Made by a program: the position numbers and the translations under genes
The notes under the pieces: generated by a model
Seen by the model: the letters and a program-made list of their open reading frames with translations, nothing else
What the model was told of the DNA's origin: nothing
Databases searched by the model: none
In this document: positions 1 through 64,000 of the stretch, piece after piece
Numbering within the stretch: the first letter of the stretch is position 1
How the letters are laid out: every line of letters begins with the position of its first letter
Source of the DNA: Paracholeplasma brassicae
GTDB taxonomy: Bacteria > Bacillota_I > Bacilli_A > Acholeplasmatales > UBA5453
Direction of reading: 5' to 3'
NCBI RefSeq assembly: GCF_000967915.1
Contig: NC_022549.1
Location: forward strand, 1,538,366 to 1,602,365
Length of the DNA stretch: 64,000 nt

Positions 1-30
1 AATAGAGTCCGGGACTGGTTACCCCTGTGA
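1..30 (-). repeat. Structured repeat A, copy 1 (edge of window)
   Basis: Read on the minus strand, this contains the motif GGGGTAACCAGTCCC. A near match, AGGGTAACCAGCCCC, lies in copy 2 near 250-265. The segment AATAGAGTC at 1-9 also occurs inverted at 152-160. The function is unknown. It may be a small RNA element cut by the window edge. No known riboswitch family was recognised. Confidence 0.3.
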
Positions 31-184
31 TGTCATTTTAGCGTTAAAAACGACAAATGTCAATCCTAATAAAAAAAGAAATCCTCAGATCACTGATGAT
101 GCTCATAATTACTCCTGAATAAATCCAATTTCTATCACTTAGATGCATTTAGACTCTATTCAAAAATAACTCATTATACCAAAT

Positions 185-275
185 AAAAAAGCCACTAATT
201 TCTAGCGACTTTTTAACATCTCTTGTGAGACTAATTCCCTCGAAAGGGTCTTGGGGCTGGTTACCCTGGCATTTA
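185..275 (-). ncRNA. Putative small RNA: repeat A copy 2 plus terminator
   Basis: On the minus strand, the motif AGGGTAACCAGCCCC is followed by a CCCTTTCGAGGG hairpin, a short GTCTC...GAGA hairpin and then a terminator at about 187-213. The terminator arms AAAAAGTCGCTA and TAGTGGCTTTTTT pair fully if G-U wobbles are allowed on this strand, and a T-run follows. This strand-specific pairing argues for a minus-strand transcript. The motif is shared with positions 1-30. No coding potential is seen. The role is unknown. Confidence 0.35.
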
Positions 276-424
276 AATTTTATTATAACTATAATCGTAT
301 GTCAATAATTATATTCGCCTGTATATCTAAATTCAGATTAAAGTTTCAAAATGAGCAGTTAACAACTATCTAAAAGAATAAAAAAAAATTGCGCGAAAGA
401 GTCTCAGTGGTTAAACAAAGAAAA

Positions 425-516
425 GAAAAGCCCCTTTCAGAACTTCTCTTGATTGATAGCCATATTCACTTATGGCTAAATTCGAACTGCTTATCACTAG
501 GCGACCTAGCAATCTT
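425..516 (-). ncRNA. Structured tRNA-like repeat B, copy 1
   Basis: A segment of about 65 bases, read on the minus strand from 516 to 452, begins GATTGCTAGG and ends CTATCAATC. These two ends pair as one stem with a single mismatch. Inside are a GCCTAGTGATAAGC hairpin, a GTTCGAATT segment and a GCCATAAGTGAATATGGC hairpin. A hairpin with a T-rich tail follows at 447-425. Acceptor-like ends, a D-arm-like segment and a TTCGAAT motif recall a tRNA, but the arms are in the wrong order for a functional one. A second copy lies at 827-922. Confidence 0.35.
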
Positions 517-716
517 AAAATCATAATATTCTTTTTTAAAACATTTATCAAACAATGATATATTTTTCAGCATTTTTAGATATCCCTACATTTACCCATT
601 TATCTTCATAAAAACGAATACAATAGAAAGAAAAAACAAATCACCTTATCGTATTTCACGTAAAATAGTTGATGTACTGGACCAGTGTTTCTAATGTGTC
701 AATAGCGTTTTGAAAA

Positions 717-831
717 TGGTATAGATCCACTAGTGTATAAAAATAGAGAATCAAAAAAAATAACTAAAGATGACCTAGATAAATACAATAAAAAGAGAAA
801 GAAACGATATAAGGGCTTAAACAGATAAAAG
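717..831 (+). pseudogene. Possible C-terminal remnant of a small basic protein
   Basis: One frame from about 717 to the TAA near 829 reads as roughly 38 residues. It is hydrophilic and strongly basic, with KKITKDDLDKY followed by KKRKKRYKG. There is no start codon or ribosome-binding site in frame, and stops lie upstream. It lies between the two copies of structured repeat B, near the recombinase, so it could be the tail of a lost mobile-element gene. Chance is not excluded. Confidence 0.2.
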
Positions 832-922
832 AAAAAAGCCCCTTTCGGAGCTTTTTTGATTGATAGCCATAATCACTTATGACTAAATTCGAACTGCTTA
901 CCACTAGGCTAACCTAACAATC
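827..922 (-). ncRNA. Structured tRNA-like repeat B, copy 2, with terminator
   Basis: This is the second copy of the element at 425-516. It has the same order: a closing stem GATTGTTAG/CTATCAATC, a D-arm-like hairpin around GCCTAGTGGTAAGC, GTTCGAATT, and a hairpin GTCATAA-GTGA-TTATGGC. The last stem keeps pairing although its bases differ from copy 1. On the minus strand it runs straight into a clear intrinsic terminator at about 830-857 (AGCTCCGAAAGGGGCT then T's). It lies just upstream of the recombinase on the opposite strand. It may be a small RNA, a decayed tRNA or an attachment-site derivative. Confidence 0.4.
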
Positions 923-1051
923 GCAACATCATATTAATACATTTTAATCCATTTGTCAAACAGTATCATTTTTTCAACCTTTCTAATGTATTCTTATATG
1001 GGGATATTTCGCTACCATAAGGACATTAAAAGGAAAAAGGGAGAATTAAAG

Positions 1052-1915
1052 ATGACAATACAAGAATTAGTTAATAATCAATTGAGCAATATTAGATTGA
1101 ACCAATCAAAAAGACCATATAAGCATTATCAAGCACACCTAATGCATTTTAAAAAATGGTGTGATAATAACTTAATACATAATACTGATGATATCGATGA
1201 ATTAAGATTGATAGATTATATAAATGAGCTTAAAGAAACATGTCAAAATATTACAATTAACAAGAGAATTGGAATACTAAAAAGGACTTATATTACTTCA
1301 GGTATAAATTTTGATTTTTTACACTCAATTAATAAATTCAAAGAGACTAGGACTACATTTGATATGGTTGAAATTGACGATATTAAAAGAATAAGAAAAC
1401 ATCTGATCTCTTTATCTGATGATAGTAATAATCTTACAATTAAATGTTTGGTACTTCTTTTGATTGATACCGGTTGCAGAGCTTCTGAACTTATCAACAT
1501 TGAAAAAAAGAATGTGAACATAGACACTCAAGAAGTCTTACTAACACGGACAAAAACAAAGCAAAATAGAGTTGTATATTTCAATCAAACAACATGCAAA
1601 GAGATAAAAAAAATGATTGGCATAAAAACCAATCATAAATACTTAATACATAATATTGCTAATGATAGAACAATTAACTATTTTGATATAGATTGGACTA
1701 TGAAGTATCTTAAAAAGACTTTAAATATTGAGAAACTTCATGCTCATATGTTTCGGCACACATTAGCTTCAATACTATTGGAAAATGGTGCAGATATAAA
1801 ATCAGTACAAGAAATCTTAGGTCATTCAAATCTTGAAACAACACAAAGATATATACATAGTCGAAAAGACCATGTAAAAAAAACATTTTTTAAAAACTTC
1901 AATGTTGATAAATAA
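1052..1915 (+). CDS. Tyrosine recombinase/integrase (XerC/D-like)
   Basis: The 287-residue protein belongs to the tyrosine recombinase family, which cuts and rejoins DNA through a 3'-phosphotyrosine. Residues 1-95 form a SAM-like core-binding domain. The catalytic domain shows R143 (GCRASEL), Lys near 168-170, H232-x-x-R235 (HMFR), H258 (LGHSN) and nucleophile Y267 (QRYIH), so all catalytic positions are present. The frame is open from 953, but the ATG at 1052 is preferred because GGGAG lies just upstream, whereas 953 has no ribosome-binding site. It ends convergently with the XRE gene on a shared terminator. With tRNA-Trp 430 bp away and structured repeats on its left, it probably belonged to an integrated element. 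A chromosomal Xer role is less likely given this context. Confidence 0.9.
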   Translation: MTIQELVNNQLSNIRLNQSKRPYKHYQAHLMHFKKWCDNNLIHNTDDIDELRLIDYINELKETCQNITINKRIGILKRTYITSGINFDFLHSINKFKETRTTFDMVEIDDIKRIRKHLISLSDDSNNLTIKCLVLLLIDTGCRASELINIEKKNVNIDTQEVLLTRTKTKQNRVVYFNQTTCKEIKKMIGIKTNHKYLIHNIANDRTINYFDIDWTMKYLKKTLNIEKLHAHMFRHTLASILLENGADIKSVQEILGHSNLETTQRYIHSRKDHVKKTFFKNFNVDK

Positions 1916-1938
1916 AGAGGGCAACCTCTTTATTTTTT
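1911..1938. terminator. Bidirectional terminator between integrase and XRE gene
   Basis: The stem AATAAAGAGG-GCAA-CCTCTTTATT is followed by T's on the plus strand, with A's on the other side. It directly follows the integrase stop and precedes the XRE stop, so it serves both convergent genes. Confidence 0.8.
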
Positions 1939-2169
1939 TATTGGTTCATCTAAGACATCAGACATGATCACTTTGTAATGAGTCTTGAAATCTAAAAGCT
2001 CATTAGGTGTACAATCAAACAATTTGCACAATTGGAAAATTTGATTTGTATTTAATAGTGATAAGTCTTTTTCTAAACGCCAATATTGAGCTTGTGATAA
2101 ATTCATTGTCTTTGCTACATCACGTTGTGAAAGGCCCTTCTTTTCTCTAAATTCTTTTAATTTATTCAT
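1930..2169 (-). CDS. XRE/Cro-CI-type transcriptional regulator
   Basis: This 79-residue protein is a small helix-turn-helix DNA-binding protein. Residues 4-60 make up the five-helix XRE fold, with the HTH around GLSQRDVAKTMNLSQAQYWR. The acidic tail (residues 61-79) has no recognisable dimerisation or peptidase domain. The start is supported by a strong GGAGG ribosome-binding site 8 bp before ATG. Immediately upstream are two matching inverted repeats (2211-2229 and 2249-2267), good candidates for its own operators. Its position next to an integrase suggests a phage- or element-type repressor. It could equally be a chromosomal regulator stranded in the element. Confidence 0.85.
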   Translation of the reverse strand: MNKLKEFREKKGLSQRDVAKTMNLSQAQYWRLEKDLSLLNTNQIFQLCKLFDCTPNELLDFKTHYKVIMSDVLDEPIKK

Positions 2170-2209
2170 ATGTATACCTCCGTATCTATGAAAATAAATA
2201 AAAAATTCA

Positions 2210-2238
2210 TTGACACTTTTAACGTGTCAGTATATAAT
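2210..2238 (+). promoter_or_regulatory. Consensus sigma-A promoter facing right, overlapped by operator
   Basis: TTGACA at 2210-2215, a 17-base spacer and TATAAT at 2233-2238 match the consensus perfectly. The inverted repeat at 2211-2229 covers the -35 and spacer, so a bound repressor would block the polymerase. No plus-strand gene follows. The transcript would meet the second operator, a hairpin at 2284-2302 and then the tRNA-Trp gene in antisense. Confidence 0.75.
2211..2229. promoter_or_regulatory. Operator-like inverted repeat 1 (probable XRE site)
   Basis: TGACACTTTTAACGTGTCA has perfect 6-bp arms TGACAC/GTGTCA, a 7-bp spacer and lies in front of the XRE gene. The same arms recur 38 bp away. 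Confidence 0.65.
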
Positions 2239-2248
2239 CAAAGTAGGT

Positions 2249-2267
2249 TGACACACTAAACGTGTCG
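2249..2267. promoter_or_regulatory. Operator-like inverted repeat 2 (probable XRE site)
   Basis: TGACACACTAAACGTGTCG matches repeat 1 in both arms except for the last base and has the same spacer length. A start-to-start distance of 38 bp, near 3.6 helical turns, fits paired operators for a small dimeric repressor. Confidence 0.6.
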
Positions 2268-2283
2268 CAATATATCTAAATAA

Positions 2284-2302
2284 ACCTGGGATTTCACCAG
2301 GT
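2284..2302 (+). terminator. Hairpin downstream of the rightward promoter
   Basis: ACCTGG and CCAGGT arms enclose a 7-base loop. The downstream tail is AT-rich but not a clean T-run, so termination would be weak. It would end a transcript of about 60 nt from the promoter at 2210-2238. Confidence 0.4.
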
Positions 2303-2340
2303 ACATATTATTTAATTAACAAAAATCTGCTAATTTAAAA

Positions 2341-2415
2341 TGGCAGGGACAACAGGATTCGAACCCGTACTAACGGTTTTGGAGACCGCTGTGCTACCGT
2401 TGACACCATATCCCT
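2341..2415 (-). tRNA. tRNA-Trp (CCA)
   Basis: The cloverleaf is complete on the minus strand: acceptor AGGGATA paired with TGTCCCT, anticodon loop CTCCAAA giving anticodon CCA, T-loop TTCGAAT, and an encoded CCA end at 2343-2341. It reads UGG only. Together with TGA used as a stop in neighbouring genes, this shows the standard code. Its 3' end faces the accessory strip with the integrase, the usual geometry for a tRNA-targeted insertion. Confidence 0.95.
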
Positions 2416-2462
2416 ATAAAAGCGTGCACTAATAATATAGCACACGTTTTATTTTTAAGCAA

Positions 2463-3389
2463 CTATTTTTTATCGTTCTTATCTTGTTTTTCAGGTTCGC
2501 CTAATGACTTCGAATTGAAGTTTTGTTTCACAGGTTCTTGTGTTACAACTTTTGTTTCTTTACCAGGTGCTGGTTTTGGACCATATTTAGAGATTTTTTT
2601 GTTACCAAATCGATCTCTACCTCTAAAGAACATCAAATATGCAATGATAATGACTAAAACAACATAAATACCCATGTTACGCCACAAGACGCCTTGGAAT
2701 TCTGCAAACGAATGCCCATCACTTTCTAAAATGCCCAAATCAAGTAATTCCGCTGACGAAAGTGCTTTGTCATCGTCATTAAAAACGACGCCATTTAAGT
2801 CTAAATATTCTTTTGAGGCAAAAACACCACTCGTTTGATCAAAATCATAAAGTAACGTATCAATACGTTCTTCACCTTTTTCTGGCTTTTCACCAATCAA
2901 ATATAATTCGACATCAAGAATGTCTTGAATGTTTTCTTGTCCTTCATAGATTTTATTTGGATCTAATGTCGTAATGTACCATTTTTTTGATAACGTATTA
3001 TCCATAAATAATTCAACCACTTCAAGTTCATCTTTGGTTTCAACCAAATTCTCAAGTGACACTTTTAATAATAGTCCATCTTGTTCACTATAACCGGTTA
3101 AGTGATCAATTAAAATGACAACTGAATTATAATCTCCAGAGCTCATAACAAACATGTTTAAATTAAAACTTCCGGTTGCTGTTGTAACTTTCTCACTTAA
3201 TAGCGCGTCTTGATAATAATATTTACTGATTTGTTGAAAATATTCATACTCACCTTTTTCAACCGCTAAATCACCATATTTAACAATGTGTTTTGATTGC
3301 ATATCGATGGCAGAAAAACCATAAACCGTATAACCAATCATTAGGACTGCAAGCCCAAAAAATAATCTTCCTAAAAACTTCAATGACAT
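2463..3389 (-). CDS. Membrane protein of unknown function
   Basis: I do not recognise a family. From the ATG at 3389 the protein has about 308 residues. A transmembrane helix lies near the N-terminus (LGRLFFGLAVLMIGYTVYGF), followed by an extracytoplasmic region of about 210 residues with many acidic residues. A second helix (YVVLVIIIAYLMFF) lies around 245-262, and then a basic Pro/Lys-rich cytoplasmic tail of about 50 residues. The start at 3389 is preferred over upstream ATGs at 3416 and 3407 because AGAGG precedes it, although the spacing is short. It is the next gene upstream of tRNA-Trp on the same strand. A two-helix protein with a large outside loop could be a sensor or scaffold, but nothing identifies a ligand. 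Confidence 0.7.
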   Translation of the reverse strand: MSLKFLGRLFFGLAVLMIGYTVYGFSAIDMQSKHIVKYGDLAVEKGEYEYFQQISKYYYQDALLSEKVTTATGSFNLNMFVMSSGDYNSVVILIDHLTGYSEQDGLLLKVSLENLVETKDELEVVELFMDNTLSKKWYITTLDPNKIYEGQENIQDILDVELYLIGEKPEKGEERIDTLLYDFDQTSGVFASKEYLDLNGVVFNDDDKALSSAELLDLGILESDGHSFAEFQGVLWRNMGIYVVLVIIIAYLMFFRGRDRFGNKKISKYGPKPAPGKETKVVTQEPVKQNFNSKSLGEPEKQDKNDKK

Positions 3390-3480
3390 ACACCTCTTCT
3401 TTACCATTATAATCATACCAAATTAACACGCAAACACAAACTCATTTTTAGACTTATGAGAAAAAAAATATATTTCCCCC

Positions 3481-3508
3481 TTTACAAATGTTTAAAATAA
3501 TGTATAAT
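3481..3508 (+). promoter_or_regulatory. Promoter of the tRNA-His/tRNA-Gln unit
   Basis: TTTACA at 3481-3486, a 16-base spacer and TATAAT at 3503-3508 lie 17 bp before tRNA-His, which fits a start a few bases upstream of the tRNA. Confidence 0.65.
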
Positions 3509-3525
3509 AATATTTGCGCATAGAT

Positions 3526-3602
3526 GGCGGTTGTGGTGAAGCGGTTAACACACCGGATTGTGGCTCCGGCATTGGAGGGTTCAACTCCCTTCAGCCGCCC
3601 CA
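3526..3602 (+). tRNA. tRNA-His (GTG)
   Basis: The anticodon loop TTGTGGC sits in a CCGGA/TCCGG stem, giving anticodon GTG. The acceptor GCGGTTG pairs with CAGCCGC. The extra G at 3526 (position -1) faces C73, the known identity feature of tRNA-His, and the CCA end is encoded. Confidence 0.95.
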
Positions 3603-3665
3603 TGCGAAAAAAATCAAATTATGGATTGATTTTTGATTTATTATTTGTTAAACTGTTTAACAGTT

Positions 3666-3739
3666 AGGCCCATAGCCAAGCGGTAAGGCAACGGACTTTG
3701 ACTCCGTCATCGTAGGTTCAAATCCTGCTGGGCCTGCCA
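3666..3739 (+). tRNA. tRNA-Gln (TTG)
   Basis: The acceptor AGGCCCA pairs with TGGGCCT, the anticodon loop is CTTTGAC within ACGGA/TCCGT (anticodon TTG), the T-loop is TTCAAAT and CCA is encoded at 3737-3739. It lies 63 bp after tRNA-His, probably co-transcribed, and is followed by the terminator at 3752. Confidence 0.95.
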
Positions 3740-3751
3740 TACCAAACAGAT

Positions 3752-3778
3752 AACGACTTGAAAAAGTCGTTTTTTTTT
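3752..3778 (+). terminator. Terminator after tRNA-Gln
   Basis: AACGACTT-GAAA-AAGTCGTT is followed by a run of T's. It ends the tRNA-His/tRNA-Gln transcript and is also the first element of the tandem repeat. Confidence 0.85.
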
Positions 3779-3927
3779 ATATTGAATCGTACACCCAAAT
3801 TAAAATTTCTACAGTCAATCTCATAATACCCACTAAGAATGAATCTAGACGACATAAAATTACATGCATCCCAAACATTTTGATTATCAAACCTTGAAAA
3901 ACAACATTTTTTGTTGTATTATTGTAG

Positions 3928-3979
3928 TGTAACGTATCAAAAAGCGAATTAAGTTTCGATAATACGTTACATTTTTTTT
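3928..3979 (+). terminator. Long hairpin with T-run, repeat copy 1
   Basis: Ten-base arms TGTAACGTAT and ATACGTTACA enclose an inner GAA/TTC stem, then eight T's follow. It is terminator-like, but much longer than usual and preserved in copy 2 at 4234-4286. Confidence 0.6.
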
Positions 3980-4046
3980 CGATTTTTCTCATTAGTTAAT
4001 TCATCAATACTATATCAGGCTTACTAAGATCTAAATCAACGGTTAC

Positions 4047-4364
4047 ACCAAACAGATAACGACTTGAAAAAGTCGTTTTTTTTCATTTTGAATCGTACAC
4101 CCAAATTAAAATTTCTACAGTCAATCTCATAATACCCACTAAGAATGAATCTAGACGACATAAAATTACATGCATCCCAAACATTTTGATTATCAAACCT
4201 TGAAAAACAACATTTTTTGTTGTATCATTCTAGTGTAACGTATCGACACACAGAATTAAGTTTCTGTAATACGTTACATTTTTTTTCGATTTTTCTCATC
4301 AATCGATTCATCCATCCTTTCATCAATACTATATCAGGCTTACTAAGTTCTAAATCACCTGCAT
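4047..4364 (+). repeat. Tandem structured noncoding repeat, copy 2
   Basis: This is a second copy of the 3741-4046 unit with a few substitutions and a short insertion near its 3' end. The terminator at the start (4058-4084) and the long hairpin (4234-4278 plus T-run to 4286) are kept. The inner stem of the long hairpin is CAGAA/TTCTG here, longer than in copy 1. A third, truncated start follows at 4365. Confidence 0.75.
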
Positions 4365-4397
4365 AACAAACACAGCGACTTAATAAAGTCGTTTTTT
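4365..4397 (+). repeat. Truncated third start of the tandem repeat, with terminator
   Basis: The segment resembles the first 20 bases of copies 1 and 2 and again holds a terminator, GCGACTT-aat-AAAGTCGT followed by T's. The rest of the unit is missing, and the amylase terminator begins 15 bp later. Confidence 0.5.
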
Positions 4398-4413
4398 ATA
4401 TTTTTAATGTAAT

Positions 4414-4446
4414 AAAAAAGCCAGATGCTTTAAAGCACCTGACTTA
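4414..4446 (-). terminator. Terminator of the GH13 gene
   Basis: On the minus strand AAGTCAGGTGC and GCATCTGGCTT pair around TTTAAA and are followed by T's, directly after the amylase stop codon. Confidence 0.8.
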
Positions 4447-4453
4447 ATATCTA

Positions 4454-5755
4454 CTATACGTTTTTCTTTAATGCGAATAAGACCATTGGTTTTTCAGTTA
4501 ATTCGACTTTTCCGTCTTTTACTTCAACCGAATTAGGGTATAGAATGTTTTGATAAATGCCATCGACTAAATTGACTTTCACTTCGCCTTCAACATTACC
4601 CACATTAAAAATACCAACCGTCATTGAATTTTTATTCTCGTAACTCACCACAGCCGCTTCGAGGTCTTGTATGTGAATGTTAAATATTCCACTTTGGAAT
4701 AATGAGTCTTTCTTTAAATGTGCCATGCGGTGAATCAAATTACGTATGTCTAAGTTTTTTGGAACTTTCATATTGACTTTATCAATTTCAAATAGATCCG
4801 GACGCTTGCTAACACCGTACTCTTGACCCGCATAAATCATCGTTGCGCCCTTTAAGAAATAGAGTAACCCGTTGATATTTAATAAACGGTGCTCATCCTT
4901 TATGTAATGTGCCACACGTTCTTGGTCATGATTCTCTAGATTTCTAAGTTTGACGTAATTTTTAGGATACACGTATTCTTGACGAATCATTTGATTTAAC
5001 CAATCATTGAGTGGTATCTCACCTTTTAGGTAACCTAAATACTCATCGTGAATGTCATAGTCGTATAAGATATCAAATGCTTGATACGTTTCTGAATCAC
5101 TGGCCGCATCAAATCCGTTATCTCTAATGTACTTAATAAAGCCACCGTGAACCGATTCAGACAACCAAATTAAATCTTTGTTTACTTTTTTAACTGCAGC
5201 TCTTGCGTGAATCCAAAATTCCATCGGAATGAGTGGCGCAACGTCGCATCTAAACCCATCAACACCCATATTTGCCCAATATACAAGTGTTTCAATTAGA
5301 TAGTCCCATAATTCAGGATGATTAAAATCAAGATCCGTAATGTCCCACCAATCGCCAACTTTTCCAGCTAATTTTCCATTTCTTCTAAAAAACCACTCTG
5401 GGTGTTCTTCTAATAGAACCGAATCGAATGATGTATGGTTAAACACCACATCAATCATGACTTTCAAGCCTTGTTTGTGTGCTTGTTCAACTAAGGTCTT
5501 AAATTCTTCAATTGTCCCGTGGTCTTTATTAATTGCACGGTAGTCCTTAATGGAATAAGGGGAACCTACACTTCCTTTACGATGTTCAATTCCAATCGGA
5601 TGAATTGGAAGTAAATAGATGAAGTCCATTCCTAAGGTTTTGATTCTAGGTAAGTCTTCAATTAATGAAAGAAACGTGCCTTCCTTTGTATGCTGTCTTA
5701 AAAAGATTTGATAAAAATTAAGACTGCGCAATGTTACTTTAGTATCTTGTGCCAT
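4454..5755 (-). CDS. Alpha-amylase family glycosidase (GH13), cytoplasmic
   Basis: This 433-residue TIM-barrel enzyme hydrolyses or transfers alpha-glucosidic bonds. All four GH13 regions are present: DVVFNH near 102-107, GFRCDVAP with nucleophile D171, the acid/base E200 in LSESVH, and ENHDQE with D277. The N-terminus has no signal peptide, so it acts inside the cell on oligosaccharides or glycogen-like glucan. The length fits a minimal A/B/C-domain enzyme. The ATG at 5755 is chosen because AGAGGTG precedes it; an upstream ATG at 5782 lacks a ribosome-binding site. It stands alone between terminators. The exact specificity (amylase, oligo-1,6-glucosidase, neopullulanase) cannot be fixed from these motifs. 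Confidence 0.9.
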   Translation of the reverse strand: MAQDTKVTLRSLNFYQIFLRQHTKEGTFLSLIEDLPRIKTLGMDFIYLLPIHPIGIEHRKGSVGSPYSIKDYRAINKDHGTIEEFKTLVEQAHKQGLKVMIDVVFNHTSFDSVLLEEHPEWFFRRNGKLAGKVGDWWDITDLDFNHPELWDYLIETLVYWANMGVDGFRCDVAPLIPMEFWIHARAAVKKVNKDLIWLSESVHGGFIKYIRDNGFDAASDSETYQAFDILYDYDIHDEYLGYLKGEIPLNDWLNQMIRQEYVYPKNYVKLRNLENHDQERVAHYIKDEHRLLNINGLLYFLKGATMIYAGQEYGVSKRPDLFEIDKVNMKVPKNLDIRNLIHRMAHLKKDSLFQSGIFNIHIQDLEAAVVSYENKNSMTVGIFNVGNVEGEVKVNLVDGIYQNILYPNSVEVKDGKVELTEKPMVLFALKKNV

Positions 5756-5888
5756 AATTTCACCTCTACTCTTATTATACAATGTTTTTGAGTTTTTGCG
5801 AGGCTAAAAGACGTTTTTAAAGCACAAAAAGAAATCAAACAAACGCATTTTGTGATAAAATTGAGATAAAGACACGGGGTGCATCCAC

Positions 5889-6992
5889 ATGAATACTCAA
5901 ATCACACTCTTAAAAGATGGCAAAAACGCGTTTGATGAAATCATTAAATCAATCAACGAAGCCAAAGAAGAAATTCTCATCAACATGTTTATTTGGCGGG
6001 ATGACCTCATTGGAAATGAAGTCCTTGATGCCGTTATTAACGCCCTTTTACGCGGTGTCAAGGTAACGATAGACAAAGATAAATCCAGTGAATTTTTAGA
6101 AAAAGGCGAAGAAACCAAACAATCAATGTTTCATAAAAAACATACGGTATTTGGCTTAATAAAGGCCTATTTTGTCGGTATCTCACAAAATAAACCTAAG
6201 CCAAAAGGCTATCGACAACAACGTAATTTTAAACTTGAAGCCATTATGTCTCACAAGAATTTAACGTTAAAGACCAGAAAAAATAAATACGACCATTCTA
6301 AGTTTTATCTAATTGATCATCACGTTTTATTTTTAGGCGGTATTAATATCGAAGACAAAGAAGTCACACACGATCTTGCGAAAATGGTTTATCATGACTA
6401 TATGATCAAGATCACCGAACCCTCTTTAATTACGCTATTTAAAGAACGTTTTTACGGTAACAAATCACGAACTTCTTCTGTCTATGATTTTATTCTTAAC
6501 CATAAAAAGAAGAAAGAAATTAGACCATCTTTTTATGAATTGATCGATAACGCAAAAGAAGAAATCATCATTACCATGGCCTACATGGGGCACAAAAAAA
6601 CAATTGAAAAACTAAAAGCCGCCAATCAAAGAGGTGTCAGTGTCTCGATTTTAACTTCAAATGAAGCAAACCTGCAAGACCACATCAACAAAAAAATGCT
6701 TGCTTACTTGTTTAAACATAAAAAAGACAATCTTTCGATTTACTTATCGTCTAAAATGATTCACACCAAGCTTTTGATCGCAGACAATCAGGTGACCCTT
6801 GGTTCTTCTAACATGAACCGGACCGCTTATCAAAAATTAGATGAACTCAACTTTTATACAACCGATCAACAAATTAGAGATCAACTGATTAAAGATCGTC
6901 ATTTTGAACTTACCTACTCAAAAGAAGTTTTAAGCCTAGATGACTTAATCTACCCTAAATTTAAAGCATTCATTGAATCATTAATCGTTTAA
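5889..6992 (+). CDS. Phospholipase D-like protein (cardiolipin synthase-like), soluble
   Basis: Two HKD motifs are intact: H136-x-K138-x4-D143 (HSKFYLID) and H292-x-K294-x4-D299 (HTKLLIAD). They are followed by GGINIED and GSSNMN, as in PLD-superfamily enzymes. The family includes cardiolipin synthases, phospholipases and nucleases. This 367-residue version has no N-terminal membrane helices, unlike typical bacterial cardiolipin synthases, although the LINMFIW stretch matches their catalytic core. GGGGTG precedes the ATG. The SRAP gene starts 14 bp after its stop, so the two are probably one operon. That link would fit a DNA-end or nuclease role as well as a lipid role. Confidence 0.85.
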   Translation: MNTQITLLKDGKNAFDEIIKSINEAKEEILINMFIWRDDLIGNEVLDAVINALLRGVKVTIDKDKSSEFLEKGEETKQSMFHKKHTVFGLIKAYFVGISQNKPKPKGYRQQRNFKLEAIMSHKNLTLKTRKNKYDHSKFYLIDHHVLFLGGINIEDKEVTHDLAKMVYHDYMIKITEPSLITLFKERFYGNKSRTSSVYDFILNHKKKKEIRPSFYELIDNAKEEIIITMAYMGHKKTIEKLKAANQRGVSVSILTSNEANLQDHINKKMLAYLFKHKKDNLSIYLSSKMIHTKLLIADNQVTLGSSNMNRTAYQKLDELNFYTTDQQIRDQLIKDRHFELTYSKEVLSLDDLIYPKFKAFIESLIV

Positions 6993-7006
6993 GGAGACTA
7001 ACTATT

Positions 7007-7708
7007 ATGTGTGGACGTTTTACCTTAACCTTAACTAAAGAAGAACTCTTAGGCTATTTAAAAAGACAATTTGACATCGATGAACTCAGACAAGAATACA
7101 TCTTACCTAAGTTTAACATCGCACCAACACAAAATGCACTTTGCGTCATCTTTGATGGTCATAAATACCGTGCAGGCAACTTATCGTTTGGATTAACAAA
7201 TCTTCTATACAAAGAGAACAAAAAGAAGCTTCTAAACGCACGCAGTGAAACAATCTACGAAAAACATGCCTTTTCTCTTCTTATCACAAAGAAACGCTGT
7301 CTAATCATTAGTGACGGTTACTACGAGTGGGATTCAAATAGACAACCTTATTATTTTTTAACTCAAGAAAAAGAACCCCTCGTCTATGCCGGTATTTATC
7401 AATCACATAAAGGCATAGATGGTAAACTCATCCATGAAATGGCTATTTTAACTAAAGAAGCCACCGATGACCTTAAACACATTCACCAAAGAATGCCTTT
7501 GATACTATCGAAGGCTCAACAAATTCAGTATTTAGAGAACCCAACGTCTAATCAAGCATTTTTCAATCAAACGTTTCTAATTAAAAATGAAAAAAAACTG
7601 GATTATTACCCAGTTTCTTCACTCGTCAATAGTTATTTCAATGATAACCCACTTTTAATCGAACGAATCATGCCCATTGGTTATGACAACGACATCACAA
7701 AGAAATGA
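7007..7708 (+). CDS. SOS response-associated peptidase (SRAP/HMCES family)
   Basis: The protein starts MCGRF. In this family Cys2 becomes the N-terminus and forms a thiazolidine crosslink with abasic sites in single-stranded DNA. Other hallmarks are NARSET near residue 77, GYYEW near 105 and HQRMPLIL near 165, which contains the catalytic His. The length of 233 is typical. AAGGAG lies 11 bp before ATG. It follows the PLD-like gene closely. The stop codon is TGA (7706-7708), direct evidence that TGA is not read as Trp here. Confidence 0.92.
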   Translation: MCGRFTLTLTKEELLGYLKRQFDIDELRQEYILPKFNIAPTQNALCVIFDGHKYRAGNLSFGLTNLLYKENKKKLLNARSETIYEKHAFSLLITKKRCLIISDGYYEWDSNRQPYYFLTQEKEPLVYAGIYQSHKGIDGKLIHEMAILTKEATDDLKHIHQRMPLILSKAQQIQYLENPTSNQAFFNQTFLIKNEKKLDYYPVSSLVNSYFNDNPLLIERIMPIGYDNDITKK

Positions 7709-7733
7709 ACACACTTAATGTGTGTCTTTTTTT
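7709..7733 (+). terminator. Terminator after the PLD/SRAP operon
   Basis: ACACACTTAATGTGTGT forms a hairpin directly after the stop codon and is followed by a T-run. The convergent minus-strand gene ends within it. Confidence 0.75.
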
Positions 7734-7941
7734 ATGAGGTTTTATCAAGCATTTTCTCAACTTCATCGATGCTTATCACGTAATCAATCAAATACGATGA
7801 GATGACAAAAACAATCAAAATGGTCAAATTCATTATTAACGTTAATTTTAAGCCAAGTTTGGTTTTTGTTGGACTCTTAATCAATCCAACGGTTGTTAAT
7901 ATGACAGCTAGGCCATAAATGACGTACACTTCGGTAGACAT
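7732..7941 (-). CDS. Small two-helix membrane protein, unknown
   Basis: From the ATG at 7941 the protein has 69 residues and two hydrophobic helices (VYVIYGLAVILTTVGLI and LTLIMNLTILIVFVISSYLI) joined by a short basic loop, then an acidic tail. AGAGGTG lies 8 bp before this ATG, which decides the start over the longer frame from 7989. I recognise no family. It lies between the SRAP terminator and the flavoprotein gene. Confidence 0.6.
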   Translation of the reverse strand: MSTEVYVIYGLAVILTTVGLIKSPTKTKLGLKLTLIMNLTILIVFVISSYLIDYVISIDEVEKMLDKTS

Positions 7942-8000
7942 AGTTTCACCTCTTGCTAGGATTCCATATAAACCAAAAAAAGAAGTCAAACAACATGCAA

Positions 8001-8026
8001 AAAAAAGTGACGATTAAGGTCACTTT
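8001..8026 (-). terminator. Terminator of the flavoprotein gene
   Basis: On the minus strand AAAGTGAC...GTCACTTT is followed by T's, just after the stop at 8032. Confidence 0.75.
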
Positions 8027-8031
8027 CTAAA

Positions 8032-9246
8032 TCAATTCATTTTTGATGCAAAACGACCCGCCACAAATCCACTACTCCAGGCCCACTGAAGGTTATAACC
8101 CCCACATAAACCATCAATATCAAGCACTTCCCCACAAAAATAGAGCCCTGGAATCAAATTGGATTCTAAGGTCACTTGATCGACCTGATTGACCTTGATT
8201 CCGCCTGCGGTGACTTGTGCTTCATCAAAATCTTTTGAGGAGAGCACCTCAAATCGGTAATCGCTTAACACGCTAATCAACCGTTCTAATTCATTAATCG
8301 GTAGTTTTTCTACGATCGTTTGGTCGTTGATTTTCGCTTCTTTTAACACCGGATGGATTAACTTTTGATGTAATAATCCTTTCATCGATTCATAGACACT
8401 CAATTGCTTTAACCTCATAAATCGTTCAATTAATAACTCTTTATCGTAATCCGGAACCAAATTAATCGAAACAAACACCCGTTTTTGTTTTAACAACAAC
8501 TCATTAGCTTTTCTTGATAAATCCAAAATCGTTGGTCCTGAAACGCCGTACTTAGTAAAGAGCACATCGTTTGTTTTTTCTAAAACGAGCTTGTTTTCCT
8601 GATAAAGACGGACCGTTGTCTCCATCTTAACCCCATCGGTTTCTTTTAAATAAGGACAGTCTAGGTTCAGCTTAACTAGGGCAGGAAACACCGGTGTTAC
8701 TTCATGTCCGAAGGCTTCTGCAAACCCATACCCTGAACCATCAGAACCACTCTTAGGTAAAGCTAGTCCACCCGTTGCTATAATGACCTTGTCAAAAACG
8801 TTCGTTTGTCTTTGATTGGTTTTAACAACAAATGAATCACCTTTAAACTCAATTTCCTCTACCGTTTGTCCATATAAAACTTGAATTTTAAGGCGATGTA
8901 TTTCACGTTCTAATGCCTCAGTGATGCTTCTTGCTTGTAGTGACGTCGGATAGGCTTTACCTTCTTTTTCAACACGAGGATAAATACCCAAGTCTTTAAA
9001 AAACTCTAAGGTTTGATCCAGCGAGAACTGATCAAAGATTGACTCAACAAAAAACGGGTGGTTATAACAATTCTTTGTCATTGTAACGTTCGTGTAGTTA
9101 CAACGCCCGTTACCGGTGGCTAGAATTTTTTTACCCAATCGTTGATTTTTCTCAAAGATCGTTACACGACTCCCACGTTGACTCGCGGCAATCGCCGCAA
9201 CCATCCCACTTGCGCCACCACCGATGACAACAATTCGATTTGACAT
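8032..9246 (-). CDS. BaiN/HI0933-family flavoprotein (NAD(P)/FAD-dependent oxidoreductase)
   Basis: The 404 residues begin with a Rossmann FAD-binding motif GGGASGM, then an acidic residue (FEKN) and the family signature KILATGNGRCNYTN near 43-56. The C-terminal part has GGIKVNQVD and LCGGYNLQWAWSSG, the closing FAD-contact segments of the HI0933/YhiN family. The physiological substrate is unknown for most members; BaiN itself acts on bile-acid intermediates, which need not apply here. The start has an AGGAGTG ribosome-binding site. It is transcribed alone toward the terminator at 8001-8026 and is divergent from the DUF2085 gene. Confidence 0.9.
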   Translation of the reverse strand: MSNRIVVIGGGASGMVAAIAASQRGSRVTIFEKNQRLGKKILATGNGRCNYTNVTMTKNCYNHPFFVESIFDQFSLDQTLEFFKDLGIYPRVEKEGKAYPTSLQARSITEALEREIHRLKIQVLYGQTVEEIEFKGDSFVVKTNQRQTNVFDKVIIATGGLALPKSGSDGSGYGFAEAFGHEVTPVFPALVKLNLDCPYLKETDGVKMETTVRLYQENKLVLEKTNDVLFTKYGVSGPTILDLSRKANELLLKQKRVFVSINLVPDYDKELLIERFMRLKQLSVYESMKGLLHQKLIHPVLKEAKINDQTIVEKLPINELERLISVLSDYRFEVLSSKDFDEAQVTAGGIKVNQVDQVTLESNLIPGLYFCGEVLDIDGLCGGYNLQWAWSSGFVAGRFASKMN

Positions 9247-9320
9247 AACATCACTCCTATACGATTCTAATTATAACATATCACGTCTTATGATATAATC
9301 AACAATAAGAGGTAATCTCT

Positions 9321-9827
9321 ATGCACACACTCAAAAACTTATCAAAAACTGAATACAGTGTAATATCTGCCTACGTCATCCTATTTCCAGTCAGTTTGTT
9401 TTTAGCTGATTTTGTGTTTTTTAATCCCTTTTTTATGACTGCACTTACCACTTCGTTTCTACTATTTCTGATCACTGTTCTCCACTACGTACTTAAAAGA
9501 CCTTATCTTCCAGGGGTCTTCTTTTGTCACCAAAACACGTGTCGAACGTTAAGAATTAAAGGTCACTACCTACCGATTTGTTCGAGGTGTACCGGGATTT
9601 ATCTAGGGGTATATTTGAGTCTTCCTTTGAGCCTTCTTTACCAAGGACCACTTTTGATATTCTTGATGATTCCCTTGATTATTGATGGGTATCTGGTCTA
9701 TCAAAAAAAGAAAGCCTCGACACATACTAGACGGCTTTCTACTGGTTTATTATTTGGCATCGGACTGATTTATTCTTATGCACTATACCATCAATTCTTA
9801 TCCTATCTTGCAAGCTTAGTATTCTAA
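9321..9827 (+). CDS. DUF2085 membrane protein
   Basis: The 168-residue protein has about five hydrophobic helices. Its centre carries the DUF2085 signature: FFCHQ, then R-x-(I/L), then PICSRCTGIYLG around residues 72-100. The conserved Cys and His residues suggest metal or haem binding at the membrane, but the family function is not established. It converges with the MFS gene; the last 12 bp of the two genes overlap inside a shared terminator hairpin (9811-9832). Confidence 0.85.
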   Translation: MHTLKNLSKTEYSVISAYVILFPVSLFLADFVFFNPFFMTALTTSFLLFLITVLHYVLKRPYLPGVFFCHQNTCRTLRIKGHYLPICSRCTGIYLGVYLSLPLSLLYQGPLLIFLMIPLIIDGYLVYQKKKASTHTRRLSTGLLFGIGLIYSYALYHQFLSYLASLVF

Positions 9828-9838
9828 GCTTGTTTTTG
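9811..9838. terminator. Bidirectional terminator containing both stop codons
   Basis: CAAGCTTAG-tatt-CTAAGCTTG is a perfect 9-bp stem. The DUF2085 stop (9825-9827) and the MFS stop (9816-9818) both lie in it, and a T-run follows on the plus strand. Confidence 0.8.
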
Positions 9839-10985
9839 TTTTTCTAAGAAATCGTTGAAACAAATAAATAATCACAATTATAACTAAGATCAAAAACAAT
9901 GGGTAATACACAATGCCTATTTTCTCAAAGAGAAATCCTGCAAGTGGCGTTAATAAGCCAAAACCAATATAGCCAACCCCCATCTGAAGACTGATAATTT
10001 TTGATAACTTAGCCTCTTCAAAATGAAGCGAGTTGATAAACATCATGTTTGGAAACACCGGTGCACATCCAAGTCCAAAAAGGACCACAACAAAGAAATA
10101 ATAACCCATCAAATCGACATCAACAAGCATCAACAATGCCCCTAAACTCATCAACGTTAAACCAATTGCGATTAAGCCTTTACTTGATAACTTATGACTT
10201 AAAAAACCACCACTTAATCTGCCTACCGTAAACGAAAGATAATAAGCCGTTGTAAAAATTGCAGCAAGCGAATAGCTTACCCCTTTTTCAATAAAAAAGT
10301 AACTTGCAATCCAAACGCCCGCTAAGGATTCAATGTGCACGTAAAATAAAAAGATAAAGATCGATTCAATCGCACCTTTTGTGTGTAGAATTTCTTTTAG
10401 CTTATATGACTTAATGACTGTCTTAGATTCGCTTTCTTCTTTAAACCATAATGGAAAACTGACCCATACAAAAAGAGAAATCAATACTAAAATAAGACCG
10501 ACAACCACATAAGCCACCCGCCATGAACTCTCTTTAAGCGCATAAGCCATAATTGTAGGCCCTAAGGTTACTCCGACCCCATAAAACGAATGGAGGTAAT
10601 TCATGTGTTTCGCTTCGTAATGCACCGCTAAATAGTGATTAAGTGACACATCAATTGCCCCAGCCCCCATACCAAGTGGCAAGGCAAAGAATAACAACTG
10701 ATAAAACGAACTAACCTGACTCATGATAAGTAAGGATAGTCCCGTTAATAAAATCGAAATAAACGTCATTCGTTTGGTTTGTAAGACACGAATGAGCCTT
10801 GGTGCATTAAATGTGGTTAGTGTGGTAGCCACATAAACAAATACCGTCATTAAACCAAGCGTAGACAAATTAACATTTAAATCATTTCTGACCATATTCC
10901 AACCAGACCCTAAAAGTGCATCTGGTAACCCAAGGGCAATAAATGCCAAGTAAATCACAATCAATAATATCGCTTTTTTTCTCAT
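9816..10985 (-). CDS. MFS transporter
   Basis: This 389-residue protein has about 12 transmembrane helices. After helix 1 comes LPDALLGSGWNMVRNDL, as in the fucose-permease-like MFS branch. Helices 4-5 hold GMGAGAIDVSLN, and helix 8 onward carries GRLSGG followed by a basic stretch, the MFS loop motif. A sugar or small solute is likely, but the substrate and direction are not readable. GAGGG precedes the ATG. The 3' end overlaps the DUF2085 gene. Confidence 0.85.
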   Translation of the reverse strand: MRKKAILLIVIYLAFIALGLPDALLGSGWNMVRNDLNVNLSTLGLMTVFVYVATTLTTFNAPRLIRVLQTKRMTFISILLTGLSLLIMSQVSSFYQLLFFALPLGMGAGAIDVSLNHYLAVHYEAKHMNYLHSFYGVGVTLGPTIMAYALKESSWRVAYVVVGLILVLISLFVWVSFPLWFKEESESKTVIKSYKLKEILHTKGAIESIFIFLFYVHIESLAGVWIASYFFIEKGVSYSLAAIFTTAYYLSFTVGRLSGGFLSHKLSSKGLIAIGLTLMSLGALLMLVDVDLMGYYFFVVVLFGLGCAPVFPNMMFINSLHFEEAKLSKIISLQMGVGYIGFGLLTPLAGFLFEKIGIVYYPLFLILVIIVIIYLFQRFLRKTKTSLEY

Positions 10986-11025
10986 CTCATAACCCTCACG
11001 AATCTATTATAACACCCTAAAAAAG

Positions 11026-11048
11026 AAAAAACCGATTGAAATCGGTTT
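11026..11048 (-). terminator. Terminator of the cystine-type symporter
   Basis: AAAACCGATTTCAATCGGTTTT on the minus strand, followed by T-rich sequence, starts at the stop codon. Confidence 0.75.
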
Positions 11049-12391
11049 TAATCTTCCATCACCACAGCCATGTTCTTCTTATCTTGATAAAACACATCTT
11101 TATCTAATTCGTTTTCAGATACTGCGGTAAGGGTGGCCGAAACCATTGTCCCTGTGACATTAATTGCTGTTCTTCCCATGTCGATAAGTGCATCCACACC
11201 AGCGACTAAAGCAATCCCTTCAATCGGTAAACCAACCGATACTAAGACCACCGTTGCGGCAATTGTCGCAATCCCAGGTACACCTGCAATGCCGATTGAG
11301 GCAATCGTCGTTGTGAATATAATCATTAAATAATCCGTAAAGGCCAGATTGATACCAAACGCATTAGCGGTAAATATCGCCACAACCGCTGGAAATATCC
11401 CACCACACGCATTCATACCAACGTTTGCCCCTAGTGGGCCCACAAAGCTTGCAATACGTTCAGATACACCCGTACGATCCGTTAACGTCTTTACCGTCAC
11501 CGGTAATGTGCCATAAGAACTTTGAGTCGTAAAGGCAACCAATTGTGCCGGATAGATGTTTTTAACAAATTGAATTGGATCTAATTTTCCAACCACAACA
11601 ATTAAACCAAGTTGTACCACGATAAAATGAACCACCATAATGCCATACATTAATAAAATATAAAAGCCTAAGGTCTTTAAGGTTTCTAAATCGTTTCTTG
11701 ATGCCGCATGCGCCATTAACGCAAACACACCATAAGGGGTAAACTTAATGACCATTTTAGTGACTGATACCATGACATTAGAGAACCCTTCAATCACATT
11801 TAATAACGGTTCTACCTTATCTCTTCTTTTTCTTGATTCATAATTGATTCCAATCGCAATAAAAATCGAGAACAAAATCACCGGAATCATTTGGTTATTT
11901 GCCATATGACTGATGATGTTGTTTGGAAATAAATTTAAAATCACTTGTTCAATTGGTTGAATGTCTCTTGGTGTGTACGTAATATCTGAGACATCAAACC
12001 CCTTTCCAATGGAAACAACGCTTGCAAAAAGTAACCCTAATGCCGTCGCAACCGCCGTTGTCGACAACATCCAAAACAACGCCTTTGCAGACGTACTCTT
12101 TAGTTTATCAGAAGCGCCCATCGAAGTGAAACTTCGGATAATTGATACCGAAACCAATGGAATGACGATCATCGAAATTAAACGAACGTACAATTGACCA
12201 ATTGGGCGTATCGTTGAGGCAACACTACCAAAGACTAACCCAGTAATTAACCCTAGTCCTAAAGCCGTTAGGACACGATAAGAAAACTTGATTTTCTTTT
12301 TTGACATGAAATTTAATAAAACAATAACGACAATCGTTACTAAATATAACAGCGCCTTTTCAACGCTATCAATCTTTAAGTTTACAAACAT
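11048..12391 (-). CDS. tcyP: Dicarboxylate/amino acid:cation symporter, TcyP-like (L-cystine)
   Basis: The 447-residue protein belongs to the DAACS family, which imports substrate with Na+ or H+ through an elevator mechanism. The first hairpin carries FTTQSSYGTLPV, and the NMDGT-type region is replaced by GMNACGGIFPAVVAI, as in the cystine branch (TcyP/YdjN) and not the glutamate branch. VSERIASF just before it and the hydrophobic N-terminal helix followed by KKKIKFSYRVLTALGLG also fit TcyP. AGGAGGG precedes the ATG. Cystine uptake is known for the family; specificity here is inferred. Confidence 0.8.
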   Translation of the reverse strand: MFVNLKIDSVEKALLYLVTIVVIVLLNFMSKKKIKFSYRVLTALGLGLITGLVFGSVASTIRPIGQLYVRLISMIVIPLVSVSIIRSFTSMGASDKLKSTSAKALFWMLSTTAVATALGLLFASVVSIGKGFDVSDITYTPRDIQPIEQVILNLFPNNIISHMANNQMIPVILFSIFIAIGINYESRKRRDKVEPLLNVIEGFSNVMVSVTKMVIKFTPYGVFALMAHAASRNDLETLKTLGFYILLMYGIMVVHFIVVQLGLIVVVGKLDPIQFVKNIYPAQLVAFTTQSSYGTLPVTVKTLTDRTGVSERIASFVGPLGANVGMNACGGIFPAVVAIFTANAFGINLAFTDYLMIIFTTTIASIGIAGVPGIATIAATVVLVSVGLPIEGIALVAGVDALIDMGRTAINVTGTMVSATLTAVSENELDKDVFYQDKKNMAVVMED

Positions 12392-12496
12392 ATAAATACC
12401 CTCCTATGCATTTATTAATTATATACAATTTAATATCAAACAATCAAATGATATCCATTTCATTATTTAGATAAAATACATTTAATCGGTACATAG

Positions 12497-12526
12497 AAAA
12501 AAAAGATGAGAATAACCCCATCTTTT
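12497..12526 (-). terminator. Terminator of the AI-2E exporter operon
   Basis: On the minus strand AAAAGATG and CATCTTTT pair around a 10-base loop and are followed by T's. Confidence 0.7.
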
Positions 12527-12542
12527 CATCTAAATGAATGAA

Positions 12543-13739
12543 CTATTTTGACTTAATTTTCTTTGGTTCATCTTCAAACAGCGCTCGTAAGTACTGATAA
12601 ACGACCTTGATTGTCCCTGCAATAGGTACCGCTAATAAGACACCAACAAACCCAAACACACCACCAAAGAAGATTAAACTCGATAAAACCACCAAAGGGT
12701 GAATGCGAACGTGTTTACCCATGATTTGTGGTGATACGATGTTCGCTTCTAAGATTTGCTCTGTGAACTGTACAACAAAAACACAAGCAATGCCAATTAG
12801 GAAAATCATGCCTTCGTTGCCACCTTGTTCGTATTCTAGATACTTAGTAAATAAATACACAATTGGAATCGACAACCCGATCCATGCACCTAGGTAAGGC
12901 ACAATATTCGTCAACCCAAGTAGTATCGCAAATAAAAGCGCGTGAGAAATACCAAAATTAGGAACGAAGAATGAAACAATTGATAACCCTATAAAAAAAT
13001 AGGAAAACACAAGCAACATCATAATACCTTGACCGGTAAAGTAATTACGAATCACGGTATTACTACGTATCCCTAGCTCAACTAAATGGGGTTTAATCTT
13101 TGTAGGAAACACGCTGCTAATCGCCGTAAATATTTGTTCTTTTTCACTAATCAGGTAAAAAAGGAACACAGGCGTTAATAACATTGTCAAAAATAGCTTA
13201 ATAAATCCTTGAAAAACATTAATGAAAAACTGGAAAATCGAGACAGAAATGTTGATTATCTTGTCTAAGTTTTCACCATTTGAAGTAATTTGGCTGATAA
13301 TCTGCGAAACCCCGTTTTCATCAATGTAATCGCCAATCAACGCCTCAATTTGTGTAATTAAACTCCGTACCGTTTCATTATCAATCAGATTAATCAAACT
13401 AGACGCAATCGACGACAGTTGACCAAACAAAAAGACCACAATAAACACGATAATTAAAACAAAGAAAAGTAAGCCGAAGACAATTGAAATGACAATCGAT
13501 AACCCACGTTTAATCTTAAACTTAATATGCAACCACTCTGAAAGAGGTCCTAAAATAAAACTTAGAAAAAATGCAATCACAAAAGGCGTAAACACCGAAG
13601 CAAACGCATTAAATATGTTGCTTAATGCATTTCTAGTCAATAACTTGAATGCGTACAAGCCAACCATTGTAATACTAAATATAGACACAACCAATAAGTA
13701 TTGAATTAACTTATCTTTCGAAAATAGATTTTTTTTCAT
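12543..13739 (-). CDS. AI-2E family transporter (PerM/YtvI-like)
   Basis: The 398-residue protein has about eight helices in the arrangement of this family: two pairs at the N-terminus, a long amphipathic central region, and a C-terminal bundle with LGLTNIVPYLGAWIG and HPLVVLSSLIFFGGVFG-FVGVLLAVP. Family members export autoinducer-2 or, in other cases, ions; the substrate here is open. The start codon overlaps the stop of the upstream membrane gene (ATGA), so the two are translationally coupled. Confidence 0.88.
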   Translation of the reverse strand: MKKNLFSKDKLIQYLLVVSIFSITMVGLYAFKLLTRNALSNIFNAFASVFTPFVIAFFLSFILGPLSEWLHIKFKIKRGLSIVISIVFGLLFFVLIIVFIVVFLFGQLSSIASSLINLIDNETVRSLITQIEALIGDYIDENGVSQIISQITSNGENLDKIINISVSIFQFFINVFQGFIKLFLTMLLTPVFLFYLISEKEQIFTAISSVFPTKIKPHLVELGIRSNTVIRNYFTGQGIMMLLVFSYFFIGLSIVSFFVPNFGISHALLFAILLGLTNIVPYLGAWIGLSIPIVYLFTKYLEYEQGGNEGMIFLIGIACVFVVQFTEQILEANIVSPQIMGKHVRIHPLVVLSSLIFFGGVFGFVGVLLAVPIAGTIKVVYQYLRALFEDEPKKIKSK

Positions 13740-15085
13740 ACTAACCCCTCTGATTCTTCTTTGATGTAACTAGACTCATTATACACCTTTATATGCATAA
13801 AGTTATATAAGATTCCTAATGCAACCCCAGCAACAACAATCAAATACCCATGTAAAACGACATTCCCCCATTGACTCAGCTGAAAATGATTTGAAAACAC
13901 AAAATTAAGTATTCGAGTAAACAACAACGAGCCTAACAAGAGTATGGCATAGACAATAATCTGTTTTTCCATGTAACGATGGTGTCTTGAGAGTATGACT
14001 AATAACAGAATTAAGAAAAAGTGACTGCCAGTTTGAAGCAAACCAGATACAATTCGTTGGAAATTTGAAAACCGCATCAACAGCTCAACCGTCGGTAACC
14101 CCTCAGTAAATCTAATCTCTTTGTAAACATCAATCAGATGATTACTTAAAAAAATGATCACCCCGATGATTGCATATGATATCACTAGCGTTTGATAGGA
14201 TTCTCTAACCCTGATGTCTTTCATCATTTTAACCACGCTTAAGGTCATTAATAAGGCGATAAATGACTGAGGAATCGAATTGATTTGAATTAGATTTCTT
14301 AGGTAGTAGATCTCACTAATCATTTGGTAATTTACCTGTTTTGCGCCAATTAAATAACTCGTGATCCCTCCCAATATCAAACTAATGAGCGAGATGACAA
14401 ACCCAACGACGTAAAAATAAAAGACACCTCGTTCGATATAGCATAACGCCTTTTCGCTTCGATCTTTTTTAGAAAACGATTCATATAACACATAGAGCAT
14501 GCCATAAAGGGTAAAATAAACCAACAATGCGATTGTGTATTTAATTAACGGCCCATTTTGTGTGCTTTTAATAAAATTGATGAGTGTGACATTTGCCCCT
14601 GACAGATTATAGTGAGCATAGTAACATAAAAAGCTTATGATATGAACAAAGACACCGATCACAGCCATGTAAATCAAACGCCTAACCATTAACTGATTTG
14701 AATACGGCTCATCAAAGATAAATTCGTCGTTTTTTCTTAAATAGATGATCAGTGTACTTAGATAAATCGAAGAAAGCATTAACAAACTATGATCATAAAA
14801 TGTCCCTAAGTATCGATCTCTAAAAAAATAAAATAAGCCAATCGCGTAGCCTGAAAAAAAGACACTTAACCCATAGATAATCGGTTTTTTACCTCCAATT
14901 TGACTATAAAATACCACTAAAGATAGGACCAAAAAAATACTCATTGTCAGCTCGACTCTAATTGCATTAATATCAAAACCCAAGACAAGGAATCGAACGA
15001 TAAACAAAACAAAAAGATACGCCAAGCTCAGTATGACAGCCAAGCTATATGCCTTTTTCACTACTTCAGTTCGCTTATTTTCCAT
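13736..15085 (-). CDS. Polytopic membrane protein, unknown
   Basis: No family is recognised. The 449 residues form about 12 hydrophobic helices with short loops, some ending in basic residues. It resembles a transporter or a sensor-type membrane domain and has no soluble domain of any size. AGGGAG precedes the ATG. It overlaps the AI-2E transporter by 4 bp, so it is made together with that protein. Confidence 0.75.
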   Translation of the reverse strand: MENKRTEVVKKAYSLAVILSLAYLFVLFIVRFLVLGFDINAIRVELTMSIFLVLSLVVFYSQIGGKKPIIYGLSVFFSGYAIGLFYFFRDRYLGTFYDHSLLMLSSIYLSTLIIYLRKNDEFIFDEPYSNQLMVRRLIYMAVIGVFVHIISFLCYYAHYNLSGANVTLINFIKSTQNGPLIKYTIALLVYFTLYGMLYVLYESFSKKDRSEKALCYIERGVFYFYVVGFVISLISLILGGITSYLIGAKQVNYQMISEIYYLRNLIQINSIPQSFIALLMTLSVVKMMKDIRVRESYQTLVISYAIIGVIIFLSNHLIDVYKEIRFTEGLPTVELLMRFSNFQRIVSGLLQTGSHFFLILLLVILSRHHRYMEKQIIVYAILLLGSLLFTRILNFVFSNHFQLSQWGNVVLHGYLIVVAGVALGILYNFMHIKVYNESSYIKEESEGLV

Positions 15086-15152
15086 ATATAATTCTCCCTA
15101 TTCATTTATAAAAATAATATGATAAATATAGGGAAAAGTCAATATTTAAAGA

Positions 15153-15180
15153 AAAAACCGTGATTTTCTCACGGTTTTCA
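15153..15180 (-). terminator. Terminator of dps
   Basis: GAAAACCGTGAGAAAATCAC with the following GGTTTTTT forms a hairpin and T-run on the minus strand. Confidence 0.75.
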
Positions 15181-15192
15181 TTGATTTAATAA

Positions 15193-15627
15193 TTAAGCAA
15201 GAACTGCTTCTAACATCCAAATGTGTTTTTCAAAGCTTGTTAAGACGCCGACAAACATATCCACTGATACTTCATCGCCTGCCTCAGAAGCCGCTTCTAA
15301 GCCGACTTTAAATTCTTCGACTAATTGTTTGTAGTCTTTTAAAATTGACTTCACCATATCTAGTGCATCCATGTTTGTTGCTACTTCTTCTTTTAGAGAA
15401 GTAAGTTCTAAATTACCTTTTTGAGTTGAGACTGGTTTGCCACCAATCATTAATAGACGTTCAGCAAATGCGTCATATAGCTCATTTACTTCATCGTATA
15501 ACGACTCAAAAGTTTCATGTAATTGGAAGAATTGAGGTCCTTTTACGTACCAGTGATAATGGTGTAATTTTGTAAATAACACACTTAGATTTGCTACTTG
15601 TTTGTTTAATTCGTTTTGTAATTTCAT
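15193..15627 (-). CDS. dps: Dps family ferritin-like protein
   Basis: The 144-residue protein has the four-helix Dps fold. The inter-subunit ferroxidase ligands are visible: His in LHHYHWYVKGPQFF near residue 22-34 and Asp/Glu in YDEVNELYDAFAERL near 46-60. Dps dodecamers oxidise and store Fe(II), consume peroxide and may bind DNA. The N-terminus is short, so DNA binding by a basic tail is unlikely. AAGGAG precedes the ATG. It is a single-gene unit between its own promoter and terminator. Confidence 0.93.
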   Translation of the reverse strand: MKLQNELNKQVANLSVLFTKLHHYHWYVKGPQFFQLHETFESLYDEVNELYDAFAERLLMIGGKPVSTQKGNLELTSLKEEVATNMDALDMVKSILKDYKQLVEEFKVGLEAASEAGDEVSVDMFVGVLTSFEKHIWMLEAVLA

Positions 15628-15690
15628 TGTTTTTCTCTCCTTATTTTAAAATTTAATTCGATCAACAAATGCCAGATTGAATGTACTTTA

Positions 15691-15719
15691 ATTATACACT
15701 AATCGGACGTATAAGTAAA
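15691..15719 (-). promoter_or_regulatory. Probable dps promoter
   Basis: On the minus strand TTTACT (15719-15714), a 17-base spacer and TATAAT (15696-15691) lie about 65 bp before the dps ATG. I see no clear PerR or Fur box. Confidence 0.5.
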
Positions 15720-15807
15720 GCCATGCGCTTTTTATTTAAACCCTTATTTAGAATAAATTAGCGAATAATCGCAAATTAAATTTTGATAACCACGTTTCGT
15801 TTGCTAC

Positions 15808-15838
15808 AAAAAAACAACCCCATTCGAGGTTGTTTTGA
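15808..15838 (-). terminator. Terminator of the degV gene
   Basis: On the minus strand AAAACAACCTC-gaat-GGGGTTGTTTT forms a stem followed by T's. Confidence 0.75.
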
Positions 15839-15846
15839 GTATTATT

Positions 15847-16689
15847 TTAAACTCTAGCTGCCACGTACGCAAACATATCTGGCCCGGTATGAATACCTAA
15901 AACCGGTGTCAGTTCACTGATATGTAAGTTTCTAACGTTTAATGATTTTTGTAGTGTTTGACCTAGTTGTGTGGCTTTTTCTAAGTCACTACCATAATGA
16001 ATCGTTAGATCAATTAAATCTTCTTTAAACTTATCAACCAAAATATCTTTCATTGTAATTAAACTTCTTGAAATACCAATGCCTTTTGATAAAGTGACAT
16101 AAACCCCTTCATCATTGACGGTAATGACAGGTTTGATTCTAAGAAGTTCACCAATCGTACCCTCGACTTTGCCGATGCGTCCACCTTTTTTTAAATACTT
16201 CAATGTATTAATGGTATACATTGCTAAACTATCATCTTTACGTAACTTATGTAACGCTTCTTCGATTTCTTTTACCGAATGTCCTGCCTCAATGAGTTCT
16301 AACGCACGTTTAACAATGAACGCTTCTTGATATCCAAGGGTTCTCGTGTCTATGTGTGTGTAGCTTAACTTACTATCTAGTAATGCCAATCTAAATTGAT
16401 TATACGTACCAGATAATCCGGAAGAAATCGAAATGACAAAGACATGATCGTAGGCACCAGCCTTAACTTGTTCAATTGAATTTAAAATATCCAATTTATC
16501 AGGAAGACTTGTTGACACATGATTTGTGTCTAATTTTTCATACACTTCACTTGAAGTAATTTCAATTTGATCTCTAAACGTTTTGCCATCAATCACAATC
16601 ATTAGTGGAACCACAAAAAGGTTCTTCATTTTATTTTTATATTCTACTTCTAAATTTGCACCTGAATCTGTTATAACTGCTATTTTCAT
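15847..16689 (-). CDS. DegV family fatty-acid-binding protein (FakB-like)
   Basis: The 280 residues begin with the DegV signature VITDSGAN; TSLP near residue 60 and SISSGLSGTYN near 90-100 are the conserved contacts for the fatty-acid carboxylate. KKGGRIGK near 165 and the C-terminal domain are also typical. FakB proteins present exogenous fatty acids to the kinase FakA for activation as acyl-phosphates. FakA is not in this window. The FapR-like palindrome upstream (16723-16741) agrees with a role in lipid metabolism. Ribosome-binding site AGGATAGGTG precedes the ATG. Confidence 0.9.
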   Translation of the reverse strand: MKIAVITDSGANLEVEYKNKMKNLFVVPLMIVIDGKTFRDQIEITSSEVYEKLDTNHVSTSLPDKLDILNSIEQVKAGAYDHVFVISISSGLSGTYNQFRLALLDSKLSYTHIDTRTLGYQEAFIVKRALELIEAGHSVKEIEEALHKLRKDDSLAMYTINTLKYLKKGGRIGKVEGTIGELLRIKPVITVNDEGVYVTLSKGIGISRSLITMKDILVDKFKEDLIDLTIHYGSDLEKATQLGQTLQKSLNVRNLHISELTPVLGIHTGPDMFAYVAARV

Positions 16690-16722
16690 AAATACACCTA
16701 TCCTTTTTTCTAAAATACTTTA

Positions 16723-16741
16723 TCTAGTATTCGATACTAGA
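16723..16741. promoter_or_regulatory. FapR-like operator in front of degV
   Basis: TCTAGTATTCGATACTAGA has perfect 8-bp arms around a 3-bp centre. Its TAGTA...TACTA core and spacing resemble the FapR box of Bacillota (core TTAGTACCTGATACTAA). It lies at or just downstream of a probable -10 (GATAAT, 16746-16741, or TAATCT, 16744-16739) with a -35 TTGACT at 16767-16762, where a bound repressor would block transcription. Confidence 0.55.
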
Positions 16742-16811
16742 TTATCACGTAATGATAAGAAAGTCAATTTTGAAGTTCAAAATAACAGGGATTATTTCAA
16801 ATAATGAAGAA

Positions 16812-16852
16812 AAAAAGAAGAAACGTATTAAATATCTACATTTCTTCTTTGA
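16812..16852 (-). terminator. Terminator of the APC permease gene
   Basis: On the minus strand AAGAAGAAATGTA and TACGTTTCTTCTT pair, and a T-run follows. The hairpin begins within the last codons of the gene. Confidence 0.7.
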
Positions 16853-18164
16853 AAGTTAGTCTGTAATGCTTTTTAACCACGTATCCGATGAGTAAGATAA
16901 CGAAATTAAATGACAAGAACATCCAAAAGCCATATTTCATTGTCGTCGCAAACAATATAAACCCACTACCAATCAGTGCGCCAATCGGAAATATGAATCG
17001 TTTGATTTTTGATAATGATTTTTCATGTCTGATGATATAAATATAAATCATTGCGTAGACAAGATACAAAAACCCAACCGACAGTTCAGCTAAATCAAAA
17101 ACGCCATTATAGAGGTCTAATTCATTGCCATAAAAGACAGCCAGATAAACCAACGATGCAGCCATCGAAAACATAAACGAAGTCTTAGGCATCCCATTAG
17201 ATTGACTAACGTTTATCATCTTTGTTTTTTCATTAAAGCGAGCATACACTTGATATAAACCTCTAATTGAAGCCAAAGACAATCCGTTAAGGGTACCTAT
17301 ACAAGAAATAACCACAAAGACCATCAAAAACCTTGAAGATATTTGTCCAAAAAGACGTTCAACTGCAATAAACACCGATTGGTCTTGATGAAATAAGAAT
17401 TCATCCACGTTTAGCACCCCAAACAGACCAGCGTAATACCCAACGTAAGCTAAAATTACAATCGTTGACCCAATGACTAGTGCTTTTGGCATGTTCTTCT
17501 TTGGATTCTTGATCTCAGAATTAATACTCGTTGATACAATCCAACCATCGTATAAAAATGCCGTTGATAGTAAAGCTAATGCAAACCCACCACCCCCACT
17601 CGCCATGCTTGAAGACGAGAGATTTTCATATAGTGTACCTGAGGTTTGTCCATAAATAAGTCCAAATATAAAAACAAGTGCCACTGGAATTAGCTTAATC
17701 ATCATGGTCGATACTTGAAAATAACCCGCAAGTAGTGGTGAAACATAGTTAAAGACGTAACTTAGCAACAAATAGATAAAACTAAGTAACCAAACATCAT
17801 TTGAGTCCATATGAAATAGTGCAATCGTATAGTTTGCACTAACGTAGGAAACAATACTTACCAACGAAGGAAAATAGACCACGCTTGCAAACAGCCCGAC
17901 GTAATAGGCAACTCTTTTACCATAGCCGAGTTCAACGTAGTCGATTAACACACTACTTTTTACGTTTTTGCCTGCGATAAAACTGACCGAATACGCCCCA
18001 AAAAGCATAATTAAACCACCCGTTACAATCGCAAGAATTGCCAAAATAACGTTACCTTCAACCGCACTTAAAATGTCATCTGCCTTAAAAAAAATACCAC
18101 TACCAATGACAATACCCACAATCATTGAAATAGCAGTCAATAACCCATATTTTTCTTTATTCAT
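16836..18164 (-). CDS. APC-superfamily amino acid permease (LAT/SteT-like)
   Basis: The 442-residue protein has 12 predicted helices. Helix 1 carries the unwound substrate site GIVIGSGIFF, typical of the L-amino-acid transporter branch (SteT, YkbA). Helix 6 has YDGWIVSTSINSEIKNPKKNMP, also characteristic. The family exchanges or imports neutral amino acids; the substrate is not determined. AAAGGAATG precedes the ATG and a promoter lies at 18193-18220. Confidence 0.88.
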   Translation of the reverse strand: MNKEKYGLLTAISMIVGIVIGSGIFFKADDILSAVEGNVILAILAIVTGGLIMLFGAYSVSFIAGKNVKSSVLIDYVELGYGKRVAYYVGLFASVVYFPSLVSIVSYVSANYTIALFHMDSNDVWLLSFIYLLLSYVFNYVSPLLAGYFQVSTMMIKLIPVALVFIFGLIYGQTSGTLYENLSSSSMASGGGGFALALLSTAFLYDGWIVSTSINSEIKNPKKNMPKALVIGSTIVILAYVGYYAGLFGVLNVDEFLFHQDQSVFIAVERLFGQISSRFLMVFVVISCIGTLNGLSLASIRGLYQVYARFNEKTKMINVSQSNGMPKTSFMFSMAASLVYLAVFYGNELDLYNGVFDLAELSVGFLYLVYAMIYIYIIRHEKSLSKIKRFIFPIGALIGSGFILFATTMKYGFWMFLSFNFVILLIGYVVKKHYRLTFKEEM

Positions 18165-18192
18165 TATTTCATTCCTTTAATTTCTTCTTCTA

Positions 18193-18220
18193 ATTATACA
18201 CAAAAGAACTCAATTGGCAA
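18193..18220 (-). promoter_or_regulatory. Promoter of the APC permease gene
   Basis: TTGCCA (18220-18215), a 16-base spacer and TATAAT (18198-18193) on the minus strand, 28 bp before the ATG. Confidence 0.6.
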
Positions 18221-18239
18221 CGAAACACATAATTTAACA

Positions 18240-18268
18240 AAAAAAGAAAGGCCAAATGGCCTTTAATC
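18240..18268 (-). terminator. Terminator after the small gene at 18300
   Basis: AAAGGCCATTTGGCCTTT on the minus strand, followed by a T-run. Confidence 0.75.
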
Positions 18269-18299
18269 GTTATTTTTTCTTTGACTTGAATCTTTTTTG

Positions 18300-18491
18300 T
18301 TAGATAATGACTGCCTCGTCATAACCAATTAGAACATAACCGACTTTTCGGTCAAAGAAAAAATGATGTGTTCCAAGTGGGTATACCTTAATATCAGCCC
18401 CTGTTTCCACTGCCTTAACCGTATAGAATTGATCGGTTCTTGACATATTACCAACTTCACCGACAATCTCATAGGAATGAGATTTTTTCAT
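18300..18491 (-). CDS. Small hypothetical protein
   Basis: From ATG 18491 the protein has 63 residues; ATG 18503 would add MLRI. It looks like a small beta-rich soluble protein (EIVGEVGNMSRTDQFYTV, then VGYVLIGYDE). No family is recognised. Neither start has a good ribosome-binding site. A terminator just downstream and sensible composition support a real gene. Confidence 0.5.
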   Translation of the reverse strand: MKKSHSYEIVGEVGNMSRTDQFYTVKAVETGADIKVYPLGTHHFFFDRKVGYVLIGYDEAVII

Positions 18492-18696
18492 AATACGAAG
18501 CATACGACTTGTGTATTATTCTAGTTCTTTTCTCCCGTAATTACTAACCATTTAAAACACCACCTTCAAATCTAAAAAATATCGATTAAGTTAATATAAA
18601 CAATAATCAAAAGTAAAATACTTTCAATTTTGTTTCAATATTCTTAAATATCGTTAGATTTGCGAAATATTTATTTCTATTTTATTTCAAATAATA

Positions 18697-18720
18697 AGAG
18701 GCGCATAATTGCGCCTCTTA
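18697..18720 (-). terminator. Terminator of the DUF1858/DUF438/DUF454 operon
   Basis: AAGAGGCGCA-atta-TGCGCCTCTT is a perfect stem that includes the stop codon of the last gene. The tail is TTATTATTT. Confidence 0.7.
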
Positions 18721-19074
18721 AGTGGTTTTAATTTGTGTTTGAAAGTAGATGTACTTGATCACATCAATTGTGATTAAGAAGATTGTAACAAATAATGACT
18801 GTGCAATCAGTATTGATATTAAGATAATTAAATCAACAAAAATGAGCAATTGCCATTTCTCTTTTTTCTTCATGCTGCGATTTTCAAGAAACGCTAAGAG
18901 ATACCTTTGATAGAGCTTTGTCTTTAAAAACCAATCATTAAAGCGTTTTGATCCTCTTGCATATGAGTAAGCCGTCAACAGTAAAAATGGGGTCGTCGGT
19001 AATATCGGTAATACAATACCGATTGAACCGATGATTAAACATAATGTACCTAATACCAAATACAAAACCTTCAT
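18718..19074 (-). CDS. YbaN family protein (DUF454)
   Basis: This 118-residue membrane protein has three helices and the DUF454 pattern: GxIGIVLPILPTTPFLLL near residues 17-34, YARGSKRF, then a basic segment before a final hydrophobic pair. Its function is unknown. The start overlaps the stop of the DUF438 gene (TAATG), so translation is coupled. It is the last gene of a three-gene operon. Confidence 0.85.
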   Translation of the reverse strand: MKVLYLVLGTLCLIIGSIGIVLPILPTTPFLLLTAYSYARGSKRFNDWFLKTKLYQRYLLAFLENRSMKKKEKWQLLIFVDLIILISILIAQSLFVTIFLITIDVIKYIYFQTQIKTT

Positions 19075-20291
19075 TAGTCTTTCGACACCAATCGTTTTTC
19101 TCCTGTTAGTTCCCGAATACCTTTGACGTCTTGTGTGATTTCTAGGGTACCAAGGAAATTACCTTCTTTGTCTCTTACCGCATAGTAACGAATTAAAACA
19201 AACATACCTTTCATGTTAATCCAAAAATCTTCTTGATCTTTCTTACCGCTTCTAAAGGATTCAATGATTTCATCAACCACATGAACACTTTGTGGTGGAT
19301 GACACATGGATACGTGTCTTCCAATGATTGTTTTAGGACGATCAAAGATGCGTTCTTTACCTTGAGTGAAATACTTTACATGACCATCTTTATCGACAAA
19401 CGTCATGTCGAGTGGTAGCGTGTTAAAGATTTGATTGGCTTCTAAGAAGGAGAGTGTCCCTGCATCAAATGGGATTGTGCCCTCTTCCTGTTCTTCTTTT
19501 TTTAGTTCTTCTTCGCCAACCGGTTTTTCTTGTTTCCACGCGTGTGTAGGTTTTTCTAAAAACCAACCAATCTCGTCACTTGATGAATCCACAATAACCC
19601 AATCAAAAAACCCTAAATGTTCTAATAAAAGTGGCATTAGAATATTATCTTCCTTAAAAATCATGTCCTTAATTCGTTCGACATTTGATTTAATCTTATT
19701 TTTAACCTCGAGTTCGTCATGGTCGATACTACCCAATAAGGCAATAATTTCTTTGATTTCAGCCCTAATTTCATCGTCAACACCCCACATCACTTTAGGT
19801 GGTGCGGTTATACCGTCTTTTTCTAGTTTTGGAAACATTAAGTATTCTTTTCTCGCGTAATGATTGTGAATCTCTTTTAATCGATCGTATGCCACCCTTA
19901 ACATTAACTCTGCCGTTTTGCCGCTTTGACTTAAATAGGGCTCAATTTCTTCTTGAATTAAGCGTTCAATTCGTCTGTTTTCTTCATGAAACACTTGAAC
20001 TGGATGCCCTGGTATTTTGGTGTGGTCACTAAAACTATGGATATCTGAGATTGACCCTTCAAAAACGGCCGCGTGAACGTCACATAATTTTTGAATTTCA
20101 GATACACCAATCGTCCCTTCTTTCATTAATGATTGTTCCATTTGTGATATTTCTTGTGTTGTCACGTCTTCAAAGTGTTCTTTGAACATCGCTTTTGCTT
20201 CTTCTAATGTCTTGCCTTCATGTAAGCCCATGATAATTTCTTTTAATTTTTCTTGACGTTTAATTGAAACGTTGTTAATAAATTCACTCAT
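19074..20291 (-). CDS. DUF438 protein with hemerythrin-like and PAS domains
   Basis: In the 405 residues, DUF438 occupies about 5-80. A hemerythrin/HHE region follows, with its His and Glu residues in HPVQVFHEENRRIE near 135, IHNHYARKEYLMFP near 185 and EDNILMPLLLEHL near 245; these would bind a di-iron centre. A PAS domain lies in the last 120 residues (NTLPLDMTFVDKDGHVKYF). HHE proteins sense or handle O2, NO or iron; the PAS domain suggests sensing. AAGGGGG gives a strong ribosome-binding site inside the end of the DUF1858 gene, which it overlaps by 8 bp. Confidence 0.9.
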   Translation of the reverse strand: MSEFINNVSIKRQEKLKEIIMGLHEGKTLEEAKAMFKEHFEDVTTQEISQMEQSLMKEGTIGVSEIQKLCDVHAAVFEGSISDIHSFSDHTKIPGHPVQVFHEENRRIERLIQEEIEPYLSQSGKTAELMLRVAYDRLKEIHNHYARKEYLMFPKLEKDGITAPPKVMWGVDDEIRAEIKEIIALLGSIDHDELEVKNKIKSNVERIKDMIFKEDNILMPLLLEHLGFFDWVIVDSSSDEIGWFLEKPTHAWKQEKPVGEEELKKEEQEEGTIPFDAGTLSFLEANQIFNTLPLDMTFVDKDGHVKYFTQGKERIFDRPKTIIGRHVSMCHPPQSVHVVDEIIESFRSGKKDQEDFWINMKGMFVLIRYYAVRDKEGNFLGTLEITQDVKGIRELTGEKRLVSKD

Positions 20292-20517
20292 TTAAATCCC
20301 CCTTGATTTGATAACCATATGATTTGAATCTTTCTTTAATCACTTCAATATCTATTTTTCTTAGACTCGATCCTTGATTAATACTCATAAATCGTCCGAC
20401 GGTTTGTATCATGCCTGGTTTAGTAATCTCACTAAACCCCAGTTCGGATAAAATATCTTTGATTTTCTCGTCTTTTTTAACAAGATCGATGATTTTTTCA
20501 TTGAGATCAATCTCCAT
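20284..20517 (-). CDS. DUF1858 domain protein
   Basis: The 77-residue protein is a single DUF1858 domain (LNEKIIDLVKKDEKIKDILSELGF), the fold also found at the N-terminus of ScdA/RIC iron-sulfur repair proteins. In those proteins the domain carries a conserved Cys-Pro pair; no Cys is present here, so the redox function may be lost. It is the first gene of the operon with DUF438 and DUF454, an arrangement common in Bacillota. It ends with TGA, overlapping the next start. Confidence 0.8.
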   Translation of the reverse strand: MEIDLNEKIIDLVKKDEKIKDILSELGFSEITKPGMIQTVGRFMSINQGSSLRKIDIEVIKERFKSYGYQIKGDLNE

Positions 20518-20605
20518 ACGGACACAACCTTTCTAACCCCATCTTACCAAAGATGGCGAAGCAATTCAAACGATGTTATAAATTATCCAGATTAGTTTTA
20601 AATAA

Positions 20606-20634
20606 GAAAAAAACAAGCTCGAAAGCTTGCTTAT
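20606..20634 (-). terminator. Terminator of the S9 peptidase gene
   Basis: CAAGCT-ttcg-AGCTTG stem with a T-run on the minus strand, at the stop codon. Confidence 0.75.
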
Positions 20635-22604
20635 TGACTGTATTTTTCAAACCAATTGGTAATTTCTTCTAACCGTTTGACTCTTGATTGCGGTCTACCA
20701 CTACGTGATAAATCATGATTTTCACCTTTAAACCACGCAAAACGAGTATCGATACCATTTTCTTTTAGGATGGTATAAAACTGTAAGGCTTGTTCGATTG
20801 GGCAACGATAATCTTCATCGCTATGAATAAAGAGTAACGGTGTTTTGACTTGATCTGCGTATTTTATTGGGGATTGTTCCCAAAGCTTATCGGTTGATAA
20901 TGTCGGATGCCCCTTGGTTTGATCTTTAACAAAGTAAAAACCAATGTCGGATGTGCCGTAAAATGAAATCCAATTAGAAATACTTCGTTGTGTGGCTGCC
21001 GCTTTAAAACGGTCCGTATGTGAGACAATCCAGTTCGTCATAAACCCACCATAAGAGCCGCCAGTGACAAACACGTGGTTTGGATCAATCTTGGTGTATT
21101 TCTTTAAGACTTTATCGGTAAAATTCATGATATCTTCATAATCAATCGTCCCGTACTTTCCAAAAATATCACTAAACTCATCACCCTTACCATCACTACC
21201 ACGAGGGTTACAGAAAAAGACAACGTAGCCTAAGTTTGCCCAGTACTGCATTTCATGATAATAAACAGAGCCGTAAACAGTCTTAGGTCCACCGTGTATG
21301 TCTAGTATCGCTTTGACTTTCTCTTTTTTATCATAGTCACGAGGAAGTAAGACGTAGCCTTTAATCGTTATGCCGTTTTTCTTAAACGATAATAATTGTG
21401 GTTTAGCTATGTACTTGCCGCGAAGCGAGCTTTGATTATACCTTGTTTTTTGAATATACTTATTTGATATGGTGTCGAGTTCATAGAGCTCTTGAAGTCG
21501 TTGTTTGCATAAACCAACCATATAAAACTTGTCCATAAAATAGGTCAAGCCATCAATACTGCCCTTGGCTTTATAAATAACGTTGAGATTCATACTTGAA
21601 TCTAACTGATAAATTTCAGAATGGTCGTCGATGGTTACGACAAAATAGTACTGATTTCCAATCACAACATCTAATTTAGACCCGCCGTAACGAACGTCGG
21701 ATCCGATTGAGTTACCGAGTGATTGTCTAAAGTGTCTTTTTTTCACTAGGGTTTGATTCTCATAAACGTAAATATTTGGGTTTTGATTTAGACCATGATC
21801 CATCATGTCACTTGCAAAAACAACAAGTTTTCCCTCAAGTTCAATGACTCTAGAAATCGAGAGATCGTTTTGATCATAAATGGTCTTTGTTGTTGATGTC
21901 TTTAAGTCGTATTGATAGAGTTTTTCCGTTAGTGATGTGATGTCTGATTTTTCATTCGTAAAATAAAACGAGTCATCATCTGCACTAAACCCAAGAATTG
22001 ATATCTGATCGTCTTTTTGAAATAAATTCCTTAGTGTTTTATTCTTGATGTCATAAGAAAGAACTTGACTGTAGAGTCCTTCAGTGAACCCGCGTCCATT
22101 AAAGAAGAATGGTAACTTTTCAGTTAATACAAAGTTTTGTTCTTTCTTTAGTGTTTCTTGGTATTTCTTCTGGTCAAAGTCTTTGTCTTCGTAACAACCA
22201 TGATCCCCAATTCTAAGTTGTGAACTTAGTATAAGTACTTCTTCATATACCTTAATGATTGATGTTCTTAGACAAAACTCATAAGCCAGTTCAAAGCTTT
22301 GGTTAAGGATATCATAACGATAGTAGACTGTTTTTCCATCTTTAAACTTCTTTTCATCTTTCTTATTCTTCTCAAAACTGATTAATAACTGTGTCTCATT
22401 TTCAAAAACAAACTGATTTCTTGTCCCCAAATTTGCGATTTTTTTCGTATTTTTACCATCGTATACAAAAAGCTCAAAGGTGTATTGATTTTTTTCAACG
22501 TCCATCTTTGATACGGTGTACGCGAGGTAAGTTTTTTCTTGGTTCGTTTTTAAATTTGATATCGATTTAAACTTTAAGAAGTCCTTTAATTCAATTTGAT
22601 TCAT
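20631..22604 (-). CDS. S9 family serine peptidase (prolyl oligopeptidase/acylaminoacyl peptidase type)
   Basis: The 657-residue protein has an N-terminal seven-blade beta-propeller (residues about 30-390) and a C-terminal alpha/beta hydrolase domain. The catalytic Ser is S517 in GGSYGG, the Asp lies in HSDEDYRCP and the His in GENHDLSR, so the triad is complete. It has no signal peptide, so it degrades peptides in the cytoplasm. The ATG at 22604 is preferred because AGGGGATG precedes it; an in-frame ATG at 22640 is not preceded by one. It is a single gene with its own terminator. Confidence 0.92.
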   Translation of the reverse strand: MNQIELKDFLKFKSISNLKTNQEKTYLAYTVSKMDVEKNQYTFELFVYDGKNTKKIANLGTRNQFVFENETQLLISFEKNKKDEKKFKDGKTVYYRYDILNQSFELAYEFCLRTSIIKVYEEVLILSSQLRIGDHGCYEDKDFDQKKYQETLKKEQNFVLTEKLPFFFNGRGFTEGLYSQVLSYDIKNKTLRNLFQKDDQISILGFSADDDSFYFTNEKSDITSLTEKLYQYDLKTSTTKTIYDQNDLSISRVIELEGKLVVFASDMMDHGLNQNPNIYVYENQTLVKKRHFRQSLGNSIGSDVRYGGSKLDVVIGNQYYFVVTIDDHSEIYQLDSSMNLNVIYKAKGSIDGLTYFMDKFYMVGLCKQRLQELYELDTISNKYIQKTRYNQSSLRGKYIAKPQLLSFKKNGITIKGYVLLPRDYDKKEKVKAILDIHGGPKTVYGSVYYHEMQYWANLGYVVFFCNPRGSDGKGDEFSDIFGKYGTIDYEDIMNFTDKVLKKYTKIDPNHVFVTGGSYGGFMTNWIVSHTDRFKAAATQRSISNWISFYGTSDIGFYFVKDQTKGHPTLSTDKLWEQSPIKYADQVKTPLLFIHSDEDYRCPIEQALQFYTILKENGIDTRFAWFKGENHDLSRSGRPQSRVKRLEEITNWFEKYSQ

Positions 22605-22833
22605 AAAACATCCCCTTTTCTTTCTTTCTATTATAAACAAAATGATACCTCAATGCACGCACTTTTTACATATTTTTACAAAATTACCTAAGTTTAAATG
22701 ACTTAATCAGGCGTTTTCACTCGTCTAGTACCTTATTTTCTTTTAAGTTGTATCTTTCTAACTTAGATGAATCTACTCGCTTAGTTAGATAGATGATTGA
22801 TCAAATGTATCAGTGATTAGCAAGTAGTCGATG

Positions 22834-22865
22834 AAAAACTGACGTTTTTAACTCCGTCAGTTTTT
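22834..22865 (-). terminator. Terminator of the giant-protein operon
   Basis: On the minus strand AAAAACTGACG and CGTCAGTTTTT form an 11-bp stem just after the stop at 22869. It is the only intrinsic terminator I see downstream of the five-gene block that starts at 58846. Confidence 0.8.
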
Positions 22866-22868
22866 ACC

Positions 22869-24632
22869 TCAATATTTTAGTTTTTTTAATGCCGCTTCAT
22901 TCTTACTTAAGACGAGCGCCTTTTCTTTTTCCAAACGTTTAATTGCGTTTTCTTTTTTCTTTTGTTCTTGAAGTTTCTTCTTTTCTAATTCTTTTTGTTT
23001 TTTCTGTTTCAGTTTTAGTCGTTCTTTTTCAAGTTTTAACTTCTTTTCTTCTCGAACTCGTTTTTTCTCTTTTTGGAGGTTTGATTCTAATTTCTTCTTT
23101 AGTTCTGCTAGGGCTCTTCGCTCTTTTGTGATTTGATCCGTGTATTTCTTTTGATCTTTGGTGATACGTTTTTTAATGTTTTGTTCGTACTTCTTTGATT
23201 CTTTATCAATGGTTTCTTTTAACTTTTGATTGGCTCTAGATTCGATGTCATCGATCAGTTCTTTTTGCTTAATAACCATCTCTTTAAACCATTTTTTTTC
23301 AAGCTCAACCGCTTCTTTGTAGTCTCTTTCTTTTACTTCTCTTAAGATTCTCGAAAGTTTTTGTTTCTCATACGCTTTATCAAGCGCTTTTTTAGGATCT
23401 TTTAAATCCACTAACCGGTTAAATACGTCTTGGTCTTGATTAACCTCAAGTTCCTTCCACGCGACGCGGTTGGTGATTTGAATTAGATCACTTAATGCGT
23501 CTTTGATGTATTTCTTTTGCTTGTCTTCTAACGTCTTGGTTTCTCTGACGTGTTTTTTAAATGTTTTTTCAACTTCTCTTAGAAAATACTCATTCATTTC
23601 TTGATTTTCAACAACGTAAGGCGTTGGATCAAGACTAAAAGTAGGTTCGATGTCTTCTAAACGCTTTGCCTGTGTTTTTTTAAACTTTGCCTTTTGATAA
23701 TTGCCCTCAAGTCGTTTTTCATTGTGATAGAATAGTGTCGAAAACAGTAAAAGAGACACTTTACTCAAATGATCTTGGTAGAGTTGATCAAACCGTTTTT
23801 GTCTAGACTCTTGTTCATATGAAAAATCAAGCGTGTAGGTCTTATCTAAATAAAGCCAAAGTAAATACGCATTTTTGAAATCCGTGTTTTTTAAAATAAT
23901 TTGCGTTTTAATGATGGGTGGAATGACTTTTTTGTGATGCTTTAGGGTTTTGATGAACGTCGAATTAAGTAAATTCGAGATGAGTTTATAGAGTCTTTGA
24001 GCGCGCTCAAGGACCATCAAGTTATGTTCATCTTCTTTTTTTTGACGATACGTCTCTTCGCTCGATAAATCAAAGGATAAGTTGATTTTTGATTCGTTGT
24101 ACCAAAACTCATTTACGACCTTTAACTGTGTGGTCCGTTTCGCGTAGAGTTCTTTTTCAATCAATCGAATCCGCTCTAAAACGTAATCACGTAGTCGGTA
24201 AGCTAAGGTCATGATGAAGCGGTTCTCGTAAATACCATAGTCGATGTCTGATAAATCCGATAACAGCTTTTCTGGTGTCACATTTTCCTCTTCATCAATC
24301 TCACTTATCAAATTCGTGTGCGAACTCAAATGTTTGATTGCCTCAGGTCCAACACGTTTGATTTTTTCAATCGGTAATATCTCAGACTCGTATTTGAGCT
24401 GAGATTTCATATTTCTCGTGATTTTATCGATGCTTGGGTAGTAAGCCTCAATGGTTTTTATCCAAGTATCGTCAAATTTTTTACGACTGATTTCTTGTTT
24501 TTGGTTGGTTAAATAAAGCCCTTGATAAAAGGATTCATAAAAATGGCTTGGAAAACTATGGTTTAATTCGTCTTCTTTTATGTGTGTGATTGCTTGTTCG
24601 TAGTATTGGTGTAAATCTAGTATTTCTTTCAT
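22869..24632 (-). CDS. DUF2357-like (McrC-side) protein with C-terminal coiled coil
   Basis: The 587 residues split in two. The first 400 are helical and hold IDYGIYENRFIMTLAYRLRD near 150-170, which resembles the DUF2357 region of McrC-type partners of McrB-like ATPases. The last 160 or so are almost entirely Lys, Glu, Arg, Gln and Leu with heptad spacing, a long charged coiled coil. No PD-(D/E)xK nuclease motif, the usual C-terminal domain of McrC-like proteins, is visible. Its ATG follows the AAA+ stop by one base, so synthesis is coupled to the ATPase. I infer a structural or adaptor partner of that ATPase, not a restriction nuclease. Confidence 0.7.
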   Translation of the reverse strand: MKEILDLHQYYEQAITHIKEDELNHSFPSHFYESFYQGLYLTNQKQEISRKKFDDTWIKTIEAYYPSIDKITRNMKSQLKYESEILPIEKIKRVGPEAIKHLSSHTNLISEIDEEENVTPEKLLSDLSDIDYGIYENRFIMTLAYRLRDYVLERIRLIEKELYAKRTTQLKVVNEFWYNESKINLSFDLSSEETYRQKKEDEHNLMVLERAQRLYKLISNLLNSTFIKTLKHHKKVIPPIIKTQIILKNTDFKNAYLLWLYLDKTYTLDFSYEQESRQKRFDQLYQDHLSKVSLLLFSTLFYHNEKRLEGNYQKAKFKKTQAKRLEDIEPTFSLDPTPYVVENQEMNEYFLREVEKTFKKHVRETKTLEDKQKKYIKDALSDLIQITNRVAWKELEVNQDQDVFNRLVDLKDPKKALDKAYEKQKLSRILREVKERDYKEAVELEKKWFKEMVIKQKELIDDIESRANQKLKETIDKESKKYEQNIKKRITKDQKKYTDQITKERRALAELKKKLESNLQKEKKRVREEKKLKLEKERLKLKQKKQKELEKKKLQEQKKKENAIKRLEKEKALVLSKNEAALKKLKY

Positions 24633-24633
24633 C

Positions 24634-26166
24634 TTAGAAGTTGTACTGCTTGATGTAATTTCTCAACATCTTCTTCGAATCCATAAATTGTGTTTTACCA
24701 AATAATTTATCCATCAAGACAATCAGTTCTTCTAATTCATTTTTTAAAAATGGCACGTTTAATGATTCGAACTTTCTTAAAATTTTACGACTAACCATGT
24801 AATCAAGCGCTTCTGTTTCATCCCCACCACAAGCCACATAAACCGGAATGAATTGGTTAATTTGTTTATTAATACGGTTACCAAACGCAATTTGAAATTT
24901 ATCGATAATAAAATCATCGAGTTTTTGTAGATTTTCTAATGTTTTTTCTGAGATATGATGATTGTCTTTAGCTTCATTAAATAGCCCACTAAGATAATCA
25001 AAACTCATTTTAACTGGTTCGGTATCGATTGCCTCAAAAAACGTCGCTTTATCGTTCATTTCGATTGAGGCCACGCGGTCATAAACCTTATCGGTAATCA
25101 TAAAGGTCGAGTCATCTTTGTTGGCTGTACCGATAAACCAAATGTTCTGCGGTATTTGTAGTTTGCCATCTTTTAAGTGAATTGGGTCTTCTGGTTTTTG
25201 GTCGGTAATTAAAGACACTTTCCACTCGTTTGGATTGGGCATTTCAAGTAAGCTTAGGAAATCGGCAAAATAATACTCCACACGTGCTAAGTTCATTTCA
25301 TCAAGCACGATAAAATTTAAATCAGAGCGATAAGTCGCTTCATAAACCGCCTTTAAGAACTCCGTTTCATTGAACTTCTTAGTAAATTCATTAAAATAAC
25401 CAAGCATCTCAGCGCGATCACGCCAAGAAGGTTGAACTGAGATAATGTCGGTATCGTTACTGAAAAATTTCCCCATTGCGTAAGCAAGTGAGGTTTTCCC
25501 TGTCCCTGAAATCCCCTCAAGAACCATTGTTTTTGATGAGGCCATCCCGGAAAAGAAAATTCTAGCGGTCTTATGCGAATAGTAAAGACCTAACTTGCTT
25601 GCCGAGAAATGAACGAAGCGGTCGACCAATCCTTCAAGATTGAGATGATCACTTTCTTTCATTATGGTTTTTAATACGTTGAACTTGTAGGTTTCATCCA
25701 CCGACAACAACAACGGAAATCGAACTTTTGTCCCTGTTTTTTGACTCATTTGTCTTGGGACATCGCCTCTTGTTTGATCCAAAGGCGCATCCGTTCGTGA
25801 TAAAGCGAGGATTGCATTTTTTTCATCCAGTAATGACTCAATCTCATAATTTAGAATAGAGACCTCGTGCAGTAATTCTTCTTTGTCTCTTTCTTTACTG
25901 ACAAACCGTATGTATCTTCTTAGCAGTTGGATGATTAGCACCGTAATTAGTGCACTAAGAAAGAATAGAATCAGTAAAGAAGGAATTGCGAATACCCAAT
26001 CAATGGAAGTAAACGTTTTTGATGCCACCATAAAATCCCTAATGTAATTGGTGATATCGATTACGAAGACCTGATGGAGTAAATCGAAAAACATCGAAAA
26101 TCCTTTTCCGATATTTGAAATGATCGTTTTAAATAGTTCAATGAACCATTGTGCAAATTGTTCCAT
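24634..26166 (-). CDS. Membrane-anchored McrB-like AAA+ ATPase
   Basis: The start is taken at ATG 26166, giving 510 residues; a TTG two codons upstream is possible. An amphipathic N-terminus and a clear transmembrane helix at about 55-82 (FAIPSLLILFFLSALITVLII) are followed by a short coiled segment. The AAA+ domain has Walker A GISGTGKTSL near 218-227, Walker B FIVLDEMNLARVEYYF near 286-301 and sensor 1 WFIGTANKDDSTF, with DRVASIEM behind it. The DEMNLARVEYYF/ANKDDS pattern belongs to the McrB/dynein-related branch, known for GTP-driven DNA restriction in McrBC. Here the membrane anchor and the operon with giant surface proteins point to a different job. It has no DNA-binding N-terminal domain. 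Confidence 0.82.
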   Translation of the reverse strand: MEQFAQWFIELFKTIISNIGKGFSMFFDLLHQVFVIDITNYIRDFMVASKTFTSIDWVFAIPSLLILFFLSALITVLIIQLLRRYIRFVSKERDKEELLHEVSILNYEIESLLDEKNAILALSRTDAPLDQTRGDVPRQMSQKTGTKVRFPLLLSVDETYKFNVLKTIMKESDHLNLEGLVDRFVHFSASKLGLYYSHKTARIFFSGMASSKTMVLEGISGTGKTSLAYAMGKFFSNDTDIISVQPSWRDRAEMLGYFNEFTKKFNETEFLKAVYEATYRSDLNFIVLDEMNLARVEYYFADFLSLLEMPNPNEWKVSLITDQKPEDPIHLKDGKLQIPQNIWFIGTANKDDSTFMITDKVYDRVASIEMNDKATFFEAIDTEPVKMSFDYLSGLFNEAKDNHHISEKTLENLQKLDDFIIDKFQIAFGNRINKQINQFIPVYVACGGDETEALDYMVSRKILRKFESLNVPFLKNELEELIVLMDKLFGKTQFMDSKKMLRNYIKQYNF

Positions 26167-26184
26167 AGTCAATTCTTCTTTCTT

Positions 26185-27552
26185 TTAGCGATTTTTTGAT
26201 ACATAAGGTTGTAGATCTTCTTTTCTGAGGCGTTTACTAACCACCTGAGATTGATAATAACTAATGTCTTTATACACAATGCTTTGATTGTGTGCTTTTT
26301 CGGTTACATTGGTCGAGACTATCTCAACCGTATTACCTAAATACGATTTGATTGGTTCATAGGCTTCTTTTAAAAGGTCTTGTCTGACTCGTAAGAAATC
26401 AATTTGAAGTTTACTCGTGTAATCGACGAGCTGTTGGACATCTGTTTGATGATCCATTGAAAGGTGATAGCCCAAGTTTTTTAGCGCCATCACATTTTTG
26501 ACTAACTTCACGTCAGTTGATTGGTTTTTAAGCAGTGGTACGTATAAAATGATCTTCCCACTGTCGTACTGATAACGTTTCACTTTTTCATCAATTAGAT
26601 AGACCGCATCCTCATGTCTTAATAATTCAAGAGACGTCGGTAGAAAAAAGTAGAACGTTTTGTTTTTAATTTGTTGATACAAATCAAAAATATCTTCTAA
26701 ACTTTGTTCTAATAATACGGTATTTAGCCAAAATGCGTCACCTGTTTCTTCAAGTAGAGGCATAAATTCAAAGAAATCTTTTTCTTCCTTGTTTTTTTCA
26801 TAAGTGTATTTGACATCAAAGCCATAACACTTATCTTCATAGGTATCAAAGATTGGTAGGTAACTACGCTTGATTGATCCTTCTTTGACAGCGTCTTTCA
26901 TTTCTTTATAGTACTTGAGCGTTTCTTCATTTTGGTTTAACTGTTCGTTATATAAGATGATTTGGTTCCCGTTTTCTCTTTTGCCATGATAAAGTGCCTG
27001 TTTTAGTTGTAAAAACAACCGATCAAATGTGACGTCTTCTTGGTTTCTAGTCATTCCAATGGTCACTTGTCTTTTAACATAAAGATCGTCTGTGATCTTC
27101 ATCTTTTTAGACGTTGCCTGTTGAAACTTAACGGCTAGGTTGTAGAGTAAGTCGTCACTTAAGAGTTCTGGTAAATAAATCAAGAACGTTTCTCTTTCTT
27201 TTGTTTGAGCGAACTTCGCGCCTCGCGGCAGACTCATTTGTATGGCTTTACCCACACTTAACAAATAAGAATAAACGCCTTCTTCTTCAATGTAGGTTGC
27301 GATTTGATCGAATTGATCAACCGATAAATACATCAATTGAAAGTGACTACCTTTTTGTTCTTTCTTGTGTTCAATTAATTTGATTAATTCTTCAAACGTT
27401 GTGATGTCGTTAATTGTTTCTAGTTTGTCTTTTAAGTATCTTTTTCGTTCGAGTTTGATTAAATAGACTAAAACGATGACTAATATCAGACAAAAGACGA
27501 GAATCACACTTGAATAGATGATGTTTTCAATCGTAGATGCGTAAACAAACAT
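26185..27552 (-). CDS. Membrane protein with degenerate GGDEF and EAL domains
   Basis: Residues 8-32 of 455 form a transmembrane helix, followed by a basic KLERKRYLKDK stretch. Residues about 45-205 align in pattern with a GGDEF domain (MYLSVDQFDQI, then VTIGMTRN, then ALYHGKRENGNQI), but the GGDEF loop reads TKERETFLIYL, so cyclase activity is not expected. Residues 215-450 follow an EAL fold (SYLPIFD, FYFFLPTSLELL, LQIDFLRVRQD), but EAL is replaced and the DD-type metal site reads MDHQTD. It is therefore probably a c-di-GMP receptor or purely structural. AAAGGAA precedes the ATG. It lies third in the operon, after a hairpin at 27586-27615. Confidence 0.78.
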   Translation of the reverse strand: MFVYASTIENIIYSSVILVFCLILVIVLVYLIKLERKRYLKDKLETINDITTFEELIKLIEHKKEQKGSHFQLMYLSVDQFDQIATYIEEEGVYSYLLSVGKAIQMSLPRGAKFAQTKERETFLIYLPELLSDDLLYNLAVKFQQATSKKMKITDDLYVKRQVTIGMTRNQEDVTFDRLFLQLKQALYHGKRENGNQIILYNEQLNQNEETLKYYKEMKDAVKEGSIKRSYLPIFDTYEDKCYGFDVKYTYEKNKEEKDFFEFMPLLEETGDAFWLNTVLLEQSLEDIFDLYQQIKNKTFYFFLPTSLELLRHEDAVYLIDEKVKRYQYDSGKIILYVPLLKNQSTDVKLVKNVMALKNLGYHLSMDHQTDVQQLVDYTSKLQIDFLRVRQDLLKEAYEPIKSYLGNTVEIVSTNVTEKAHNQSIVYKDISYYQSQVVSKRLRKEDLQPYVSKNR

Positions 27553-27585
27553 AATGGAATTCCTTTCTTTTTCATACAGTAGAGG

Positions 27586-27615
27586 CTTAGGTAGTGTCCT
27601 TTAACACTACCTAAG
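27586..27615 (-). other. Intercistronic hairpin without T-run
   Basis: CTTAGGTAGTGT and ACACTACCTAAG form a perfect 12-bp stem with a 6-base loop in the 66-bp gap after the 4167-aa gene. The minus-strand sequence beyond it (CCTCTACTG) has no U-tract, so it should not terminate efficiently. An mRNA-stability or processing element separating surface genes from cytoplasmic genes is the likely role. Confidence 0.65.
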
Positions 27616-27618
27616 TAA

Positions 27619-30600
27619 TTAGATAATGAGCCCACGTCTTGTGGTTTGTTTCTTATTTCTTGATAGTTTCACTAAGAAGAACGCTACTGTAATTACCCAC
27701 AATAGGAATGTAATAATTAATAATACCGATAATAGGTAGTCTGGTTGACTGTCTTTGGTAATTGAAAGTCTGTAATACATAATACTGCCGTCTTGTGCTT
27801 CAACTTTAATTAAGACTTCGTTTTTACCAACGTCTAATCGGTCTAGTTCAATGGAGAGTTCATTTGATTCACCTAAGTATTCATAGCCTAAAACCGATAC
27901 TTTTGCATTTGGTGAGAAACTTTGAGCCGATAGTTTAAGCGTTTCTTGTTTAGCACCAACCGACACTTGGTAATGATACATGCTTGGATTAAATGCTAAT
28001 TTTTTACCTTCAACAACAAGACTCGTTAATCTTGCGTCGGTATCCGATACACCATCTCTGGTTAGAAGAATGGTATAGATTTGCGACTGCAAGCCATCGG
28101 CAGAGACCACTTCAATCTCAATGGTTTTGGTTGGTTCACTTGTTTTAAACTCGTAGGTTCTAAACCCTTGAACACGTGCTCCGCTTTGTTGGTCCTCAGT
28201 CGTTCCGGTTAACCTAACGTATCTGGTTGAAACGTCGACTTTAACAACGTAGGAGAACGTTAGTTTATCAAACGAATTTTGATCAAAGTAGGTGATGCTG
28301 GTTTCTTCTTTATAGGTTTGTTCACTACTACCTTTAACGTAGAGTGAATCAAGTAGTGCGTTACTATCGACGTAATTGACCACCACCGTGTAGGTTTTAA
28401 TCTCTCCGTTTTGTGCAGTAACTAATAGATTAAAGACATTTTCACCCGGGTGTAGTTGTTTGTTTCCGACCCCTTGTATTTGTTGGTTTTCTTTTCCTTG
28501 CACATCAAGGTAAATACTGGTCTTATTTGGATTCATTGGTATTTGAATTAGGTAATTTGTCTTATTCGGATCAAAATCCTTTAAGGCCAATCCATCAATT
28601 AGAATTGAATCTAATAAGTTGTCTGTTTGTGCTTCTTGTTTGATGACATTAATCGTGTAAGTTTCACTGCTCGTAGTTCCACTCTTTGATGTTACTCTAA
28701 CCGTATAAGTCAGTTCATTTGTTTGACCAAACACTTTAATCCCTGCCCCGTAAACAATGCCGGTTGCGGTGACCATTAAATTCATGTTTTTCACATCGTG
28801 GGGCACATAAATGGTGTAGGTTTTAATCGATACGTCAAAGATACTTTGCGCATTTGATTGTGTGCCTAGATAGTTTAGCGAATTACTACCAAATAGATCC
28901 AACGTTTCAATCTCTGCTTGGTCGTCTAACACAATGCCACGATAGAAACTGATGGTGTATTCTTCAACAAGTCCACTTTCAGCCATGACTGAGACTTTAA
29001 TGATTGTATGATATAGTCCATCAACAAAACCACCAAGTAGCACATTACCAACCCCATAGACACTGGCGTTTTCGTTAGACGCTATGCCTTCAACAATCAC
29101 ACTGTTTAGATTTGTGCTTGCGTCTAGGTTAATCACGTAGTCTTTAATGTCTTTATTAAAAGGACTTGTAAATGACAGGATATTTCCGTTTTTATCTTTG
29201 ACCACAAGGTTTTCTAACGTTGTATCATCACTCGCTTCTGTTCGATAGACTTCGATTTGATAACGTTTACCTTCAAGACCGCTTTCTGAGGTCACATAGA
29301 TGCTAAATACGTTCGATCCAACCGCTAAGGATTTAACACCAAGCCCAGTGATTATTGAGGTGTTTTTTGCCTTACCTGTTATATTTACCATATTTACATC
29401 GTATGGCACTTCAACGATGTAGGTTAACGTGTTGACATCAAATATTGGGTCTAGATCGTAATTTTCGACCCCAAGCGCTAACAAGGTATTGTCGAAACTA
29501 AACGCATTGATGACAATTTGATAAACCTTCGATTCATTTGATTCTGAAACCACCGTTATGTTAATTGTGTTTTTTCCTCTTGTGATTGGCATATTGCCTA
29601 AATCACCACTTAGGGTTGATAAACCGTGGTTTTTTGTTGCTTGTACATGTAGCTGACTCACTTTGTCTGAATCAACTGTTAACTCATAGTTCGTGAGATT
29701 CGGATTAAACCCCTCAATTAATACCCCATTGATTTGAAGAGATTTCAGTGTATTATCCGAATTTGGTTCTTCTTTAATCACACGAATCACGTACGTGTCT
29801 GAGGTGACTTTTCCACTCTTAGAGACCAAGAAGAAGGCAATTAACACTTCATTTTCATTAATTATCTGCTCACCTGCGCCATAGACGGTTGCACCATTTT
29901 GGTTAGTTACTTGTAGTAACATACGTGAGGTTTGATAAGGCACCGTAATTTCATATTCCAATTGACTGGTTGTAAATTGCGTTAAGGCCATTGGATAGAC
30001 ATGGTTTCCTAGGAATAATGTGGTATTACCATAAAGCGATAACTCATCTATGGTGATGTCGTCATTTGGATCGATGTTTCTAGAGATTGTAATCACATAG
30101 GTGCGTTCACTCAACCCATCTTGTGCCGTTACAGTGACATTGAAACGATCGGTTGTCATACCTACACCACTTCTTAAGCTATGGATCCCATCGCCTTTAA
30201 CCATCGCACCTGCGTGATTTTTGGTTGCGATAATCTCAACTTCAATCACATCACTACGAAGTGTTAAATCTATCATATAGTTTAAGGTCGTTGGATTAAA
30301 TACTGGATCATAATCTAGGATGTCACCTGTTTTTGTGTCTTTAACCACTAAATCAGACAACAGATTATCCGTTGATGTTTTTAAGACTTGAACGTTGTAA
30401 GCTTTGGAATTTCCACTTTGTGAGGTAACAATGATGGTGTAGAGTTTTTCAGAACCAATCACTGAAACCACACCTAAGCCTGTGACTTTACTATTTGATG
30501 GCCATACGCCACCAAAGGTAATTTCACTCGTGTGTTCATTCACTGTAATTTCTTGATAGGTTTTGGTTTCATCTAAATCGTAACGAACCCCATTTTCGAT

Positions 30601-33600
30601 GACATAGAATTCAAGTAGTTGATTCAGATTGGAAGGTTCTTCTCTTGTGACATTGACTAGATAGTTTTGTCCCTTAGTGCCGTCCTCGGCCGTCACATAA
30701 ACCACAATCGTTTTGGTATCACCTGGATTTAAGGCATATAACCCACCACCCGTCAGGCTTGCTCTTGGGTTTTTAATCCCATTTAAGAAGAACTTGTCGT
30801 CTTCATAAGCGAGTGTTAAGTCATAAACGTAGGTCAATTCATCAAATTCCAAATCATAACTGTATTTTGTTCCTTCAACGAGAAGGTCATACAACACGTT
30901 GTCCTCGCTAATTGATCCGTCGTTACTCTTTTCTTTTGTCACTAAGATTTCATAGGTTTTCTTTGTGGTTAAATCATCGGACGTTACCACAACTAAGAAT
31001 CGGTTTAGTCCATCGGTTAAGACTTGTCTGCCTAAACCGGTAACATTCATGTAATCATCACCTAGAACACCTTGAATATTGATTTGTTGTACCTCTTTAG
31101 ATACTTGACCTAAATCGTAAGTGTCAATCGTCGGTTGATAGTTGATACTAAATCCATCAACTGACAAGTCTAAGAGTGATGCCTCACTATTTTTGACTTC
31201 AATATAGATAAAATATGTTTTTTGAGTCTTGCCATCCTCGGCAACAACTAACACCTTTAAGGTATTAATGACCCCGCCTAAGACAAACTGTGTGGCTAAA
31301 TCACCTGTGACTCTTGCGTTAGAATCTTCACTTACGGCAAAGATATCAACAAGTTCGTGGCTTCGATCGAGTTTAAATCGATAAGCTAACTTACTTTGTT
31401 CAAAGACAAGCTTCGTTGGATGATCATCTAGTAAACCAACCAAGAGATTGCCTTGTTCATCTTTGACTTCAAGTAGATTTAAGTTCGCATTTGTGCTTGC
31501 TTGTTGTCGGTGGATTTCAATCGTATAGGTTTCACCAACACTCTTATCCTCCGCCGTGACCACAAAACTGATTTGTAAGTAGTCGCCCATAATGGCGTAT
31601 TGCCCACTACCACTAACAACCGCTTTTTGATCGTTGGTTAATACCGTTAGATTTAAGTTGGTTACTAAGTATGGCACGTTGATTTGATACGTTAAGGTTT
31701 CTTTATCAAACGCATTTTCTTGACTTAAGTATTCCACGCCGAAGAAGTCTCTAAGTGAGGCGCTCTTTATCGTGGTATCACTACTTAAGGTTGTTCCTTG
31801 TAAAATGGTAATACTATAGGTTTTTGATTGATTATTCTCTGCACTAACCACGAAATTAAACGTTTGTTTAATCGTTTGATCGGCTTGTTTAATAATTGTA
31901 AAGTACCCTGTGTCACCCGTTAATTGTTGTTTTAATGCATTCTTTAAGGTTGCTTCTATCGTAATGCCTGATAACTTATACGTTTTATCTAAGGTAATGT
32001 TGTAGTTGTAAATACCGGATTTATAACTAACGACCGTGTCGAAATTAAGCACATTGCCTAGCTCATCTGTCACCACAAGATTACTTAAATCCGTGTCAAT
32101 GAAGGCTTTTTCTCGTGTGATTTCAATTTCGAATACTTTGTCTTTTGATGCGTCATTCTTAAATTGCATGTATTCGGATCTCACGGTAATAAGAATAATG
32201 TTTTTACCGTCTTTTAAGATGATTTGTCCTTGATTAGTAATGACTGCTCTTGAATTGCTATTAGTCATCACAACAAGCACATCCACACTCAATATATCGT
32301 AAGTGTATGGTGTCGTTATTACGTATTTTCTTGTGTTTTGATCAAATGAATCCAATGAATTACCATCAAGAACTAAATCCGACACCTCGTTATCGTCGTT
32401 TAGCACATAAACAAGTAACGTGTATTCACTTAATACCGAATTGTCCTCTGAACGAACCACAAATTTAAATGTGTTTAGACCGCCAACGACAACTTTAACA
32501 CCATTACCTTCAATGACACTACCATTATGATCTGCCACACCGAATAAGGTGATTGTCTTGTTTTGATTGATTCGGTCGATGCGAACCTCCATCAAATGAT
32601 TGAGTGTCATACCTTCTAATAAGTCAACCCCATCTACTTTCGCACTGAGGCTCTTTAATACCGCTTCACTTGAGGCGACTTCTTGGGTGTATTGATATAG
32701 GTATGCCTCACCCTTGGTTCCGTATTCCGATACTCCTTCAATACTAAAGGTATTATCGCCTTGTTTAAGGGTATATGTAAATTCTTTATTTTGATTTAAG
32801 GTGACTAGTAGCCCATCGACTAAAATCGTCATGAATGGGTCTGCTTTTTCCACACGAATCGTCAAACTCTTTTGACTGTATGGGAAGCTACCTAAATCTT
32901 GGGTATTGATGTGGCTACTAAAGTCATAGCTAATACCTGAAATGACGATATTGTTAATCTCATTGACGTCATTTTTGGAGACGACTTTGATTTGATAGGT
33001 TTTTGTTTGTCCATCCTCAGCCGTTACGACGACTAAGTAGGTATTATCCACACCCACATTAACGACCTTCGTGCCTGCCCCACTGACTTTAGATAACGCA
33101 CTTGGGTTGACTGAGGCCAGTATCTCAAGCGCACTGACGCTTCGGTCAACTCGGAGTTCATAACTTAAGGTCGATGGATCAAAGTTGTCTAACTGATTAA
33201 CCCCACCAACCATCACTTCTAAGCCTTCTAGGTTATTATCTGTCTTCGCACTTAAACGTTCATAGTAGAATTCATAAATTACTTCTGTTTTTAAGTCTTC
33301 CGCAATTACTTTTATCACAATGACGTGAGTACCTGTTTTTAAGCTGTAATCAAACGCACTTAATGTTTGAAGTGAGCCATCAACGTATAGTTTTGCGTAC
33401 TGATCAAGATACGTCAAATTAAAACGGAACGTTTGATAGTCACTATAGTTAAAGATACCAAGGTCATATTGATGAATTTGCTTATCAAAAACAACGTTTG
33501 AAAGTTCATTAATTGATAAATTAGTGATACTTGCAACGTCACTCACGACGTATATTTTAATCACATAGGTTGCGACAAACAAGCCGTCTTCTGATTTGAC

Positions 33601-36600
33601 AATCACTTCAAATGTGTTAAGCCCTGTGGTCAATGCTTTTGAACCATTGCCACCAGTCACAGTCCCGTTATGATCTGCCACACCTAAAATCGAGATGGTC
33701 TTGCCTACGTAACTTCTTGGAATCTCTAGTTCAGTGAGCTTGCTTAACGTCATCCCACTAAGTAAGTCAACCCCATCTACTTTCGCACTGAGGCTCTTTA
33801 ATACCGCTTCACTTGAGGCAACTTCTTGGGTATATTGATAGAGATAGCTTTCACCCTTGGTTCCGTATTCAGATACCCCTTCGATACTAAAGGTATTATC
33901 GCCTTGTTTAAGGGTATATGTAAATTCTTTATTTTGATTTAAGGTGACTAGTAGCCCATCGACTAAAATCGTCATCCATGGGTCTGCTTTTTCCACACGA
34001 ATCGTCAAACTCTTTTGACTGTATGGGAAGCTACCTAAGTCTTTTGTATTAACGTGACTACTAAAGTCATAGCTAATACCTGAAATGACGATATTGTTAA
34101 TCTCATTGACGTCATTTTTGGAGACGACTTTGATTTGATAGGTTCTTGTTTGTCCATCCTCAGCTGTGACGACCACTAAGTAGGTATTATCCACACCCAC
34201 ATTAACGACCTTCGTGCCTGCCCCACTGACTTTTGATAATGCACTTGGGTTGACTGAGGCGATGATTTCGAGTGACGTGATACTTCGGTCAACTCGGAGT
34301 TCATAACTTAGCGTTGATGGATCAAAGTTTTCTAACTGATTAACCCCACCAACCATGACTTCTAAGCCTTCTAGGTTATTGTCTGTCTTCGCACTTAAGC
34401 GTTCATAAGACAGTGTGTAGTTGACTTCGGTTTGTGTGTCTTCTGCGACCACACGAACCGTAATCACATGACTGCCTTCTTTTAAATTGTACGAAACCGA
34501 CGTTTGAGTCGTTAAGACGCCATCAATGTAGAGTTTCGCGTAGGTATCACCATAGGTTAAGTTTAAGGTGAGTTTGCCTTGATGCGCGCTGTAGTTAAAG
34601 ACACCTAAGTCATAACTAAACACTTGATTATCGTAGATGAAGCTTGATAGTTCACTAATCGATAACGTATTTAATGTACTTACACTACTGTAGACGTAAA
34701 TCTTGATGGTATAAGTACTGCTTGTTGTCCCGTCTTCTGATCGAACGATGACCTCAAAGGTATTTAGTCCCACACTTAAGGCTTTACTCGTATTACCTGA
34801 GGTAATCGTTCCGTTTTTGTCTGCGACACCTAAGAGTGTGATTGTTTTTCCATTATAGCTGCGATCTAAGCTTAGCTCTATAAGGTTATTTAATGCGACC
34901 CCACTCAGTAAGTCAACCCCGTCTACTTTCGCACTAAGGCTCTTTAATATTGCCTCACTAGATGCGACTTCTTGGGTGTATTGATAGAGATAGCTTTCAC
35001 CCTTGGTTCCGTATTCAGATACCCCTTCAATTTTGAAAGTGTTCGTTCCTTGTTTAAGGGTATATGTAAATTCTTTATTTTGATTTAAGGTAACTAAAAC
35101 ACCATCGACTAAAATCGTCATCCATGGGTCTGCTTTTTCCACACGAATCGTCAAACTCTTTTGACTGTATGGGAAGCTACCTAAGTCTTTTGTATTAACG
35201 TGGCTACCAAAGTCATAGCTAATAGCTGAAATGACGATATTGTTAATCTCATTGACGTCATTTTTGGAGACGACTTTGATTTGATAGGTTCTTGTTTGTC
35301 CATCCTCAGCCGTTACGACGACTAAATAGGTATTTTCCACACCCACGTTAACGACCTTCGTGCCTGCCCCACTGACTTTAGACAACGCACTTGGGTTAAC
35401 TGAGGCGATGATTTCGAGTGATGTGATACTTCGGTCAACTCGGAGTTCATAACTTAAGGTCAATGGATCAAAGTTATCTAACTGATTAACCCCACCAACC
35501 ATGACTTCTAAGCCTTCAAGGTTATTGTCTGTCTTCGCACTTAAGCGTTCATAAGACAGTGTGTAGTTGACTTCGGTTTGTGTGTCTTCTGCGACCACAC
35601 GAACCGTAATCACATGACTGCCTTCTTTTAAATTGTACGAAACCGATGTTTGAGTCGTTAAGACGCCATCAATGTAGAGTTTCGCGTAGGTATCACCATA
35701 GGTTAAGTTTAAGGTGAGTTTGCCTTGATGCGCACTGTAGTTAAATAGACCTAAGTCGTAGCTCGTAACGCCTTGATCGTAGGTGAAGCTTGAGAGCTCA
35801 CTAATTGAAAGTGTATTTAGTGTACTTACGCTACTGTGTACGTAAATCTTGATGGTATAGGTACTGCTTGTTGTCCCGTCTTCTGATCTAACAATCACCT
35901 CAAAGGTATTTAGTCCCACGCTTAAGGCTTTACTCGTATTACCTGAGGTAATCGTTCCGTTTTTGTCTGCGACACCTAAGAGTGTGATTGTTTTTCCATT
36001 ATAACTGCGGTCTAAGCTCAGTTCGATTAAGTTATTTAACGTCATCCCACTAAGTAAGTCAACCCCGTCTACTTTCGCACTGAGGCTCTTTAATACCGCT
36101 TCACTTGAGGCGACTTCTTGGGTGTAGGTATAACGATAAATAGCCCCTTTAGTTCCAAACTCACTTTCGGTTTGAATCGTCAAGCTTTGACTGCCTTGTT
36201 TTAAGTTATAAACAAACTGATTATTCAGATCAAGGCTCACTAAAACACCATCAACCAACACTTTGGAATAGGTGTCTTCACGATTGACGGTAACTAGAAA
36301 TGTTTTATGACTAAACAAGAAACTACCCAAATTGACTGAATTCACATGAGTCGTAAAATCATAGTCAATGCCAGCAAATGAAATGTCATTAACCACGTGA
36401 TTATCGTTTTTTTGAATAATCACGACGTGATAATTTCTTTTAATTGTCTTATCTTCTGCCTCCACTGTGATGGAGAATTGTTTCTCGCCACCAGCGACTA
36501 AATCCAAACTGGTGTATAAGATGTTCTTTGTTGCGTTTGGATGATTTGGTGTTGCCACAATCGAATCAATTGTGACGCCTCGATCTACTCTGATTGTATA

Positions 36601-39600
36601 AGTGACGTTGTTTCCTGATTCCACAGGAACGACACCTTCAAGAAGGTTACCGATACTAGAATTAAATTGAAACTCTTTAAGACTCGCATCTGTGCTCGCT
36701 TGTAATCTTGTTAATTGAATTTTATACGTGGTTTTTGTTGTTTGATCTTCGGCTAACATTGTAAAACGGAATTCAACCACACCGGTTGAATTAAATACCC
36801 ATTGTCCATCGATTAACGCTGGATTTGTAAGCTCAACGGTCGCACGTGATGTGTCACTTTCTTCAATGGTTAAATCCATTCTTGAAAGTGAAAATGGTAT
36901 TTCCATGCTTCTTAAATCAAGTGTGCCAGCAACAAACTGTGAAAAGGTATACGTTTGTCCATTTAAAACCACATGATCAAATGTCGTGGTCTGATTGGCA
37001 CGTTTGACAATCACTGGGTAGTCTTGATAGGTCTGCCCATCCTCAGCAACCACTCGTATTTGATAGGTCGCTTCGCTGCCAGCTGCGATTGTTTTTGTTT
37101 CACTAAAGACTTGTTTGTTTCCATTAAAATAAGACCCTGTTGATATCGTTGGTAGTGTCGCCTTTACAACGACATTCGCGTAATAAGTACTATCGATACG
37201 TAGGTAATAAGCACTTCTTGTGCTGTCATAAGTCGGTGTAAACGAACTTGTCCCGTATTCGTTAGAAACGATGACCTCAATACTATTGATGTCCGTATTG
37301 CTACGGTAAGCCTTTCTGACGATATTAAAGGTATATTCGGTTCCCTTGTCACCGGATTCAGAGGTTAAGTATAGTTTAACAACTGTCGTTTGCCCAGCTT
37401 GTAACAACGTCACAAAACCATTGGCGTCTGCCCCACTAGTTAATGAGGCTGAATCGCTATCTTTTGTTACATTGAATTTTAGTGAGGCTACTGGTGCATT
37501 GACTTCGATTGTATAGGTCATTTTTGTTTTATCAAACGAAAATGGAATCCCATTGTTAGACGCATCTTCGATTAACACATCATTGATTTGGTTATTGGTA
37601 TCCGCAACCACCATTTGAACCAGATACGTATTAGATACACCTGCTTGAGACGTCACAGTCACTTTTACGTCATAGATAACGCCTCTAACATAAGTGATGG
37701 ATTGACCAGTGGTGTAGGTCGTGTCACTCGATCGTTTGTATTCGTATTTAACAGTTGTATAACCTAAGGTATTTCCACCGGTCACTTCCGCATTCACATA
37801 AAGTGTTGGGGCGGTCAAGTCTGGATCTAACACTAATTTTTGGTAAGTGGTTGGTGGTACTTGATCAGCAATGAAATCGCCTGGTTGATTTCCACCAATC
37901 ATAAAAGATGCTAAGGTATTGATGGTATTTGCTTTTTCTCTTGTAATGCTAATTTCATAATCCATGGTCACTTTATTTTCAGCAGTGATTGTGACGATAA
38001 ATGTTCTTGTTTGTTCGGTCACTAAGTTATAACCTAGACTTCCGGATAACGAATTTTGATTCGTTGTTGCAAACGTCCCGCCACCATTATTTTTGATTGA
38101 AATGGTTGCGTTTGGATGGTTAGCTTCTAAGAAAATATCAACGCCACTGACTTCATAAGCCAGCTTTGTTTGAGCAATCCATTTGCTACCAGAAAGTGTA
38201 AATGAGGCGGTGTTTAGAAGCTCATCTAGACTACCTGTTTTCGTTACTTTAATTGAAAACGATAGATCATTTGAGAGTCTTACCACATTTAGTGTGTACT
38301 CGTTAGTCACAAGCCCATCTTCTGAAACAACAACAATCTTATAGGATTTCGACCCTTCTTGGGCCGATACACTAATATTACCTCCAGGGATTAATGCATT
38401 GGTGTCAGCATCTCTTAAGGTAATGCTTGCATTTTCTTTTAAGGCATTTGATGTTGATAACACCTTAAACAATAAGCTTGTTGTTTGATCTTCTCGCACG
38501 TTATACGTGTAAATATTATTAGACCTTACTGCCGTATAATCGACGCCGTTTTCGGATAATAAGATATCTGATTGTCCGAGTTCAGCATAACTTGATTGAG
38601 CCCTTTGGACAAAAAAGGTATTTGATGCGATATCACCATTTTCGGCTGTGGCATTTAAAATAACCTCAGCTGTTTTTCCTTTAGGTACTGAAATACCCGT
38701 GACATAACTCCACTGACCTGCAATGGTTGTGTTTTTTGTCAAGGTGCCTGCTAAGGTTTGTGTGCCATCGACTTTAACTAAGAAATCAACCTTCTTTATT
38801 GTAGACTCAATAAAATTCACTTTGAAACTGAACTTGTCTTGATTTTCTAATAGTGTCGATGTCCCAAAAACATCAATACTTTCTGTACCACTTGCGGTTG
38901 GGTATTTTGAAACAACCACACCAAAATCTTGGATGGTTGCTGTGCTATCGAGCACTTTTTGATTTACATTAAGTGTATAGTTTTTTGATTCATCACCCGC
39001 TTTAACAATCACCAAGACGGTGTGATCCCCACCAGTCAAATTGGAAAATTGGTATTTTCCATTTACCTTGAGCTGAAGCTCATTATTTAAAAACACTTCT
39101 GTTATCGCATAAGATTCAACAGCCACAGGGTTAATCGAAAAACCAGTGGCTTGTTGTGCCCCGGGAATCTCGATTTGATAGTTGGTGGTTGCTGGATTAA
39201 ACACCGGTGATATCCCGTACCCATTGGCTAAAAAGTTTAGCTGACTAAGCTCAAGTATCGGACTACCAACGTCTATAAACGTTACCGTGTGGGTTTGTGA
39301 TACACCCCCATCCGTAATGGTGATTGTGACCACATCATTGACTTTAACATTCCCAGTGGTGCTTTTTTCCAAAGTCACCACAGCAGATGCTTTGGTTGGT
39401 AACGCCTTAATTAGTGTTTCAAGACTCAATAAACTATCGCCATAGGTGATACTTGTGTTGTAGTTAGAGCCGTCAGCGCCAACCGAAATGGGTTGGCCTC
39501 CAACGGTAAGACTTGAAAGTGAAGCATCTTCTCCTGCACTAGAAACCACAATTGGATTCACTTTTACCTTTGTTCGATCATAGTGAATATTAAGTGACGT

Positions 39601-40122
39601 ATCCGCCAGTGCTGCACCATAACCAAGAAAATCAACACCGATTGAAAACGGTGAAAGAAAATCATACGCACCAGGCGTAAACGCCAGTGTTGCCACACGC
39701 ATGTCCGTATCTGCTGGCAGTGTCCAGTTAAACACTTTTTTGGCATTCCAACCAAACCCAAAATTTACGGTTGATGTGATACTTGTAAAAATGGTTTCTT
39801 TGTCACGTCCAGTCGTAATTTCCGGAATATTGATTACGTAATCGTTAAATTTTACGTTTTCATTTGTAATTTGCCACGTTGCTTGCATCGCATCAAGTGT
39901 ACGTTCTTGACCAATGCTTTTTACAAACACATCGATCATGACATCACCATATTCGTCAACGTAATTACTTAATTCGCTTGGCTCGATTGATGATACTTCC
40001 GTACCTGCAAACCTAAACGAAAATTCAAATTGATTTGTGTTAGCCTCTATTTGCTTTGTTGATAACGAAAAACTCATTACTGCAAATAGCCCTAAAACCA
40101 TATATGTCAAAAATCGTTTCAT
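27619..40122 (-). CDS. Giant surface protein: cohesin-like domain, about 40 cadherin-like domains, membrane anchor
   Basis: This protein has 4167 residues. Residues 1-27 are a signal peptide. Residues about 28-180 are a beta-rich domain whose pattern (GDVMIDVFVKS, MQATWQITNENVKF, MRVATLAFTPG) resembles a cohesin. From about 185 to 4120 there are about 40 domains of 85-110 residues ending in Y-T-(I/L)-x-(V/I)-x-R, the cadherin-like beta-sandwich type (PF12733). At about 4125-4150 a transmembrane helix (LLSVLLIITFLLWVITVAFF) is followed by a short basic tail. No LPXTG motif is present. The protein should extend from the membrane as a very long rod. Domains 12-23 are three near-identical four-domain cassettes. 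GGAG precedes the ATG, 13 bp after the 6236-aa gene. Binding target unknown. Confidence 0.88.
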   Translation of the reverse strand: MKRFLTYMVLGLFAVMSFSLSTKQIEANTNQFEFSFRFAGTEVSSIEPSELSNYVDEYGDVMIDVFVKSIGQERTLDAMQATWQITNENVKFNDYVINIPEITTGRDKETIFTSITSTVNFGFGWNAKKVFNWTLPADTDMRVATLAFTPGAYDFLSPFSIGVDFLGYGAALADTSLNIHYDRTKVKVNPIVVSSAGEDASLSSLTVGGQPISVGADGSNYNTSITYGDSLLSLETLIKALPTKASAVVTLEKSTTGNVKVNDVVTITITDGGVSQTHTVTFIDVGSPILELSQLNFLANGYGISPVFNPATTNYQIEIPGAQQATGFSINPVAVESYAITEVFLNNELQLKVNGKYQFSNLTGGDHTVLVIVKAGDESKNYTLNVNQKVLDSTATIQDFGVVVSKYPTASGTESIDVFGTSTLLENQDKFSFKVNFIESTIKKVDFLVKVDGTQTLAGTLTKNTTIAGQWSYVTGISVPKGKTAEVILNATAENGDIASNTFFVQRAQSSYAELGQSDILLSENGVDYTAVRSNNIYTYNVREDQTTSLLFKVLSTSNALKENASITLRDADTNALIPGGNISVSAQEGSKSYKIVVVSEDGLVTNEYTLNVVRLSNDLSFSIKVTKTGSLDELLNTASFTLSGSKWIAQTKLAYEVSGVDIFLEANHPNATISIKNNGGGTFATTNQNSLSGSLGYNLVTEQTRTFIVTITAENKVTMDYEISITREKANTINTLASFMIGGNQPGDFIADQVPPTTYQKLVLDPDLTAPTLYVNAEVTGGNTLGYTTVKYEYKRSSDTTYTTGQSITYVRGVIYDVKVTVTSQAGVSNTYLVQMVVADTNNQINDVLIEDASNNGIPFSFDKTKMTYTIEVNAPVASLKFNVTKDSDSASLTSGADANGFVTLLQAGQTTVVKLYLTSESGDKGTEYTFNIVRKAYRSNTDINSIEVIVSNEYGTSSFTPTYDSTRSAYYLRIDSTYYANVVVKATLPTISTGSYFNGNKQVFSETKTIAAGSEATYQIRVVAEDGQTYQDYPVIVKRANQTTTFDHVVLNGQTYTFSQFVAGTLDLRSMEIPFSLSRMDLTIEESDTSRATVELTNPALIDGQWVFNSTGVVEFRFTMLAEDQTTKTTYKIQLTRLQASTDASLKEFQFNSSIGNLLEGVVPVESGNNVTYTIRVDRGVTIDSIVATPNHPNATKNILYTSLDLVAGGEKQFSITVEAEDKTIKRNYHVVIIQKNDNHVVNDISFAGIDYDFTTHVNSVNLGSFLFSHKTFLVTVNREDTYSKVLVDGVLVSLDLNNQFVYNLKQGSQSLTIQTESEFGTKGAIYRYTYTQEVASSEAVLKSLSAKVDGVDLLSGMTLNNLIELSLDRSYNGKTITLLGVADKNGTITSGNTSKALSVGLNTFEVIVRSEDGTTSSTYTIKIYVHSSVSTLNTLSISELSSFTYDQGVTSYDLGLFNYSAHQGKLTLNLTYGDTYAKLYIDGVLTTQTSVSYNLKEGSHVITVRVVAEDTQTEVNYTLSYERLSAKTDNNLEGLEVMVGGVNQLDNFDPLTLSYELRVDRSITSLEIIASVNPSALSKVSGAGTKVVNVGVENTYLVVVTAEDGQTRTYQIKVVSKNDVNEINNIVISAISYDFGSHVNTKDLGSFPYSQKSLTIRVEKADPWMTILVDGVLVTLNQNKEFTYTLKQGTNTFKIEGVSEYGTKGESYLYQYTQEVASSEAILKSLSAKVDGVDLLSGVALNNLIELSLDRSYNGKTITLLGVADKNGTITSGNTSKALSVGLNTFEVIVRSEDGTTSSTYTIKIYVYSSVSTLNTLSISELSSFIYDNQVFSYDLGVFNYSAHQGKLTLNLTYGDTYAKLYIDGVLTTQTSVSYNLKEGSHVITVRVVAEDTQTEVNYTLSYERLSAKTDNNLEGLEVMVGGVNQLENFDPSTLSYELRVDRSITSLEIIASVNPSALSKVSGAGTKVVNVGVDNTYLVVVTAEDGQTRTYQIKVVSKNDVNEINNIVISGISYDFSSHVNTKDLGSFPYSQKSLTIRVEKADPWMTILVDGLLVTLNQNKEFTYTLKQGDNTFSIEGVSEYGTKGESYLYQYTQEVASSEAVLKSLSAKVDGVDLLSGMTLSKLTELEIPRSYVGKTISILGVADHNGTVTGGNGSKALTTGLNTFEVIVKSEDGLFVATYVIKIYVVSDVASITNLSINELSNVVFDKQIHQYDLGIFNYSDYQTFRFNLTYLDQYAKLYVDGSLQTLSAFDYSLKTGTHVIVIKVIAEDLKTEVIYEFYYERLSAKTDNNLEGLEVMVGGVNQLDNFDPSTLSYELRVDRSVSALEILASVNPSALSKVSGAGTKVVNVGVDNTYLVVVTAEDGQTKTYQIKVVSKNDVNEINNIVISGISYDFSSHINTQDLGSFPYSQKSLTIRVEKADPFMTILVDGLLVTLNQNKEFTYTLKQGDNTFSIEGVSEYGTKGEAYLYQYTQEVASSEAVLKSLSAKVDGVDLLEGMTLNHLMEVRIDRINQNKTITLFGVADHNGSVIEGNGVKVVVGGLNTFKFVVRSEDNSVLSEYTLLVYVLNDDNEVSDLVLDGNSLDSFDQNTRKYVITTPYTYDILSVDVLVVMTNSNSRAVITNQGQIILKDGKNIILITVRSEYMQFKNDASKDKVFEIEITREKAFIDTDLSNLVVTDELGNVLNFDTVVSYKSGIYNYNITLDKTYKLSGITIEATLKNALKQQLTGDTGYFTIIKQADQTIKQTFNFVVSAENNQSKTYSITILQGTTLSSDTTIKSASLRDFFGVEYLSQENAFDKETLTYQINVPYLVTNLNLTVLTNDQKAVVSGSGQYAIMGDYLQISFVVTAEDKSVGETYTIEIHRQQASTNANLNLLEVKDEQGNLLVGLLDDHPTKLVFEQSKLAYRFKLDRSHELVDIFAVSEDSNARVTGDLATQFVLGGVINTLKVLVVAEDGKTQKTYFIYIEVKNSEASLLDLSVDGFSINYQPTIDTYDLGQVSKEVQQINIQGVLGDDYMNVTGLGRQVLTDGLNRFLVVVTSDDLTTKKTYEILVTKEKSNDGSISEDNVLYDLLVEGTKYSYDLEFDELTYVYDLTLAYEDDKFFLNGIKNPRASLTGGGLYALNPGDTKTIVVYVTAEDGTKGQNYLVNVTREEPSNLNQLLEFYVIENGVRYDLDETKTYQEITVNEHTSEITFGGVWPSNSKVTGLGVVSVIGSEKLYTIIVTSQSGNSKAYNVQVLKTSTDNLLSDLVVKDTKTGDILDYDPVFNPTTLNYMIDLTLRSDVIEVEIIATKNHAGAMVKGDGIHSLRSGVGMTTDRFNVTVTAQDGLSERTYVITISRNIDPNDDITIDELSLYGNTTLFLGNHVYPMALTQFTTSQLEYEITVPYQTSRMLLQVTNQNGATVYGAGEQIINENEVLIAFFLVSKSGKVTSDTYVIRVIKEEPNSDNTLKSLQINGVLIEGFNPNLTNYELTVDSDKVSQLHVQATKNHGLSTLSGDLGNMPITRGKNTINITVVSESNESKVYQIVINAFSFDNTLLALGVENYDLDPIFDVNTLTYIVEVPYDVNMVNITGKAKNTSIITGLGVKSLAVGSNVFSIYVTSESGLEGKRYQIEVYRTEASDDTTLENLVVKDKNGNILSFTSPFNKDIKDYVINLDASTNLNSVIVEGIASNENASVYGVGNVLLGGFVDGLYHTIIKVSVMAESGLVEEYTISFYRGIVLDDQAEIETLDLFGSNSLNYLGTQSNAQSIFDVSIKTYTIYVPHDVKNMNLMVTATGIVYGAGIKVFGQTNELTYTVRVTSKSGTTSSETYTINVIKQEAQTDNLLDSILIDGLALKDFDPNKTNYLIQIPMNPNKTSIYLDVQGKENQQIQGVGNKQLHPGENVFNLLVTAQNGEIKTYTVVVNYVDSNALLDSLYVKGSSEQTYKEETSITYFDQNSFDKLTFSYVVKVDVSTRYVRLTGTTEDQQSGARVQGFRTYEFKTSEPTKTIEIEVVSADGLQSQIYTILLTRDGVSDTDARLTSLVVEGKKLAFNPSMYHYQVSVGAKQETLKLSAQSFSPNAKVSVLGYEYLGESNELSIELDRLDVGKNEVLIKVEAQDGSIMYYRLSITKDSQPDYLLSVLLIITFLLWVITVAFFLVKLSRNKKQTTRRGLII
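32621..36060 (-). repeat. Three tandem in-frame repeats of 1143-1146 bp in the 4167-aa gene
   Basis: The landmark AAGTCAACCCC recurs at 32621, 33764, 34910 and 36056, spacings of 1143, 1146 and 1146 bp (381-382 codons, all in frame). Each unit encodes four cadherin-like domains. Long stretches are identical at DNA level, so the copies are recent or kept alike by gene conversion. Confidence 0.9.
39582..40041 (-). other. Cohesin-like domain of the 4167-aa protein
   Basis: These are residues about 28-180 directly after the signal peptide. They form a single beta-rich domain of about 150 residues that differs from the following cadherin-like repeats. The strand pattern and the GDV-x-(I/V)-DV-x-VK start fit the cohesin type, but identity is too low for certainty by eye. 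Confidence 0.45.
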
Positions 40123-40135
40123 TTTATCTCCTCTA

Positions 40136-43100
40136 CTACCCTAATTGAGTTGCCCTTCCACTGACGTATTGTTGTAACTTGTTTAAGTCAAGAACGTTAA
40201 TTAAATCGTCCTCATTAATTAATGCTGCCAATAACATTTCAGGTTTAATTTCAACCTTACTTGCCACGTGTAGGTTTAACGTATTGTAATCTAGTACGTT
40301 TATAATTCCGTCCCCATTAATATCGCCTTTTAATACCACTCGTACACGGTCTTTAATTTGACCTTCTGAGTCTCTTAAGACGATTTGTAACCCCGTATAA
40401 ATCACTAAGGATAGATCAGTGACTGGGTTTGATTCGTGATCTAAAAATTCAATCGAATCGTTAATAAATTTGTTTTTTAAATCCGCTAGTGTTTCGTTGA
40501 TTACTAAGCCAATCAAGTAAACCGGCAATGTACTTTCCTCTCTTTTTTCGATTGGAATGATCGTTGTAATCTCGGCATAAACAAGACTTAGGGTGTCATG
40601 AAACTCTTCTTTTAATACTAAGTATCCATCATAAACATACCTTGCTTTTAAGGTAATAAAACCTATGGTCCCGTCCTCAATCTCAGTGATGATTGTTTGA
40701 CCTGTTTGTGCTCTTTTTACTTGTCTACCTAATACTTCTTTTTCATTTAAGTCTTCTTTTATCTCTACGAGTTCCCACCCGATAAACTTATGGTCTTCTT
40801 TCGTAGGTACTGGTAAGACTTTAAGTGGATTTTCGATGGTGTATGGATCACTTGGGATTTCATTACCACCATCGGTATCGTAAGTGACCTCATAAACTAT
40901 TGGGTCAAATGCTGCATATAACTCAAGATTACCTGCAGTTTCATAGACGAAATTTGCCCCATTAGGGTATAAAATAACCTCGCTATCTGGACTTGTTTTC
41001 CATCCGCTAAACTGATAGCCTCGTTTGGTAAAGTTTGCCTCACTCAAGGAAACTTCGCTGCCGTAGGTGATAACCTCACTTTCAAGACCGCCACCATCCA
41101 CATCAAACGCATAATAGACAATTTGATATTTATTTGGTCTAAAGATTGGTCTTACCTCAACGTCTTTTTTAATTGAGGTTAATTCTTGGTCCCATTTCAC
41201 AAACCCAAAACCATCCCTTAGTGGGGTTGGAATTGGATCTAAATCAAAATCGACTGCTTCGTTGTGTTTTTTGATTAAGTCAATTTCATAAGTATCATAG
41301 ATGAAGGTAACTGTAAAACGTCTAATTTCTTCTTTAAATATTGGGTAAATATGGAGGTCACTATAAACTTCGTTGTAGTCCTTGTCATACCCTTCAAAGA
41401 GGTATTCGTAGCGCTCAGTCATCACCCTTGTTGGCACTCGAACCGGTGTGTTAGCCGCTTTTGAGTATTCAACGATTTGTAAGTCTAAGACAAACCCATT
41501 GCCATCGTAGAAATAAACTTTAAACGTTACAGGCACTTCTTCAAACACCGCATAAAACTCAATTGAATAGGTCAATTGATTTGGCACGGTCTTATCCCAA
41601 CCCACAAAACGGAACTCTGTGCTACCGGTACCTTCTTTAAATGGCACCGATGGCGAGATAATCACACTGCCATATCGGCCTTTTTCTTGTTTTAAAATCG
41701 TCGTGTGATCTTCATCATAAAACGTGTACGTGTAAAGTCTTAAGACTGGCACATAACGCACTTGAACTTCAATGTCTTTTGTGATGTAGTTAAATGACTT
41801 GTCCCAACCAGCAAATATGTATTCGTATTCAGTGGTTGGCGGTTTAGTCGGTATCAAATCAAACGTTGGTTCGGTTGCCCCTGTGCCATAAAGCACGTCT
41901 TGTTTTTTAATGGTGTTGCCAAACTCATCAACAAATGTGACCGTATAGCTTTGTAAGAAGCGGCTAAATACAGCTTCAATCGTTAGGTCATTTTTCACCG
42001 ATACCGGTCTTGATCCCCACATTCTAAAGACATAGTAGTATTGATCATTTTCTGCTTTTTCAGGTATACCTGTTGGTAGTATGCCATCAAGCCCGTAGCT
42101 TACATAGTCTTCATAAAAGACGTTATGATTACCATCCAAGTAAGTGACTTTGAATGTTCGAGTCTCACTATCATAAACTGGATGGAATTCTAGATTTTCT
42201 GTGATTATTAATGGTACGTTTTGATCAAATCCGATAAACGTATAAATAAACTGCTCATCGGTTTCTTTGGTTGGTCCATTTGGTATGTTTATGGTTGTCC
42301 CATAAGGGGCATGAATTTCTTTATAAATATTGCCCTCTGAATCAAAAAATGTGTAGGTATATTCGTTCTTTTCTTCAATAATCAATACCGTGACTTTCGT
42401 ATCTTCATAAATCGAATCAAACGATCGATCAAATTGATAAGAATATCTATATTCAGCTGTATCCTCAGGTAGTATGATTACCTCAGGTGCTGTCGCCTTA
42501 TGACCAAACTGAACGAACTCTTCTTTCAAGACTTGATCAAATTCATCCACAAATATGACTGTGTATCTTCTAACTTCTTGTTTAAAAAGTGCCTTGATGA
42601 TACGGTTTTCTTGAACATTTGTTAAATAATCCTCATAGCCAATAAATGTATAGCTAAATTCGTTTGAAGGCGTTTTTAACGGGATACCATTTGGTCGAAT
42701 GGCGTCTTTGCCAAATAAAACAATTTGCTCGTCAAATACTTTTCCATCACCATCTAAGAAGGTAACTTCAAATTGATTATTCAGTTCTTGATAAACCGCA
42801 TACGTAATAATGTCTTTTTTGACTTTAGTTACGTCTTGGTCAAACCCATCAAAGACGTAGCGATAAAGCTCGGTTGATGGTTTACTAAATGGTCCTTGTG
42901 GCAGGATGCCATCACTTAAGTATGAGACGCGTTCTTCTTTAATCAAACTCATGTCGTAGTCGAAGTAGGAAACGGTATAATACCTAGGAATTTCATCAAA
43001 TAAGACATAAATCGTCCGATCTTCTTTGATGTTTAGTAAGCTACCTTCTAATCCGGTTGCTGCGAATATCGTCTCTTCATCAATCACATCAAAAGGGATT

Positions 43101-46100
43101 AAATCAATCGGATTATACGCGTCTTTTTGATATTCTACGATTTGTTCAAAAAGTAGTGTTTCAACGCCTAAACGTTCATGTACGAAAGACACTTTATAAT
43201 ACCTTGCAACCTCATCAAAAATCGGATAGACATCTAAATCAGAGGTCACACTTGAAAGGTTCTCTTTGTCAAATCGGTTAAATAGATAATAAATGGTCTC
43301 ACTTGGTGTTTTACTAACTTCTTTTGGCGGTGTTGATGCCATGCCGTATAACACACGTTGAGTTAAAACAATTTCGTTATCGCCATTATAGAAGTTCACA
43401 ATAAATTCATTGAGTTCTTCTTGATACATCGGGTATAAATCAAGGTTCTTGTTTACAAATGAACTGTCTTCACTAAACCCAATAAATACGTAGTGGTACT
43501 GCTCATCTTTTGGTTTTTCAGGAACTAAAACAGTTGAGGCTTTATTACCATATTCCACGATTTCGGTGTAGAATAGTTGATCAAACGCGTCATAGAAATT
43601 AACCACGTAATAGCGATCAACTTCATCAAATAACGCTTTGATTGTTAGATCCGAGCTAATGTCACTAAAACCTCGATCATAGCCTTTAAATAAATAAATG
43701 AACTCATCCGTTTTCTCTTTTTTAGGTGTTAAACTTGGTGCGATTGCGTCATTGCCTTTTAAGACATGTTGAACTTCTAAGATGTTTAAGTCCCCATCAA
43801 GGAAGGTAACAACGTAATAATGATACGACGCTTCGAAAATGGCTTCAATCACCACGTTTTCTTTAATGTTCGTTAAGCTAGTAACAACCTCACTACCAAC
43901 CACCCAGTGTGAAAACTCATAGCTATACTGCTCATTGCCTGTTTTAATAGGGCTAGGTAGGTTAAAGTTTGATCCATGATTGACCACATGTGTGGTTGTT
44001 TCATCGCCATTGATTACCGTCACTTCATAGGTTCTAATTCGGTTGATATAGGTTGCTTTGACAACCAAGTCCGAGGTAATTGAACTGAAGTCTTTATCCC
44101 ACCCCATGAAGACATACTCGTAAGCTTCTCTTGAATCTGTTCTAACGGGTGGTGTTGGTGCAGTTGCACTATCTAAGTATTCCACGCGTTGTTGTTTTAA
44201 AATTAAATTCAAATCATAACCATAAAAAGTCACCGTGTAATACCGGTCAACCTCAACAAATGATGAGGTTATGATTCTATCTTCTCTAACGTCTTTTAAA
44301 CTTTCGTTCCATGAGACAAACTGGTAAGCAACCTCACCAACGGCTTGTTTTCGAGGTACACCCACTGGCATTGTTGCCTCCTTACCATAAAGCACTTCTT
44401 TGGTTTCATAGACTTGGTTATTGCCATCCATGAACGTTACGGTATATGGTCTTAGATTTTCAATAAAGATTGGTTCGATAACCGTATCTTCTTTAATCAT
44501 CAAATACGCTTCATCCCAATGTGAAAAGACGTAGGTGTGTGATACGGTTTGTTCTTTTTCTGGAATGCCATCTGGTCTAGGTGCTTCACTTAGGTATTCG
44601 ACCTCATAGGTTTCTCCAAATGGTAAGCCGTTACCATCAACGTAACTGACCGTGTAATAGCGGTCAATCTCTTCAAAGAGGGCTTGAACAACAAGGTCAC
44701 CCTCAATTCGGTCAAACGTCTTGTCCCAGCCAATGAACTTATAGGCATATGGACCAAATGGGTCTTTTCTAGGTAGCCCGCTCGGTTCTACGGCTTGTTC
44801 AAAGTATTTGACTTGTTGGGTTTCAAACCGTTTGAAATTGCCATCTAAGAACGTCACTTCGTAATAACGGTCTTCTTCGAGGTAAGTTGCATAAACCTCT
44901 AAGTTTTCCTTGATACTTGTAACGTCTTGATCATACCCATTAAATGTATAGTGCTTATCAACACTTGATGCTTTGGTTGGGTCTATTTCTGGTTTGATGG
45001 CGTCTTTTAAATACTCGACTTGACTGCTTTGAATTAAACTACCATCGTCGTTTCTAAAGTTGATGGTGTAATACCTTGGAACCTCTTTGAATATTGGCAT
45101 AATCGTATAGGCTTGTTTAATGGATTCATTAAAATTGAAATCCCAACCCATAAATTCGTAAGCGAAACTATCAAAGCGCTTCGAAGGTATTTGTAATGGT
45201 ACGTCTGCTTGTGTGCCGTATTCAACTTTTTGAGTCGTAAAGAAGTTGCCATCACCATCTAAGAATGTTAGTTGATAATAGCGATCAATTTCAGTGAAAT
45301 TGGCTTTAATGTCTACTGGTTTTGTGATCATCTGATCAAAATCAAACAACCAGGACTCAAATTCGTAGATCTTTGTAAGACTTTGATTCTTTAATGGGAT
45401 TAAATCCGTTTGACTGATGTAATCACCATGTGCAATCGTTTCTTCGTGAATGACTTGGTTATTGCCATCGATAAAACGCACCAAATGCATGGCAATTTGA
45501 TAATTCGCGCTGACGTAAATGTCTTTGTTATGATCAAAAGGCTCAATACTTTTTGCGTCTCTCACCGTTATTTTCGTTGGTTCACTGTTTTCTTCTAATA
45601 CATACCAACCTTCTAACTCAAACCCAAACTTAAATGGGATTTGAAGTTGGTAGTGTTCATTTTCTAAGACGTAACTGAATAACACATCATTATTGTCATC
45701 GGCGTCTTGATAGTCATAATGAACTTTATAGAGTGTCGTTGATGTCGACTCAAACGATAACGCTCTAACGGTATCACTTTGGTGTTTAGAGAAAACGACC
45801 AATTGTGGGTAGTTTTCACCTGAGGTATTGAAGTTTGTTTGAAACACCGTTTGATTGAGGTTCATTTTTAAGTTACCAGTACCGATTGATGATAAGCCCG
45901 TCATGTAGGCTTTATCTAGCCCGTAAACACTATTAGAGTTACTCGAATTTGAGACCGCTCTTGTTGGTTTGATTAGACCATCAAAATCACGATACGCCCC
46001 AAGAATTCTTGTGTCATAATAACTATTATAAGCGTGCATTTCATCTAAATAGCCCGCGATTGCTCCAACGGCACTTGTCCCATAAACCACACCTATGTTA

Positions 46101-49100
46101 TAGGAATCACTTAAGGTGTTGGCTAAAAATCCAACCACACCACCGGTGTAATTTTTACCAACGATGCGGCCTTTATTGTAAGTGTATAGAATACTACCGG
46201 CATTATATCCAGCAATCCCTCCGGTGTTGTTTGACCCGGTGACTTCTGCTTGGTTATAAACCTGTTCAATAGCACCATCGTTATAACCAACAATACCGCC
46301 AGTATAGTCTTTGCCTGTAATTTTGCCAGAAACACTCAGTGATGTGACAAAACCATAAGTACCTAAGTATCCAAATAGCCCTTGGTAATCTTCTGTTTTG
46401 ACCAAGTTTAAATGGAAGTTTGATCCATTACCATCAAAATGACCATTAAACGGATTGGTCTTAGTACCGATCGCATTAAAGTAATAACCCAGGTCACTTC
46501 TTGTGAAATCAAAACCATCGGTATCTTCACTGACTTTAAAATAGATGCCCTCGTAATCATTACCACTATTGGTTGTTTCAAAAAGTAAGATAACGTCACT
46601 TTCATCTTTGATGATGTATGGGTCATCTTTTGTGCCTTGTCCAACAACAAAGGTCGTTGTGGTTACTGATTGATGTGAATCGGCTTTGACAAATTCTAAC
46701 TGACTATTCTTAAAATAAGTCAACTCAGGGTAATACGCTTCTTTTTGGACACTCGGTTTTGTACTAAAAAGTGAACCGTTACTAAAGTTCAGTTGATGCG
46801 GATGCGTACCGATTGAACTTTGACTCACCATTTGACCATGAAATAACCCGCGTAGGTTATTACTGTCTGCCAGTTCATAATTACCGATTGCTTTTGTTGG
46901 TGTGCTTAGGGTGTCATCGGTTGATGCTAATAATAATTGATCGTAATACGCATTATTAATTTGTCCACCCAAGGTTTGTCCAACAACAAAACCAAGCTCT
47001 GTTTTTGAGAAAACAAGCCCTGAGACGTAAGCATCCGTTAAGTAACCAGCGTCTAGTTTACCAACAATACCACCAGATATGGTTTCTTTTGACGATACTT
47101 TTCCACTATGATACACACCAGTGATTCTACCGCTTGAGTCGTTTTGAAGCCCTGCGATGCCACCTGAAATATCACCAGAGGCGCTAATGATCCCATCGTT
47201 ATAGGATTCGCTTATACTACCTCTATTCTCACCAGCAATCCCGCCAGTGACGGTAACACCTGTAACAAGTGCCTTATTGTATGATTTAGATACTTCAAAT
47301 CGGTTTAACCCTGTGATTCCACCGACCTGAGCATCACCTTTAATCTCTTTATGGTTACTTGAATTTGTAATCACACCTTCATTTTCACCAACAATCCCAC
47401 CAATATAGGAACCTTGTGCGCTAATGCTTCCGAAGTTTCTTGCATTTGTAATCGTCCCGTAGTTTACCCCAACAACCCCACCAATCGCGTTTGCGCCATC
47501 AGTCGTTGTCCCAAGACTATCAATCTTGACGTAGTTTGATACATTTTCAATTTTCCCGAAATTTCTTCCAGCGATGCCGCCTAAGTAACTTCGACCAAGG
47601 ATTTCTCCTGAAGTATTTAAGTTTTTAACCAAACCATCCTTACCAATCGTATGAAATAAACCAAGGTAATCGTCATTGGATCTGCTTTGATTTAAAATGA
47701 CATTAATGCCGTTAAAGTCAAACTGACCTCTAAAGGCATTCTCATCGTTACCAAGTGGTTGATAATAAACCCCTTCAACGGTGGTATCGATGACTGTGAC
47801 CCCTGGTGCTACTTCAAAATATTTACCTAAGAAGTGGTTTTCATTTTCTAAGAACGTATGAATAATCATTAAATCAAAGGCGTCTTTAACTAGGTAAGGA
47901 CTTAATTTTGTCCCATCTCCCTGTAACGTTTGATCCTTAACGGATTCAAGTGAATCTGCCTTCATCGTTGGATTTGAGTGCTTGCTGAAATAAGAAAGCT
48001 GTGGGTAATAAGACGTGAAGTCATTTCCACTTAAGCGTTCGTACTCACTTAATGTTAAATTCATTTGTTCATCGTTTGTTCCTATGGCAGTTAGACCAGT
48101 CATTTGAGGCAGTTTTAGCCCCTTAACACTTTGTGTCTCTAGTTCATTACCAATAGCACTTGAAATCGTTAGGTAGGTGTTTGACCCTTTTTGAGTATTA
48201 ACACGGTCTAGGTCATAATAACTGTTGTTTATGACGCCTAAATTCTCTAAGACAAGGCCAGCGCCATTTGTCCTAGTTTCAATTAACCCAGAGACAAATG
48301 TTTCATCGATTGTCCCCTCATTGATGAGGACAAGACCTGCCGCATGACTATTTGTTGTGATATGTCCTGTGTGGTAACTTTGATAAATCTCACCAAAATT
48401 ATGTAATACAAGACCAGCTGCATTTTTTGTTGAAGCCGTCACTAAACCGTAGTTGAAACTTTGAACTAAACTTGAATTTAATCCTAAATATGGCGTGATT
48501 CCGGCCGAATTTTGACTTGAGGAAACGCTGCCTTTATTATAAACGTGACTGATCGTGGTGTTTGGACCTTGATGCCCTGTGATCCCACCCGCATACGATT
48601 GACTTGCGTTGACATTCCCATGGTTATAAGATTCACTTAAATCACCCAAGTGATAGCCCACAAGACCACCCGCATAAGACTGTGCGTATATTTGTGCGTC
48701 ATTACTCGTATTAAATAAGATACCTTCGTTGTAGCCAACCACACCACCAACGTAATTGAGACCTGAAACATAACCACTCGTCAAGACATTTGATACCTTA
48801 GCACTTTGGCTAATTGAACCAAAAAGCCCAACGTTATCTTTCTCTTCTTCTAATCGAAGTGTGATAGTTGAATTAGCGAAGTCGATCTGTCCATCAAATG
48901 GGATTAACCCACCGATTGGTTTAAACCCGTTAGAAGTTAAATCAAATACTAGATTCTCTTCATACACACTAAAATGCGTACTTAGTGTATCATACCCATC
49001 ATTTACCAATAAAGAAAGACTCACTAAATCTTGATTGCTCATGATTAAATAAGGCGATTCAATGGTGCCTAAGCCTTGGAATAAACTTCGAGTAACTGAG

Positions 49101-52100
49101 CTTAACGAGGCTTCTTTAATGCTAATGTTGCTATTATCACTAAAAACTCTAAGTTGTGGATGGTAAATTACATAACCTTTATTTGTTGTTGTCTTAAAAG
49201 AAGACCCAAGGGTTGCATGCTCTAAATACCCACCCGATAATTCACTACTTGATAAACCCTTAACTGATCCATTATCTGCTTGAGTTGATATTGCTCTTGA
49301 TGGTTTTACCCCTGTTTGAGCATTTAATACGGATTGGTCATAATAAATGGCCTCAGTGATTGCATTTTGGTCGACATTACCAATCAGTGCACCTAAATAA
49401 GATACCCCGGTCACTTCACCAATGTTATAGCCTCGTTTAACACTACCTGAGGCAAAACCGACAAGACCGCCGATGTAGGATCTACCTTTGATAAGACCGG
49501 TTTGATAGACGTCTTCAATCCTTGCATCTTTAGAAAGCGCACCGGTAATACCACCTGCGTAATCGTAGCGTTCAACTTGTATGTTGCCCTCATTATAACT
49601 ATTTAGGATAACCCCATCATTATAACCGCTAATACCACCCGCGTAATAATCATAGCTAATAACTTCTGCTTGGTTATACACGTTTTCAATTAAACCAGCG
49701 TTACGCCCTGCAATCCCACCACTGAAACGAGAGCCACTTCTTACTAAGCCATCAACTGATAGATTTCTGACCACACCATTTCTACCGATATAGCCAAATA
49801 AACCTTGGTAGTAAGCACTACGATTGATGTCAATCATGAATTTCGCAAAACTGCCATCAAATGACCCTTCAAATGGGTAGGTTTGATTACCAATCGGTAC
49901 GTAGTTTGATCCAAACACTGATAAATCAATGAAATCGACACTAGGACTTACTTTAAAGAATAAGCCCTTCATTGTATTTCTTGAGACAATGAGTTCCGAT
50001 AAAGCCTTCATGTCATCTTCGTTATAAATAATGTAAGGGTCTGTTTCGCTACCTGTACCTGTTTTAAATCTCATATGTTTAACTGAATCAATTGAGGCGT
50101 CTTTAATGACTTGGTTACTTGATTTTGCAAATACGTTTAATTGAGGATAGTAAATCTCAAACCCGTTTGGTGCTAATGCAACCCATTTGCTTGAATCACT
50201 AAATGAGAAGTTCACCAAAGTCCCTTCGTGCATTTGAGCACTTGTTAAACCTAAAACAGTCGACTGATTTTCTTCATTTGAAATCGCGCTTGTGGCATTG
50301 ATGTACCCTTCTTTTGATTTTAGCGTGGCAATTTCCTCATTATAGTACGAGCCAGAAACTAGTCCCGAATTATACCCAATGACCCCGCCGACCGCATCAA
50401 TACCATAAATCTCAGAAACGGCGTATGTATCACTTAATTGTCCGAGTTGATAGCCCACTAGTCCACCAACAAATGAAACACCAACGGTTTGGTTGATGAC
50501 ATAAGCGTTTTTGATAATCCCTTCGTTAAATCCAACGAGCCCACCAACGGCCTCATTACCTAAAACGTCAGCGGTTGAATAGACGTTCGATAAAATACCT
50601 TCTAAATAACCCGCTACAGCACCTGTGTTGTTATTACCAACCACTTTGCCTGTAACAGAGAAATTTTCTAGGTTTGCATCAATCCCCACATAACCAAATA
50701 ACCCCGTATCATCGCCTTGTGATAAATCGAGCCTAAATTCGATGCCTCTACCATCAAAATAACCATTAAACTTGTTTTGACTTGTCCCGATTGATTGGTA
50801 GTCCAAGCCCGTTAGGGTAAGGTCAAATAAGGTTGCGTTATTTCGCACCTTAAAGTAAGTATCATTAAATGCTTCACCACCATTGACAAGATTTGATAAT
50901 AATTTCATGTCATAGGCATTGACTAAAATATAGGGTGATTCGTTTGTCCCAAGTCCAGCAAACAAGTAAGATTCCACTGAAATCAGTGACTCTTCTTTAA
51001 TCAAATCAGATGATTCGAACACTTGTAGTCTTGGGTAATACGCATGTATCCCATCATTTTCTTGTAATAGAAAAACTGTTTTATCTAACGTTAATTGATT
51101 GAGCCCTGTTAAATAAGACTTACCAACACCGACGACATTTTCTTGATCCAAGACGTTAGATATTGCACGTATTGGACTTGATAAAGTCGTTCTTCCGTCA
51201 GCCTCAATAATCGACGTATCATAATAAGAATCAAAGGTTGACGATGTCCCTGCTTGAAAACCAACCAACCCACCGACGTTATTTAAGCCTCGAACAAGAC
51301 CAGCACTGTAGGTTTGATTGATGTGACTTTGATTTAAATACCCTATAAGACCACCGATGTATGAGCTTGTTGAACTAATGTTTCCTCGGTTATAAGCATA
51401 GGATAATTTTGAGTTAAGCTCCAAACTACCAAACAAACCACCAACGTAGGAAACCCCATGAACATTACCGTAATTATAAACATCGTCAATGGTTGACTTA
51501 TCGGCATGTCCGACTAGGCCACCAACACGAGAACCTGTCGAAAGGACATTAGAAAATTGATAACTCTCTTTTAAGCTTGAGTTACTTAACTGTCCAACCA
51601 AACCACCCACGTAGTTTCTACCTGTTACCATCACGTGACTTGATACTTGACTTAAGCTTGAGTTAAGTGAGTAACCAACCACACCACCTAAGTAGTCTCT
51701 ACCGCTCAGGTTTCCCTCAACTCTTAAATTTTTAATGCTGCCTGATTCAACAAAACCAAACAGCCCTTGATAATCACTCGTTGTATAAGTAAGACTTAGG
51801 ATAAATGTGGCGTGATTACCATCAAAATGTCCTTTGAATCGTCTTGTATTTGAACCTATTGCATAAAAGTTAATGCCTTCTTTGGTTAAATCAAGTGTCT
51901 CTACCCCATCCATGACCTTAAAGTAAAGTCCTGTTAAGGAATCTTCTTTTGACACCTCAGATAAGACCATCATGTCTTCTTCATGTCTAATCAAATATGG
52001 ATTAGCTGCATCCCCAGAGCCGCTCGCAAATCGAATCAACCTGACAGACACGGCTGAATTATTACGGATCGTCGCATTCACGTTTGTTTTAAATGTCGTT

Positions 52101-55100
52101 AATTGGAGTGTGTAGTCATACATCCCTGAAGACGCTTGAGTCGAAAAATGATCCGCTTCTAAATCAAGCCCGTCAAACCCAAATAAAATTTCACGTTCGA
52201 CACCCGTCACGTCACCACTGTTTTGTTCGTTACCCACCGAAAAACTCGGTTTGATGCCAACACTTGGTGTGTAGAATTCAATTAGCGTACGGTTATAATA
52301 TGAAGCACTAATTGTGCCGGCATTAAAGCCCAAAACACCGCCGACATAATTAGCCCCTGAGGTTTTACTTGAGCCATAGGTTTGACTAATCACACCATTG
52401 TTGTACCCGACGACACCACCAACGTAAGTGCCTGTTGAGATAACCTCACCCGTGTGATAAGCGTATTCTAAACTACCTAAAAGATGGCCAACCAACCCAC
52501 CCGTGTGATTAATCCCAGACACAGAAACGGTTGAATAAACCTCAGATAGCGCACCAGCCATATAACCAGCAAGACCACCAGTAGCATTACGCCCCTTAAC
52601 AACACCTGATACAGACACATTTCTGATGGTTGCCTCACTTGAGGCATATCCAAACAAACCGACGTAATTGTCTGTTTGATTAATATTCAGATTTATATTA
52701 GCAAACGCGCCATCAAAATGCCCTCTAAATGGTCGATCAAGCGCACCGATTGGTTTAAACCCTGTGTTTGCTAAGTCGAAAGATGAGAGATTTGAACCAA
52801 CCAAATAGTACGTATCAAGCGCACTAAAATCAGCCGTTATCGAATTAGATAGGTTGATTAAATCGCCTTCATTATTGATTAAATATGGACTATCTTTTGT
52901 CCCATCACCTAAGAACGGGTTCGTTCTAACCGATAACATCGACGCTTCTTTCACAGAGGTAATGGCACTACTTTCAAACGTTTTCAACTGAGGATAGTAC
53001 GCGTAATTACCTTCAATTGGGTAATACGTGAAATAGGTTTGACCTAACTTATCAATTAACCCTTCTGCAATCATTTGCGTTTTTAAAAGCGCACTCGCAG
53101 ATGGTGTTAGTGATGGGATATTATTTTTCGGTTTTTGATACCCTTGGTAGAGTGACGTATCATAATAAAGATTACTTCTAACGTTACCTGAGGCACTGTA
53201 GTTTTGAAGACTGTCTTGTCCAATGACCCCACCAACGTTGGTGTTTGATGAGACTAAGCCTGCGTTATATAGGTTACTCACATTATTATAAACATAAGTA
53301 GAATATGCAATTCGGATATAGCGGTAAGTGAATCCTAAGATACCACCAACCGAATCATTACCAACAATCTCTGCTCGGTTGTATCCATTTGATAAGGTGC
53401 CTTGGTATAAGAAACCAACAAGCCCACCAACATATGAACCAGTCGAGGTGATATCACCGTTATTATAGGTTTGATCAACCACACCAGCCTCATGACGACC
53501 GACGATACCACCAATGTAGTTTCTACCATTAATCACGGCCTCATTATATACATTTGAAATCGTCCCTGAAAGCTTATAGCCTACGACACCTGAGACGTAA
53601 TCCAGTCCCGTAACTGAACCAGATACAGATAAGTTTTTAATTGTCCCATGACCAAAATAGCCAAAGAGCCCTTGGTAACTAGCTGTACTATTAATATCTA
53701 AAATGAACTCCGCATGGTTTCCATCAAACGACCCAAAGAATGGTTTCGTACTTGAACCAATTGGAACGAAATTGCCTAAATCAAATTGGCTGATGCCATC
53801 ATCAACCTTAAAGAAAAAGCCTTTAAATGTGTTGCCTTTGTCGACCATTCGTTTTAATTCATCGATGTCTAGCTTGTCTTTAATTAAAAACGGAATATCC
53901 TCTGTACCTAAGCCTAAGCTTACATCGACTCTGACTGATTCAATTGAATTAGAAAGGATATCTTTTGTTTCGCTATTTCTAAATACGTTTAGTTGAGGGT
54001 AATAAGCCTCATTATCGGTCATCGCCTCAAAATAGAAAACATCACTCAATTTGGTGCTCATCTCTTTAAAGAACACACCACTATTGATACCTTGTGTTGA
54101 AGGATCAGTTGATGGTTTTGTCGTCTTCTTTTGATCGTAATTCGCGATCACCGTAATGTCATAGTAAAGATTGGTTCTTGGGTTATACCCACCACTATAT
54201 ACGGTTGGGTTATCATAACCAATCACCCCACCAGCGTAACTGTTTGCTGAAACGGTGCCTGAACTATAAACGTTATTGATGTTATTGTTTCGATACGTTG
54301 AGTAGTCGGTTCTTATCCCTAAATACGAATAGCCTACCACACCGCCAGCGTAAGAGGTTGCGATGACCTCACCACGGTTGTATGCCCCACTTAAAGTGGC
54401 ACGTTCTAATAAACCGGTGATGCCACCGGCATAAGAACCTGCCGCCTCAATGGTTGCTGTGTTATAAACATTTCTTAGGGTACCACTGTTTTGTTCACCA
54501 ACAATACCACCCACTCGGTTTAAACCTTTAACCGATCCTGATACCGAAAGATTTTCTATAATACCTGTACGAGTATAGCCGAAAAGACCTTGATAATTCA
54601 GGCCTGGGTTATCGATTGCTAAAATGAAGTTTGCGCCATTACCATCAAAGTTACCATCAAATGGTTTTGTATTTGAACCAATTGGGCTAAAATTACCCAG
54701 ATCGATTTCACTGATGCCATCATCAACCTTAAAGTGAAAACTGAAGTAGGTATTTCCTAAGGCAACTTTTCTTGAGAGTTCTTCCATGTCAAAGGCATCA
54801 CGAATGAGGAATGGAAACTCTTTTGTCCCTAGTCCATCACCCACATCATAAGCAGTTGATTGGTATGAATCATTTGAGATTCTTGTCTCACTATGATTTG
54901 AGAATGTAATCAATTGTGGGTAATATCCGGTTGTGCCATCTTTGGGTTCAAAGTGCCAAAGATTGGCGTTAAACCCTAAAGTGTCACTACTTGCGTAAAC
55001 CAGATCGCTTGTGGTTTTCCCATAAGCGTGTCCAGTTACCGGTGGTTTTGTAGTCTTTGGTTGATCGTAGGTCACTAAGACCGACGTATCATAATATAAG

Positions 55101-58100
55101 TTACTTCTGACGTTACCTGATGCTGTATAGTTTTGAAGGCTGTCTTGTCCAATGACCCCACCAACGTTGGTGTTTGATGAAACAAGACCACTACTATATA
55201 AGTTACTCACATTATTATAAACATAAGTAGAAGATGCAATTCGGATATAGCGGTAAGTGAATCCTAAGACACCACCAACCGAATCAATCCCAATAATCTC
55301 TGCTCGGTTGTATCCATTTGATAAGGTGCCTTGGTATAAGAAACCAACAAGCCCACCAACATATGAACCAGTCGAGGTGATATCACCGTTATTATAGGTT
55401 TGATCAACCACCCCAGCCTCATTACGACCAACAATACCACCAACAAAATTACGTCCTGTTAATATCGCTTCATTATATACATTTGATATCGTCCCTGAAA
55501 GCTTATAGCCTACGACACCTGAGACATAATCAAGTCCCGTAACTGAACCAGAGACAGATAAGTTCTTAATCTCACCATGACCAAAATAACCAAATAGTCC
55601 TTGGTAACTTAAACTACTATTAATATTTAAAATGAACTCCGCATGGTTTCCATCAAACGATCCAAAGAATGGTTTCGTACTTGAACCAATCGGAACGAAA
55701 TTACCTAAATCAAACTGGCTGATACCTTCATCAACCTTGAAGAAAAAGCCTTTAAATGTGTTGCCTTTGTCAATCATCGATTTTAAGTCTTCTATATCTT
55801 CATTCGTACGAATCAAAAATGGAAAACTTTCAGTCCCAAGTCCATCGCCAACGTCCACTTGTGCATTTAACTTGGAACGATTGACAATAGAAGCTTCTTC
55901 ATTGTCACTAAACACTTGTAATTCTGGGTAATACGCGAATCCACCCGATTCAGCTCTAAATGTAAAAGAGCTACTCAGTTTTTCACTCATCTCTTTAAAG
56001 AATACACCACTATTGATGCCTTGTGTTGAAGGATCAGTTGATGGTTTTGTTGTCTTCTTTTGATCGTAGTTCGCGATCACCGTAATGTCATAGTAAAGAT
56101 TGGTTCTTGGGTTATACCCACCACTATAAACCGTTGGGTTATCATAACCAATGACCCCACCAGCGTAACTGTTTGCTGTTACAGTACCAGAACTATAGAC
56201 GTTATTGATGTTATTGTTTCGATACGTTGAGTAGTCGGTCCTTATCCCTAAATAAGAATACCCTACCACACCACCCGCATAAGAGGTTGCGATTACCTCA
56301 CCACGGTTGTATGCCCCACTTAAAGTGGCACGTTCTAATAAACCGGTGATGCCACCGGCATAAGAACCTGCCGCCTCAATGGTTGCTGTGTTATAAACAT
56401 TTCTTAGGGTACCACTGTTTTGTTCACCAACAATACCACCCACTCGGTTTAAGCCTTTAACCGATCCTGATACCGAAAGGTTTTCTATAATACCTGTACG
56501 TGTATAGCCGAAAAGACCTTGATAATTCAGGCCTGGGTTATCGATGGCTAAAATAAAGTTTGCGCCATTACCATCAAAGTTACCATCAAATGGTTTTGTA
56601 TTTGAACCGATTGGACTAAAATTACCCAGATCGATTTCACTGATGCCATCATCAACCTTAAAGTGAAAACTGAAGTAGGTATTTCCTAAGGCAACTTTTC
56701 TTGAGAGTTCTTCCATGTCAAAGGCATCACGAATGAGGAATGGAAATTCTTTAGTTCCTAGACCATCACCCACATCATAAGCAGTTGATAGGTACGAATC
56801 GTTTGAAATCCTTGTCACACTGTGTGCCTCAAATGACTTTAATTGAGGGTAGTATGCCACATCTTCTACTTTCTCAATGTATGACCAAATAGAGGAAGAT
56901 AGACCAAGTGTATCAGGTGTTCCATAAAGTAATTCACTCGAGGTTTTCCCATAAGCGTGTCCAGTCACTTCTGGTTTAAGATTTTTTGGTTGATCGTAGG
57001 TCACTAAGACCGACGTATCATAATAAAGATTACTTCTAACGTTACCTGAGCCACTGTAATTTTGAAGACTGTCTTGTCCAATGACCCCACCAACGTTGGT
57101 GTTTGATGAGACTAAGCCTGCGTTATATAGGTTACTCACATTATTATAAACATAAGTAGAATATGCAATTCGGATATAGCGGTAAGTGAATCCTAAGATA
57201 CCACCAACCGAATCATTACCAACAATCTCTGCTCGGTTGTATCCATTTGATAAGGTGCCTTGGTATAAGAAACCAACAAGCCCACCAACGTAAGAACCAG
57301 TAGAGGTAATGTCACCATTGTTATAGGTTTGATCAACCACACCAGCCTCATGACGACCGACGATACCACCAACGTAGTTTCTACCGTTAATCACGGCTTC
57401 GTTATACACATTTAAAATGGTGCCTGAAAGTTTATAACCCACAACACCAGAGATGTAATCCAGTCCCGTAACTGAACCAGATACAGATAAGTTTTTGATT
57501 GTCCCATGACCAAAATAACCAAATAGTCCTTGGTAACTTAAACTACTATTAATATTTAAAATGAACTCCGCATGGTTTCCATCAAATGATCCAAAGAATG
57601 GTTTCGTACTTGAACCAATCGGAACAAAGTTTCCAAGACTAAAACTACTTCTACCGTCGGCGACTTTAAAGAAAAAGCCAAGGTAGGTCTCACCTGTATT
57701 TATTTGATTTTTTAGGTTTTCAATGTCCGTCACTGTTTTAATTAAAAACGGTTTGTTTTCTGTACCTATCCCATTGGTTGTATCAACAGTAACAAACTCA
57801 TTAGAATTCGCTTGAACATTCGAATTAGGACTCTCATTAAAATATTTTAACTCAGGATAAAAACTGAAATTACCCGTTGAATCTCTAAAAGTAAAGGTTT
57901 GATTTAATCTTGTAGACATACCCGTAAACATAACGCCACTATTAACACCTTGCCCACTTTGCGTGGTTGAGGGTTTAAGTGTTTTTGGTTGTTTATAGTT
58001 TGCTATGACAGTCACGTCATAGTAGATGTTATTTCTTGGGTTATTGCCACCACTGTAGACCGTTGGGTTATCATAACCAATGACCCCACCGGCATTAGAG

Positions 58101-58846
58101 TTTGCCGAGACAAGCCCACTAGAGTAAACGTGTGTGATTGAATTGTTTCTGTAAGTTGAATAGTCCGTTCTTATCCCTAAATAAGAATACCCAACGACCC
58201 CACCAGCATTAGCAACCGCAGTTACTTCACCTCGGTTGTAAGCAGAGGTTAACGTCCCACGCTCTAAAAGACCAATAATCCCACCAGCATGAGACCCAGT
58301 TGAATCAATTCTTGCCGTGTTGTAGACGTTTCTTACCTGTCCTGAGGCCAAATACCCAAGAACACCACCAACGTAATTTCTGCCTTTAACCGTTCCTGAA
58401 ACAGAAAAGTTCTCTAAAATGCCTGTCCTTAAATAGCCAAAAAGCCCTTGATAATCAAGCGCTTCTTTTGTTTGGTCTAAAATGAAATTAACACCATAAC
58501 CATCAAAATAACCATCAAATGGTTTGGTGTTTGAACCGATTGAAATAAAGTCGCCTAAATAAATTTCGGATAACGTCGCATCCACGGTAAAATACTTGCC
58601 AGCAAATGTGTTACCCTGAGAAACAAGTAAAGAAAGCTGATCCATATCTGCTTTCGATCCAATCACGTATGGGTTATCAAATGTCCCCGCCTCACTTAAA
58701 AAAACGGTCGCATACTGAGGGCTGCGTCGTTTGACTTCAATTACCTCAGATGATTTACTCGTTTGGGCAACGAAAAACGCCACGAAAGATAGCGTGATAA
58801 TAAGCCCAACAAAACCCTTTAATAATTTCATGAAGTTTTTACTCAT
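40136..58846 (-). CDS. Giant secreted protein: GLUG modules, InlB/Flg_new repeats, C-terminal dockerin
   Basis: This protein has 6236 residues. Residues 1-28 are a signal peptide (KLLKGFVGLIITLSFVAFFV). Residues about 45-4360 hold 13 modules of 300-430 residues. Each starts with GxG(T/S)xxxPFLI, then a F-D-G-x-F-D-G loop, then several GLUG-type repeats (VGGxVGY...YNxAxI, PF07581) that probably fold as a beta-helix. Residues about 4365-6010 hold about 24 repeats of 65-75 residues (RYYTVTFLDG...YxFxGWD, InlB B-repeat/Flg_new, PF09479). The last 67 residues are a dockerin: GDINGDGIINVLD is a canonical calcium loop, INEDDLINVLD a weaker second. No membrane anchor or LPXTG motif is present, so surface retention would need the dockerin. 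AGGAG precedes the ATG. Confidence 0.88.
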   Translation of the reverse strand: MSKNFMKLLKGFVGLIITLSFVAFFVAQTSKSSEVIEVKRRSPQYATVFLSEAGTFDNPYVIGSKADMDQLSLLVSQGNTFAGKYFTVDATLSEIYLGDFISIGSNTKPFDGYFDGYGVNFILDQTKEALDYQGLFGYLRTGILENFSVSGTVKGRNYVGGVLGYLASGQVRNVYNTARIDSTGSHAGGIIGLLERGTLTSAYNRGEVTAVANAGGVVGYSYLGIRTDYSTYRNNSITHVYSSGLVSANSNAGGVIGYDNPTVYSGGNNPRNNIYYDVTVIANYKQPKTLKPSTTQSGQGVNSGVMFTGMSTRLNQTFTFRDSTGNFSFYPELKYFNESPNSNVQANSNEFVTVDTTNGIGTENKPFLIKTVTDIENLKNQINTGETYLGFFFKVADGRSSFSLGNFVPIGSSTKPFFGSFDGNHAEFILNINSSLSYQGLFGYFGHGTIKNLSVSGSVTGLDYISGVVGYKLSGTILNVYNEAVINGRNYVGGIVGRHEAGVVDQTYNNGDITSTGSYVGGLVGFLYQGTLSNGYNRAEIVGNDSVGGILGFTYRYIRIAYSTYVYNNVSNLYNAGLVSSNTNVGGVIGQDSLQNYSGSGNVRSNLYYDTSVLVTYDQPKNLKPEVTGHAYGKTSSELLYGTPDTLGLSSSIWSYIEKVEDVAYYPQLKSFEAHSVTRISNDSYLSTAYDVGDGLGTKEFPFLIRDAFDMEELSRKVALGNTYFSFHFKVDDGISEIDLGNFSPIGSNTKPFDGNFDGNGANFILAIDNPGLNYQGLFGYTRTGIIENLSVSGSVKGLNRVGGIVGEQNSGTLRNVYNTATIEAAGSYAGGITGLLERATLSGAYNRGEVIATSYAGGVVGYSYLGIRTDYSTYRNNNINNVYSSGTVTANSYAGGVIGYDNPTVYSGGYNPRTNLYYDITVIANYDQKKTTKPSTDPSTQGINSGVFFKEMSEKLSSSFTFRAESGGFAYYPELQVFSDNEEASIVNRSKLNAQVDVGDGLGTESFPFLIRTNEDIEDLKSMIDKGNTFKGFFFKVDEGISQFDLGNFVPIGSSTKPFFGSFDGNHAEFILNINSSLSYQGLFGYFGHGEIKNLSVSGSVTGLDYVSGVVGYKLSGTISNVYNEAILTGRNFVGGIVGRNEAGVVDQTYNNGDITSTGSYVGGLVGFLYQGTLSNGYNRAEIIGIDSVGGVLGFTYRYIRIASSTYVYNNVSNLYSSGLVSSNTNVGGVIGQDSLQNYTASGNVRSNLYYDTSVLVTYDQPKTTKPPVTGHAYGKTTSDLVYASSDTLGFNANLWHFEPKDGTTGYYPQLITFSNHSETRISNDSYQSTAYDVGDGLGTKEFPFLIRDAFDMEELSRKVALGNTYFSFHFKVDDGISEIDLGNFSPIGSNTKPFDGNFDGNGANFILAIDNPGLNYQGLFGYTRTGIIENLSVSGSVKGLNRVGGIVGEQNSGTLRNVYNTATIEAAGSYAGGITGLLERATLSGAYNRGEVIATSYAGGVVGYSYLGIRTDYSTYRNNNINNVYSSGTVSANSYAGGVIGYDNPTVYSGGYNPRTNLYYDITVIANYDQKKTTKPSTDPSTQGINSGVFFKEMSTKLSDVFYFEAMTDNEAYYPQLNVFRNSETKDILSNSIESVRVDVSLGLGTEDIPFLIKDKLDIDELKRMVDKGNTFKGFFFKVDDGISQFDLGNFVPIGSSTKPFFGSFDGNHAEFILDINSTASYQGLFGYFGHGTIKNLSVSGSVTGLDYVSGVVGYKLSGTISNVYNEAVINGRNYIGGIVGRHEAGVVDQTYNNGDITSTGSYVGGLVGFLYQGTLSNGYNRAEIVGNDSVGGILGFTYRYIRIAYSTYVYNNVSNLYNAGLVSSNTNVGGVIGQDSLQNYSASGNVRSNLYYDTSLYQGYQKPKNNIPSLTPSASALLKTQMIAEGLIDKLGQTYFTYYPIEGNYAYYPQLKTFESSAITSVKEASMLSVRTNPFLGDGTKDSPYLINNEGDLINLSNSITADFSALDTYYLVGSNLSSFDLANTGFKPIGALDRPFRGHFDGAFANINLNINQTDNYVGLFGYASSEATIRNVSVSGVVKGRNATGGLAGYMAGALSEVYSTVSVSGINHTGGLVGHLLGSLEYAYHTGEVISTGTYVGGVVGYNNGVISQTYGSSKTSGANYVGGVLGFNAGTISASYYNRTLIEFYTPSVGIKPSFSVGNEQNSGDVTGVEREILFGFDGLDLEADHFSTQASSGMYDYTLQLTTFKTNVNATIRNNSAVSVRLIRFASGSGDAANPYLIRHEEDMMVLSEVSKEDSLTGLYFKVMDGVETLDLTKEGINFYAIGSNTRRFKGHFDGNHATFILSLTYTTSDYQGLFGFVESGSIKNLRVEGNLSGRDYLGGVVGYSLNSSLSQVSSHVMVTGRNYVGGLVGQLSNSSLKESYQFSNVLSTGSRVGGLVGHADKSTIDDVYNYGNVHGVSYVGGLFGSLELNSKLSYAYNRGNISSTSSYIGGLIGYLNQSHINQTYSAGLVRGLNNVGGLVGFQAGTSSTFDSYYDTSIIEADGRTTLSSPIRAISNVLDQENVVGVGKSYLTGLNQLTLDKTVFLLQENDGIHAYYPRLQVFESSDLIKEESLISVESYLFAGLGTNESPYILVNAYDMKLLSNLVNGGEAFNDTYFKVRNNATLFDLTLTGLDYQSIGTSQNKFNGYFDGRGIEFRLDLSQGDDTGLFGYVGIDANLENFSVTGKVVGNNNTGAVAGYLEGILSNVYSTADVLGNEAVGGLVGFNEGIIKNAYVINQTVGVSFVGGLVGYQLGQLSDTYAVSEIYGIDAVGGVIGYNSGLVSGSYYNEEIATLKSKEGYINATSAISNEENQSTVLGLTSAQMHEGTLVNFSFSDSSKWVALAPNGFEIYYPQLNVFAKSSNQVIKDASIDSVKHMRFKTGTGSETDPYIIYNEDDMKALSELIVSRNTMKGLFFKVSPSVDFIDLSVFGSNYVPIGNQTYPFEGSFDGSFAKFMIDINRSAYYQGLFGYIGRNGVVRNLSVDGLVRSGSRFSGGIAGRNAGLIENVYNQAEVISYDYYAGGISGYNDGVILNSYNEGNIQVERYDYAGGITGALSKDARIEDVYQTGLIKGRSYIGGLVGFASGSVKRGYNIGEVTGVSYLGALIGNVDQNAITEAIYYDQSVLNAQTGVKPSRAISTQADNGSVKGLSSSELSGGYLEHATLGSSFKTTTNKGYVIYHPQLRVFSDNSNISIKEASLSSVTRSLFQGLGTIESPYLIMSNQDLVSLSLLVNDGYDTLSTHFSVYEENLVFDLTSNGFKPIGGLIPFDGQIDFANSTITLRLEEEKDNVGLFGSISQSAKVSNVLTSGYVSGLNYVGGVVGYNEGILFNTSNDAQIYAQSYAGGLVGYHLGDLSESYNHGNVNASQSYAGGITGHQGPNTTISHVYNKGSVSSSQNSAGITPYLGLNSSLVQSFNYGLVTASTKNAAGLVLHNFGEIYQSYHTGHITTNSHAAGLVLINEGTIDETFVSGLIETRTNGAGLVLENLGVINNSYYDLDRVNTQKGSNTYLTISSAIGNELETQSVKGLKLPQMTGLTAIGTNDEQMNLTLSEYERLSGNDFTSYYPQLSYFSKHSNPTMKADSLESVKDQTLQGDGTKLSPYLVKDAFDLMIIHTFLENENHFLGKYFEVAPGVTVIDTTVEGVYYQPLGNDENAFRGQFDFNGINVILNQSRSNDDYLGLFHTIGKDGLVKNLNTSGEILGRSYLGGIAGRNFGKIENVSNYVKIDSLGTTTDGANAIGGVVGVNYGTITNARNFGSISAQGSYIGGIVGENEGVITNSSNHKEIKGDAQVGGITGLNRFEVSKSYNKALVTGVTVTGGIAGENRGSISESYNDGIISASGDISGGIAGLQNDSSGRITGVYHSGKVSSKETISGGIVGKLDAGYLTDAYVSGLVFSKTELGFVVGQTLGGQINNAYYDQLLLASTDDTLSTPTKAIGNYELADSNNLRGLFHGQMVSQSSIGTHPHQLNFSNGSLFSTKPSVQKEAYYPELTYFKNSQLEFVKADSHQSVTTTTFVVGQGTKDDPYIIKDESDVILLFETTNSGNDYEGIYFKVSEDTDGFDFTRSDLGYYFNAIGTKTNPFNGHFDGNGSNFHLNLVKTEDYQGLFGYLGTYGFVTSLSVSGKITGKDYTGGIVGYNDGAIEQVYNQAEVTGSNNTGGIAGYNAGSILYTYNKGRIVGKNYTGGVVGFLANTLSDSYNIGVVYGTSAVGAIAGYLDEMHAYNSYYDTRILGAYRDFDGLIKPTRAVSNSSNSNSVYGLDKAYMTGLSSIGTGNLKMNLNQTVFQTNFNTSGENYPQLVVFSKHQSDTVRALSFESTSTTLYKVHYDYQDADDNNDVLFSYVLENEHYQLQIPFKFGFELEGWYVLEENSEPTKITVRDAKSIEPFDHNKDIYVSANYQIAMHLVRFIDGNNQVIHEETIAHGDYISQTDLIPLKNQSLTKIYEFESWLFDFDQMITKPVDIKANFTEIDRYYQLTFLDGDGNFFTTQKVEYGTQADVPLQIPSKRFDSFAYEFMGWDFNFNESIKQAYTIMPIFKEVPRYYTINFRNDDGSLIQSSQVEYLKDAIKPEIDPTKASSVDKHYTFNGYDQDVTSIKENLEVYATYLEEDRYYEVTFLDGNFKRFETQQVKYFEQAVEPSGLPRKDPFGPYAYKFIGWDKTFDRIEGDLVVQALFEEIDRYYTVSYVDGNGLPFGETYEVEYLSEAPRPDGIPEKEQTVSHTYVFSHWDEAYLMIKEDTVIEPIFIENLRPYTVTFMDGNNQVYETKEVLYGKEATMPVGVPRKQAVGEVAYQFVSWNESLKDVREDRIITSSFVEVDRYYTVTFYGYDLNLILKQQRVEYLDSATAPTPPVRTDSREAYEYVFMGWDKDFSSITSDLVVKATYINRIRTYEVTVINGDETTTHVVNHGSNFNLPSPIKTGNEQYSYEFSHWVVGSEVVTSLTNIKENVVIEAIFEASYHYYVVTFLDGDLNILEVQHVLKGNDAIAPSLTPKKEKTDEFIYLFKGYDRGFSDISSDLTIKALFDEVDRYYVVNFYDAFDQLFYTEIVEYGNKASTVLVPEKPKDEQYHYVFIGFSEDSSFVNKNLDLYPMYQEELNEFIVNFYNGDNEIVLTQRVLYGMASTPPKEVSKTPSETIYYLFNRFDKENLSSVTSDLDVYPIFDEVARYYKVSFVHERLGVETLLFEQIVEYQKDAYNPIDLIPFDVIDEETIFAATGLEGSLLNIKEDRTIYVLFDEIPRYYTVSYFDYDMSLIKEERVSYLSDGILPQGPFSKPSTELYRYVFDGFDQDVTKVKKDIITYAVYQELNNQFEVTFLDGDGKVFDEQIVLFGKDAIRPNGIPLKTPSNEFSYTFIGYEDYLTNVQENRIIKALFKQEVRRYTVIFVDEFDQVLKEEFVQFGHKATAPEVIILPEDTAEYRYSYQFDRSFDSIYEDTKVTVLIIEEKNEYTYTFFDSEGNIYKEIHAPYGTTINIPNGPTKETDEQFIYTFIGFDQNVPLIITENLEFHPVYDSETRTFKVTYLDGNHNVFYEDYVSYGLDGILPTGIPEKAENDQYYYVFRMWGSRPVSVKNDLTIEAVFSRFLQSYTVTFVDEFGNTIKKQDVLYGTGATEPTFDLIPTKPPTTEYEYIFAGWDKSFNYITKDIEVQVRYVPVLRLYTYTFYDEDHTTILKQEKGRYGSVIISPSVPFKEGTGSTEFRFVGWDKTVPNQLTYSIEFYAVFEEVPVTFKVYFYDGNGFVLDLQIVEYSKAANTPVRVPTRVMTERYEYLFEGYDKDYNEVYSDLHIYPIFKEEIRRFTVTFIYDTYEIDLIKKHNEAVDFDLDPIPTPLRDGFGFVKWDQELTSIKKDVEVRPIFRPNKYQIVYYAFDVDGGGLESEVITYGSEVSLSEANFTKRGYQFSGWKTSPDSEVILYPNGANFVYETAGNLELYAAFDPIVYEVTYDTDGGNEIPSDPYTIENPLKVLPVPTKEDHKFIGWELVEIKEDLNEKEVLGRQVKRAQTGQTIITEIEDGTIGFITLKARYVYDGYLVLKEEFHDTLSLVYAEITTIIPIEKREESTLPVYLIGLVINETLADLKNKFINDSIEFLDHESNPVTDLSLVIYTGLQIVLRDSEGQIKDRVRVVLKGDINGDGIINVLDYNTLNLHVASKVEIKPEMLLAALINEDDLINVLDLNKLQQYVSGRATQLG
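40139..40337 (-). other. Dockerin domain at the C-terminus of the 6236-aa protein
   Basis: Residues about 6170-6236. The first repeat KGDINGDGIINVLDYN matches the F-hand calcium loop of type I dockerins (D-x-N-x-D-G). The second, INEDDLINVLDLNKL, keeps the helix residues but not every calcium ligand. Dockerins bind cohesins on partner proteins. Confidence 0.75.
53030..58790 (-). repeat. Three tandem in-frame repeats of 1929 bp in the 6236-aa gene
   Basis: Landmarks recur exactly 1929 bp apart (53201/55130/57059 and 54063/55992), that is 643 codons. Each unit is a pair of modules: one with YSYLGIRTDYSTYRNN, the next with TYRYIRIAxSTYVYNN. Many stretches of over 100 bp are identical between the second and third unit. 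Modules 7-13, further downstream, are diverged. Confidence 0.9.
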
Positions 58847-58886
58847 TTGGCAATTCTCCTATTTAAATAACGTCTTACTTATCTAA

Positions 58887-58915
58887 ATGATAACACTAAA
58901 ACGCTTTTATGTCAT
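58887..58915 (-). promoter_or_regulatory. Promoter of the giant-protein operon
   Basis: ATGACA (58915-58910), a 17-base spacer and TATCAT (58892-58887) on the minus strand; each hexamer is one base off consensus. The leader to the ATG at 58846 would be about 35 nt and contains AGGAG. I find no operator-like palindrome beside it. Confidence 0.65.
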
Positions 58916-59464
58916 CATTTTTTTGAAAAAAAGACGAAATATATATATATTTAACGTAAAATCGCTTCATTAAGTCATGTCATAGAATGACAATAAAATT
59001 AATAAGTTAATATAATAAAAAATGTATTATAAACAAAATAATCGTATTTTGAAATGTCACTTTATATTTTTAGTGATTTCACTTTCATAAACCTTAGTAA
59101 GTTGAATTATGTAAAAATGAAGAAAAACACATACTTTAATAATAATCTTCTACTCAATACCAATTCATATTCGATACCATATACCTACAACATTTCTTGT
59201 AATTTACTCTATATTCTAGCGCACGGTAAAAGAGACATGTTAATATCAACACGACAAAAGATGATTCGCCTAATTATTTAGATGACTTATTAATATCGGT
59301 TAAGCCTAATCACATTGATTGTTAATGAAATTAAAAATTGACTCTTTGAAGCTGTCTCATTTTTCTTTACTTATTATGAAACAAAATATGATTGTATCTA
59401 GTGTTCTAAAAATTAGTAAAACTCGTTAACTGAGGGTTTTAGCTTGGTAATATTCTATTCACGA
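58916..59464. other. AT-rich noncoding region upstream of the giant operon
   Basis: I see no convincing gene. It includes an (AT)n run near 58939-58951. A 75-codon plus-strand frame at 59054-59281 has a biased, low-complexity composition and no ribosome-binding site. The segment GAGACAGCTTC on the minus strand near 59350 recalls the end of an insertion sequence but has no matching partner here. Confidence 0.4.
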
Positions 59465-59671
59465 CTACACAAAAATTGGTCGATATTTGGTGATTTTTTC
59501 AATCGATTGATATTTATAAATCTTCAGTCTATGACGAAATTGCTTGTTAACCCTTTTCTTCATTTCATTTAAAGGTGACTAGTCATTTGTGCGATTCATA
59601 AGATATGGTCCATCAAACGATTGTTTTTCATCGGTACAATTAGATTCATAATTACATTTCAAGAGTGTTTC
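59465..59671 (-). pseudogene. Decayed reading frame, possibly a transposase remnant
   Basis: One minus-strand frame from 59671 to the stop at 59467-59465 reads as 68 codons with one internal TAG after NRTND. It contains CNYESNC, then FDGPYLMNRTND, then MKKRVNKQFRHRLKIYKYQS and KYRPIF. Spaced Cys residues followed by a basic region recall C-terminal ends of IS1182-type transposases, but the match is weak. Upstream stops and the lack of a start mark it as broken. Confidence 0.25.
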
Positions 59672-59983
59672 ATTTTATCCGCATATTAGAAGAAAACACA
59701 ATACCCATTTATCTTTGAATTTCAAATTATGAAATAATTACAAAGTGTTCACATTTAAGCTTTTTCCTTAACCCTTGTTATTTTAGTCATTATTCGATCA
59801 ATTATTGAACAAATTTCAATTGAACTTCTCATTTGTATTATTTGATATAACCGGTCATTCTAATCTTTTTTTCTAGTTTTACTTCGTATTTTCATTTTTT
59901 AAGTTGTTTTTATTTGATTAGTTGTGGTTTATGATTCTAACCTGATCGACACACTTGGTTAGAACGCTTAAAAATAAGCAAGA

Positions 59984-60012
59984 AAAAAAGCCATTAAAAT
60001 TAATGACTTCTT
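59984..60012 (-). terminator. Terminator of trhO
   Basis: AAGTCATTAA-tttt-AATGGCTT hairpin with a T-run on the minus strand, just after the stop at 60023. Confidence 0.75.
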
Positions 60013-60022
60013 AGCATTCGAT

Positions 60023-60964
60023 TTACTTTAGTTGACTAAGTCGTTCTTCTACTTGTTCGATTGACAACTGATGCTTAATCACGTAGCGATTTCTTTTATG
60101 CGTGCGGCAATCACTGCTACAACCGCCTAGGTATTTATGTTCGTTTTCTTCACTTGCGAGTATTTGTTTATTGCACTCAGGGTTTGCACAATTTAATTGT
60201 CTTTCGCAAGGCGTGTTATCAAAATAGTCCCTACCAACCACAACTTCTTCAACACGGTTAATTGGCACATTTAAGCGGTTATCAAATACGTAGCACTTAC
60301 CATCCCATAATTGACCTTTAGCAACTTCATCCTTACCATACGTGATGATACCACCTTTTAATTGCCCAACGTCACTGTAGCCCTCGGCTTTTAACCAGCC
60401 AGATAGTTTTTCACAGCGAATCCCACCAGTGCAGTAAGTCAAGAGTTTTTTGCCTTCGAGTAATTCTTTATTCTCTTTGATCCAACGTGGCAAGTCTCTA
60501 AAGTTTCTGATGTCTGGTTTAATTGAGTTTCTAAAGTGACCAACCTCGTGCTCGTAGTCATTTCTTGCATCTATCACCAAGGTGTTCTCATCTTGCATTT
60601 CTTGAAAGAAATCTTTTGGTTCAACGTACCTTCCGGTTAGTTTTAATGGGTTAACGTCTTCTTCAAGACTTAAATTGACCAACTCTTTTTTGATACGCAC
60701 AATGAGTTTGTTAAACGCATGACCGTTTGCTTCGTCGACTTTAAAGACCGTGTCTTTGAAACGTTCGTCTTCTTTGATATAGTCCATGTAGGCTAAAACG
60801 TCTTCTTTTTTTCCTGATACCGTGCCATTGATGCCTTCTTTAGCGACATAGATACGGCCCAATAAGCCCTTACCTTCTAAAAACGCACGGTGTGTGTCTC
60901 GATATAATTCTAAATCATCAATTTTGTGGTAGTGGTAATACAATATTACATAATAATCATTCAT
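60023..60964 (-). CDS. trhO: tRNA uridine(34) hydroxylase TrhO (rhodanese-related)
   Basis: The 313-residue protein has an N-terminal TrhO domain (YYHYHKIDD, then [19 protein letters not shown]), a rhodanese domain with active-site Cys in [11 protein letters not shown] near 178-188, and a C-terminal zinc-type segment with C-x4-C, PECNKQ and CSSDCR. TrhO hydroxylates U34 of certain tRNAs using O2, the first step to ho5U-type wobble modifications. The length and all motifs fit the Bacillota YbfQ-type form. AAGGAG lies upstream of the ATG. It is a single gene between terminators. Confidence 0.94.
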
Positions 60965-61036
60965 TGATTTAAGTACTCCTTTTTTAATCTATCTTTATGA
61001 TATGAAAAAAAGGGCTTTCTATCAATTAATACGCTT

Positions 61037-61066
61037 AAAAAAAAGAAAAACAAGAAAACTTGTCTT
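61037..61066 (-). terminator. Terminator of the sugar ABC/GH3 operon
   Basis: AAGACAAG-ttt-CTTGTTTTTC hairpin followed by T's on the minus strand, directly after the stop at 61068. Confidence 0.7.
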
Positions 61067-61067
61067 T

Positions 61068-62951
61068 CTAATCGTAATAGTCGTAATTGTTTCTGTAATC
61101 AATTGGGTTTATCCCAACGACCTTATAAAATACCTTTGAAAAATAGTTCACATCTGAAAATCCACACAAATTGGCAATCTCATACACACGTAGTTGTGAG
61201 GTAATTAAAAATGACTTTGCCTTTTCGATTCTAAAGTTCGTTAAGTATGAAATAAAGTTCACGCCAGTTTCTTTTTTAAATACCCGTGATAAATGCACAG
61301 TTGAAATTAACAAATGTTCAGCCAATATCGACAAAGTGATTTCACGTTGATAGTTTTCTTCTACATACATCAGTGCTTGCCTAATCAAATGACTTTTGTG
61401 TTTGTAGATTTGTCTGTCATCCTGTCTTTCTTTGATTTTAACAGGCAATTTACCAACGGTTTTTCTACCGTCTAAGACCTGTTTTAGTGAGTCAAGTGAT
61501 TGTTTGGTATACTCGTATAAACAAATATGACACACTGGTAAGCTTTGACCTAACAAATCATAAGGCGTCCTTAGTGAGATTAACATCACTTCATTGCCAT
61601 TGGCAATCAAGTTCGAATAGAGCACGCGTTGTACAAGTGTTAAATGTGAGTCCGCCAAACATAAAACCACTTTTTGATTTTTGACAAACGCAATGATGTC
61701 ATTGACATTAAAGTTTTTATTGTCAATGCTTAGGTATTCGATCCCATAATGATTACCGATTAATTTTGCAATATCGAGCTTTTCAACATTCGCATCCTCA
61801 GCAACGCTATGTAAGTAATTAGTCACGCCAATACATACGCATTGATCGTTGATTTGAAACGGTTTACCGTGTGTGATTGTCACACTTTCTAAACTCACTT
61901 TTTTAGCCGTTTCCTGATTTTTTACTAGATCGACAACTACTTGTGATTCCTTGGTATATTTTTCTTTTAAGCTCAAGATACGATTGACCGCCTTATCAAT
62001 CGTCTCCATTTTGATTTCTTTTGTTTTTACCGCATTCAGTATACCATTTCTCGCAGTCAATTGTTTACCAAATGAATGACTCATCATTACCATGTCCGCA
62101 CCCGCGTTTATCGCAAACACTGAGGCCTCTGACAGAGAAAATGCTCTAGAAATCGCGTCCATCTCAAAACAGTCTGTTAAGACTAAACCGTTGTAGTTCA
62201 GTTCGTCTCTTAATAACCCTTTAATGATTTTAGAAGAAATGGATGCCGGAAAACGGTCATCGATTTGTTTATATAAAATATGTGCCGTCATGATTGAATC
62301 TGATATGAATGAATCCATGTAAGGTACCAACTCTGTTTTTCTTAAATCCTCTAAGGATGTGTTTAAGTGTGGTAAGTCCAGATGCGAATCGACCTCCACG
62401 TTCCCATGACCAATAAAATGTTTATAACAAGACAATACCCCGCTTTTTTGCAAACCTCTTGAAAAATCTTTTGCTAAGCCTTTGACCGTTTCCGGGTCAT
62501 CTGAAAACGCACGGTTTGCGATGACTGGATTATACGGATTTGTGTTTATATCTACGACAGGCGCTAAATCAAAATTAACCCCACAAGATTTTAATTCTTG
62601 ACCTAAGATTGAGCCAATTTCATAAGCTGCCTCTTTATTATGAAAGCTTGCAGCACCAATCGCCATGTGTCCAGGCACATCGGTGAAAGATTCATCATAG
62701 ATTCGTCTAATTGACCCACCCTCTTGGTCAATTGCGATAAACGCTTTTACGCCATTATATAAAAGCGATGCTTCTTGAATCTTATCACACATTTGTTTTA
62801 ATTCTTCTTTCGTTCCGATATTTCTTGTAAAAAGGATCACATTACCAAAGTGGTACTTTCTGATGAGTTCCACCATTTCATCGACGTCTTTACTTTGCCA
62901 GCCAATTAACATCAACTGGCCAACTTTTTGTTCTATCGTTAACTCTTTCAT
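61068..62951 (-). CDS. GH3 beta-N-acetylhexosaminidase fused to AraC-type DNA-binding domain
   Basis: From ATG 62951 the protein has 627 residues. Residues 1-330 are a GH3 TIM barrel of NagZ type: IDQEGG near 75, KHFIGHGN (177-184), the D188-x-H190 acid/base dyad and nucleophile D260 in LVLTDCFEMDAI. Residues 350-500 are the second GH3 domain. Residues about 520-622 are a complete AraC/XylS double helix-turn-helix (LAEHLLISTVHLSRVFKKETG, then VYEIANLCGFSDVNYFSKVF, ending INPIDYR). ATG 62951 is chosen over GTG 62960 because GGGGTGA sits at good spacing. It lies last in a sugar ABC operon, 5 bp after a permease. An intracellular enzyme that also senses its substrate and regulates the operon is the likely reading. 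Confidence 0.88.
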   Translation of the reverse strand: MKELTIEQKVGQLMLIGWQSKDVDEMVELIRKYHFGNVILFTRNIGTKEELKQMCDKIQEASLLYNGVKAFIAIDQEGGSIRRIYDESFTDVPGHMAIGAASFHNKEAAYEIGSILGQELKSCGVNFDLAPVVDINTNPYNPVIANRAFSDDPETVKGLAKDFSRGLQKSGVLSCYKHFIGHGNVEVDSHLDLPHLNTSLEDLRKTELVPYMDSFISDSIMTAHILYKQIDDRFPASISSKIIKGLLRDELNYNGLVLTDCFEMDAISRAFSLSEASVFAINAGADMVMMSHSFGKQLTARNGILNAVKTKEIKMETIDKAVNRILSLKEKYTKESQVVVDLVKNQETAKKVSLESVTITHGKPFQINDQCVCIGVTNYLHSVAEDANVEKLDIAKLIGNHYGIEYLSIDNKNFNVNDIIAFVKNQKVVLCLADSHLTLVQRVLYSNLIANGNEVMLISLRTPYDLLGQSLPVCHICLYEYTKQSLDSLKQVLDGRKTVGKLPVKIKERQDDRQIYKHKSHLIRQALMYVEENYQREITLSILAEHLLISTVHLSRVFKKETGVNFISYLTNFRIEKAKSFLITSQLRVYEIANLCGFSDVNYFSKVFYKVVGINPIDYRNNYDYYD

Positions 62952-62956
62952 CAAAC

Positions 62957-63790
62957 TCACCCCTTAATTGCACCGGCCGTTAAGCCTTTAATGATGTGCT
63001 TTTGAAGTATGAAATAGACGATTAATATTGGCACACTGATTAAGGCAACCGAAGCAGCCATCAAACCAAAATCCGTCCCATACTTCGAACTGATTTCTCT
63101 TAGAATAGCACTAATCGGCATAACCGATTTACGTTTAAGCACCAACATTTGTAAAAACAAATCATTATAGCTCCATAAAAAGACAAAGATTGCCGTTGTC
63201 GCAAATGCGCTTTTTGCCATCGGTAGTATCAAATAAATCAATACTTGAGGCAAATTAGCCCCATCGATGTACGCACTTTCTTCGACTTCTAGTGGTAACT
63301 GTTTGATAAAGCCCGTCAAGATAATGACAGCAAACCCAACGTTACCAGCAGTTTGAGGTAAAATCACCCCAAGATGCTTCCCACCTAAATTAAACTTAAT
63401 TAATAAATCATAAAGAGGAAAAATGATTGAAAAGATTGGAAACATCATGCAGATGATAACTAACCCATAAACCATATTCTTAAACCTAAAGTCGTATCTC
63501 GCAAGTGCAAACGACGCAAGCCCTGCAAATAGCGATACTAAGATCACCACAGAACTCGATATAATCAATGAGTTTACATACGCCCTTAGGATGTTGTATT
63601 CCCCATAAATTGCATTTTTAAAGTTATCAAATGTAAAATTACTGATTGGCAAACTAAACGCGTCTGAAATAATCGCATTTGACGGTTTAAACGCATTAAC
63701 AACGACCCACACAAACGGATAGATCGTCGATAGTGCCCATAGGCTTAAGACCACATAAATCAAAATTGTACTTATCTTATTCTTTTTCAT
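62957..63790 (-). CDS. Carbohydrate ABC transporter permease (MalG-like)
   Basis: The 277-residue protein has six helices. The cytoplasmic EAA loop EESAYIDGANLPQVLIYLILP near 180-200 contacts the ATPase. It belongs to the MalG/LacG type of CUT1 sugar importers. The partner permease is upstream by 8 bp and the GH3-AraC fusion follows, so the imported sugar probably contains N-acetylhexosamine. It ends with TGA. Confidence 0.92.
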   Translation of the reverse strand: MKKNKISTILIYVVLSLWALSTIYPFVWVVVNAFKPSNAIISDAFSLPISNFTFDNFKNAIYGEYNILRAYVNSLIISSSVVILVSLFAGLASFALARYDFRFKNMVYGLVIICMMFPIFSIIFPLYDLLIKFNLGGKHLGVILPQTAGNVGFAVIILTGFIKQLPLEVEESAYIDGANLPQVLIYLILPMAKSAFATTAIFVFLWSYNDLFLQMLVLKRKSVMPISAILREISSKYGTDFGLMAASVALISVPILIVYFILQKHIIKGLTAGAIKG

Positions 63791-63798
63791 ATACCCAC

Positions 63799-64000
63799 CT
63801 ACAAGTCCTGATTTGGTCGAAACACCAAATTGCTAATTGAAGACATCAAAAACCCAATAACAACGAGCATTACCGCAAACGCCGCAGCTGAACCAATGTT
63901 TGCCGCATTGCTCTTTTGATACATGTAGGTACCAAGAAAATGAAGTGTCCCATTTGGTCTTCCGGTTGGATTCATAATGTAGGGCAAATCAAACACTTTT
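63799..64000 (-). CDS. Carbohydrate ABC transporter permease (MalF-like), C-terminal part
   Basis: The frame stays open to the window edge, so only the last 66 residues are seen. FDLPYIMNPTGRPNGTL followed by MYQKSNAANIGSAAAFAVMLVVIGFLMS is the typical end of a MalF/UgpA-type permease: periplasmic-side loop, last helix, then a short tail. It pairs with the MalG-like permease 8 bp downstream. Confidence 0.88.
   Translation of the reverse strand, partial: KVFDLPYIMNPTGRPNGTLHFLGTYMYQKSNAANIGSAAAFAVMLVVIGFLMSSISNLVFRPNQDL

Follow-up and report, generated by a model that had tools for sequence, protein, structure and literature searches.

Five genes that span 36 kb of the window, the 64,000-nt stretch of DNA from the wall-less bacterium Acholeplasma (Paracholeplasma) brassicae analysed here, form, as judged from their arrangement, a single operon that probably encodes a surface fibre together with a membrane NTPase managing that fibre by engaging the cytoplasmic tail of one of its proteins. 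The evidence comes from the anatomy and conservation of the operon, from a dockerin and a probable cohesin carried by its two giant proteins, and from the NTPase genes themselves and the sister loci in which their relatives occur.

Anatomy and conservation of the operon

All five ORFs are present and intact on the minus strand, to which every coordinate below refers, and from gene 1 to gene 5 they are separated by 13, 66, 12 and 1 bp, the third gap becoming 18 bp if gene 4 starts at its ATG. With that start, the ORF coordinates agree with the sequence-only reading, which had given a single strand and gaps of 13, 66, 18 and 1 bp. The terminator that it had proposed at 22834-22865 coincides with an intrinsic hairpin at 22830..22868, whose fold of -15.1 kcal/mol (z -4.4) was equalled by none of 200 shuffles; the loop of this hairpin is 10 nt, and the pattern scan therefore passed over it. 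A search of the coding strand within genes 3-5 found no terminator-like site. At 58887..58915, where a promoter had been proposed, there is a putative sigma-70-type site (ATGACA-17-TATCAT, a 10/12 match with TG before the -10), but such matches occur at chance frequency in this AT-rich DNA (49 promoter-like sites in the region against 60.5 expected), so that the promoter is plausible, not proven.

Ten genomes of the order, among them those of the cultivable species A. laidlawii, A. oculi and A. palmae, carry these five genes closely spaced and in an unchanged arrangement (the window together with G004, G028, G032, G034, G041, G043, G044, G045 and G049). The arrangement is kept in every genome with readable flanks (ten of ten); scattered homologues, which by the sequence-only reading would have refuted its proposal, are not what was seen. 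A probe from the C-terminus of gene 1 detected 12 of 160 genomes of the order at E<1e-29, with gene 2 alongside wherever the flanks could be read, while a probe from the N-terminus of gene 2 detected only 5 of the 160, which is attributed to fast divergence and makes the gene 1 C-terminus the better probe.

Relatives of genes 4 and 5 also occur in sister loci, one of them in the A. brassicae genome, where their neighbours are signal peptidases of the SipW type and small secreted proteins bearing an AWF signal. In 48 of 55 sister loci, the gene immediately upstream of the one for the AAA protein encodes this peptidase (E 9e-29 against NCBIfam SipW), so that the NTPase family keeps company with genes for secretion and the cell surface; the peptidase occurs neither in the window operon nor in its orthologs. 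The window type forms one clade nested among the sister loci (SH-aLRT 97), with the giants in place of the SipW and AWF genes. A likeness of the small AWF proteins to TasA is suggestive only, since their best fold match, the TasA fibre 8aur, is weak (E 0.055, prob 0.23) and they have no match to Pfam TasA/camelysin. A reading by eye of the large gene that closes the sister loci as a GLUG protein was dropped when Pfam returned no match.

Two giants and a probable cohesin-dockerin joint

Gene 1 (40136..58846) encodes a secreted giant of 6236 aa, in which an N-terminal signal/TM segment is followed by GLUG-type repeats over most of the length, a tract of Flg_new repeats and a C-terminal dockerin. 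Its sole hydrophobic segment is the predicted signal peptide (aa 5-23; 58778..58834). The best-scoring repeat of the Flg_new (Listeria-Bacteroides) tract before the C-terminus lies at 40913..41107 (E 2.4e-22 for the family). The dockerin at 40163..40330 was identified by domain search (E 2e-4; 27.8 bits, above cut-off) and by similarity to PDB dockerins (E 7e-8), and is the only dockerin above cut-off in the genome. Of the type I calcium loop pair, DxNxDGxxNxxD, loop 1 is intact in the window (GDINGDGIINVLD) and present in the aligned orthologs, while loop 2, which in the window is partly kept and lacks its first Asp, is well kept in G034. Long gene 1 orthologs in G028, G004 and G032 share 40-45% identity, and the dockerin closes gene 1 in every ortholog checked and is absent from all sister loci.

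Gene 2 (27619..40122) encodes a second giant, of 4167 aa, which consists of a signal peptide, a cohesin-fold domain, 30 Cadherin-like beta-sandwich stretches, a C-terminal TM helix and a short charged tail. An AlphaFold2 model of aa 25-200 (39523..40050; pLDDT 74, pTM 0.75) was compared with the PDB by Foldseek, and the top 21 matches were all cohesin or cohesin-dockerin/scaffoldin entries, the best of them at E 2.8e-6 and prob 1.00, with TM of about 0.5-0.7. The assignment depends on this one predicted structure, built from eight sequences; Pfam cohesin (PF00963) had no match above cut-off in the genome or the gene 2 orthologs, and a profile search of the region against PDB sequences returned nothing significant. 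With a model of moderate confidence, the N-terminal domain of gene 2 is a probable cohesin.

At the other end of gene 2, the transmembrane helix (aa 4126-4144; 27691..27747) is aligned in the orthologs, and the tail beyond it ends in an LII-COOH motif (27622..27630). In 12 of 13 orthologs, the tail closes as hydrophobic-Ile-hydrophobic, these 12 having both Ile at -2 and a large hydrophobic residue at -1; position -3 is mostly Leu or Met, and positions -4 to -13 are variable and charged; A. oculi retains the operon and is missing the motif. The domain searches bear out the GLUG, Flg_new and cadherin-like domains listed in the sequence-only reading, as well as its DUF2357 domain in gene 5, although that list had missed the dockerin of gene 1, the cohesin fold of gene 2 and the GGDEF-EAL architecture of gene 3.

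The McrBC-like pair and a degenerate GGDEF-EAL protein

Gene 4 (24634..26172; 512 aa from TTG, or 510 aa from the ATG at 26166) encodes an McrB-like AAA+ NTPase with an N-terminal TM (aa 53-71), a helical charged stretch that had no FtsB/DivIC family match by domain search, Walker A GISGTGKT, Walker B LDEMN and NKDD. Pfam AAA matches are sub-threshold, so that the McrB-type assignment made earlier is upheld by the motifs rather than by the family search. The pattern N-[KNRQ]-D-[DE] occurs in 97 of 97 aligned AAA rows; while NKDD also literally fits NxxD, one row reads NRDE, which places the invariant Asp at position 3, not 4, and identifies the motif as NxD. With the Walker motifs and NxD intact, the NTPase is under selection. 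Its partner, gene 5 (22869..24632), is a 587-aa McrC-like protein with DUF2357 (E 2e-7, above the curated cut-off), a YENR core and a long Lys/Glu-rich helical C-terminus that is coiled-coil-like by sequence.

Gene 3 (26185..27552) encodes a 455-aa membrane protein with a degenerate GGDEF domain (aa 53-197; E 8.7e-7) followed by a degenerate EAL domain (aa 218-396; E 5.5e-10). Nearly all EAL catalytic residues are lost in gene 3 and its orthologs, none of nine having the full set, whereas most sister-locus proteins have kept them, and this loss makes binding of c-di-GMP doubtful. The protein has a single TM, at its N-terminus, and no sensor domain on the outside.

The proposed fibre, its rivals and known systems

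Because a dockerin ends gene 1, a cohesin fold begins gene 2 and gene 2 has a membrane anchor, we infer one anchored fibre of about 10,400 residues. Gene 2 would be held in the membrane by its C-terminal helix, with its roughly 30 cadherin-like domains projecting outward and the cohesin outermost, where the dockerin of secreted gene 1 would clip on, such that the Flg_new stalk and the GLUG-repeat region of gene 1 would form the outer part. Inside the cell, gene 4 may form a membrane-bound McrB-like ring, activated by its coiled-coil partner gene 5, and the two may engage the conserved hydrophobic end of the gene 2 tail, with nucleotide hydrolysis leading to assembly, holding or release of the fibre; the catalytically dead gene 3 could serve as a regulator or scaffold. 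The earlier suggestion of a surface fibre made by the giants gains strength from the candidate cohesin-dockerin pair and the membrane anchor, while its companion, that the AAA+ protein and its coiled-coil partner move, assemble or regulate the fibre, fits the sister loci but is unproven. Details of this scheme could differ, in that a factor other than the AAA ring could recognise the tail, or the N-terminal segment of gene 1 could be an uncleaved anchor, in which case cohesin and dockerin would meet between cells. Tentatively, and with more doubt than for the fibre and its manager as such, we propose that an McrBC-type NTPase pair works here on the cytoplasmic tail of a giant and not on nucleic acid, as a new class of membrane motor that evolved from restriction machinery and drives assembly, retention or release of a cohesin-dockerin fibre.

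The rival that deserves most weight, though we think it unlikely, accepts the adhesive fibre and gives the NTPase pair a general job, such as membrane-protein insertion, quality control or secretion of very long chains, in place of action on the tail. The NTPase family does serve differing cargo, including the small AWF proteins with SipW, and both kinds of cargo are secreted, so that it may export or fold surface cargo of any kind; however, each cargo type has its own duplicated and co-diverging NTPase, the window clade being tied to the giants wherever flanks are readable, which suggests a cargo-specific role, and the conserved motif of the gene 2 tail needs a reader. Less probable again, and compatible with the tail-engaged fibre preferred here, is a Lap-type giant-adhesin switch with gene 3 as a LapD-like c-di-GMP receptor. 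Gene 3 resembles LapD (PMC3032553) in being a membrane protein, in carrying GGDEF and EAL domains that are both degenerate and in adjoining giant adhesins, and the A. brassicae sister locus encodes a canonical GGDEF cyclase along with a protein whose EAL domain is intact, but the lost catalytic set and the lack of a sensor domain described above speak against such a receptor, and the operon showed no protease of the LapG type.

Two further explanations are each very improbable. Mycoplasma mobile glides by means of giant, operon-encoded surface proteins, and the wall-less cell, the giants and an NTPase in the same predicted transcript invite a gliding role, with the AAA+ protein as motor or gatekeeper. 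Domain searches gave adhesive repeats, cohesin and dockerin but no gliding-protein family, and we know of no report of gliding in Acholeplasma. A wall-less relative in which sister-type loci occur, Peloplasma aerotolerans, is non-motile according to PMC11122141, and the gliding parallel drawn in the sequence-only reading has no support apart from protein size. An ordinary McrBC-type anti-phage system that happens to share a transcript with adhesins would account for an McrB/McrC-like pair whose NxD motif is that of the CoCoNuT branch, for DUF2357 as the McrC N-terminal domain and for the match of gene 4 to the PADLOC candidate-defence model PDC-M26A (E 2e-42). Phage defence as the main explanation nevertheless looks unlikely, as no D-ExK nuclease residues are conserved across 74 DUF2357 proteins, domain searches recognised no nuclease in the window operon or the annotated sister operon, gene 4 is membrane-anchored, and loci of both types are as a rule linked to surface genes; a separate pair of an 891-aa AAA and a 519-aa DUF2357 protein in the same genus fits defence better.

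Among known systems, E. coli McrBC (type IV restriction) has the same AAA+ family and DUF2357 activator, while the window pair is membrane-bound and has no detected DNA-binding domain or nuclease motif. LapD/LapA likewise pairs a degenerate GGDEF-EAL membrane protein with a giant adhesin, whereas the window lacks a protease and an outer membrane, has largely lost the EAL residues and adds the AAA+ pair. The sister loci resemble the matrix fibre operon SipW-TasA/TapA (CalY) of Bacillus in their SipW-type peptidases and in AWF signals like that of TasA, although the fold match is weak as noted above; to our knowledge, the Bacillus operon has neither an McrBC pair nor giants, and no paper was found linking McrB-type NTPases with SipW/TasA loci. 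As in cellulosomal and non-cellulosomal cohesin-dockerin pairs, one partner would be anchored and one secreted, but here a dockerin loop and a candidate cohesin would join two adhesin-like giants of a wall-less cell, with no glycoside hydrolase in the operon and a cohesin beyond sequence detection. Our literature searches found nothing on cohesin or dockerin in Acholeplasma, nor on these giants, and no earlier report of such a probable joint between two giants in wall-less Mollicutes.

Also among the known systems is the CoCoPALM clade of McrBC, named in one paper (PMC11090510) that, in the passages searched, defers its treatment to a later paper, a follow-up that our literature search did not find; those passages of its main text give no cargo, mechanism or Mollicute example. 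By their sequences, genes 4 and 5 carry features of this clade, namely an NTPase with the NxD signature, which in CoCoPALM is usually followed by D or E, and a DUF2357 partner with a long coiled coil, and the sister loci add the signal peptidases. The CoCoPALM NTPase is also fused to an FtsB-like TM and coiled-coil region, to which the N-terminal TM and helical charged stretch of gene 4 may correspond. The sequence-only reading had known of no described system with this set of genes, which holds except for the ATPase/DUF2357 pair. Since the window type has no linked signal peptidase, it appears to be a derived offshoot of CoCoPALM and not a plain member, also lacking the AWF-signal protein and having instead a dead GGDEF-EAL protein and two giants, one ending in a dockerin and the other beginning with the probable cohesin. 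A named but unexplained McrBC branch would thereby gain a concrete cargo and a candidate recognition motif, tied to surface structures and not to nucleic-acid defence. The operon is present, with a length of 32 kb, in A. laidlawii PG-8A, a laboratory species that can be cultivated, which makes the idea directly testable.

Conservation of the five-gene operon

The five open reading frames, numbered here in transcription order from gene 1 (6236 aa) to gene 5 (587 aa), the gaps between them and the terminator that the sequence-only reading had described are all borne out in the window sequence; the single promoter proposed there is plausible, although its match does not rise above chance in the AT-rich DNA of the region. 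Upstream (5') of the operon lies an AT-rich stretch of 1.1 kb without an annotated open reading frame (58916-60022), which is unusually long for its gene-dense surroundings, and a 630-aa protein in which a glycoside hydrolase family 3 domain is fused to an AraC-type HTH domain is encoded at 61068-62960.

Homologues of these genes, which could have been scattered without linkage had the proposed grouping been mistaken, are instead found as the same five genes in the same order in ten genomes, namely the window genome, Paracholeplasma vituli (G004), Acholeplasma laidlawii PG-8A (G032), A. oculi (G043), A. palmae J233 (G045), G028, G034, G041, G044 and G049. The AAA protein of G004 is identical to that of P. 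vituli. The intergenic gaps are small or overlapping throughout, with the sole exception of 237 bp in A. oculi. In genomes G003, G007 and G046 and loci L086 and L089 the set is broken off by contig ends, and nothing contradictory is seen there. Gene 1 of G028 (6124 aa) is 45% identical to window gene 1 over its full length, and when the gene 1 C-terminus was used as query against 160 genomes of the order, 12 of them matched at E<1e-29.

Domains of the giant proteins and the gene 2 tail

Gene 1 carries both Glug and Flg_new repeats, with a Dockerin_1 domain at its C-terminus, while gene 2 carries 30 Cadherin-like stretches and a C-terminal TM. The dockerin scores 27.8 bits, above the curated cut-off, matches solved dockerins at E 7e-8, and is kept at the end of gene 1 in every ortholog read; it is absent from all sister loci examined (related AAA/DUF2357 loci). 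Since it is the only dockerin above cut-off in the genome, a partner is to be expected. A Pfam search of the whole genome gave no cohesin above cut-off; when the mature N-terminus of gene 2 was modelled together with seven orthologs (pLDDT 74, pTM 0.75), the first 21 matches to solved structures were all cohesin or cohesin-dockerin entries (best E 2.8e-6). Adjacency and conservation suggest that the gene 1 dockerin pairs with this cohesin-fold domain. Open frames of 12,480 to 17,173 codons in another family of the order (G035:C3, G027:C8, G124:C1, G152:C11 and G031:C4) show weak similarity to the C-terminal region of gene 1, in the dockerin part or the stretch before it.

After its TM, gene 2 has a charged, variable tail of ~15 residues, whose last residues are hydrophobic-Ile-hydrophobic-COOH (LII, MIV, NII, LIF, MII, VIF, LIY) in 12 of 13 orthologs, the remaining one being that of A. 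oculi; among these motifs only NII of P. vituli lacks the hydrophobic residue at -3. Because the conserved extreme C-terminus lies on the cytoplasmic side, a cytoplasmic reader is implied, for which the adjoining membrane AAA+ and its partner would be natural candidates.

The AAA+ module, its sister loci and gene 3

Gene 4 encodes a McrB-like AAA+ protein with an N-terminal TM (Walker A GISGTGKT, Walker B LDEMN, NKDD), and gene 5 has DUF2357 above cut-off followed by a long charged C-terminus. The NxD motif is present in all 97 aligned AAA proteins, and relatives of gene 4 were found in 32 of 41 related genomes and at no fewer than 463 loci in named genomes, ranging from Acholeplasmatales to Clostridia. 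The CoCoPALM branch of McrBC NTPases has been named, with its treatment deferred to a later paper (PMC11090510); a literature search found no such follow-up. To judge from sequence, the window and sister loci fit this branch in the NxD motif, the coiled-coil-like DUF2357 and, in the sister loci, the signal-peptidase linkage; the TM-bearing AAA may agree with it as well.

In most of the 80 loci read, two GGDEF-EAL proteins (about 860 and about 475 aa) and small AWF-signal proteins are followed by a SipW-type signal peptidase, AAA, DUF2357, a second SipW, further small secreted proteins and a large protein. In 48 of 55 loci the gene immediately upstream of AAA is SipW, whose identity is backed by NCBIfam, and in 58 of 70 the one immediately after AAA is DUF2357. 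A. brassicae carries its own sister locus at C1:1.026-1.048 Mb (L021:6000-13123 and L022:1-8348; G000:C1:1026000-1048348), with SipW-type peptidases, AWF-signal proteins, AAA and DUF2357; its last large gene is seemingly split into 550-aa and 1782-aa frames, which looks like a frameshift or sequencing error. AAA without adjoining DUF2357 is seen in sister loci L063/L050 (Peloplasma aerotolerans), L069, L071-L074, L076, L077, L079, L080, L082, L091 and L110; in P. aerotolerans DUF2357 is present in a second locus about 15 kb away, so that two AAA rings may share a single DUF2357. In the tree of 97 AAA proteins the window type, which requires one change on the tree, forms a single clade (SH-aLRT 97) lying within the sister types of Acholeplasmatales, the simplest reading being that the giants' operon arose once, the giants replacing the SipW/small-protein cargo.

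Gene 3 has an N-terminal TM and both GGDEF and EAL above the Pfam cut-offs. The EAL catalytic residues are kept in the sister GGDEF-EAL proteins (Glu of EAL in 36 of 40) and nearly all lost in the window type, which makes gene 3 a predicted pseudo-enzyme. It resembles, by analogy though not by membership, LapD, a degenerate GGDEF-EAL receptor that controls a giant adhesin (PMC3032553). Near the sister locus, a canonical diguanylate cyclase (RYGGDEF) at G000:C1:1051670-1052809 (L022) points to a capacity for c-di-GMP signalling in the wall-less A. brassicae.

A proposed fibre and its putative machinery

The mechanism considered most likely is that of a fibre which would be built from a membrane anchor, cadherin-like stalk, cohesin-dockerin joint, Flg_new stalk and GLUG region, and which would be assembled, retained or shed as the McrBC-like ring pulls or holds the gene 2 tail, with gene 3 as regulator. 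The fibre half is supported by anatomy; the role proposed for the ring and gene 3 is suggested by linkage, by NTPase motifs that are kept intact and by the gene 2 tail motif. The chief doubt about this reading is that the NTPase, rather than acting on the fibre specifically, may serve membrane and secretory traffic in general. A role in defence is disfavoured, because no conserved nuclease motif is seen and surface cargo is central to both locus types.

The McrBC branch, cohesin, dockerin and GGDEF-EAL are of known kinds; no earlier description was found of the gene combination, the giant cargo, a Mollicute cohesin-dockerin joint or the tail motif. In the same genus, a separate pair comprising an 891-aa AAA and a 519-aa DUF2357 protein (L027; G003:C4, about 132.6-136.8 kb) is perhaps nearer to a classical McrBC/PDC-M26A defence candidate.
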